IMG/VR virus record: IMGVR_UViG_3300020194_001110
Span: 1-34,065 of that record
Strand: one strand, 5' to 3'
DNA length: 34,065 bases
From: a virus
Both the position numbers and the translations under genes were made by a program. Positions 1-34,065 of this stretch are shown here, one piece after another. The stretch's first letter is position 1. The number at the start of each line of letters is the position of its first letter. The notes beneath the pieces were generated by a model. That model saw only the letters and a program-made list of their open reading frames with translations, made no database searches and was not told the origin of the DNA.

Positions 1-113
1 CTGAAGAATACAATCTCAATGTTAAAGAAGTCGCCGAAGCATGTATGGAGCGAGGTTGGCGGTTCACACCAAGACTCCACATATCCTTATTCGGAAATGC
101 TTGGGGAACCTAA
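1..113 (+). CDS. queE: QueE-like 7-carboxy-7-deazaguanine synthase, C-terminal end only
   Basis: This is a partial gene cut by the left edge; the reading frame starts at base 3 and ends with TAA at 111-113. The last residues contain RGWRFTPRLHISLFGNAWGT, which matches the typical QueE C-terminus (GWRFTPRLH followed by a G-N/D-x-x-G-T/V tail). QueE is a radical SAM enzyme that contracts 6-carboxytetrahydropterin to 7-carboxy-7-deazaguanine, the precursor of queuosine in tRNA and of 7-deazaguanine DNA modifications carried by some phages. The catalytic part lies outside the window, so activity cannot be judged. It shares only a general family with the radical SAM genes further right. Confidence 0.8.
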   Translation, partial: EEYNLNVKEVAEACMERGWRFTPRLHISLFGNAWGT

Positions 114-120
114 GATAGAT

Positions 121-222
121 ATGCCAAAAAGACATTATAAAAACGAACAACATGAAAAGGCAATGAAGGCAGAAGTAAAAAAAGAAGATCCTTCAGATGC
201 TATTAGAAAGGCAGGATGGTAA
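121..222 (+). CDS. small charged hypothetical protein (33 aa)
   Basis: A short reading frame begins with ATG at 121, eight bases after the queE stop, and encodes a lysine- and glutamate-rich peptide ending in DAIRKAGW. I do not recognise it. An upstream in-frame ATG at 19 would overlap queE by 95 nt and is unlikely. Its stop overlaps the next gene's start (TAATG at 220-224), which supports a coupled translated gene, but I see no clear Shine-Dalgarno sequence before 121. Confidence 0.4.
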   Translation: MPKRHYKNEQHEKAMKAEVKKEDPSDAIRKAGW

Positions 223-608
223 TGGACTGGAATAAAATAAAGAAAGCAATAGGTATACAACCTAAGATTCTTAAAGAAGAATCAACTAACGCAGACAAAC
301 GCAGAGAGATTCTTGCAAAAGAAAAAGAAGAAGCAACTGCAAAAGGCGAAGCCTGGGTCGCTGTTTTGGATACACAAATTAATCCAGAAAACATTAAGAA
401 CGGATTCTTTGAGCTCGATTGGAACAATCAATTTATTGAAGAACTACTTGATGCAGGATATAAAGGTGAAACAAACGAGGAAATTGTAGATGGTTGGTTT
501 AAAACTATTGCAATGCAAATACTTGGTGAACAAGGTGTAAACACAGCAAGAGAAATGGGATATATTAATGTTGTGCCTATTGACAAAGATAAATCAGAAG
601 TTTCCTAA
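222..608 (+). CDS. conserved phage hypothetical protein (128 aa)
   Basis: The protein starts MDWNKIKKAIGIQPKIL, has a Lys/Glu-rich, probably helical segment at about residues 20-45, then a compact acidic domain with the segment ELDWNNQFIEELLDAGY. No enzymatic motif is visible. It resembles uncharacterised small proteins of marine T4-like phages, from general recollection. I chose the ATG at 222 because it overlaps the preceding stop (TAATG); the in-frame ATG at 216 would add only two residues. Its own stop overlaps the next ATG at 608, so the cluster is translationally coupled. Confidence 0.75.
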   Translation: MDWNKIKKAIGIQPKILKEESTNADKRREILAKEKEEATAKGEAWVAVLDTQINPENIKNGFFELDWNNQFIEELLDAGYKGETNEEIVDGWFKTIAMQILGEQGVNTAREMGYINVVPIDKDKSEVS

Positions 609-760
609 TGATGACAGAAAAACAAGTTAGATCAGAATACAAACAAATGCGTAAAACTGATCCTACGTTCGCAGAGTGTTGGCCAGACACAGATAGAGCA
701 TTTTACGAATGGTGTTCTCAATATTTAGATTACCAACATATAAGAGGTAATGATGCGTGA
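608..760 (+). CDS. small hypothetical protein (50 aa)
   Basis: A 50-residue frame starts MMTEKQVRSEYKQM and ends DYQHIRGNDA. It is rich in aromatic and charged residues and carries a C-x16-C pair around a W/F/Y-rich centre. The start overlaps the preceding stop (TAATG) and the end overlaps the next gene's start region by 11 nt. Its position in an otherwise seamless coupled gene run is the main support. Function unknown. Confidence 0.6.
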   Translation: MMTEKQVRSEYKQMRKTDPTFAECWPDTDRAFYEWCSQYLDYQHIRGNDA

Positions 761-1145
761 TGATCTAATGGTTCAGCAACAGGTAGATAATGTATGGCAA
801 CATATGGTTGGTGTTATTTGTCTAAATTGTACAAATCGTAAACAAGTTAAATCAGTCCTTCCTACATTTTTTAAAAGATGGAGTACGGCAGATAGTTTTG
901 TACATGCTACTCGTAGTGAAATAGAAGAAGTTATCGCTCCTTTAGGAATGAAACATGTTCGTGCAGAAAGACTATATAGAATGAGTGAACAGTTTAAAGA
1001 CTGGGACGGCAATGATGCTACAGAGCTATATGGTATTGGTAAATATGGTTCTGATAGTTATCGTTTGTTCTATAAGAAAGAATTACCTGAAAACGTAGGT
1101 GATCACGAACTGAAACGGTATATTCAAGAAGAATTTTGTGGTTGA
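750..1145 (+). CDS. HhH-GPD DNA glycosylase, MBD4-like
   Basis: The 131-residue protein resembles the C-terminal glycosylase domain of vertebrate MBD4, which removes T or U from G:T/G:U mismatches. The C-terminal half contains ELYGIGKYGSDSYRLF (residues 92-107), matching the MBD4 helix-hairpin-helix GIGKYGNDSYRIF, followed by VGDHELKRY, where D118 aligns with the catalytic aspartate (human D560, PEDHKLNKY). Residues 35-82 match the helices that precede the HhH in this superfamily. No C-x6-C-x2-C-x5-C iron-sulfur cluster like that of endonuclease III is present. It precedes the 5' nuclease gene, consistent with a base-excision role in phage DNA repair. An in-frame ATG at 753 is an equally possible start. 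The stop codon lies inside the -35 box of the next promoter. Confidence 0.8.
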   Translation: MMRDDLMVQQQVDNVWQHMVGVICLNCTNRKQVKSVLPTFFKRWSTADSFVHATRSEIEEVIAPLGMKHVRAERLYRMSEQFKDWDGNDATELYGIGKYGSDSYRLFYKKELPENVGDHELKRYIQEEFCG

Positions 1146-1170
1146 CACAAGCCAGATCTGGTGTTACAAT
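1142..1170 (+). promoter_or_regulatory. sigma70-type promoter for the RNase H-like gene
   Basis: TTGACA at 1142-1147 and TACAAT at 1165-1170 are separated by exactly 17 nt. The start of transcription should be near 1177, giving a roughly 23-nt leader with AAAGG before the ATG at 1200. The -35 box contains the TGA stop codon (1143-1145) of the glycosylase gene. This suggests recognition by host vegetative RNA polymerase early in infection. Confidence 0.8.
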
Positions 1171-1199
1171 AATACTATAAATTATACAAAGGCAAACTA

Positions 1200-2186
1200 A
1201 TGGCAACTTATATTCTAGTAGATACAGCAAATACATTCTTTCGTGCTAGACACGTAGTACGTGGTAGTATAGATGATAAAGTCGGTATGGCATTTCATAT
1301 TACATTATCAGGTGTAAAAAAGGCATGGCGTGACTTTAATGCAGATCATGTTGTGTTTTGTTTAGAAGGACGTAGCTGGCGCAAAGACTTTTATGAGCCT
1401 TACAAACGGAATAGACAAGAAAGTCGTGATGCACTTACTCCTGCACAGGCAGAAGAAGATAAAGTGTTTTGGGAAGTGTTTGACGAGTTCAAAGACTTTG
1501 TAACTGACAAAACTAACTGTACTGTAATGCAACATCCACAACTAGAAGCAGATGATCTTATTGCAGGTTGGGTACAAGCACACCCTAATGATAACCATGT
1601 TATTATTAGTACTGACGGTGACTTTGCACAACTTATTGCACCTAATGTAAAACAGTACAACGGTATACAAAATGTAACAATTACACATGAAGGTTACTTT
1701 GACGACAAAGGCAACCCTGTTGTAGATAAGAAAACTAAAGAGGCAAGGCCTGCACCTGATCCTGCATTTATGTTGTTTGAAAAGTGTATGCGTGGTGACA
1801 CTAGTGATAATGTGTTTAGTGCATATCCAGGTGTACGTAAAAAAGGTACTAAGAATAAAGTAGGCCTTATTGAAGCATTTGCAGACAAAGATACTAAAGG
1901 CTACAACTGGAATAACATGATGTTGCAACGTTGGGTAGATCACAACGGAGAAGAACATCGTGTACTAGATGATTACAATCGTAATGTTACTCTATGTGAT
2001 TTGACAGCACAACCTGGTGATATTAGAAGTATTATGAATGATGTTATTGAAGACCATATGAAACCTAAAGAAGTTACACAAGTAGGCATGCGCCTTATGA
2101 AGTTTTGTGCTAAGTGGGATATGCAACGTATTGCAGATCAAGCCGCACAATTTGCAGAACCACTACAAGCGAGGTATCCGATATGA
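1200..2186 (+). CDS. rnh: T4 RNase H-like 5'-3' exonuclease / flap nuclease
   Basis: This 328-residue protein belongs to the FEN/5' nuclease superfamily and is closest in pattern to T4 RNase H (305 aa), which removes RNA primers from Okazaki fragments. Metal-binding acidic residues are visible in order: D8 in ILVDTANTF, EADD at 116-119, STDGDFAQL from 137, and RGDTSDN with D200 and D203. Conserved basic segments SWRKDFYEPYKRNR (59-72) and PNVKQY match T4 RNase H. A region after residue 205 corresponds to the H3TH DNA-binding part. It acts on phage DNA in the cytoplasm. It has its own sigma70 promoter and overlaps the next gene by ATGA at 2183. Confidence 0.9.
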   Translation: MATYILVDTANTFFRARHVVRGSIDDKVGMAFHITLSGVKKAWRDFNADHVVFCLEGRSWRKDFYEPYKRNRQESRDALTPAQAEEDKVFWEVFDEFKDFVTDKTNCTVMQHPQLEADDLIAGWVQAHPNDNHVIISTDGDFAQLIAPNVKQYNGIQNVTITHEGYFDDKGNPVVDKKTKEARPAPDPAFMLFEKCMRGDTSDNVFSAYPGVRKKGTKNKVGLIEAFADKDTKGYNWNNMMLQRWVDHNGEEHRVLDDYNRNVTLCDLTAQPGDIRSIMNDVIEDHMKPKEVTQVGMRLMKFCAKWDMQRIADQAAQFAEPLQARYPI

Positions 2187-2647
2187 AAGCAAAAGAAATA
2201 GTAAAAAATAAGTTTTGGATTTTATCAGACGAAACACGAAATATTGGAACTATAAGTTTTAATGACGAGCAATATATGCTTAGTGATTCAAAAGGAAGTC
2301 GTTTTTTTAACGACACTTTAGAAATACAAAAATCATTGAATAGTAAAGTTAGCTGGCAAGAACTTGAAATTAAAGAAGTAAAACCCGAAAAAGTTGTAAA
2401 CCAATATCCTACTAGTTGCTTACCATATAACGATATGTATGATGTAAAACGAAAATTACCTTTGTTTACAAAAAGTTCTAAAAGCAAAAGCCTTTATTGT
2501 GCAGGTTACTATACTATTAAATTTGAAAAAGGATGGGTCAAAAGTTTTTGTCCTAAATTAATTACTGTTGAAAGATATGAATATAGAGGTCCTTTTAAAA
2601 CAGAATTAGAAATGAGAACGGAGTTATCACGTGTCAACTCAAAATGA
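2183..2647 (+). CDS. conserved phage hypothetical protein (154 aa)
   Basis: The start at 2183 is chosen because it overlaps the nuclease stop (ATGA) and has GAGGT at 2171-2175, seven bases upstream; a longer in-frame start at 2114 lies inside the nuclease gene. The protein opens with KFWILSDETRNIGTI and looks like an alpha/beta protein with several beta strands rich in Y, F and K. I see no catalytic motif. Similar short proteins occur in the replication/repair neighbourhoods of marine T4-like phages, from general recollection. Function unknown. Confidence 0.75.
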   Translation: MKAKEIVKNKFWILSDETRNIGTISFNDEQYMLSDSKGSRFFNDTLEIQKSLNSKVSWQELEIKEVKPEKVVNQYPTSCLPYNDMYDVKRKLPLFTKSSKSKSLYCAGYYTIKFEKGWVKSFCPKLITVERYEYRGPFKTELEMRTELSRVNSK

Positions 2648-2876
2648 ACCATTAAATACTGCACCTATACAGCAATTTATTTCGCAAGTTAAAAGTGCTG
2701 ATGCGAGTCAAGCAAAAGAAGTAAAGTTAACAGCCCAACAGGCAAAAAGACTTGCTTTTACATTAGGCGAAGTAATGGCCAGACTAAACGGAGATTTAGA
2801 AGCACTAATTTCTCGTAAAAATTCAGGTGATGATGAAGTTATTAAAGTAACAATGGATGGCGGAACCGGTTGGTAA
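2631..2876 (+). CDS. small conserved phage protein (81 aa), GTG start
   Basis: The frame begins with GTG at 2631, seven bases after GGAG (2620-2623), and overlaps the preceding gene by 17 nt. The product has a polar N-terminus with a Gln/Ala-rich helical middle (KEVKLTAQQAKRLAFTLGEV) and an acidic end. It resembles other small helical proteins of marine myoviruses. No function can be assigned. Confidence 0.7.
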   Translation: MSTQNEPLNTAPIQQFISQVKSADASQAKEVKLTAQQAKRLAFTLGEVMARLNGDLEALISRKNSGDDEVIKVTMDGGTGW

Positions 2877-2889
2877 CTGGTTAAAAAGA

Positions 2890-2905
2890 GATAAATATAT
2901 GCGTA
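2890..2905 (+). promoter_or_regulatory. T4-late-like promoter element
   Basis: GATAAATA at 2890-2897 matches seven of eight bases of the T4 late consensus TATAAATA. It lies 29 nt before the ATG at 2927, leaving room for a leader with AGGA (2917-2920). The 14-base string TAAATATATGCGTA (2892-2905) recurs exactly at 6484-6497. Confidence 0.6.
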
Positions 2906-2926
2906 CTTAATAAGATAGGAACGCAT

Positions 2927-3214
2927 ATGAGTAGACCAAAACCTACAGTAATTGCAGAACATATAGATAAAAAAACTTACAAAGCAGAGCAAGTTTTGCA
3001 GGCCGAGGCTATCTGGGCTGTTTTTTATGAGAACAAGCCATTCAATTTAAAAAGTTCTAATGTTCTTACTAGTTATCCAGGACCTAAATATAAGAAAACA
3101 AGTTTTTCTAATCCTGGCCATGCTCACAACCTTGCTTCAAAATTAAATAACTTATTTAAAACAGACTTATTTACAGTAGTAAAATTAACTGTAGGCGAAA
3201 CTGTTGAAGAATGA
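2927..3214 (+). CDS. conserved phage hypothetical protein (95 aa)
   Basis: The protein starts MSRPKPTVIAEHIDKKTYK and contains the segment SNPGHAHNLASKLNNLFKT. It is basic and mixed alpha/beta in appearance, without a recognisable motif. It follows a late-type promoter and an AGGA ribosome site, so late expression is likely. It ends in an ATGA overlap with the next gene, suggesting coupled expression. The size and surroundings fit a small conserved protein of marine T4-like phages. Confidence 0.7.
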   Translation: MSRPKPTVIAEHIDKKTYKAEQVLQAEAIWAVFYENKPFNLKSSNVLTSYPGPKYKKTSFSNPGHAHNLASKLNNLFKTDLFTVVKLTVGETVEE

Positions 3215-3609
3215 ACTGGAAAGAAACATACACTAAAGTATTCTTAAAACAAGCAGGCAAAAGTATAACTGAATTGGCTGTCAAAGAGTATCTTCCACTA
3301 TGGTGGAAGAACACGAGAGATAAAGAAACAGGTGGATTACGTTTAACTGACGTAGGTTACGAATTTATTAAAGAAGAAATTGACTTGCAAACATACGAAA
3401 TACCCTATCCAGCAGATTTTGAACTTACTACAAATACTATTATTTGGATGGATAATTTTATCACTTGTCCATATTATTTAAGTAACCGTTCTATCATAGT
3501 TACAGACGAAAAAAAAGCTATGGAATTAAGTCTTTTTAGCGGAGATGTGCGTAAATATGGGCTACAAAAAGCCCTTACAAGACAGAAAAAAGAATCCAAA
3601 ATAGGTTGA
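3211..3609 (+). CDS. conserved phage hypothetical protein (132 aa)
   Basis: The start overlaps the previous stop as ATGA. The sequence has an N-terminal amphipathic helix (WKETYTKVFLKQAG), a tryptophan-rich stretch YLPLWWKNTRD near residue 30, and a lysine-rich tail. The central region TDVGYEFIKEEIDLQTYEI looks like a small alpha/beta domain. No catalytic residues are recognisable. Its TGA stop at 3607-3609 lies in the -35 box of the next promoter, so the gene and the downstream control region are fused. Confidence 0.7.
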   Translation: MNWKETYTKVFLKQAGKSITELAVKEYLPLWWKNTRDKETGGLRLTDVGYEFIKEEIDLQTYEIPYPADFELTTNTIIWMDNFITCPYYLSNRSIIVTDEKKAMELSLFSGDVRKYGLQKALTRQKKESKIG

Positions 3610-3634
3610 CTTTTGTTATAAGTGGTGCTATTAT
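3606..3634 (+). promoter_or_regulatory. sigma70-type promoter for the MoxR gene
   Basis: TTGACT at 3606-3611 and TATTAT at 3629-3634 are separated by 17 nt. Transcription should begin near 3641, giving a leader of about 50 nt before the ATG at 3691. The -35 box overlaps the stop codon of the preceding gene. Confidence 0.7.
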
Positions 3635-3690
3635 ATATACATACTAAGAAATTAGATATGGCACTGAACACAAAACAAGAGGAATATAAC

Positions 3691-4779
3691 ATGGAACAAT
3701 CAGCACTACGTACTGTATCGCCCAATGGCGCAAAGAAAAGCATCCTTAGGGCATTTAAGAAAAAACGTCCAATCTTTATGTGGGGACCTCCAGGTATTGG
3801 TAAGTCAGATATTGTAGGACAAATTACACAACAACTAAAAAATTCGCACTTGATTGACATTCGTTTGTCACTTTGGGAACCTACAGATATCAAAGGTATT
3901 CCATACTATGCGGCAAATGATAATGTAATGGCTTGGGCACCACCGCAAGAACTGCCAACAGAAGAATTTGCAAAAAAGTTTGATTATGTTGTATTGTTTT
4001 TAGATGAAATGAACTCTGCAGCACCTAGTGTACAAGCAGCTGCATATCAACTTATTCTTAATAGACGTATTGGTCAATACAAATTGCCTGATAACGTTCT
4101 TATTGTTGCCGCTGGTAACAGAGAAGCTGACAAAGGTGTTACTTACAGAATGCCTGCTCCGTTAGCAAATAGATTTGTTCACTTAGAACTTGCTGTATCA
4201 TTTGATGACTGGTTTGAGTGGGCTGTTAAAAATGGTGAGCATGCTGACGTAGTTGGTTACCTTACATTTAGTAAAAAAGATTTATACGATTTCGATCCTA
4301 AGTCACCAAGTCGTTCTTTTGCAACACCTCGTTCATGGTCGTTTGTATCAGAATTGCTTGAAGATGACGATGACGAAAGTACAACTACTGACTTAGTTAG
4401 TGGTTCAGTAGGCGAAGGCCTTGCTGTAAAATTTATGGCACACCGTAAAGTAGCGGCATCTATGCCTAATCCAACAGATATTTTGGATGGCAAAGTAAAA
4501 GAGTTGAAGACAAAAGAAATCAGTGCCATGTATTCCTTAACTGTCTCACTCTGCTATGAACTTAAAGAAGCGTCCGATAAAAACGATAAAAAGTTTGACG
4601 ATAAAGTTAATAACTTTTTACGTTTTGCAATGGATAACTTTGAAACAGAATTGGTTGTAATGGGTATCAAACTTGCTCTTACACAATATTCACTTCCAAT
4701 CGATCCAGATGAAGTAGCATGTTTTGATGAATTCCATGAGCGTTTTGGAAAGTACATTACAGCCGCACAACAGGCGTAA
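3691..4779 (+). CDS. MoxR-type AAA+ ATPase
   Basis: The 362-residue protein has a Walker A motif GPPGIGKS (residues 32-39), a Walker B motif VLFLDE (101-106), a sensor 1 asparagine in AAGNRE (N143) and an arginine-finger region LANRF (R161), in the order expected of AAA+ ATPases. The MoxR group typically works with a von Willebrand factor A partner to remodel or load metals into protein complexes, and such a partner is the next gene. I chose the ATG at 3691 because AAGAGGA lies seven bases upstream; an in-frame ATG at 3658 has no ribosome site. An acidic insert (LEDDDDEST) sits near residue 220. The C-terminal third is family-specific and helical. Confidence 0.88.
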   Translation: MEQSALRTVSPNGAKKSILRAFKKKRPIFMWGPPGIGKSDIVGQITQQLKNSHLIDIRLSLWEPTDIKGIPYYAANDNVMAWAPPQELPTEEFAKKFDYVVLFLDEMNSAAPSVQAAAYQLILNRRIGQYKLPDNVLIVAAGNREADKGVTYRMPAPLANRFVHLELAVSFDDWFEWAVKNGEHADVVGYLTFSKKDLYDFDPKSPSRSFATPRSWSFVSELLEDDDDESTTTDLVSGSVGEGLAVKFMAHRKVAASMPNPTDILDGKVKELKTKEISAMYSLTVSLCYELKEASDKNDKKFDDKVNNFLRFAMDNFETELVVMGIKLALTQYSLPIDPDEVACFDEFHERFGKYITAAQQA

Positions 4780-4793
4780 CCATAATAAGAGTT

Positions 4794-4820
4794 TGGGTGA
4801 TCTCTTTAAAAAAACACCCA
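4794..4820 (+). other. weak stem-loop between MoxR and VWA genes
   Basis: TGGGTG (4794-4799) and CACCCA (4815-4820) form a six-base perfect stem around a 15-nt A-rich loop. It is followed by only three T residues, so it is a poor intrinsic terminator; it could be a weak terminator, an RNA-processing site or chance. It lies just upstream of the next promoter. Confidence 0.25.
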
Positions 4821-4827
4821 TTTCCAC

Positions 4828-4856
4828 TTGACAAAAAGTGTAAATATGTGTATACT
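4828..4856 (+). promoter_or_regulatory. sigma70-type promoter for the VWA/metallopeptidase gene
   Basis: TTGACA at 4828-4833 and TATACT at 4851-4856 are separated by 17 nt. Transcription should begin near 4863, about 23 nt before the ATG at 4886, with AGG-containing sequence in between. Together with the promoter at 3606, the ATPase and its partner each have a host-type promoter. Confidence 0.78.
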
Positions 4857-4885
4857 TATAGTATAAACAATAGGGAATAGGCACA

Positions 4886-6208
4886 ATGAAAACAGATGTA
4901 TTACATAATGTAGCAGGCACAAAACACTGGCAACCAGATCCAGATATTACTCCAGAACAATTAGAAGAAATGCGTGTAGATGTTATGGAACGTATTATTG
5001 TTGCTAGAGTCGGTTTACTACTAAGACATCCTTTCTTTGGAAATATGGCGACACGCCTAAAAATAATGGCCGCAGATGACTGGTTACCTACAGCCGCAGT
5101 TGATGGTAGAAACCTATATTTTAACACACAATTTTTTAATGCAATGAATAACAAAGAAATTGAATTTGTTATTGCACATGAAATTTTGCATTGTGTATTT
5201 GATCATTTAATGCGTAGAGAAGATCGTGATCCTAAACTATATAATATTGCCGCAGACTATATTGTAAACAATTTACTTGTAAGAGATAACATTGGTCAAA
5301 AACCTAGCTTTATTGACTGTTTTCAAGATTTTAAATATGATGGGTGGACATCAGAAGAGGTATATGATGATATATATGAAACTGCAAAACAAAATGGTGA
5401 AGACTTTATTAAACAACTAGGTGAAATGCTTGACGAACACTTAGAAGGTATGGGCAATGATGCTGAAGGCGATGGTGACGCAGGTGAAGAAGAAGATAAA
5501 AACGGTAACAAAGTAAGTAAGAAGAAACCTAAATTTTCCAAAGAGGAAATGAAAAAGATCAAAGACGAGATCAAAGAAGGTATGCTTAGTGCCGCACAAG
5601 CCGCAGGTGCAGGTAATACTCCTGCAGAAGTACAACGTCTCATAAAAGAACTTACAGAACCTAAAATGAACTGGCGTGAAATACTACGTCAGCAAATACA
5701 ATCAACAATCAGACATGATTTTACATTTTCTCGTCCGTCACGTAAAGGTTGGCACACAGGTGCAATTCTTCCTGGCATGGACTTTGACGATGAGATTGAT
5801 GTTTGTATTGGTTTAGATATGAGCGGGTCTATTGGTGATAATCAAGCAAAGGACTTTCTTAGTGAGATCAAAGGTATTATGGACGAATACAAATCTTACA
5901 ATATTAAGTTATGGTGCTTTGATACAAAAGTTTACAATGAACAAGATTTTAGTGCAGAAGCCGGCGATGATTTACTCGATTATGAAATTATAGGCGGTGG
6001 TGGTACTGACTTTGATGTTAATTGGACCTATATGAAAGAAAATGATATTCAACCTAAGAAATTTATTATGTTTACAGATGGTTACCCATGGAACAGTTGG
6101 GGTGATGCAGACTATTGTGATACTGTATTCATTATTCATAGCCATAGAGACAAAGACTTACAAGCACCATTTGGTGTAACAGCACATTATGACGAAAAGG
6201 CGGCATGA
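4886..6208 (+). CDS. putative metallopeptidase-like protein with VWA domain, MoxR partner
   Basis: The 440-residue protein combines two parts. The N-terminal part (about 1-175) carries HEILH (98-102), the HExxH zinc-binding signature, followed by a conserved RDPKLYNIAADYIVNN segment. A highly charged linker (about 178-235), alternately acidic and lysine-rich, joins it to a C-terminal VWA-like domain with a MIDAS motif DMSGS (311-315) and the strand FIMFTDG. This is the layout of the VWA-like/putative metallopeptidase families that pair with MoxR ATPases. The role in the phage is unknown; virion assembly or host complex remodelling are candidates. The last codons overlap the next start as ATGA. 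Confidence 0.85.
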   Translation: MKTDVLHNVAGTKHWQPDPDITPEQLEEMRVDVMERIIVARVGLLLRHPFFGNMATRLKIMAADDWLPTAAVDGRNLYFNTQFFNAMNNKEIEFVIAHEILHCVFDHLMRREDRDPKLYNIAADYIVNNLLVRDNIGQKPSFIDCFQDFKYDGWTSEEVYDDIYETAKQNGEDFIKQLGEMLDEHLEGMGNDAEGDGDAGEEEDKNGNKVSKKKPKFSKEEMKKIKDEIKEGMLSAAQAAGAGNTPAEVQRLIKELTEPKMNWREILRQQIQSTIRHDFTFSRPSRKGWHTGAILPGMDFDDEIDVCIGLDMSGSIGDNQAKDFLSEIKGIMDEYKSYNIKLWCFDTKVYNEQDFSAEAGDDLLDYEIIGGGGTDFDVNWTYMKENDIQPKKFIMFTDGYPWNSWGDADYCDTVFIIHSHRDKDLQAPFGVTAHYDEKAA

Positions 6209-6486
6209 TAAAACTAAAAGAACCGAATCCACTAAACTTATTTGGTATTAGGCAACTTAGAGTTCCTAGCCCTCATTGCGAATACATAAGTATTCCTTTA
6301 AGATATAATTTAGAACGAAGTATCCAAAAATGGATAGTAGATAACCTCAAAGGTAGGTACTATATTGGTACAAGTGTAACAATAAAGGCAGAAGGTGGTA
6401 CCGAAACAGTATGTAAGATAGGCTTTGAAGATACAAAAGAACTTTCTTATTTCACTTTGGCGTGCCCACTTTTAAAATACAAGTAA
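6205..6486 (+). CDS. conserved phage hypothetical protein (93 aa)
   Basis: The start overlaps the VWA stop as ATGA and has AAGG a few bases upstream. The protein contains EPNPLNLFGIRQLRVPSP and a mostly beta-strand C-terminal half (GTSVTIKAEGGTETVCKIGF). No motif assigns a function. Coupling to the VWA gene suggests co-expression. The stop codon overlaps the TAAATATATGCGTA element that precedes the next gene. Confidence 0.65.
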   Translation: MIKLKEPNPLNLFGIRQLRVPSPHCEYISIPLRYNLERSIQKWIVDNLKGRYYIGTSVTIKAEGGTETVCKIGFEDTKELSYFTLACPLLKYK

Positions 6487-6497
6487 ATATATGCGTA
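6483..6497 (+). promoter_or_regulatory. T4-late-like promoter element
   Basis: GTAAATA at 6483-6489 sits in the string TAAATATATGCGTA (6484-6497), identical to 2892-2905. It is 36 nt upstream of the ATG at 6526, with AGGAG (6513-6517) as ribosome site. The match to TATAAATA is partial, so the exact recurrence of the longer string is the better evidence. Confidence 0.5.
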
Positions 6498-6525
6498 GTT
6501 TATATAAACACATAGGAGATAATAA

Positions 6526-6792
6526 ATGAGCGAAGACAAGAAAAATGCTGACGCACAAGCCCCAGAACAAGCTCAAGCGCCAGCAAAAGATCAACAACCT
6601 AGCACAGAGTTAACAATTAATGATTTAACAGCATTAAAGCAAATTATTGATGTTGCTAGTCAACGTGGTGCATTCAAGCCTAATGAAATGATGACCGTTG
6701 GATCTACATATAACAAACTAGAAACGTTTCTTACAGCGGTAGCGGCACAACAACCAGCAGCTCCTGCACAAGAAGGAACAAAAGGAGAATAG
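6526..6792 (+). CDS. small Ala/Gln-rich phage protein (88 aa)
   Basis: The N-terminal 30 residues are disordered and rich in A, Q, P and K. A folded core follows (ELTINDLTALKQIIDVASQR, then FKPNEMMTVGSTYNKLETFL), and the tail is again Ala/Gln/Pro-rich. The core resembles a short conserved protein found across marine T4-like phages near structural genes. AGGAG precedes the start at good spacing. Function unknown. Confidence 0.7.
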   Translation: MSEDKKNADAQAPEQAQAPAKDQQPSTELTINDLTALKQIIDVASQRGAFKPNEMMTVGSTYNKLETFLTAVAAQQPAAPAQEGTKGE

Positions 6793-6793
6793 T

Positions 6794-7402
6794 ATGGCAT
6801 TAAAACATGTTGGAAGATTAGTAAATAATAAGAAAAAATGTGCTGTAGCATACAGAGTGCTACCAGGTGATCCTAACAACTGTTTAGTTGTTTTTACAGA
6901 ATCATTGGATGCGGCTGACCACGATTCATTAATTAACTTAATTGAATCTAACACTGCACAAAACGCAAACGAATTTGCAGATGCAATGGCTAGAGCCCAT
7001 TTATCAGATGGACGTATTATGTTATCAGCATTTCATAAAACAGGTAAAATGATTAAAGTTGCTACTAATCAAGTTGAAATGACACCTAACACTAATACAT
7101 CAATTTTACTATCTGAGTTAAACGATCAAATTGCAAAACAAAAAGGTGTTACTGTTGCTGATTTAGCTATGAAAAATCCAGCTACAGGTGAAACAGTAAA
7201 ACCAACTGCAGAAACGTCAGTTGATCCAGTACAATTAAATACAAGCGGAACTAATCAACCGAACGTCTTGACTGATGAAGATCTTGCAGCACAATATCGC
7301 TCGCAAGCAGACACTATGTTCAAAGAAGCAAAGCGTCTTAGAGAACAAGCCGAAGAGCTTGCTCCTACAAAGCGTAAGTCAAAGACTACGGCGGATGGCT
7401 AA
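6794..7402 (+). CDS. conserved phage protein, possible virion-associated (202 aa)
   Basis: AAGGAG precedes the ATG at 6794, which is one base after the preceding stop. The N-terminal domain (1-125) contains VGRLVNNKKKCAVAYRVLPG and SDGRIMLSAFHKTGKMI, a pattern I associate with uncharacterised structural-region proteins of cyanophages and pelagiphages. A low-complexity middle leads to a C-terminal helix rich in R, E and K (about 165-198) that could form a coiled coil. No enzymatic motif is visible. Confidence 0.7.
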   Translation: MALKHVGRLVNNKKKCAVAYRVLPGDPNNCLVVFTESLDAADHDSLINLIESNTAQNANEFADAMARAHLSDGRIMLSAFHKTGKMIKVATNQVEMTPNTNTSILLSELNDQIAKQKGVTVADLAMKNPATGETVKPTAETSVDPVQLNTSGTNQPNVLTDEDLAAQYRSQADTMFKEAKRLREQAEELAPTKRKSKTTADG

Positions 7403-7706
7403 TAAAGGAAAACTTCCTTCAGATATAGTTAACGCCTGGCCAGAAATATTTAAAGATATTACTATTGATGTTGTACCTATTGAATATTTACATAGTGTAA
7501 AGGTATATTTCAACGACGGAAAAATATGGGATATAGATGTCAAAAAAAGTCTAAGTAAACCTAATTTAGATATCGAGACAGCTCTTGATGATTTATTTAG
7601 AGAGTATGAAAATAATATCAAAAACATTGATTTTAGGCTAGATACAGCTAAAGTAAAGCGAGATATTAAAAAACGGACTCAAATTTTTATGAAGAAAAGA
7701 AAGTGA
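7395..7706 (+). CDS. conserved phage hypothetical protein (103 aa)
   Basis: I chose the ATG at 7395, which overlaps the preceding stop by 8 nt; the frame is open from 7275 but that part lies inside the preceding gene. The product begins MANKGKLPSDIVNAWPEIF, has a beta-strand pair HSVKVYFNDGKIWDIDV, and ends in a lysine-rich helix KRDIKKRTQIFMKKRK suggestive of nucleic acid or scaffold binding. It resembles small conserved proteins near tail genes of marine myoviruses. Function unknown. Confidence 0.7.
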   Translation: MANKGKLPSDIVNAWPEIFKDITIDVVPIEYLHSVKVYFNDGKIWDIDVKKSLSKPNLDIETALDDLFREYENNIKNIDFRLDTAKVKRDIKKRTQIFMKKRK

Positions 7707-7710
7707 TAGG

Positions 7711-7718
7711 CATAAATA
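7711..7718 (+). promoter_or_regulatory. T4-late-like promoter for the tail-type gene
   Basis: CATAAATA differs from TATAAATA only at the first base. It is 29 nt upstream of the ATG at 7748, with CAGGAG (7735-7740) as ribosome site in between. This fits late expression of a structural protein. Confidence 0.65.
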
Positions 7719-7747
7719 CATATAACAATACTATCAGGAGTTTTTAG

Positions 7748-8923
7748 ATGGCCTTACAAGTTAGACGCGGTACCAATGCAGAACGTTTAGGTATTACACC
7801 TGCAGAAGGTGAATTAATATATACAATTGACACCAAACAACTATATGTTGGTGATGGAACTACAGCTGGCGGAAATGCCTCTATTGCAGGTACTATAGAC
7901 TCACTTTTAGCAGATGCAACTCCACAACTTGGCGGAACACTAGATTTAAACAATAACGATATCACAGGTACAGGTAACATTAATATTACAGGTACAATTA
8001 CAGCGTCTGGTACAGTAAACTTAGGTGATGGCGTAGGTAGCGACATATTAGTAATAGGCGGAGCAATCCAAGGACACATGGTTCCTGATACTGATAAAAC
8101 ACATAATTTAGGTAGTCTAACAAAAAACTGGAACAATGCTTATATAGGGCAATTAATAGTTGATAGTCAAATTACAGCAGAAAGAATACAAGCAGATATT
8201 ATTGCAGACGACAGTACTGTTGTATTCAATGCAAGCACAGGATTAATTCCTGCGGCGCAAGTAAGCGGAACATTTACAGGTAATGTAATTGGTAACGCAG
8301 CAGGTGCACATACAGGTACATTTGACGGTGATATGACAGGTAGTGTGTTTGGTGATGATAGTACTGTACTTGTAGACGGAGTAAATAATACAATTAATGG
8401 AACATCTGTATTTGCAAATATTTTACAAACTAACGATATTCAAGATAAAGATACGTCAGGTGTTTTAACAGTCAATTTAAATAATACAGGCGGTAACGCC
8501 CAACCTCGTATAGTTTTAGAAAGTAATGGATCAGCTGGTTCAGGATTATGGATTACGACAAATGATACTACTAGAACATTAGCAGGCACTGATAATATTG
8601 GACGTATACTTTTTAGATCAATTGACCAAAGTGGTACAGAGACTCCAGTAGTTGCTATTGCACGTAAAGATGAATTTATTATTGCTGTTGGTAGTAAAGG
8701 TACTCCTGAAACTATGCATATAAATGTAGGCACAGGTAACTACGGATTCGGTATTGAACCTAGTGCTGTAGCTAAAGTAAATGTTGGTGGTGCTATGTTG
8801 TTAGGCAACATGGATACTACTGCAAGAGATAATCTTGTAGCAGCCAACGGTATGATTATATACAACACGACAGATAATAAGTTTCAGGGCTACGAAAACG
8901 GTTCTTGGGCCAACTTAATCTAA
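7748..8923 (+). CDS. tail fibre or tail-associated protein with Mtd-like N-terminal domain
   Basis: The first 45 residues (LQVRRGTNAERLGITPAEGE, then IYTIDTKQLYVGDG) match the N-terminal pattern of the major tropism determinant and many phage tail fibre or tail-attached proteins. The rest is a Gly/Thr/Asn-rich beta-repeat region with segments such as DITGTGNINITGTITASGTV and FTGNVIGNAAGAHTGTF, typical of fibrous phage proteins. The C-terminus (DNLVAANGMIIYNTTDNKFQ then GYENGSWANL) resembles the end of many fibre proteins. At 391 residues it is short for a tail fibre. It is probably exposed on the virion. It is the last recognisable structural gene before the radical SAM cluster. Confidence 0.82.
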   Translation: MALQVRRGTNAERLGITPAEGELIYTIDTKQLYVGDGTTAGGNASIAGTIDSLLADATPQLGGTLDLNNNDITGTGNINITGTITASGTVNLGDGVGSDILVIGGAIQGHMVPDTDKTHNLGSLTKNWNNAYIGQLIVDSQITAERIQADIIADDSTVVFNASTGLIPAAQVSGTFTGNVIGNAAGAHTGTFDGDMTGSVFGDDSTVLVDGVNNTINGTSVFANILQTNDIQDKDTSGVLTVNLNNTGGNAQPRIVLESNGSAGSGLWITTNDTTRTLAGTDNIGRILFRSIDQSGTETPVVAIARKDEFIIAVGSKGTPETMHINVGTGNYGFGIEPSAVAKVNVGGAMLLGNMDTTARDNLVAANGMIIYNTTDNKFQGYENGSWANLI

Positions 8924-8939
8924 TAATACAAAAAACTAA

Positions 8940-8947
8940 CTTAAATA
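8940..8947 (+). promoter_or_regulatory. late-type promoter element at the start of the radical SAM region
   Basis: CTTAAATA matches TATAAATA at six of eight positions and ends only four bases before the ATG at 8952. With T4 geometry (element at about -13 to -6) transcription would begin at the start codon. No Shine-Dalgarno sequence is present, in contrast to the late genes at 2927, 6526 and 7748. Confidence 0.5.
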
Positions 8948-8951
8948 CTAT

Positions 8952-10430
8952 ATGAGCTTAACTTTAGTTGCATCTCCACGTACGGCTAACCATATGCCTA
9001 GTCCTGCACTAGCTGCACTTAAACCTTGTGTTGAAAAAGCAGGATTTGTTTGTAATACAATAGATCTTAATATAGAACTTTATACAGATCTTAAAAAAAA
9101 TTACAACGAATTTAAAGAAATAGACTCTTACTTCCAAACGGATTTACGTTACATTTCACAAGACGCATTAGATCTTTCTCCATTATTAGAACAAAAAAAA
9201 ATTCTTTCAAAATCAGCGTTAGACTTATATAAAAAACACTTACACTATTGGACAGATTATATAATTTCTTTAAATACTGAATGGATAGGTGTAAGTGTAC
9301 TAAGTGTTAATAGTGTATTATATACTGTTGATCTATGCGAAGTTTTAAAACAAAAATCAAACTGTAAAATTATGCTAGGTGGACCTGGTGTAAGTACCTT
9401 TGGAATTAGCGGTGCAAGTAATTTTGGTGAGTTTATGATTGCAACTAAACTATCAGATGCATACATTTCTGGTGAAGGTGAACGTAGTATTGTTGCATTA
9501 CTTAAAGGTGAAAAATATGATGGTTATCAACAAATTGATAATTTAGACGAATTGCCTAATCCAGACTATAGTGATTTCGATTTCAGCAAATATACAAATA
9601 AAAATCAGGCAGTTGCAATTACAGGAAGTAGAGGCTGTGTTCGTAATTGCACATTTTGCGATATTAAAAGTGCATGGAAACATTATAGATATAGAAGCGG
9701 TTCTAGTTTAGCAGATGAAATTATACATCATCATAAGCACTTTGGTAGTAAAGAATTTTATTTTACTGACAGTCTTATCAATGGCAGTTTAAAAGCCTTT
9801 GAAGAATTTTTAGATGCAATGGTAGATGCTAAACAAAGTGGTAAATTATCTGAAAGTGTTGTTTGGAGTGGACAATTTATATGTAGACCTATACATCAAT
9901 TTACTGAAAAATGGTTTGCTAAAATGAAAATTGCAGGTGCAAAACAATTACACATAGGAATTGAAAGCGGTAGTGAATCAGTAATGCACGACATGGGCAA
10001 AAAACTATCTAATGATGATATAGATTTTACTATTGCTATGTTAACAAAATATGAAATACAATGCGACATGCTTATGATAGTAGGATATCCAACCGAAACT
10101 AAAGACGATTTTAATCAGACATTGTCATTATTAGAAAGACTAAGTTCTTACAACGAACAAGGGACTATTAGTGGAGTTAACCTTGGCAAAACAATGGTAG
10201 TGTTGCCTGGTTCACCAATCGGTGAAAATCTAAGCCATTGGGGTATAGAATATGACGAAAATAATAATTGGTTCTCAACTAAAAATCCTAGCCTAACATT
10301 TAAAGAAAGAGTTAGGCGTAGATTACTAGCACAAGAAAAATGTGAACAACTAGGTTATATGGTACGCTGGCCTTTGACTACGCTTGCTACATTAAACGAA
10401 AACTTAAAATTAAACAAAGAGACAATTTAG
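8952..10430 (+). CDS. radical SAM protein with B12-binding-type N-terminal domain
   Basis: The protein has 492 residues. The N-terminal ~200 residues resemble the Rossmann-like B12-binding domain that precedes the core in BchE/methyltransferase-type radical SAM proteins (WIGVSVLSVNSVLYTV, then IMLGGPGVS), but the DxHxxG histidine motif is not apparent, so bound cobalamin is uncertain. The radical SAM cluster is C229-x3-C233-x2-C236 in GSRGCVRNCTFCDI. Later segments KQLHIGIESGSESVMHDMGK and MLMIVGYPTETKDDF are typical of this class. Possible reactions are methylation, ring formation or other C-C chemistry; the substrate is unknown. It abuts the next gene without a gap (TAG then ATG). Confidence 0.85.
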   Translation: MSLTLVASPRTANHMPSPALAALKPCVEKAGFVCNTIDLNIELYTDLKKNYNEFKEIDSYFQTDLRYISQDALDLSPLLEQKKILSKSALDLYKKHLHYWTDYIISLNTEWIGVSVLSVNSVLYTVDLCEVLKQKSNCKIMLGGPGVSTFGISGASNFGEFMIATKLSDAYISGEGERSIVALLKGEKYDGYQQIDNLDELPNPDYSDFDFSKYTNKNQAVAITGSRGCVRNCTFCDIKSAWKHYRYRSGSSLADEIIHHHKHFGSKEFYFTDSLINGSLKAFEEFLDAMVDAKQSGKLSESVVWSGQFICRPIHQFTEKWFAKMKIAGAKQLHIGIESGSESVMHDMGKKLSNDDIDFTIAMLTKYEIQCDMLMIVGYPTETKDDFNQTLSLLERLSSYNEQGTISGVNLGKTMVVLPGSPIGENLSHWGIEYDENNNWFSTKNPSLTFKERVRRRLLAQEKCEQLGYMVRWPLTTLATLNENLKLNKETI

Positions 10431-11087
10431 ATGAAATTAATTGATGTACTACAATCAAACGATTTTTCTAAACATAAAGAAAATTTAGAAAAATTGTGCA
10501 AATGGATAGAACAACATGATAATCATCGTAATGCAAAAAATTATTATGGATTAGATAAGCAAGTACACAAGTTTGATAGCTTTGAAATACTATATGACGA
10601 TAACAATATAGTAGCCTTTAGTGGTCTTTGGAACAATGGTCATTATCCATCTAATACAGCAAGGTGTAGTACAAGAACATATTACCATCCAGACTATAGA
10701 AACAAAGGTTCGAGCAGAACAGCACGTTGGAGCGAAGATTGGTTTATTCCTTATGAAGTAAATAGAGCTATGGAATTAGGATACGATTATGCTTTTATAA
10801 GCATTGAGTTATTAATGCGTAGACGTAGTATGCAGGATCTAATACACTATATAAGCAAGGATCGTACATGGATATTACATCAAGATATGTGTAATACCTG
10901 TAGACAACACAACGATAAAGGTGATTTTATAGGTGTAAACAAAGACCCTAACTGCTGGCAAAATGTATGCTTTACACCGCTTAAGAGCGTCATACAAGCG
11001 CCTTTTACGCTTCCGAGTATCAATATAGCGGAGTATAATAACACCTATGCTAGTACGCAAAAACAGCGTTTAAAGCGTCTAAGATAG
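10431..11087 (+). CDS. possible GNAT-type acetyltransferase
   Basis: The 218-residue protein follows the radical SAM gene directly. Residues 55-110 have a GNAT-like arrangement: a strand IVAFSGLW, then RTYYHPDYRNKGSSRTARW, reminiscent of the acetyl-CoA-binding R/Q-x-x-G-x-G/A loop but imperfect, then a helix and the strand YDYAFISIE. The C-terminal part contains a histidine/cysteine-rich stretch (HQDMCNTCRQH) that could bind metal. The assignment is tentative. A convergent minus-strand gene overlaps its last 9 nt. Confidence 0.5.
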   Translation: MKLIDVLQSNDFSKHKENLEKLCKWIEQHDNHRNAKNYYGLDKQVHKFDSFEILYDDNNIVAFSGLWNNGHYPSNTARCSTRTYYHPDYRNKGSSRTARWSEDWFIPYEVNRAMELGYDYAFISIELLMRRRSMQDLIHYISKDRTWILHQDMCNTCRQHNDKGDFIGVNKDPNCWQNVCFTPLKSVIQAPFTLPSINIAEYNNTYASTQKQRLKRLR

Positions 11088-11783
11088 CCACAAAGTAAAC
11101 ATTTTTTCAGTAATTTCTCTACTTTTTTTGTTATACTTTGTAGTAACTCCCTTTTGATAATTAATCTTTTCTAATGTGCCCAAGAAGGGAATTGGCAATT
11201 CAATATCTCGTAAACTTAAAACATTTTCTATAAATCTATCTTCACGAGGATTTAAAAAACCATGAAACCCATCAACTATATGTAAATCTAAATCTACATA
11301 TTTTGCATATCTATGTGCTTGAGACGCTGGTGTCCAATCGTCATCTTTACCTGTTACTATAGTTAATTTATGTGCTTCTAACATTGGCTGTGTTATACCA
11401 ACTAGTGCTGGATATACTAAAAAAGTTTTATCAAAGTCTGCACTACATATTAAACATGCTGTCCCGCCTGCACTAATACCAAACAATATTTTTTTATTAG
11501 CATCATACTTTGCACTTACAGTATAAATGTCAGAAGCCCTATCATCAAAGTTAGGATAGATATTATCTACGTCATGCCATATTTGACTTTTCACACCACG
11601 TTTTGTAAAATGATCAACTATTACAACTTGGTATCCGTTTGCACATGCTATCTTTGCAAAATCTGTGTCTATATCACTTATGCCTCCGGAACCATGACTC
11701 ATTACCAGTAAAGGTAATTTCTTTGCAAATCTATCAGGAGTAAAATGTATGTGATCGTAGTGTGAGGTTATTTTATCAAACAT
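11079..11783 (-). CDS. alpha/beta hydrolase, dienelactone hydrolase-like
   Basis: The 234-residue protein shows the fold signature: LLVMSHGSGG (26-34) forms the oxyanion region, FGISAGG (101-107) is the nucleophile elbow with S104, VTGKDDDW supplies a candidate acidic residue near 147-149, and VDGFHGF provides H174. It is the last gene of a minus-strand unit behind a sigma70 promoter and overlaps the upstream gene by 16 nt. It could cleave an ester or act on a small molecule made or modified by the neighbouring enzymes. The last ~40 residues are lysine-rich. Confidence 0.78.
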   Translation of the reverse strand: MFDKITSHYDHIHFTPDRFAKKLPLLVMSHGSGGISDIDTDFAKIACANGYQVVIVDHFTKRGVKSQIWHDVDNIYPNFDDRASDIYTVSAKYDANKKILFGISAGGTACLICSADFDKTFLVYPALVGITQPMLEAHKLTIVTGKDDDWTPASQAHRYAKYVDLDLHIVDGFHGFLNPREDRFIENVLSLRDIELPIPFLGTLEKINYQKGVTTKYNKKSREITEKMFTLWLS

Positions 11784-12226
11784 TTCATATCATCCATTAT
11801 TTTTTGTTTTTCAAAGTATTGGTCTATATTTTTTATAAACACAGGTGCTTTGTGATGTTGACTCTGTTGTGCATACATATACATTTTATCTAACCATTCA
11901 CGTTTATCTAATTCAAAATGATCTTTTAAATATTTAAAAAACAAATCTATACTCCTAAAAAATTTTGCATTTTCTAATTCTTCATGGTTGTAAGTAAGAT
12001 ATATTCTTAAACAATTAAAACTATACTCAAAAATATCTACAGGATTTTTTACAAAATCTAGTTTCCATTCTATATCATAATAACAATTTGAAAACTTTGG
12101 CTGTGAAATAGTAGTATCATTGGCTCTTGCATCGGCAAATGATTTTAATAAAGAGTTTACAATCTTATACTCTTCAAATCCTGAAAGACTTTGTCTTGTT
12201 TTATGAAAGTTTTCAAAATTAATCAT
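11768..12226 (-). CDS. hypothetical protein (152 aa)
   Basis: I do not recognise this protein. It appears mostly alpha-helical, with an N-terminal segment FENFHKTRQSLSGFEEYKIV and a central aromatic-rich region (DIEWKLDFVKNPVDIFEYSF). There is no signal peptide or membrane segment. It starts in an ATGA overlap with the hydroxylase-like gene and ends 16 nt inside the hydrolase gene, so it is translated with them. It may be a partner for one of these enzymes. Confidence 0.65.
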   Translation of the reverse strand: MINFENFHKTRQSLSGFEEYKIVNSLLKSFADARANDTTISQPKFSNCYYDIEWKLDFVKNPVDIFEYSFNCLRIYLTYNHEELENAKFFRSIDLFFKYLKDHFELDKREWLDKMYMYAQQSQHHKAPVFIKNIDQYFEKQKIMDDMKCLIK

Positions 12227-12762
12227 ATTCCGCTTATCACTAAATGTATACGATCATCTCTACTTGCATTGACAGCCGTATGATGTTCGTCAGTATCCAT
12301 TTTATAACATACACCGTCAGCAGGAATATGATAATGACCATGATCTCTATACAGTATAAAACAATCTTCGTTAGTGTCTACAGCAAAATGATAGCGTACT
12401 ATTCCCGGATCATTATGCATCCAGTAGCATTTTTTTGCAGGAACTTTCATTAAACGTATTCTGCCCATTTTGAAAGGAAAGTGTTGGCAAATTTCTTCAA
12501 AGATTGTATTATTAAATGCCGTGTTGAATATGTTAAAATCTTCTTCTTTAAGTCTATACATAGGACAATGACTTAATCTGCTATCTCCTGTGCCTTCATA
12601 CGGGTCTAAATTGTCACCAGATGTATTAACAAAACAAATTTGATTATGATTATTGAAAGGAAATTTTTCTAATGCTTTAGCACTATCATATTTCAAACGT
12701 TCTATATCAACTTCAAAGTTTATAGGTGTAATTAAATTCTTCTTCATTATCCATCCAATCAT
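12223..12762 (-). CDS. Asp/Asn beta-hydroxylase-like 2OG-Fe(II) oxygenase
   Basis: The jelly-roll metal-binding pattern is clear: CYWMHNDPG supplies H116 and D118, and TDEHHTAVNASRDDRIHLV supplies the distal histidine (H160 or H161) and R171, the likely 2-oxoglutarate-binding arginine. This matches the aspartyl/asparaginyl beta-hydroxylase family, which hydroxylates peptide or amino-acid side chains using O2 and 2-oxoglutarate. Length (179 aa) corresponds to the catalytic domain alone. The start is ambiguous between ATG at 12762 and an in-frame ATG at 12747; both overlap the upstream sulfotransferase-like gene. Confidence 0.82.
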   Translation of the reverse strand: MIGWIMKKNLITPINFEVDIERLKYDSAKALEKFPFNNHNQICFVNTSGDNLDPYEGTGDSRLSHCPMYRLKEEDFNIFNTAFNNTIFEEICQHFPFKMGRIRLMKVPAKKCYWMHNDPGIVRYHFAVDTNEDCFILYRDHGHYHIPADGVCYKMDTDEHHTAVNASRDDRIHLVISGI

Positions 12763-13531
12763 ATACTTCTTGTAAGTTATTTACAAGTTTATGTTTTTCT
12801 CCTACAGTATATTTTATCTTTTGAAAAGTTTTTGTAGGAGTATTTTTGAAACCTAGTAACGGCAATATCTTATTAGTATCGTTTTGCCAGTCTTCATAAA
12901 AGATAATTTTATCTATTTGTTTTTTTTCTTTAAAATATTCAAAAAGATTACGTGTAATAATTAATCCTTTTAAACAATACTCAAAGTTTTTACGACTTAT
13001 TGTTATATTAGGTGCATCTATTACCTGATCATCATAACCAATATGGAATATTTTTGTTTCCATTGCAATAAGATAACTTAATATTTGTTCTTTCAAATCT
13101 CTTCTAGCACAAAATATAAAACTATAATCTTCTAAATATTCTAAATCTCTAAAATTTATCATATAAGTTTGTGGTTGTATTTTAAAAATACTTTTATTGT
13201 TACTATTCTTATTAAATTGTAGTAATTTTTTTCTTTTGTCTACTTCTTGCTTGTAATCATATGATCCTATTATAAAAGGTTTAGGATTTTTAAAATTGAA
13301 AATTCTCTTGATTTCATTGTCAATAATATCATACGTCTTTACATATGTGCCTTTAGGTAAATTATTTTTAAAAGGTACATTAATATCTTTACCAGTTTCA
13401 TCATACCTCATTAGAACGTCTGACATATTTGTTATTTCTGCTTGGTATTCTTTGCCAAAGTATCCTGCAAGCATTTGTCCTACAACAGTACTACCTGTCC
13501 TATTATAACTTAGTATACTATATGTTTTCAT
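12713..13531 (-). CDS. sulfotransferase-like protein
   Basis: The 272-residue protein starts with a strand-loop motif SYNRTGSTVVGQML (residues 8-21), like the 5'-phosphosulfate-binding loop (R-S/T-G-S/T-T) of PAPS-dependent sulfotransferases. FIFCARRDLKEQILSYLIA, in mid-protein, resembles the 3'-phosphate-binding R...S helix, and IIFYEDW matches the conserved strand near the C-terminus. It would transfer sulfate from PAPS to a hydroxyl group of a glycan, peptide or small molecule. It lies between a radical SAM gene and the hydroxylase-like gene, so sulfation of a newly made hydroxyl is conceivable. Confidence 0.72.
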   Translation of the reverse strand: MKTYSILSYNRTGSTVVGQMLAGYFGKEYQAEITNMSDVLMRYDETGKDINVPFKNNLPKGTYVKTYDIIDNEIKRIFNFKNPKPFIIGSYDYKQEVDKRKKLLQFNKNSNNKSIFKIQPQTYMINFRDLEYLEDYSFIFCARRDLKEQILSYLIAMETKIFHIGYDDQVIDAPNITISRKNFEYCLKGLIITRNLFEYFKEKKQIDKIIFYEDWQNDTNKILPLLGFKNTPTKTFQKIKYTVGEKHKLVNNLQEVYDWMDNEEEFNYTYKL

Positions 13532-14642
13532 TTTTTACTTTAGGTATCTTTGAATCTGCTGAACTTACACAACTTTTTGTTATACAAGTTTTAGGTGTCT
13601 TAAACAGTTCGAAACCTGTTTCGATGTTACCAAGGGGTGCATCATGGCACGAATAGCTTCTTTTTATGCTACCGTCAGGCTCCCGTATTATTATTCCGCT
13701 GTAACCAGCATTGCATGCCCATCCTTCGAAATTATTGAAATTAAAGGCATTAAACCGTTCTGCCTGGTCCATATACCACTTTTTACCTTTAGAGTCTTTT
13801 AGCTCTACTTGCATATGCCAAGGTATACTTGTATCTAGTTTTCCTTCTACTCCTTGAGGTATTTGGAATGACGGCTTAGGTCTTTCTGCCCAAATCCTTT
13901 TGTTTTCTGTGTAGGCTCTTTGTGGCATTCCGTTGTATAACTTTTCGAGCTGATCCCTAGTGTATCCATCAACCACCCTTGACGCAGTCGGATCCGATTG
14001 AGGCTTGAGTGTGACATTGATTCCTTGCTCATGAAAGAATAAAGCGTTTTCCCAATCTCTTTCAAACCATTCTGGAACCATAACTTGATTGATTGTAATT
14101 TGTACATCGTGTTCTTGACACAGGATTAATTTGTCTGCGAACTCCTGCATCTTCTCCTTTGTGTTTACATGTTCTGTATGCAGACTTGCTGTAATACTTG
14201 CCCTATGAAATGGCTTTGCATACTCTACATAAGTTTCAAACCACTTCAAATTTCTTGAACAGTTTGATGTCATATGTATACTTGTGTAGTTTGTGTTTTC
14301 TACATCATCAGCTAAATGTTTTAGTATGTCCAAGTATCCAGGATGGAAAGTAGGTTCTCCTCCTGACAAGGAGAAGTGGAAAGAATTGAAGCCGTTGAGT
14401 CTGGCTTGACGTTTGATTTCATCCACTGTAAGCAAGCAGAGCTCGGTAGGACGGTGGTCTTTACGATCGGAACGTGCATAGGGCCAACAGTAGGAGCATT
14501 TGTAGTTGCAGAATCTTCCCAAGAGCCAGGATACAGTAAATATATCACGATAAAGCAGAGTGCGTTGACCCACACTGACAATATCGTCAAATGGTATTTT
14601 TGTAAAATCGTAATTACTCCACTTTAGGTCTTCATTATTCAT
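13518..14642 (-). CDS. radical SAM protein with SPASM-like C-terminus
   Basis: The 374-residue protein has the cluster motif C45-x3-C49-x2-C52 in GRFCNYKCSYC and the SAM-binding motif LSGGEPTFHPG. C-terminal cysteines near 310 (GWACNAGYSG), 332 (SYSCHDAPLGNI), 353 and 358 (TCITKSC) form a SPASM-type pattern, implying auxiliary iron-sulfur clusters. Such enzymes commonly modify peptides or proteins. It shares N-terminal and C-terminal patterns with the proteins at 15226-16359 and 28649-29578, including the ending K-I/V-P-K. It opens the minus-strand unit that also encodes the sulfotransferase-like, hydroxylase-like and hydrolase genes. Its ATG is five bases from the -10 box. Confidence 0.9.
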   Translation of the reverse strand: MNNEDLKWSNYDFTKIPFDDIVSVGQRTLLYRDIFTVSWLLGRFCNYKCSYCWPYARSDRKDHRPTELCLLTVDEIKRQARLNGFNSFHFSLSGGEPTFHPGYLDILKHLADDVENTNYTSIHMTSNCSRNLKWFETYVEYAKPFHRASITASLHTEHVNTKEKMQEFADKLILCQEHDVQITINQVMVPEWFERDWENALFFHEQGINVTLKPQSDPTASRVVDGYTRDQLEKLYNGMPQRAYTENKRIWAERPKPSFQIPQGVEGKLDTSIPWHMQVELKDSKGKKWYMDQAERFNAFNFNNFEGWACNAGYSGIIIREPDGSIKRSYSCHDAPLGNIETGFELFKTPKTCITKSCVSSADSKIPKVKNENI

Positions 14643-14647
14643 AATTT

Positions 14648-14676
14648 ATTATAACACCAATCATTTTTATTGTCAA
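14648..14676 (-). promoter_or_regulatory. consensus sigma70 promoter for the radical SAM/sulfotransferase unit
   Basis: On the minus strand, TTGACA (14676-14671) and TATAAT (14653-14648) are separated by exactly 17 nt, a full match to both consensus boxes. The expected start of transcription is at about 14641-14642, on the ATG of the radical SAM gene, so the message should be leaderless. The -35 box includes the TGA stop of the nitroreductase-like gene (14675-14673). Confidence 0.85.
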
Positions 14677-15245
14677 TCTATATAGTGTGTGCGGATATTC
14701 TTTGGACCTTTTGTTTGTTTTATTCCAACTTTTTTACCATCTTCAACAATAATTCTTCTATCAAATCTACTATCAGGCTTTCCGAAACCTAGTATTAGAT
14801 GGGGGTAATGACTAGGATCTTTACTTATTATCTCACGTACTTTATATACCTGAAAACACTTACAAAATCCTGTTTTATATCCAAGTTCAGCTGCAGCTAA
14901 ACTAGCTGCGCCTGCAGATATTCCTATGTTCATTATAATGTCAGGGTCATTATCTTCATTTAAATTTTGTGTCCATATTAGTAACACATTTGCTCTAGCT
15001 TGTGGATTTTTTAAATAAGTATGTTCTACATCATCAGAATTGTATGCTGCTTCAAAAATCTTTTGAATTACGTTTCTATTTGTAATACAATATAATTCAT
15101 AACTATCTTTATTCTGCTTGGTAGGCATTGTAGTTGCAGACTTACAAATGTAATCTAAATGGTACTTTGGTATAGTATATGTTAGGTTCCAATTACGTTG
15201 ACACGGTTCTGCTAATTTAGCTAATTTAAGTACCTTTTTGTCCAT
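14673..15245 (-). CDS. nitroreductase-family flavoprotein
   Basis: The 190-residue protein has the family features: an N-terminal helix with RNW, the segment MNIGISAGAASLAAAELGYK followed by TGFCKCF, and YPHLILGFGKP near residue 155. These correspond to the dimer helix and the FMN-contacting loop of nitroreductases. Such enzymes use FMN and NAD(P)H, and relatives oxidise azolines in peptide natural-product pathways. It overlaps the end of the upstream radical SAM gene by 20 nt, so the two are coupled. Which reduction or oxidation it performs is unknown. Confidence 0.78.
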   Translation of the reverse strand: MDKKVLKLAKLAEPCQRNWNLTYTIPKYHLDYICKSATTMPTKQNKDSYELYCITNRNVIQKIFEAAYNSDDVEHTYLKNPQARANVLLIWTQNLNEDNDPDIIMNIGISAGAASLAAAELGYKTGFCKCFQVYKVREIISKDPSHYPHLILGFGKPDSRFDRRIIVEDGKKVGIKQTKGPKNIRTHYID

Positions 15246-16359
15246 ATTCTATCATATCCTTTACTAGATGATAGTGTTCCCAATCTTTAATTTTCGGAAC
15301 TTTTAAGTCTGTATTATCAGTACATCTCCATTTACTACATCTTATAGGTTCAGTAGGCAAGTCAATACTATCTTTTTCATATATATTTCCACGTTTACCG
15401 CCAACGTGGCAACTGCCTATGTATATATCTCCTGGCGGAGTTACTTTTAAATGTTTTACACCTGCCCAACATAACCATCCTTCATAATTATTTTTCTTAT
15501 CATAATTTAGTTCGTTATAGTGATAATCTTCTTCATGGTATTCGCCTTGATTATTTTGGAACCAAAATTTTAATTTACGTTTGTCAGGATCTGCTGTACT
15601 ACGATATATTTCTTTAATAGCACCCTTTTCATTATGTCCATAATAACTTGCTTCTTTAGTTTCAATTTTTTCTACCTTTGCTTTGTCAGTAATTTGATTA
15701 GGGTCGTTGTCATCCTTAAAATTATATTTTTCTTCAGGTTGCATTCCTTTACCTTTGTCTTTACCTGGAGGTCTAATATATCTATGTTCTATATTAGTTA
15801 TACCTGCTTCTCTGTATGCTTTATCCATACGTTCTACATTTTCTAATTGACCTGTCTCGACCATAAATCTAAGTATAAGTGTTTTTTTAGGCTCGCCTTT
15901 TTTGCGCTTTGTATTTAATTCTTGTCTATATTTTTCAAGTTCAATAAATTTTTCAATATATTCATCAATACGGTGCTCCATAAATTCAAAGTGAAAACTT
16001 TGTGTAATTCCGTCTACTAGATCAAACAAGTCTTTATGGTATTGTAATGTGCGTGATCCATTAGTGGTAACACTTATATACTTGCGGCCTTTCTCACGAA
16101 TATAAGCACATAAATCTAAAAACTTTGGATTCAATGTTGGCTCACCTCCTGTTAAACTCCATAACACATTTGATCCTTCTTTTTCATATATAAGGTCAAC
16201 TAATTTTTTCATATTTTCTAACGGAACATGTGGACTAGTATAGTCATGTAGATAATCGACACAATAACTACATGAAAAATTGCAACGTTTACCTATATAC
16301 CAATCTACTGAAAATGCTCCTGTAGGATTAAATTTAAAATAACTTGCTACTGGTTCCAC
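15226..16359 (-). CDS. radical SAM protein with SPASM-like C-terminus, GTG start
   Basis: The 377-residue protein carries C26-x3-C30-x2-C33 in GKRCNFSCSYC and LTGGEPTLNP. The C-terminal region has GWLCWAG, IYIGSCHVGGKRGNI and RCSKWRC, a SPASM-type cysteine pattern. A charged insert (about 165-235) is rich in K, E and D. The start is GTG at 16359 with AGAGGA about seven bases upstream, unlike the leaderless genes nearby. It is the first gene of a two-gene unit with the nitroreductase-like protein, driven by one arm of the divergent late promoter. Confidence 0.88.
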   Translation of the reverse strand: MEPVASYFKFNPTGAFSVDWYIGKRCNFSCSYCVDYLHDYTSPHVPLENMKKLVDLIYEKEGSNVLWSLTGGEPTLNPKFLDLCAYIREKGRKYISVTTNGSRTLQYHKDLFDLVDGITQSFHFEFMEHRIDEYIEKFIELEKYRQELNTKRKKGEPKKTLILRFMVETGQLENVERMDKAYREAGITNIEHRYIRPPGKDKGKGMQPEEKYNFKDDNDPNQITDKAKVEKIETKEASYYGHNEKGAIKEIYRSTADPDKRKLKFWFQNNQGEYHEEDYHYNELNYDKKNNYEGWLCWAGVKHLKVTPPGDIYIGSCHVGGKRGNIYEKDSIDLPTEPIRCSKWRCTDNTDLKVPKIKDWEHYHLVKDMIEYGQKGT

Positions 16360-16384
16360 GTTTGATCCTCTAATAATATATGCA

Positions 16385-16400
16385 TATAAATATATTTATG
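16385..16400. promoter_or_regulatory. divergent double late promoter, near-palindromic
   Basis: On the plus strand TATAAATA occupies 16385-16392, a full match to the T4 late consensus. On the minus strand CATAAATA occupies 16400-16393, directly abutting it. The 16-base unit TATAAATATATTTATG is a palindrome except at its outermost bases. The plus arm ends five bases before the ATG at 16398 (predicted start at the ATG). The minus arm lies about 34 nt before the GTG at 16359 and has a leader with AGAGGA. Confidence 0.75.
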
Positions 16401-17534
16401 GTCAGCAAAACTTTTTGTTCAGTGTTATGGAATCACCAGATGGTAGACGGCACTGGTAGAGTAAAACCCTGTTGTAGATTCTTAGAGGACCATCGTCCTA
16501 AAGATCATACACTGGATAATCATAGTATTCAAGATATATTTGACAGCGACTTTCAAAACGATCTTCGCAAGCGTATACTGGCTGGAGAAAGATTAGAAGG
16601 CTGTACACGGTGTTATGAAGAAGAAGATAATAACAAAAAAAGTTTACGTATGCGTCTTAATGAACATCCAAAAGTTGGAGCTCATACAGTAGATACAGAA
16701 AAATATAAATTAGAATATTTAGAACTTAGTCTTAGTAATGATTGTAATCTTATGTGCAGAATGTGTGATAGTAGATATAGTTTTAAATTATTCGATGAAG
16801 AAAAAGAATATCACGGTAAAACTTATTCTAAAACAAAACATACAAAAGCAAACCTAGATAGTATATACCCTCATTTAAAAGATATGAAGTATATTAAATT
16901 TACTGGCGGAGAACCATTAATTATTCCTGATCATTGGACATTATTAGAGTATGCTGTTGAAAAAGGTTATGCAAAAAATATAAGGTTAAATTATAGTACT
17001 AATTGTACTGTTTTTCCTAAAAAGAAAATTGTAGACATATGGAAAGAATTTGATCATATAGAATTAGCTGTAAGTTTAGATAGTATTGTGAAAGAAGAAA
17101 ATGTATATCAACGACATTTAACTAAACACGAGCAAGCACTTACTAATATAGAAAAATATGTAGAAGTAGCAGATCAAATTGGTATGACTGTTGTTGCAAG
17201 ACCTACTATAACAATTTATAATGCATATCATTTACCTGAAACGCTAGAATGGTTAGAGGAAAGAAATATACAACTAAATCCTACTCATTTAACTTATCCT
17301 TTATATTTAAGTTTAACTGTGTTACCTAAATCACAAAAACAAATAATTGAAAACAAATTTTCTAACTATAATTATAAAAATAAAAAAATAAAAGATTTAT
17401 GTAATTATATTATTACATATATGAATAGCGAAGACAAATCTAATTTATTAGACAAATTCAAATCACATACAGAATTTTGGGATAAATCAAGATCACAAAA
17501 TTTTGCTACCGCTTGTCCGTATTATTCTTTTTGA
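16398..17534 (+). CDS. radical SAM protein with N-terminal twitch/SPASM-like cysteine domain
   Basis: This 378-residue protein is the only plus-strand member of the seven-paralog group. The N-terminal domain has C7, C25-C26, C69 and C72 (GRVKPCCRF, then LEGCTRCYEEE), the cysteine spacing of a SPASM domain but placed before the core. The radical SAM cluster is C116-x3-C120-x2-C123 (SNDCNLMCRMC), followed by FTGGEPLII. A longer in-frame start at 16380 would contain the promoter, so 16398 is preferred; no Shine-Dalgarno sequence is present. It is expected to modify a peptide or protein. Its end overlaps the convergent SDR-like gene by 13 nt. Confidence 0.9.
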   Translation: MVSKTFCSVLWNHQMVDGTGRVKPCCRFLEDHRPKDHTLDNHSIQDIFDSDFQNDLRKRILAGERLEGCTRCYEEEDNNKKSLRMRLNEHPKVGAHTVDTEKYKLEYLELSLSNDCNLMCRMCDSRYSFKLFDEEKEYHGKTYSKTKHTKANLDSIYPHLKDMKYIKFTGGEPLIIPDHWTLLEYAVEKGYAKNIRLNYSTNCTVFPKKKIVDIWKEFDHIELAVSLDSIVKEENVYQRHLTKHEQALTNIEKYVEVADQIGMTVVARPTITIYNAYHLPETLEWLEERNIQLNPTHLTYPLYLSLTVLPKSQKQIIENKFSNYNYKNKKIKDLCNYIITYMNSEDKSNLLDKFKSHTEFWDKSRSQNFATACPYYSF

Positions 17535-18076
17535 ATTCTGTCTAAACACAATTCACTGATATTAACATTATGAGGTTGTTCTATTAGCCATTTGATAATT
17601 CCTGCAACATAATCGGTATTTAATTTTAGTGTATCAGGCATCTTATCATCTTGTCTAGGAGTATGCATATTGCCAGGAGCAATGTATGTTATCTTAAAAT
17701 CTGTCGGAGTGTCACTACTTACAGCTTGGCTAAGTTGTCTCATATATGCTCTAAGAGCTTTTTTCTCAACAGGATAAATCCATTTTGTTCCTTTTACTGG
17801 TGTATCAGCACTTGAGCCTAGTGCTATTAGATAACCTTTATGGTTAGCATTAACCCATTCTTTAGCAATAGCTTCTGCAAGAAGAACCTGACTAAAATCT
17901 CCTAAAGCACTACATAAAATTACTATTTCATGATCAAGTGATTTTTTTGCTACTTGTTCTCTTATATCGCGTTTTCCTAAATTATATCCCGATGTTCTAC
18001 TATAATATTCAGCAGAAGGATAAAGTTTTGCAATACTATTTGCTAATCCATATGTTTTATTTCCTATTACAAGCAT
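17522..18076 (-). CDS. short-chain dehydrogenase/reductase-like protein
   Basis: The 184-residue protein has an N-terminal strand and turn MLVIGNKTYGLANSIAKL in place of the usual TGxxxGxG loop, a central strand IVILCSALGD, a serine strand GYLIALGSS (S88/S89) and the Y-x3-K motif YPVEK (Y101, K105) followed by the active-site helix. TYIAPGNMHTP matches the PG motif after strand 6. It is shorter than typical SDRs (~250 aa). NAD(P)-dependent oxidation or reduction of a hydroxyl/ketone is the expected activity. It is the last gene of the long minus-strand run and overlaps the upstream gene by 10 nt. Confidence 0.72.
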   Translation of the reverse strand: MLVIGNKTYGLANSIAKLYPSAEYYSRTSGYNLGKRDIREQVAKKSLDHEIVILCSALGDFSQVLLAEAIAKEWVNANHKGYLIALGSSADTPVKGTKWIYPVEKKALRAYMRQLSQAVSSDTPTDFKITYIAPGNMHTPRQDDKMPDTLKLNTDYVAGIIKWLIEQPHNVNISELCLDRIQKE

Positions 18077-19224
18077 TCGTTAAACATCTCCATTAACTCT
18101 GGTAAAACTTTCCGAAAATCATTATTTCTAATTTTATCACCTCGATTTAAATTTGTTCTACATGCCTGCAATCTATCTAAATTAGTTTCTTTACTGTAAA
18201 TGTATTTTCTAATACCATTAGCTTCGGGTATGTGCTTTAGTTTTTCCAAAGCAATGTCTTTCCATTTATCAGGCATAATTGTAATGTTAAAATATTCTGG
18301 TCCAAAAAGTATATTAATAAAACTATAATCATAATTATTTTTTTTGCAAAACTCTACAAGTTCATCTAAATAGAATATATTTAAAATACTTATAGTTGGA
18401 GCGAAACGCATTTTCCAGGTAGGACATTTTTCTGTAAAAAGTTTAATATTTTTTTGAATTTGATTCCAATCTGAAGGATACCTAATATATTCAGCTCGTG
18501 TACCTATTGCATCAATACTCGGTAGCATTAATCCTTTCGGAAAATGACTTAACAAATCAATGAACTTAGGATTATATGTTTGGAAATTACTGTTAAATTC
18601 TAATACAACAGTTTCATTATATCCTTCATCTATCAATCTTTGTAAAAATTTTAACGCACCTTTTACAATACTAGGTTCGCCACCGGTAAAATATATTCTT
18701 GAAGTTTTATCAACACAGTCAAATAATTTATTAATTTCTTTATCAGGGTATGGAGTTGTTAAATTAAGTTCCTTTACACCGTTAAAAATTATTTCCATAT
18801 GTCTAAGATGTTCATCTGTATGTTTTTTTAATTCATCAAAAATTAAACTACTGCTTTTAGGATTACAAGATAAGCATCCTAAATTACATTTGTTACTAAG
18901 CCTAAGATCAACTAAATCATACTTAATTGATTTTAAGTGGTTTAAATCTAGTTCTTGTTTATACTTGCTTTTATAATTTGCTATTTCTCTCAAACGTTTG
19001 CTTTGTCCATTACGTTCTTCATTTTTTTCGCAATCTATACAACCTTTAGGCCAAACACCTGTTAAAAAATCTTGTTCTAATTTTTTGTACATTTCACTTG
19101 ATTTATAATCACTTAAAGAACCACGGAAGCTATCAGTTTGTCTAAATCTACAACAAGGACGATATCCACCACTTGGATCAGTTGCTATACCTGTATATAA
19201 CAATGGACAAAATGTATCACTCAT
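18067..19224 (-). CDS. radical SAM protein with N-terminal twitch/SPASM-like cysteine domain
   Basis: Of 385 residues, the N-terminal domain has C6, C24-C25 (GGYRPCCRF), C62 and C65 (KGCIDCEKNEE). The core cluster is C113-x3-C117-x2-C120 in SNKCNLGCLSC, followed by PKSSS and later FTGGEPS. Downstream it shares IRYPSDW and a FNITIMPDKW segment with paralogs. The start overlaps the next upstream stop as ATGA. It is closest in N-terminal pattern to the plus-strand protein at 16398 (both begin FC...PCCRF), suggesting a recent duplication or paired role. Confidence 0.9.
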   Translation of the reverse strand: MSDTFCPLLYTGIATDPSGGYRPCCRFRQTDSFRGSLSDYKSSEMYKKLEQDFLTGVWPKGCIDCEKNEERNGQSKRLREIANYKSKYKQELDLNHLKSIKYDLVDLRLSNKCNLGCLSCNPKSSSLIFDELKKHTDEHLRHMEIIFNGVKELNLTTPYPDKEINKLFDCVDKTSRIYFTGGEPSIVKGALKFLQRLIDEGYNETVVLEFNSNFQTYNPKFIDLLSHFPKGLMLPSIDAIGTRAEYIRYPSDWNQIQKNIKLFTEKCPTWKMRFAPTISILNIFYLDELVEFCKKNNYDYSFINILFGPEYFNITIMPDKWKDIALEKLKHIPEANGIRKYIYSKETNLDRLQACRTNLNRGDKIRNNDFRKVLPELMEMFNECL

Positions 19225-20279
19225 AATTGCTCTCGCTTTGTATTTTTACCGTATCCGCTACTAAATTCAAATTTGTTTCCGCAGGTTCTACCACAAGTAT
19301 ATATCCTCTTATATTTGTCATCTTGAGAATTCCAGGATTTATCTAAATATCTTGTAAAAAATTCGTGGTTAAGAACTTCCCAACCATACTTACGCATGTC
19401 GTTAAAATCATTTCCATATAATTTAAAAAAATTATCAAAACTCTTTCTTTGTGGATTATTAGGACCAAAATATGCAGGTGCCCCCATCCAAGTACACGGC
19501 CAAAGTTTCATCTCCATATCAATAAACACACTTTGTTCTTGTTTATATTTGCACACAATAGGAGTTTGTTCAATATAATCTTCAAAGCTCTTGTAAGTTT
19601 GTTGTATTTCCTGCATGTCTTTTTGATTATGATTATCTTGTTTATCTTCTACTACATTACCTTTTTTAGTTGCAATTTCTTTTTGTTGCTGTTCTGCAAA
19701 TCTTCCAGTATATTTTGCATTAAACTGGCGGAACCCCATATCTTTTGCTATACGTCTTGCTTCGTCAATTTGATGATAGTTATGTTCAAATTCAATAAAA
19801 TACCAACGAGCATTACCGCCAGCATCTATAAATGCTTTTGCGTTTTCCATTATTTTTTTAAAATTACTGTTTATTCTGTACAGGTGATTTGTATCTTCTA
19901 ATCCATCTATACTAAAATTGACAGTAATACGACTACTTTTTTGTGCTAGATCTCTCCACCATTCTTTTGATCTTGCACTACCGTTGACAGCCATTTTAAA
20001 TTCTTTAACGCCCTTACTTAAACTATAATCTATGCTATCATCTAATGTAGGACTTGCAATACTATCACCAAAGTTTCCGCAATGGAATAATTTAATTGAG
20101 TCGGGCTCAAACGGTTCTAGTATAATTTTATAATCGTCTACTGTTGTATCACTTATTGGCATGTAAGGATTTAATTCTGTTTGACTACCATGAAATCTTG
20201 CACATTGAGGACATGCTAGTTGGCATCTACTAGTATGATCCATTTGAATAGTTTTTATATCATTAATATTTAGAAACAT
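19221..20279 (-). CDS. radical SAM protein, CGNxGD type, C-terminal cysteines
   Basis: The 352-residue protein places the cluster motif at its N-terminus, C19-x3-C23-x2-C26 in SRCQLACPQC. The expected GGEP is replaced by FHCGNFGDSIASP. It shares the segments IDGLEDTNHLYR, AKAFIDAGGNA and FEHNYHQ with the proteins at 26026 and 27592. C-terminal cysteines (PIVCKYKQ, LWPCTWMG, YTCGRTCGNKF) suggest an auxiliary cluster domain. A Lys/Gln-rich low-complexity segment sits near residues 197-225. The start overlaps the upstream gene by 17 nt. Confidence 0.88.
   Translation of the reverse strand: MFLNINDIKTIQMDHTSRCQLACPQCARFHGSQTELNPYMPISDTTVDDYKIILEPFEPDSIKLFHCGNFGDSIASPTLDDSIDYSLSKGVKEFKMAVNGSARSKEWWRDLAQKSSRITVNFSIDGLEDTNHLYRINSNFKKIMENAKAFIDAGGNARWYFIEFEHNYHQIDEARRIAKDMGFRQFNAKYTGRFAEQQQKEIATKKGNVVEDKQDNHNQKDMQEIQQTYKSFEDYIEQTPIVCKYKQEQSVFIDMEMKLWPCTWMGAPAYFGPNNPQRKSFDNFFKLYGNDFNDMRKYGWEVLNHEFFTRYLDKSWNSQDDKYKRIYTCGRTCGNKFEFSSGYGKNTKREQL
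19816..19832. repeat. 17-bp direct repeat, copy 1 (in paralogous radical SAM gene)
   Basis: CCGCCAGCATCTATAAA is identical to 26576-26592. It encodes the F-I-D-A-G-G core shared by the CGNxGD-type radical SAM proteins, and near-identical sequence continues for about 20 more bases. It reflects gene duplication or conservation and could be a site for recombination. Confidence 0.6.
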
Positions 20280-21318
20280 CTATATTGTCCCAATCCATTC
20301 CACGATGTTTATTCCAAAACTGTTTATAATTTTCATGTAGCTCATAATGTTCTTTTAATGGCTTCTTGAATTTCCAACCTTCAGTGTAAGGGTTACTTTG
20401 TGCAATTTTTATATAATTTTTCTTTCCTAACAAAAAAGGTGATAAGTATTTTTCTCTAGCATAATCAACTTGGAAATTTTCTATTCCTATGTTTTTCCAA
20501 TAATTAATTGATTGGGGTAGTATAAGAAAATTAAATACAGATGCTGTAAACGCTATCTGAACATTGACATTATCCATTTGTGATAATTTTTGTAAATTAG
20601 ATGTAATAGTAGAAAAGTTAGTACCTCTAATATATTCATATATTTCAAATATACCATCAACACTTGCTGTAATATATAAACGTTTAAATTTAGACAAAAA
20701 TTCTTGATTTATAATAGTACAATTACTTGTAATACTTAATTCAACATTAGGATTTATGTCAGATAATTTATTTAAAAAATACTGTGCTTTTTTATCGTAC
20801 AAAGGTTCACCTCCTTTAATTACGATACTTTCTAATTTTTTTCCAACTTTATCTAATATCGTATCAATTTGGGCATATGTCATTGTAGTGTTTTTTACTA
20901 ATTTTTTTCCTGTACCTCTTTTTATATCGTCAGGCATTGTTTCAACAACTTTATTCCATTTACTACTAAAGTCTGGTCTACACATTACACAATCTAAGTT
21001 ACATGTGTTACCAAAGGAAATATCTAATCTTTTTATATGATTAGAACTACTTGACGATATTAATCTATCACCTCTTGTTCTCATGCTTCTGCTTTGTTGA
21101 TTTTCTTTTGTTTTACAGATAATACAAGCAGGATGATCTAATATCCTGTTTTCAATGCTTGCTTTTCTAATATCTAATATTTTTGGATTTGTAAAAAACT
21201 GATCAACTGATTCAAACGGCGAAGTCCAATTATCATCAGACCATATAGAACAACAAGGCGATACAGTCTGTTGAGGAGATATGTAAAATCCATTTTCAGC
21301 AAATCTACATGTAGACAT
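20263..21318 (-). CDS. radical SAM protein with N-terminal twitch/SPASM-like cysteine domain
   Basis: This 351-residue member is the shortest of its group. N-terminal cysteines are C4, C22-C23 (VSPCCSIW), C65 and C68 (PACIICKTKE). The core is C106-x3-C110-x2-C113 (NTCNLDCVMC) followed by RPDFSSKW, then IKGGEPLYD. The segment SVDGIFEIYEYIRG matches the S-I/V-D...Y-I-R pattern of its paralogs. The start codon overlaps the upstream stop by one base (TAATG). No ribosome site is needed if translation is coupled. Confidence 0.9.
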   Translation of the reverse strand: MSTCRFAENGFYISPQQTVSPCCSIWSDDNWTSPFESVDQFFTNPKILDIRKASIENRILDHPACIICKTKENQQSRSMRTRGDRLISSSSSNHIKRLDISFGNTCNLDCVMCRPDFSSKWNKVVETMPDDIKRGTGKKLVKNTTMTYAQIDTILDKVGKKLESIVIKGGEPLYDKKAQYFLNKLSDINPNVELSITSNCTIINQEFLSKFKRLYITASVDGIFEIYEYIRGTNFSTITSNLQKLSQMDNVNVQIAFTASVFNFLILPQSINYWKNIGIENFQVDYAREKYLSPFLLGKKNYIKIAQSNPYTEGWKFKKPLKEHYELHENYKQFWNKHRGMDWDNIDVSKY

Positions 21319-22697
21319 TATAAGTCTTCCTGTGGTTCTGTATCCTTTAACAACTCGTAAAGTTCAGGAATAGATTCTTCAATACTGTGACCACGAATTT
21401 TATCTAATTTTCTAGTAGCTTTCCAAAACATAGGCAACGCTTCGCTAAAATCTTTAGCATACATATAATCCACGTATTGATCTAATAAGCCTACTGCATC
21501 TCTTCGACTAGCTTCTTTACGTTCTTTAGTAAAATCACTTTCGTCGATAATTTTTAATAGTCGAGGTTTATAGTCTTCATACTTTTGTTTAATGTGATCC
21601 TTTGCCCAGGCAGGTAACATACGTATATTGTAAAACTTTGGACCGTGTAATGGATGTGGTGTAATAATAGGGCGCCACTCGTCGTCATTTACACGCGGTA
21701 TCTTGTTTAACAATATCCATTCCATAAATTCCGGAAAGTGTAATACATTAAATATGTTGATAGTTGCCGCAATCCATACTTTAAAATTACCTTGAGCCTT
21801 GCTTACTTTTAATAAATTTTCGTGTATTTTATCAAATCTACTTGGCGGACGCATATAGTATTGTAAGTCACCTACTCCGTCAATACTTGCACCTAAATTT
21901 ACCTGTTTAAAATGCTTCCAAATATCCCAAGCACGTTGTGGTATATTTGTCATGTTAGTATTATATTCTACAATAATATTTTTTGCACAATCTTGATCAA
22001 CGCATTTTTGTAAAAATTCATAATGCCTATCAATCATTAACGGCTCACCACCTACTATATACAACTTGCGTATCTGATCAATATTATTGTCCATTTGTAC
22101 CCAGTAGTGATCACTTTCATGCCAATCATATAAATTTGTTTCAGGTTCGTATTTTCCTTTGGCATTTTTTATAAGTTTAACTTTACCATGACTGTCTTTA
22201 TAACTATCACCCCATAGTTTAACCTGATCTTCGTACCACATGCTACTATCAGTAGGACCACACATTCTACATTTTAAATTACATAAGTTACCAAAACGCA
22301 CATCATAAAAACTACAATTTATTTCATCGTCTTTAATAGTTCCGTCAGGTTCTGTTTTAGACAATAAATCTTCCCAGTTAAATTCTCCACGCTCAATCCA
22401 AATTTTATTTTCGTAATCAATACGGGCATTCATACCCGATTCCATTTCTGTTTGACAACGAACACATTCAGGATGCCATTTACCTTCCATCATATACTTG
22501 CGTATTTCTTTTGACAATTCACTGTTTCGTACTTTTTTAAGATCAGCTGTACGAGCATTGTACTCTTTTCCATCTTCGTCTCTTAGTATGCCCCCTGTTG
22601 GACCGTGCTGTGCTTGACAACACACACGTATGTCTCCATTTGCTCTAAGACTTTGACTCATCCATGGAACAGGGCATAATGTTTCTAATTTATTCAT
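21318..22697 (-). CDS. radical SAM protein with N-terminal twitch/SPASM-like cysteine domain
   Basis: In this 459-residue protein the N-terminal domain reads C8-PVPW, then GDIRVCCQ (C26-C27), then PECVRCQTE (C78, C81), which is the typical C-P-x-P-W...G-x-x-x-x-C-C...C-x-x-C layout of a SPASM domain. The core is C139-x3-C143-x2-C146 in GNLCNLKCRMC followed by GPTDSSMW, then IVGGEPLMID. IDGVGDLQYYMRPPSRF and YNIRMLP are shared with paralogs. The start overlaps the upstream radical SAM gene by 8 nt. Confidence 0.92.
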   Translation of the reverse strand: MNKLETLCPVPWMSQSLRANGDIRVCCQAQHGPTGGILRDEDGKEYNARTADLKKVRNSELSKEIRKYMMEGKWHPECVRCQTEMESGMNARIDYENKIWIERGEFNWEDLLSKTEPDGTIKDDEINCSFYDVRFGNLCNLKCRMCGPTDSSMWYEDQVKLWGDSYKDSHGKVKLIKNAKGKYEPETNLYDWHESDHYWVQMDNNIDQIRKLYIVGGEPLMIDRHYEFLQKCVDQDCAKNIIVEYNTNMTNIPQRAWDIWKHFKQVNLGASIDGVGDLQYYMRPPSRFDKIHENLLKVSKAQGNFKVWIAATINIFNVLHFPEFMEWILLNKIPRVNDDEWRPIITPHPLHGPKFYNIRMLPAWAKDHIKQKYEDYKPRLLKIIDESDFTKERKEASRRDAVGLLDQYVDYMYAKDFSEALPMFWKATRKLDKIRGHSIEESIPELYELLKDTEPQEDL

Positions 22698-24009
22698 TCA
22701 AATACTCCAAGTGTGGGAATGTTTTCCAGTAATCTACATCTCGTAATTCGTTCAATTTAAGATAATATTCCTTTGCTTTTTTGTTTAGATCATTATCTAT
22801 TCTTGTTTTTGCTGATAATGCTTTTATTAAACCTTGTATTGTTTTTGTTTCTCTACGTTTGTGTTTGCTAATATTACATAACCAACTTTTTTTTATAAAC
22901 TTTTCAAGATCAGTAATTTCTTTTTGTCTATATTCTAAAGGTACAAGCTCATGACGCATCCATTCTTTACCACGTACACTTGTAAATCCTAAATGAAATC
23001 TTTCATTATTAGTACGATTACACATATTATCAAAATATTCTAGCATAGGTACTAGTCCTACGCAATTAAGAGCTTGCAAACAAGTTTGTGTTACCATTTC
23101 CCATTTATCATGTAAATTGTTTGAATTTTCAATACTAGTTATAACACTATCCCAATTTGTATGATAACGTATTAATTCATCTTTTTCTTGTCCAGCATCA
23201 ATACTAAAACGCAATAATCCACCTTTAAAATGATTTAATAAATCTACTATTTCATCTGTTATCAATGTTGCATTAGTGCTTATATCTAAACTAATATTTT
23301 TTGCATAATCTGTTTTAGCAATACTCCAAATAAAATCAATGCTGTGCCTATCTGCAAATACTTCTCCACCTCTAAATTCCATGTACAATACATGTTCAAG
23401 ATTTGTCATTATTTGTTCTTTAAAAAATTTGCTTTGACTTAAATATTCTTCACCTGAACGTTTTGCAATATCTAAACTACCTTGCATTTGGTTTGTTATT
23501 TTATCGCCCCACTTGGAGTATTCTTTGTACATCATACTACTAAGATTAGGCGAACACATCACACAACTTAAATTACATTTGGTACTTAACCGCACTTCCC
23601 ACCATTGTGGCATAACATCAACATATCCATTTGCTTCGTAATACTTTTGCAGATGAGGCTTCACACGTTCTAAAAATCTTTTATTCTTACCAGTGCGTTT
23701 ACTTCCAAATCCACTATTTTCCATCCTAAAACAAAAATCACAATTAGATATACGTTCTCCGTTAAGCATTTTCATACGGAAGTTACGCATAAAAGGTCCA
23801 TTCCATAAATCTTCTATCTTATCTTTACTTAGGTTGTATACATCTGTATTGCTTGAATAGTTGTCTGAATTTATTTCGTCAAGAGTCATTTCTTTTGGAA
23901 TGCCAAAGTCAATACCTTCAATACTACAACAAACTCTAGCATCTCCTTTTCCCCTAGTGTTCAGTTGTACAAACGGTACAATACAAAAATTATCTTCGTT
24001 TACTTTCAT
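22690..24009 (-). CDS. radical SAM protein with N-terminal twitch/SPASM-like cysteine domain, GGEV variant
   Basis: I chose the ATG at 24009, which overlaps the upstream stop as ATGA; an in-frame ATG at 24045 would add 12 residues inside that gene. The 439-residue product has C9, C27-C28 (DARVCCSI), C90 and C93 (SNCDFCFRMEN). The core is C145-x3-C149-x2-C152 in STKCNLSCVMC followed by SPNLSSMM. The SAM-binding motif is FRGGEVFAD, with valine for the usual proline. IDAGQEKDELIRYHTNW is the paralog-wide conserved segment. Confidence 0.88.
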   Translation of the reverse strand: MKVNEDNFCIVPFVQLNTRGKGDARVCCSIEGIDFGIPKEMTLDEINSDNYSSNTDVYNLSKDKIEDLWNGPFMRNFRMKMLNGERISNCDFCFRMENSGFGSKRTGKNKRFLERVKPHLQKYYEANGYVDVMPQWWEVRLSTKCNLSCVMCSPNLSSMMYKEYSKWGDKITNQMQGSLDIAKRSGEEYLSQSKFFKEQIMTNLEHVLYMEFRGGEVFADRHSIDFIWSIAKTDYAKNISLDISTNATLITDEIVDLLNHFKGGLLRFSIDAGQEKDELIRYHTNWDSVITSIENSNNLHDKWEMVTQTCLQALNCVGLVPMLEYFDNMCNRTNNERFHLGFTSVRGKEWMRHELVPLEYRQKEITDLEKFIKKSWLCNISKHKRRETKTIQGLIKALSAKTRIDNDLNKKAKEYYLKLNELRDVDYWKTFPHLEYLNE

Positions 24010-24596
24010 AACAGAACCTTTTGGTTTATGTAATTTGCTAACCATTTGTTACCTTTTAAATTAAAGTGATCATCAACTATATAGTCATTAAAATTACTAC
24101 ACTCTTTTTCTATACAATCTATTTTTTTATATTTTTTCCTCTCAGGCTGATAAAAAAAGAAACAATAATCAGATATTTTATTAATTTTATCTATTAATGT
24201 ATAATAATCATTTAGTATTCTATCATCACCTTGTTTTAACCAATCTTTGTAAGGATCTATTCCTACCGATTCTGTTCTAGTAGCTGTCCATCTGTGTAAA
24301 TTGTTATGTACTTGGTTTGAGTCTAATGTATACAAATTTCTAGTTTGTTTTTTTAAATTAATTGGTTTTAATTGATATGTTAATCTAAAAGGTTTAGTAA
24401 ACTGAAAAATTGTTATATCACAATCATTTTTGTATTTTTGAAATTGCTTGTATGACCATTCTAAACTAGTAGCGCCATAACTATAATTTTTTATTATTAC
24501 AGATCTATTTAAAACAGAAAGTTCATAAGGCCAATTATCTTTAAAAGATTCTATGCCTCTAGACCAACTACATCCAAAAATTCCTATAGTTATCAT
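24006..24596 (-). CDS. SGNH/GDSL hydrolase-like protein
   Basis: The 196-residue protein starts with a strand and nucleophile motif IGIFGCSWSRG, where S10 would be the catalytic serine of the GDSL-like block. YSYGATSLEWS resembles the glycine-containing block II, and VDDHFNLKGNKWLA carries the D-x-H dyad of block V near the C-terminus. SGNH enzymes remove acyl groups from sugars or lipids. It sits between two radical SAM genes with ATGA overlaps at both ends. No signal peptide is seen, so it should act in the cytoplasm. Confidence 0.7.
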   Translation of the reverse strand: MITIGIFGCSWSRGIESFKDNWPYELSVLNRSVIIKNYSYGATSLEWSYKQFQKYKNDCDITIFQFTKPFRLTYQLKPINLKKQTRNLYTLDSNQVHNNLHRWTATRTESVGIDPYKDWLKQGDDRILNDYYTLIDKINKISDYCFFFYQPERKKYKKIDCIEKECSNFNDYIVDDHFNLKGNKWLANYINQKVLL

Positions 24597-26002
24597 ACTA
24601 TATCCTTTAGTATAGGAAATACCTTAGTGAATTTTTCAGTCCAGCCTCTGCGTTCGTTTACTAAATTTAAGTATTCTTTTGTTTCTGGAAGCCTAGCACT
24701 CCAGTCTTCTGAATTCATAAACTTAATAATACCTTTGAAGCGTTTGATGCCATAGGGTGCATTTAGCCATTGTTCTTTAGTAATACCTGCTTCGTTAACA
24801 CCAGTAAAAAGTTTCCAATTTTCTTCCATCCAAGGATAAAATTCATTTTCATATTTGTCTGTAATTTCCTTTTTAATATGTTCAGGCAGTACTTTTACAT
24901 TAAGTTGTGGTGGCCAATATGCAAAGTGCATGTTTATTCCGCCAGCACCTAATGGCCATTTATTTAATTTTTTAAAGTTTTGTTGTACTTTCCATTTTAC
25001 GAACTCAGGCAAGTATGCAACATTAAGTGCCATAATAGTAGTTGCTGTAGTAACTTCTACTTGTGGTGCTGTATTATCTAACATATGAAACACACGTTCT
25101 TGATGTTCCCAAGTGCTTGGATAGCGTATATAATCATTTTGTTCGCCGTAAGCATCAATACTGTAGTGAAATCTCACACGTTTAAAGTGACTCCATAATT
25201 CTGGTAAATCTTTGCGCCATTCTACAGCATTACTATTATAACGTAATTCCATATTCTTAGCATGGCCACGTTTAATACATTCTTCTAACAATTCATAGTG
25301 TTCATCAATAATCAAACTTTCGCCGCCAGCAAAATATAACTGATACATATGTGGAATTTGATCCATTAAATCTGCCCAAAAACGAGGATTATTTTTATGC
25401 CAATTATAACTTGCTCCGTCATTTCGACCTTTGTTATGCCACTGGCTAGTATTAGCAAGTTTTTCATTTTTTATTTTAGGTGTAATAGCCTTCCAGTCTT
25501 TGATCCAACCTGTTGAGTCGTGCGGGGAACACATCACGCAAGCAAGTTGACACTTACTACCTAAACGCAAATCAATATATCTGATCTTAGGAGGTATACT
25601 TCCATCTTCTTTTGTTTCTGCAACTAGTTCATCAATATTAAACCTATTACCCCAATATTCTGTTTCCCAGTTACGTTTACTTAAATGTCCCTGTTCTTCT
25701 TCTTTGTAACACTTTAAACAACTTGCAGGTTTTTCTCCCCGCAACATCATTTTACGAACGTTACGCATGTAGCCACTATTCCATGCTTCTTCTAAAGTGG
25801 TATGATTAAAATTTGCAGGAACACCGTCATCATTTTTTACAATGCCGACTTCTCCTCCGCCAATTTTCTTGTTTGAATCTGGGTCTTGTACACTACTTGC
25901 ATTTGATGTACAACACGTTCTCATTTTTCCGTCTGGGCGACTGCTTAAATGCATCCACGGTAATGCACAAAATGTTTCTGATGGTAATGTTTTATTGCTC
26001 AT
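24593..26002 (-). CDS. radical SAM protein with N-terminal twitch/SPASM-like cysteine domain, GGES variant
   Basis: This 469-residue protein is the longest of its group. The N-terminal domain has C12 (FCALPWMHL), C30-C31 (GKMRTCCTS), C95 and C98 (ASCLKCYKEEE). The core is C151-x3-C155-x2-C158 in GSKCQLACVMC followed by SPHDSTGW. The SAM-binding motif reads FAGGESLII. SIDAYGEQNDYIRYPSTW and LNVKVLPEHIK are conserved with paralogs. A late-type promoter lies directly before its ATG, and no Shine-Dalgarno sequence is visible, so it likely begins a leaderless transcript. Confidence 0.92.
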   Translation of the reverse strand: MSNKTLPSETFCALPWMHLSSRPDGKMRTCCTSNASSVQDPDSNKKIGGGEVGIVKNDDGVPANFNHTTLEEAWNSGYMRNVRKMMLRGEKPASCLKCYKEEEQGHLSKRNWETEYWGNRFNIDELVAETKEDGSIPPKIRYIDLRLGSKCQLACVMCSPHDSTGWIKDWKAITPKIKNEKLANTSQWHNKGRNDGASYNWHKNNPRFWADLMDQIPHMYQLYFAGGESLIIDEHYELLEECIKRGHAKNMELRYNSNAVEWRKDLPELWSHFKRVRFHYSIDAYGEQNDYIRYPSTWEHQERVFHMLDNTAPQVEVTTATTIMALNVAYLPEFVKWKVQQNFKKLNKWPLGAGGINMHFAYWPPQLNVKVLPEHIKKEITDKYENEFYPWMEENWKLFTGVNEAGITKEQWLNAPYGIKRFKGIIKFMNSEDWSARLPETKEYLNLVNERRGWTEKFTKVFPILKDIV

Positions 26003-26006
26003 AATG

Positions 26007-26014
26007 TATTTATA
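26007..26014 (-). promoter_or_regulatory. T4-late consensus promoter within the minus-strand run
   Basis: The plus strand reads TATTTATA, giving a perfect TATAAATA on the minus strand. It lies in the 23-nt gap between two radical SAM genes and ends four bases before the ATG at 26002, so the predicted start of transcription falls on the start codon. It would drive the genes from 26002 leftwards to 17522. Confidence 0.7.
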
Positions 26015-26025
26015 ATGTATGTAGT

Positions 26026-27024
26026 TTACTCAAAAATTTCTACCTTATGTAAATTATCACGCAACACTCCACAAGTTTTTTTGCATTTTTTTAAAGGTTC
26101 ACTACTCCATTTTTCTTCTACTGTTTCAAAAAATAAACTTTTTGTTGCTTGTGAAAGTTTTGTATTAGAAATATTTGGTATTCCTATTTGATTTTGTAAT
26201 TCTAAAATTTCTTTATTTAAAGAACGATCTGTGTTATAATGATATCCTGTATTACAGCATGGATAAATTCTACCGTCAGCAGCAATATAGACACTGCTTT
26301 CTTTCTTAGCATAACAACTAATCTCGCCTGTCCATTCTTTAGTTATAGAAATTCTGTTTGGATTTTTAGCTGTATATTGTTTGTCGTCTATCTTTGCTTC
26401 ATATAATCTATAAACTTCATTATTATTTTTATCATATACAGGTAGATATTCTTTTTCAAACCTATTTGTTTTTATCTTTTCAAATTTTTTGAACCCTAAT
26501 GATCTAGCAAACTTTGCTGCTTCTTCGACCTGATGTTTGTTGTGTTCAAAAATTATAAATTTCCAAGTAGCATTTCCGCCAGCATCTATAAACGCTTTTG
26601 CATTTTCTATAAGTTTATTCCATTGGATATTTCTTCGGTATAAATGATTAGTATCTTCTAATCCATCAATACCAAAAACAACATGTAATTTATCTTTTCC
26701 TGTTTCAGCTAATAACTTCCAATAATCTGGTGTTCTAGCTCCTCCGTTAGTCATCATTAGTATAGGCTTATTATACTTTTGTAACCATTTTTCTATGACT
26801 AAATGCAAACTAGGATGTACACACGGATCGCCATAATTTCCGCATAGTGTTAACTTTTCACTTGCTAAGTCAAAATTGTCAAACCAATTTATATCAAAAT
26901 CAGTCTTTATTAAACTTGGATGATCTATATCACCATTTAAATTTCTCATACACATAGGACAAGCAGCATTACATTTAGTTGTTAGTTCGACATGTATGTG
27001 AGATAACGGTAATTTATAAAACAT
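26026..27024 (-). CDS. radical SAM protein, CGNxGD type, C-terminal cysteines
   Basis: The ATG at 27024 is chosen because the resulting start, MFYKLPLSHIHVELTTKC, aligns with both paralogs; a longer start at 27066 lies inside the upstream gene. The 332-residue product has C18-x3-C22-x2-C25 (TTKCNAACPMC) and LCGNYGDPCVHP in place of GGEP. IDGLEDTNHLYR, AFIDAGGNA and FEHNKHQ are shared with the proteins at 19221 and 27592. Near the C-terminus, EISCYAKK, IYPCCNTGY and CKKTCGV provide candidate auxiliary-cluster ligands. Confidence 0.88.
   Translation of the reverse strand: MFYKLPLSHIHVELTTKCNAACPMCMRNLNGDIDHPSLIKTDFDINWFDNFDLASEKLTLCGNYGDPCVHPSLHLVIEKWLQKYNKPILMMTNGGARTPDYWKLLAETGKDKLHVVFGIDGLEDTNHLYRRNIQWNKLIENAKAFIDAGGNATWKFIIFEHNKHQVEEAAKFARSLGFKKFEKIKTNRFEKEYLPVYDKNNNEVYRLYEAKIDDKQYTAKNPNRISITKEWTGEISCYAKKESSVYIAADGRIYPCCNTGYHYNTDRSLNKEILELQNQIGIPNISNTKLSQATKSLFFETVEEKWSSEPLKKCKKTCGVLRDNLHKVEIFE
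26576..26592. repeat. 17-bp direct repeat, copy 2 (in paralogous radical SAM gene)
   Basis: Identical to 19816-19832 and in the equivalent codons of the paralog. A diverged third version occurs near 28194-28210 in the protein at 27592. Confidence 0.6.
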
Positions 27025-27589
27025 CACCGAACCAGTCTGGAGGAAGTATATTAAGCATTTGTTCATATGTATATTGAAATGTTACGCTTAATAGCACACG
27101 AGGCTTGTCACTGTTATTAGCAAAACCATGAGGGGTTTTAGTGCTGAATAAAACTGGTTTTTCTAAATTATAATAATCAAACTTGCCTTCCTCTTCATAA
27201 AAAAATCCAGTAGGGCCTCTAAGATTATCTACTGTGTGTCCTTCTTTGTAATTTAAATGTTCTTTTCTTTTGTAAATTTTTAACAAGTGTGTTTTACCTG
27301 TCAAAAAATAACTATTTTCATGATCCATTTCAATAGGAATATTCATAGCACTCCATCTACCTCTATCCAAGTGTGGACCATTTGCTGTACGTGGAGGGTT
27401 ACTATAGTACTCTAACGTACTCACTTCTTTTGGAAATTCTTTAAAAATAGGGTGTTTCGAATCTAAACAATGATGATACATCTTGCCTGGGTTTGCTTCT
27501 TTAACTTCTCTCCATTGTCCTTGGTTCCAAATTTCTTTTAATTCTTGTAATAAATCATCCGGAAAATTTTCAATTATTGTAAACGTCAT
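27014..27589 (-). CDS. 2OG-Fe(II) oxygenase-like hydroxylase
   Basis: The 191-residue protein has the H-x-D motif in GPHLDRGRWSAMNIPI (H73, D75) and a distal histidine and arginine in KTPHGFANNSDKPRVLLSV (H154, R164), the expected jelly-roll metal and 2-oxoglutarate ligands. The order and spacing fit small phage-type 2OG-Fe oxygenases. AAGGAG lies six bases before the ATG. It sits between two CGNxGD-type radical SAM genes and overlaps the downstream one by 11 nt. Hydroxylation of a peptide or sugar product of the neighbours is plausible but unproven. Confidence 0.75.
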   Translation of the reverse strand: MTFTIIENFPDDLLQELKEIWNQGQWREVKEANPGKMYHHCLDSKHPIFKEFPKEVSTLEYYSNPPRTANGPHLDRGRWSAMNIPIEMDHENSYFLTGKTHLLKIYKRKEHLNYKEGHTVDNLRGPTGFFYEEEGKFDYYNLEKPVLFSTKTPHGFANNSDKPRVLLSVTFQYTYEQMLNILPPDWFGDVL

Positions 27590-27591
27590 TC

Positions 27592-28668
27592 TTACTCCTT
27601 AAACTGTGCTGAAAACGGATCAAATTCAACTCCGCATTTCATACTACAAACTTTCAGTTTGCCATTTTCGCACCCTTGTATATTCCAACTATTTTGTATC
27701 TTTCCAAAGATACCACTATCAAACACACGTTTTATACCGTGCTTGGCATTTATAGAATCCTTATCTCCAATAAAGTCCCATATCTGTTCAACTTTAGGAT
27801 CTTTATGCCACCATTTGTACATACGACCGGCGGTCCAACAGCAAGGTAAAACTAAACCTTCTGCTGTAACAAAAATCTCGCCTTTGTCTTTTACTTTACA
27901 TTTGATAGGAACTGTGTCATAGTATGCATCCATACTACCATATTTTTTTAAAAGTGTATCTTGCTTGTTTAATTCTTTATTTTGATATTTTGCGTCAGGC
28001 TTTTTAAGCTCTGTTGAATCTTTGCCTTTGCGGTCTTTGGCTTGATGCTTTTCTTTTTTGTTTGTGTTTGCATCTACAAATCTCCCTGTTTTCTTTTTCA
28101 TGAACTTTTCAACTCCCCACTCTTTAGCAAGATCTTCTGCTTCTTCTACTTGATGTTGATTGTGTTCAAAAATTAAAAAGTCCCAACGTGCTCTACCGCC
28201 GGCACCTATAAACGCCCGCATGTTACGTTCTACATTTTTCCATACAACGTTTTGTCTATAGATGTGATTAGTATCTGCTAATCCGTCTACTGAAAATATT
28301 ACTGCACCTTTACGGCCAAATACTTCTGCAAGTTTTTGCCACCATTCTACAGGTTTTGCTCCTCCATTAGTGTTCATACTTAACCACATATTAGGATTTG
28401 CCCAACGAAAATATTCAAATATTTCTAATGTATCCTGTGCTACAATTGGATCACCTAAATTTCCGCACATATACATTGTGTCTAATTGTTTTATAAAATC
28501 TATAGGAAATATATCTTCACAATCTTTAAGTGATAATTCATCTAAATTGATATGAGGATTAATGCCTTCACCATTCATATTTCGATCACACATAGGACAT
28601 GCCGCTTGGCAATTTTGTGTTACTTCTAAATGTACATGTTTTATGTTTTCAAGCGAGTACATTATCAT
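27592..28668 (-). CDS. radical SAM protein, CGNxGD type, C-terminal cysteines
   Basis: The start is either ATG 28668 or ATG 28662; the frame is open to 28707 but that part lies inside the upstream gene. From 28668 the 358-residue protein has C20-x3-C24-x2-C27 (TQNCQAACPMC) and MCGNLGDPIVAQ in place of GGEP. VDGLADTNHIYR and FEHNQHQ align with the two paralogs. C-terminal cysteines appear in PIKCKVKDKG, VLPCCWTAG, and KVCSMKCGVEF. A Lys/Asp-rich segment near residues 205-245 parallels the low-complexity insert of the protein at 19221. Confidence 0.88.
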   Translation of the reverse strand: MIMYSLENIKHVHLEVTQNCQAACPMCDRNMNGEGINPHINLDELSLKDCEDIFPIDFIKQLDTMYMCGNLGDPIVAQDTLEIFEYFRWANPNMWLSMNTNGGAKPVEWWQKLAEVFGRKGAVIFSVDGLADTNHIYRQNVVWKNVERNMRAFIGAGGRARWDFLIFEHNQHQVEEAEDLAKEWGVEKFMKKKTGRFVDANTNKKEKHQAKDRKGKDSTELKKPDAKYQNKELNKQDTLLKKYGSMDAYYDTVPIKCKVKDKGEIFVTAEGLVLPCCWTAGRMYKWWHKDPKVEQIWDFIGDKDSINAKHGIKRVFDSGIFGKIQNSWNIQGCENGKLKVCSMKCGVEFDPFSAQFKE

Positions 28669-29578
28669 CTTTCCATTTTGGTATACGTAAATCAGGTATA
28701 CATGCACAAAAATCCGTTTGGCAAATTACTGGCTTTTCAGGAATACTATAATTATTTTCATATATGTTTCCTAATTTCATTTTTTTTGCTGTACTACACT
28801 GTGCAAGACTAATATCTCCGTTGTGCCATATTACAATTCTAGTTTTACCTAAGCCGCATTTCCATCCTTTAAATTGATGTTCATTATTACTAATAATCTT
28901 AAATCCATATCTGTATGGTTTAGGTTCTCCGTCTACAACTAAATGGGTAGGAATTGGTAGATCACCAAACTTGGATGTACTATGTTTATAATTTTTTATA
29001 AATTCTTTTTCTTCTTCTGTGTAATCTTGCGCTTTACCTGTATAATCTCTAATAGGTTTTATAAAAACACTACACTCTAAATTTTTAAATTTATCTGAAT
29101 ACTGTCTGACAATGTCAAAGTTTTTTCTATCTGCAAGTAACAAGATTGTTAATTGTACCTTCTGGTGTAATAATTCACCTACCTTATATATGTGTTCAAT
29201 GTCTGCAAATTCTAAATGTGTACTGATACAAACTCTTGCAATGTTACTACATTTATCTAATATTCTTTTCCACCAGTTTAACGTCCTTGATCCGTTTGTA
29301 GTTAATTGAACAAAATAGCTTGTATCTAATTCATTTAAAAAAGGGATTAGTCTAGGCCAAACTGTAGGTTCGCCGCCAGTTAAATTTAATAATTTAGGTC
29401 CTGGTTGAACCTCTTTATGGATATAATTAAAAAATTCTAATGCTTTATCATACTGAGGTTGTCCGGAAGATCCGCCGTATAAATCTTCTCTACAGTAACT
29501 ACACTTATAGTTACACACATTACTAACTACCCATTCAATATTCATTCCGTTTGGGTTATCAGGATATATACTATGCAT
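28649..29578 (-). CDS. radical SAM protein with SPASM-like C-terminus
   Basis: At 309 residues this is the smallest radical SAM protein here. The cluster is C22-x3-C26-x2-C29 in SNVCNYKCSYC, followed by LTGGEPTVWP. C-terminal cysteines lie in GWKCGLGKTR, ISLAQCSTAKK, ICQTDFCACIP. It closely resembles the proteins at 13518 and 15226 in order of motifs, including the terminal L-R-I-P-K-W-K-D-D (LKVPKIKDW and SKIPKVKNE in the other two). The start overlaps the preceding small gene by 8 nt. Confidence 0.9.
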   Translation of the reverse strand: MHSIYPDNPNGMNIEWVVSNVCNYKCSYCREDLYGGSSGQPQYDKALEFFNYIHKEVQPGPKLLNLTGGEPTVWPRLIPFLNELDTSYFVQLTTNGSRTLNWWKRILDKCSNIARVCISTHLEFADIEHIYKVGELLHQKVQLTILLLADRKNFDIVRQYSDKFKNLECSVFIKPIRDYTGKAQDYTEEEKEFIKNYKHSTSKFGDLPIPTHLVVDGEPKPYRYGFKIISNNEHQFKGWKCGLGKTRIVIWHNGDISLAQCSTAKKMKLGNIYENNYSIPEKPVICQTDFCACIPDLRIPKWKDDNVLA

Positions 29579-29795
29579 CTAATACCAACCTTATATTTTT
29601 TCCTGGTCCTACTTTACTTGGTAGGTCGCCGTATTCTTTTATATACCATTCAATAACAGATTTATACCAGTTATGACTATTATGATGTGCCTGTCTATTA
29701 AACTGGTATATGTTATTGTTAGTTGCTTGCATTGTACTGAGAGCTCTTGCACTTTCTTGCTGTAGTTGCCGTACTGTTAATTTACTTGTGTCCAA
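29571..29795 (-). CDS. small hypothetical protein (up to 74 aa), TTG start
   Basis: An in-frame stop lies immediately before the TTG at 29795, so this is the longest possible frame; an internal ATG at 29732 would give 53 residues. The product is rich in Q, N, H and Y (TMQATNNNIYQFNRQAHHNS, then HNWYKSVIEWYIKEYG) and ends GKNIRLVLDA. I recognise no family. It overlaps both neighbours, which supports translation. It is one of only two small unknown proteins in the long radical SAM run, making it a candidate accessory protein or modified substrate, but there is no direct sign of either. Confidence 0.5.
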   Translation of the reverse strand: MDTSKLTVRQLQQESARALSTMQATNNNIYQFNRQAHHNSHNWYKSVIEWYIKEYGDLPSKVGPGKNIRLVLDA

Positions 29796-30624
29796 TTATC
29801 ATAAACCTTTTGTATTCAGGCAACTCTAATTCGCCGCTGTATTTTATATTATTCATAGGTGCAGTCTTTTTAAATTCCTCTACATCACTAACACAATTAA
29901 CATGTTCTTCTATACTATAGTAATTATTACTTTGTAGCACTACTAGCTTACCGTCTGGAATTTTTGCATACCATTCTGCAAAATCTTCTATATGTTCACA
30001 ACTTGTATTAATAATTGTATCTGGAATATCTGTAATTGGGTAACTCATTCTATTATTTTTGTTTGACCAATACTGCCATGTGTGTTCGTTATAATCTATA
30101 TCCATAATATCTTGTGTTAAAGACTTAAACTGCCATTCATTTTTGAACCAGGGCTTGTTAAATACTTCTGCAATGTCTACACAAGTATCGTCAATGTCAA
30201 AAGATCTAACTTTATCTATGTTAATGTTACTTTCAAATAACATTGTAGCAAGTGTTGCATACCATCCTGCGCACAAAAATACAGTTCCTAAATCTATATT
30301 CAGTTTTTGCAATTCTTGTACTAACCATAATTTACTTTGTAATTGTCCTCTGCTAAAACAATCGTCCCATATTTTAGTTTCATTGACAAAGAAGTTTTTA
30401 AACGCTGCAACAAACTGTGTTTCTACATAGCTGTCTAATATAGGCCATAATTTCCAAGTGTTATCTTCCATAACTAATTTACGTAGGTCTTCTTTATTAT
30501 TATCGTTTACTAGTCGAAAAATACTACTTAAATCCTTATCAGTATATGCTCTACGCAAATCTGCTAAATTACTTTTAGTAGGATAAAGCAATTCAAATCT
30601 ATCTAACAATTCAAATGTTTGCAT
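29782..30624 (-). CDS. class I methyltransferase-like protein
   Basis: I chose the ATG at 30624, which has AAGGAG seven bases upstream; a TTG directly before it is less likely. The 280-residue protein has an N-terminal helical region, then a Rossmann-like pattern: strand LGTVFLCAGWYATLATMLF in place of the glycine-rich SAM loop, strand KVRSFDIDDTCVDIAE with an acidic residue suited to bind the SAM ribose, and strand TIINTSCEHI in the motif IV position. GKLVVLQSNNYY resembles a later strand. A SAM-dependent methyltransferase is the best guess; the substrate is unknown. Confidence 0.65.
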   Translation of the reverse strand: MQTFELLDRFELLYPTKSNLADLRRAYTDKDLSSIFRLVNDNNKEDLRKLVMEDNTWKLWPILDSYVETQFVAAFKNFFVNETKIWDDCFSRGQLQSKLWLVQELQKLNIDLGTVFLCAGWYATLATMLFESNINIDKVRSFDIDDTCVDIAEVFNKPWFKNEWQFKSLTQDIMDIDYNEHTWQYWSNKNNRMSYPITDIPDTIINTSCEHIEDFAEWYAKIPDGKLVVLQSNNYYSIEEHVNCVSDVEEFKKTAPMNNIKYSGELELPEYKRFMIIGHK

Positions 30625-31282
30625 CAAACTGCTCCTTTAACCATTTATAATTGTTTATCAACCGAAGATCAGACCCCCTAGAAAGGCCAAACTCCATACC
30701 AGCGGTAGCACCTCGAATCGCATATTCACCAAACTTTCTAGTGTGTCCCACGGTTGTCCAAGTTTTAAGTCTTGCATTTGTTTCCTCCTCATTTTGTCTA
30801 TCAATTATTTTACTTGCTAATTTTGCACATTCTCTAAATGCACTTCTCCACGTACTAAATTCATCTACATTAAACGCTGTGATATTACTTATAATAGGCA
30901 TAGGTATAAATTTACTACTTATGCTAGTAGTCATATCAGGTTTATTTACATCAACATTTATAGTTGCTGTTCTTGGAAAAAGTTTTACACCGCCATAACC
31001 ATATTCTAAATCATTTATAGGATTTTGGCTGCGCCATACATGCACAGCATCTCTATCTCTTCTTGGAGGAATATAGCTGAAATCAAAATCATCTTTGATG
31101 TCTGCATCTGCATCAACAAACCAAACCATTGGTGTAAGTGCTTTTTTTGCAGCAGCAATATGAGCTTGATGTATACCTTTTACTCCGTGTGTGCGTTTTG
31201 CATAAGGATACCTTGATAATAACTTTTTCCAGTTTTCATCAGCTTCAACTTCATCATAACTTATGAAAGCAATATCATACAT
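30611..31282 (-). CDS. glycosyltransferase-like protein with DxD motif, paralog A
   Basis: The start at ATG 31282 has GGAG nine bases upstream, whereas ATG 31288 has it too close; a frame open to 31363 lies inside the upstream gene. The 223-residue protein shares the N-terminal YDI-x-x-SYDE motif, H-G-V-x-G and the Y-G-x-G-G-x-K-x-x-P motif with the protein at 32606. WFVDADADI supplies a D-x-D-type metal/nucleotide-sugar site of GT-A transferases. I infer a glycosyltransferase or nucleotidyl-sugar-binding protein; no family is certain. Confidence 0.6.
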   Translation of the reverse strand: MYDIAFISYDEVEADENWKKLLSRYPYAKRTHGVKGIHQAHIAAAKKALTPMVWFVDADADIKDDFDFSYIPPRRDRDAVHVWRSQNPINDLEYGYGGVKLFPRTATINVDVNKPDMTTSISSKFIPMPIISNITAFNVDEFSTWRSAFRECAKLASKIIDRQNEEETNARLKTWTTVGHTRKFGEYAIRGATAGMEFGLSRGSDLRLINNYKWLKEQFDANI

Positions 31283-32609
31283 TAGCATGTGCTCCACACG
31301 TTTTATAAAAATCTTTAAATTCAGGAAAAACTTGTAAAAAGTTTTTTTCTCTTCTTTTATCATACTCGTTCACAAATTGCACAAATCTATATCTATCTAA
31401 TGTTACATTTTTTTTGTTTTCAAAATTAGATAAACAATCTTTGTAAATACGGTTTATTTTTAAAAATTCATAATCAGAAAATCTCTGCATTTCTTTTACA
31501 TAAATTATACAAGGTTTTAAATATTTTTCAATTAAATATGGAGTTGCAATATTAATATCTAAAAATTTTGGATGTCTGACATAAGCAAAGTCTATAAGAA
31601 CACGATCAGATTTATACTTTCTTTTTAAAATATTAATATATCTAAGATATCCAGCAAGTGTTGGTAAACTTAAAATATTAAAGGCACTCATTACAACAAC
31701 TTTAGATGTTAAATTACTTAAAAAATATTCTATATTTTTTTCAAATAAATTCCAGTTCATTCCATCTCTTGCATATTCTGCTTGTTCGCCGTAACTTTCT
31801 GCACTAGTAAATAATGTAAAACTTTTTACACTTTTTGTTTTTTCTAATTCTTTTATTAAAGAAATAAATTCTTTCCATATATTATTAGGAGGGCAAGCAT
31901 TAGTATTAATAGAAAAGTTGAGATTTGGTTGAGGGTTTTTGATTAAATGCTTTATAACCTTTTTTGTATGCTTGCTGAGTAAAGGTTCTCCTCCAGTTAT
32001 CCTAAATGTATGCATGTGTTTTACTGCCTCTGGAAACCATTTCCAAAATGCTTTAATATATGGATTTTCTTCTCGTTCTGGAATCAAAACTTCATTATGT
32101 TTTATAGTGTTATAATGAACTCCTTTTAGTTTATACGGGCCTTTTGATTTTATTTCTTCTGTCCACTTACTACTAAATGGTGGGCCGCAATATGTACATT
32201 TAAAATTACATACATTTGAAAAACTTATTTCAACATATCTAGGATATATGTCTTCATCCCAAGAATTCTGTAGTATTTTATCTTTATCTATTTGGCTCCA
32301 GGGTCTAGAACTTTTTAAGACTCTATCGCTATATTCTGAAGTATTATCTTCAATTCTCCAACAATAATCACACTCCTCTGGACGTTGGCCAGATAACATT
32401 TCTTTACGCATTTGTTTTTTCTGCGAAGTATTGTGTAAAGCATTAGGATTATTTTCTAATTCATTTAGTGGAATTTTATGTGCGCCTACATGGTGACAAC
32501 TATGTGTAATACCTGCACCGAGGTGTGTAGTTACTTGTGTCCATTTTGCTAAACAAAAACCACAACCTACATTATCTAAGTCTTTTTTTACTGTTTTAAA
32601 ATCATTCAT
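31275..32609 (-). CDS. radical SAM protein with divergent N-terminal twitch/SPASM-like domain
   Basis: The 444-residue protein has N-terminal cysteines C16, C19 (GCGFC), C38, C80 and C83 (PEECDYCWRIE). Where the other members have a C-C pair it has C-H-H, so its auxiliary cluster ligands may differ. The core is C134-x3-C138-x2-C141 in SNVCNFKCTYC followed by GPPFSSKW, then ITGGEPLLS. ESYGEQAEYARDGMNW replaces the S-I-D...Y-I-R segment of the paralogs. It is flanked by the two glycosyltransferase-like paralogs and overlaps the upstream one as ATGA. Confidence 0.88.
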   Translation of the reverse strand: MNDFKTVKKDLDNVGCGFCLAKWTQVTTHLGAGITHSCHHVGAHKIPLNELENNPNALHNTSQKKQMRKEMLSGQRPEECDYCWRIEDNTSEYSDRVLKSSRPWSQIDKDKILQNSWDEDIYPRYVEISFSNVCNFKCTYCGPPFSSKWTEEIKSKGPYKLKGVHYNTIKHNEVLIPEREENPYIKAFWKWFPEAVKHMHTFRITGGEPLLSKHTKKVIKHLIKNPQPNLNFSINTNACPPNNIWKEFISLIKELEKTKSVKSFTLFTSAESYGEQAEYARDGMNWNLFEKNIEYFLSNLTSKVVVMSAFNILSLPTLAGYLRYINILKRKYKSDRVLIDFAYVRHPKFLDINIATPYLIEKYLKPCIIYVKEMQRFSDYEFLKINRIYKDCLSNFENKKNVTLDRYRFVQFVNEYDKRREKNFLQVFPEFKDFYKTCGAHANV

Positions 32610-33523
32610 TCTGGATCTATTACAAATTGTTCTTTTGGATTTCTACTAGGATTTTGATATACATGTTTAAAAAATTTACTTTGTTGATCATCTAAAGGTA
32701 ATTGTCCTATAGGAATTTCTAATTGGTTTATTAACGATGCTCCTAATACTTCTATAGCATCTATTAGCATTGCTTTAGATTCCACTTTTGCTTTTTCTTC
32801 CCACATGCTATTTAAGTATTCAAAATCTCTAACATTAACATAATCCCAATCAGTTAACATTGTTTTCACTAGTCCTTCTCTGGCTCCATATATAGCCCAT
32901 AAACCATTGTCTACATCTGCACCTATCATTAACCATATCCATAATCTATGTAAATTTTTCCAGTGCCCATTTAGGAAATCTTCTTTGCTCGGCTTTGCTC
33001 CTTGGTCTAATGCCATTTTTACACCTTCTCTAAAACCGGCTCGCCATGCTTGTTGAGCTGTAGCATTATTATGTACATCTGAATAACAACTATTTTGTTG
33101 AATATAATTAAGATCCCAACAAAAGTCTACTTGTGCTGCAACATTATCTGGATCTGAATTTTCATGAGTACGCATGTTTAAAACATGTTCTTTTGGCCAG
33201 CATTTTATACCACCGTTGCCATACATTAATCCGTTTATAGTATTTTTTCCACACCAGCTGATCACACTTTGACTAAGATCATCATGTTGAGATAAATCTA
33301 ATTCTTGTTGTAAGAAATCTGCTCTTATTGTATTGTCGCCATCGACTGTAATAAATCTATCTGTTTCTGCTAATTTAGCACAAGCCTTATGCGCAGCATC
33401 TGATCCTTCTACACCGTGTACACGTTTAGCCCAAGGTGCTTTTGTAAGTAAGTCTGCATAATTTTTTTCTGCATTTGGTTCGTCGTATGACAAATAAATT
33501 ATATCGTAATCAATTATTTTCAT
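32606..33523 (-). CDS. glycosyltransferase-like protein with DxD motif, paralog B
   Basis: This 305-residue protein is the longer paralog of the protein at 30611. It begins with IIDYDIIYLSYDEPNAEKNY, then HGVEGSDAAH, FITVDGDNTI with the D-x-D-type site, and NGLMYGNGGIKCWP. The C-terminal ~100 residues have no counterpart in paralog A. GGAG precedes the ATG by seven bases. A GT-A-like sugar transferase is the best inference. No membrane segment is visible. Confidence 0.62.
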   Translation of the reverse strand: MKIIDYDIIYLSYDEPNAEKNYADLLTKAPWAKRVHGVEGSDAAHKACAKLAETDRFITVDGDNTIRADFLQQELDLSQHDDLSQSVISWCGKNTINGLMYGNGGIKCWPKEHVLNMRTHENSDPDNVAAQVDFCWDLNYIQQNSCYSDVHNNATAQQAWRAGFREGVKMALDQGAKPSKEDFLNGHWKNLHRLWIWLMIGADVDNGLWAIYGAREGLVKTMLTDWDYVNVRDFEYLNSMWEEKAKVESKAMLIDAIEVLGASLINQLEIPIGQLPLDDQQSKFFKHVYQNPSRNPKEQFVIDPE

Positions 33524-34052
33524 TCATATCTCCGCTGTGTATATGTTCTATATGTGAACTTGCTGTAAATATAGATACGTTTTTATTTTTTTGAGAATTT
33601 GCTACTTTTATATTTTCTACTTGTGCTAGTTTTTTTAGATTAACACTAAATGTATCGTGTAGAATAAACCTATTGTTTGCATCTACAACATAGTATTCTT
33701 TGATATAATCATCTCCTAAAGTTAAAGATGTACAAGTTGCACCATCCATAAAATTATTTACACACCAATTATTTTTATTTTGTACAATTTGGATACCGTT
33801 GTCTATTGAATTATATTTTTTAATTATACCTGTGTGTTGTTGCAAAGTATTAGAATCATAATTCACAGATACTACATGAAATTTTCCTTTTTGTTTAATG
33901 TCTTCAACTACAATAAAATTATTCATTTCTTTTACACCGTCATTGAATTCATTAAATAAAGTTTCGCTAATCTCAATGCAATTTTCTTTTTTGCTTATTT
34001 CATTAGATACTGATGTAATCTTACCTTGTTCATTATAGTAAACAAAAAACAT
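33510..34052 (-). CDS. hypothetical protein (180 aa)
   Basis: The ATG at 34052 follows AGGAGA with eight-base spacing. The protein appears beta-rich, begins with FFVYYNEQGKITSVSNEIS, and has the central segment NNWCVNNFMDGATCTSLTLG. No family is recognised; the N-terminal Y-Y-N-E-x-G-K-I pattern resembles short beta-rich domains in phage structural proteins, but this is weak. It overlaps the glycosyltransferase-like gene by 14 nt. Any promoter lies to the right of the window. Confidence 0.6.
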   Translation of the reverse strand: MFFVYYNEQGKITSVSNEISKKENCIEISETLFNEFNDGVKEMNNFIVVEDIKQKGKFHVVSVNYDSNTLQQHTGIIKKYNSIDNGIQIVQNKNNWCVNNFMDGATCTSLTLGDDYIKEYYVVDANNRFILHDTFSVNLKKLAQVENIKVANSQKNKNVSIFTASSHIEHIHSGDMNENN

Positions 34053-34065
34053 TAAACTTTCTCCT

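Follow-up and report, generated by a model that had tools for sequence, protein, structure and literature searches.

The window, a 34,065-nt stretch (IMGVR_UViG_3300020194_001110), is a fragment of a marine T4-like phage that encodes 14 radical SAM enzymes, seven of which carry a twitch domain in front of the radical SAM core. This front domain is clearly of the same kind as the C-terminal auxiliary-cluster domain of BtrN. The whole explanation, in which a BtrN-like twitch ahead of the core holds an auxiliary cluster and the enzymes tailor sugars of a virion or host-surface glycan, is evenly poised. The radical SAM island is widespread among aquatic phages that are uncultured, several of which also have capsid genes of the T4 type, and this spread is a new observation.

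Domain order of the N-twitch proteins

Open reading frames were present at all seven predicted positions. The protein at 16398..17534 (378 aa) is the only copy on the plus strand. Its start is the second ATG of ORF 16380-17534. With residues counted from the upstream ATG (16380), Pfam placed SPASM at aa 13-79 and Radical_SAM at aa 117-265. The remaining six lie on the minus strand at 18067..19224 (385 aa), 20263..21318 (351 aa, the most divergent of the seven), 21318..22697 (459 aa), 22690..24045 (451 aa, SPASM at aa 21-105), 24593..26002 (469 aa, a conserved core member of the island) and 31275..32609 (444 aa). All seven share the domain order and the full-length profile of NCBIfam NF033640 (N_Twi_rSAM, 'twitch domain-containing radical SAM protein'). 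Matches ran from model positions 1-4 to 354-398 and exceeded the curated cut-off of 170 bits: 424.2 bits for 24593, 366.4 for 21318, 314.9 for 16398, 313.3 for 31275, 301.6 for 18067, 273.8 for 22690 and 178.4 for 20263. The original prediction had therefore named the correct annotation group, and the domain order is a recognised, functionally undescribed architecture. NF033640 supplies a name without a function, whereas here the family forms multi-paralogue phage islands together with a small protein, sp74. In a literature search with most subscription journals and all preprints outside its scope, we found neither a paper on phage N-terminal twitch radical SAM proteins nor any multi-paralogue N-twitch phage island with sp74.

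PF04055 matched all seven proteins, with 18067 and 24593 scoring below the gathering threshold and the other five above it. The front domain fell within aa 1-118 and core matches began at aa 95-146, placing the twitch ahead of the core and not C-terminal to it; in 24593 the two occupy aa 7-112 and aa 138-343. Both the Pfam SPASM and BtrN matches showed homology of the front domain to a domain normally found behind the core, bearing out the prediction of a cysteine domain moved forward.

Alignment of the seven proteins contained the predicted cysteine pattern and the core CX3CX2C in every copy. The layout in 24593 is C-x18-C, then C-x2-C, then CX3CX2C. C12, C31, C95, C98, C151, C155 and C158 are invariant (24593 numbering), as are GGE at 226-228, N258, S281 and R293. 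The twitch motif CX9-15GX4C-gap-CX2C, which comprises the first four SPASM cysteines, could be followed in the alignment. Other predicted motifs were less uniform. The CC of G-x-x-x-x-C-C occurred in six copies but is SC in 31275, and the G of GX4C is absent from 20263. P-x-x-S-S was exact in five copies but reads PHDST in 24593 and SRYSF in 16398. S-I-D...Y-I-R was exact in 24593 and 18067 but not in the other five; what is conserved in the segment is S-x-D/E...R. SkfB has SIDG...R at the aligned position in its ordinary core, indicating that the segment is not special to the N-twitch family. The description of the front domain as SPASM-like held in part: Pfam SPASM matched residues 12-105 of three copies, but a domain with four cysteines is twitch-like, with one cluster predicted, and not a seven-cysteine SPASM. 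A full SPASM, which would add CX5CX3C and a last cysteine for two clusters, was rejected: in the alignment, the region from CX2C to the core CX3CX2C had no cysteines in that arrangement.

Relationship to BtrN and other solved enzymes

Comparison of the front-domain profile with solved proteins gave one credible match, BtrN residues 165-237, with the four cluster cysteines aligned; BtrN was also matched by profile at E 9e-6. The twitch of BtrN (2-deoxy-scyllo-inosamine dehydrogenase; PDB 4M7S, 4M7T) is homologous and shares the four cysteine ligands and the GX4C hairpin, a BtrN-type auxiliary site seen here at the level of sequence only. The twitch of BtrN lies behind the core, whereas the phage proteins have it ahead of the core, are longer and end in an additional helical region. 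The reaction of BtrN is the oxidation of an alcohol group on an aminocyclitol, and the electron is proposed to go to its auxiliary cluster, which is fully ligated (PMC9012708, PMC6231123).

The AlphaFold model of 24593 (pLDDT 91.3, pTM 0.91) includes the C-terminal helical region, and fold matches were SkfB, CteB, SuiB, anSME and MoaA. The first four are SPASM/twitch peptide maturases and have the core fold, CX3CX2C, GGE and the S-x-D...R region in common with the phage proteins. Their auxiliary domain lies behind the core, often with two clusters, and several have an N-terminal RRE, whereas the phage N-twitch proteins lack an RRE and are predicted to have a single auxiliary cluster. MoaA, a twitch-type radical SAM enzyme, matched the N-twitch proteins by profile and fold. 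In MoaA, the auxiliary cluster leaves one site open to GTP (PMC6231123), in contrast to the four conserved cysteines of the phage proteins.

The radical SAM island and sp74

Seven further radical SAM genes are present in the window. The enzyme at 27592..28707 (minus strand) has the core-first order and, by NCBIfam/Pfam profiles and locus comparison, belongs to the conserved island core as the partner of sp74 and 24593. Also on the minus strand are 26026..27066, with an ordinary C-terminal SPASM (Pfam, aa 254-332); 19221..20279, core-first by profile matches; 28649..29578, a short protein (PF04055, 34.2 bits); 15226..16359 (PF04055, 51 bits); and 13518..14642 (PF04055, 52.5 bits), which is conserved, with a median identity of 85% in relatives. 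The last, at 8952..10430 on the plus strand (PF04055, 55.3 bits), lies outside the main leftward block, has a long N-terminal region and is likely of the B12-binding type. A PADLOC defence-library scan for viperin/pVip gave no match to 27592 or to 24593, the sole N-type protein scanned, and weak matches in three other radical SAM proteins were confined to part of the core.

Neighbouring minus-strand genes encode a nitroreductase-family protein (14673..15245, PF00881) and an Asp/Asn beta-hydroxylase-like dioxygenase (12223..12762, PF05118). Two paralogues with 30% identity, 32606..33523 (VDGDN motif) and 30611..31363 (VDADAD motif), both on the minus strand, were assigned by eye from the alignment as glycosyltransferase-like. 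Pfam and PDB profile searches returned no match to either, so the label rests on motif reading. The minus-strand gene at 29782..30627, a conserved island gene adjoining sp74 in most loci, was judged methyltransferase-like by eye and had no match in a Pfam search.

Locus comparison revealed an island hallmark absent from the original prediction: sp74 (29571..29795, minus strand), a helical protein of 74 aa conserved over its whole length. It lies just ahead of the conserved pair 27592/24593 in nearly all loci; in 68 of 71 non-redundant loci, a 27592-type gene follows it downstream at a distance of no more than five genes. Its use as an island marker is new. A fold search of BFVD gave no match, and PDB profile matches to designed repeat proteins and antibody light chains were judged to be chance.

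The position of sp74 raises peptide maturation as an alternative, in which 27592 and 24593 would modify sp74 or a virion protein, for example with cross-links, as PqqE and sactipeptide maturases do. The PQQ and mycofactocin systems typically have a small conserved precursor next to the maturase, and the solved fold relatives are mostly peptide maturases. However, sp74 was predicted as a confident three-helix fold (AlphaFold pLDDT 90.7) with no disordered core, which weakens its candidacy as a classical disordered precursor, and its full length is conserved. A Pfam search of the radical SAM proteins found no PqqD/RRE domain, and one small protein could not explain dozens of diverged paralogues. 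We therefore consider peptide maturation unlikely. In the sugar-tailoring reading, sp74 may serve as an adaptor, or 27592/24593 may act on it as a protein substrate.

Possible surface-glycan context

Bacterial members of the N-twitch family were rare, and the cellular context was drawn from four bacterial genomes. One open frame combined ABC_tran, Wzt_C, SPASM and Radical_SAM and adjoined ABC-2 permease, RmlC, RmlD, WbsX and TylF-type genes; another combined Methyltransf_21 (FkbM), SPASM and Radical_SAM. Wzt is the O-antigen exporter ATPase. These fusions are a new observation and suggest that N-twitch enzymes rework sugars on a surface or virion. In the tree, bacterial members were scattered among phage branches and were not close kin of the seven copies in the window. 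Four contigs binned as cellular (L118-L121) were rejected as hosts: each carried the whole phage island, and they were regarded as phage DNA that had been sorted into MAG bins.

Phage islands also encode a carbamoyltransferase, UDP-glucose dehydrogenase, DegT aminotransferase, NAD epimerase, GFO_IDH oxidoreductase and cytidylyltransferase. Together with an amidinotransferase-like gene, the carbamoyltransferase and DegT genes resemble aminoglycoside pathways and, like the BtrN homology, would fit a diffusible, for instance aminocyclitol-like, small molecule as the island product in place of a polymer-bound glycan. The amidinotransferase label is weak (PF02274, E 0.018, below the cut-off), and the Wzt and FkbM fusions indicate surface glycans, making a diffusible product quite improbable.

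The islands repeatedly contain a QueC-like PP-loop protein, as might be expected if phage DNA bases or host tRNA were hypermodified with a glycosylated or otherwise decorated base. T4-type phages put sugars on DNA, and radical SAM enzymes act in some phage base hypermodifications. Against this, no base-modification marker was among the best 25 island-gene families of each listing, gene content differs strongly from phage to phage, and the bacterial relatives are located in O-antigen genes; base hypermodification is very unlikely.

Conservation and exchange

The seven paralogues proved too divergent for alignment-based scans, and the collections were scanned with single proteins as queries. Relatives of 24593 were found in 186 viral stretches and, in one viral scan, relatives of 21318 in 29 loci. 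Among phage isolates there were no close relatives of island genes: 30611, 13518 and sp74 had no matches, 24593 had three weak matches and 27592 one.

The four-cysteine front domain was kept in 435 unique full-length relatives from viral loci, 392 of them with CX9-15GX4C. Across 1076 radical SAM ORFs in the loci, this domain preceded the core in 687 and followed it in 3. Retention of the four cysteines and this bias in order show that the front-domain pattern is not due to chance. A cluster-free front domain, serving as a purely structural or substrate-binding lid, is extremely improbable: the fourth cysteine site drifts over two adjacent positions (C30 or C31), but 441 of 442 aligned sequences keep a cysteine at this site, and conservation of the remaining three cysteines is 99-100%.

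Compared with near orthologues, dN/dS was 0.035-0.17 for six of the seven genes (0.035 for 24593), indicating that these six are maintained as proteins by purifying selection. The seven copies belong to different subfamilies with orthologues in other phages, a new finding. The DNA of 20263 was 97% identical to a copy in another phage locus (L089), with changes clustered in the linker, which indicates a recent exchange of this gene between phages.

Proposed mechanism and significance

Sequence comparison shows that the front domain is homologous to the BtrN twitch and retains its four cysteines, that the SAM-cluster motif and the SAM-binding region are intact, and that six of the seven copies are under purifying selection. 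We propose that a BtrN-type twitch was relocated ahead of the radical SAM core, where C12, C30 (or C31), C95 and C98 would ligate one auxiliary [4Fe-4S] cluster by the active site. The core cluster (C151/C155/C158) would cleave SAM, and the 5'-deoxyadenosyl radical would abstract a hydrogen from a sugar carbon. By analogy with the proposal for BtrN, the second electron could then pass to the auxiliary cluster, leaving a keto-sugar or a product of further oxidation, epimerisation or elimination. Acting with the glycosyltransferase-like, nucleotide-sugar and other tailoring genes, the paralogues may produce an unusual glycan, variable among phages, on the virion or host surface. Peptide or small-molecule chemistry would also be compatible with the nitroreductases, 2OG oxygenases, PP-loop protein and conserved small protein.

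More tentatively, the T4-like phage island may be a fast-diversifying set in which domain-permuted BtrN-like dehydrogenases, a core-first enzyme and sp74 build phage-specific virion or host-surface sugars by chemistry so far undescribed. An annotation family with no function thus gains a testable hypothesis, a permuted BtrN-type auxiliary cluster acting on surface sugars, with the bacterial Wzt/FkbM fusions and the sp74-27592-24593 core as concrete first targets. If true, radical chemistry would be a common and variable tool with which phages modify glycans, and this would bear on host recognition and enzyme discovery.

Results

Alignment revealed a four-cysteine domain ahead of the core in seven radical SAM genes, named by lower coordinate (16398, 18067, 20263, 21318, 22690, 24593 and 31275), bearing out the front-placed domain described in the original prediction. 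All seven proteins exceeded the curated cut-off (170 bits) of NF033640, the NCBIfam "twitch domain-containing radical SAM protein" family, and their predicted place in the N-terminal twitch (N-twitch) annotation group was thus upheld; because they belong to a named family, the architecture is not new. Pfam SPASM matched the front domain in three of the seven and the C-terminus of neighbour 26026, and both domain orders therefore stand side by side in the window. The SPASM motif is CX9-15GX4C-gap-CX2CX5CX3C-gap-C, with two clusters; twitch is its shortened one-cluster form (PMC6231123). The window proteins possess the four-cysteine part of this motif and lack the remainder. When 435 relatives were aligned with the seven, C12, C95 and C98 (24593 numbering) were conserved at 99-100%, and C30 or C31 was found in 441 of 442.

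A PDB profile search with the front domain alone returned one credible relative, the C-terminal twitch domain of the 2-deoxy-scyllo-inosamine dehydrogenase BtrN (residues 165-237 in 4M7S, 185-257 in 4M7T). Four BtrN cysteines aligned with the four conserved front-domain cysteines, the GX4C cysteine pairing with the first C of CC. In BtrN, four cysteines supply all ligands of the auxiliary cluster (PMC6231123), and the enzyme oxidizes an aminocyclitol alcohol (PMC9012708). Homology and conservation are direct observations; we infer cluster type and electron transfer. The top PDB fold matches of the 24593 AlphaFold model (pLDDT 91.3, pTM 0.91) were SPASM/twitch enzymes; TM-scores were low, as expected when a permuted order is compared in sequence order.

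Across the 34,065 bases of the window, the whole IMG/VR virus record, thirteen radical SAM genes lie between about 13.5 and 32.6 kb, nearly all leftward, with a fourteenth at 8952-10430 (+). The left third carries rightward phage genes for a 5'-3' exonuclease, an AAA ATPase and a DUF2201 metallopeptidase/VWA protein (4886-6208, +). PHROGs lists the latter as "HNH endonuclease", several phage records call it "homing endonuclease", and no sign of HNH was given by Pfam.

Scanning viral contigs with 24593 recovered 186 related stretches, the best 80 of the 186 at 64-97% identity. The median number of radical SAM genes in loci of at least 21.3 kb was nine, of which six were N-type. Contigs reached 330 kb, and the T4-type capsid gene gp23 was present in 8 of 14 large records tested. 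Four GTDB genome contigs with the entire phage island, L118 (NZHE01000012.1), L119, L120 and L121, are probably phage contigs binned into MAGs.

The seven window copies fell into different subfamilies of the tree, with orthologues in other phages; 31275 had no close relative among sampled tree rows, although a 70% orthologue exists. For six of the seven, dN/dS was 0.035-0.17. Region 20263-21318 (-) shared 97% DNA identity with the copy in related locus L089, changes being clustered in the linker, and neighbouring gene 22690 diverged far more from L089 at silent sites than 20263 did. This pattern marks the 20263 copy as recently exchanged.

Gene order recurred in the phage island: a glycosyltransferase-like gene (30611 or 32606), 29782 (methyltransferase-like by eye), sp74, core-first radical SAM gene 27592, then 24593. 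The island hallmark, sp74 (29571-29795, -), is a 74-aa ORF absent from the original prediction. Viral stretches containing it numbered 265, and of the 71 non-redundant loci with sufficient flank, 68 had a 27592-type gene within the next five genes downstream. Its structure was confidently predicted as a three-helix fold; phage isolates, a PDB profile search and a BFVD fold search yielded no known relatives. A 413-aa ORF at another locus (L102:19119-20357, +) ends C-terminally in an sp74-like segment. Variable genes around the island core encode carbamoyltransferase, UDP-glucose dehydrogenase, DegT aminotransferase, NAD epimerase, GFO_IDH oxidoreductase and cytidylyltransferase, as well as 2OG oxygenases, nitroreductases and B12-type radical SAM proteins. 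Directly upstream in some loci are genes that, judged by eye, resemble a structural or fibre protein and further glycosyltransferases. In one phage island, a single 785-aa ORF (L119:2263-4617, +) combines GFO_IDH_MocA and Radical_SAM and adjoins carbamoyltransferase and epimerase genes.

The N-twitch family was rare in bacteria: in a 299-genome sample from the phylum of the starting MAG, two genomes besides that MAG carried it, and two further genome samples each added one newly seen carrier. In one bacterial genome, four N-twitch genes adjoin ABC-2 permease, RmlC, RmlD, WbsX and TylF-type genes. One of the four (L135:8582-11143, -), in an O-antigen locus, encodes ABC_tran, Wzt_C, SPASM and Radical_SAM in a single open frame. 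Wzt is the O-antigen exporter ATPase, and its C-terminal domain binds polysaccharide. In another bacterial genome, an FkbM methyltransferase is fused ahead of the N-twitch enzyme (L227:8239-10485, +). Two other N-twitch members (L135:4238-5959, - and L136:9424-11199, -) showed a core match interrupted by a gap of about 160 residues past the CX3CX2C region, marking an inserted segment.

Discussion

Bacterial gene context and fusions are the strongest clue to N-twitch function. Because of the bacterial Wzt and FkbM fusions, the O-antigen context and the homology with BtrN, our analysis favors sugar oxidation or related tailoring of surface glycans. The gene context is observed; substrate and product location are what we infer. 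Like the bacterial members, the phage island would tailor a glycan, on the virion or the host surface. The new findings are the connection with the BtrN twitch domain, fusions in bacteria suggesting a class of substrate, and a phage island with a conserved small protein.
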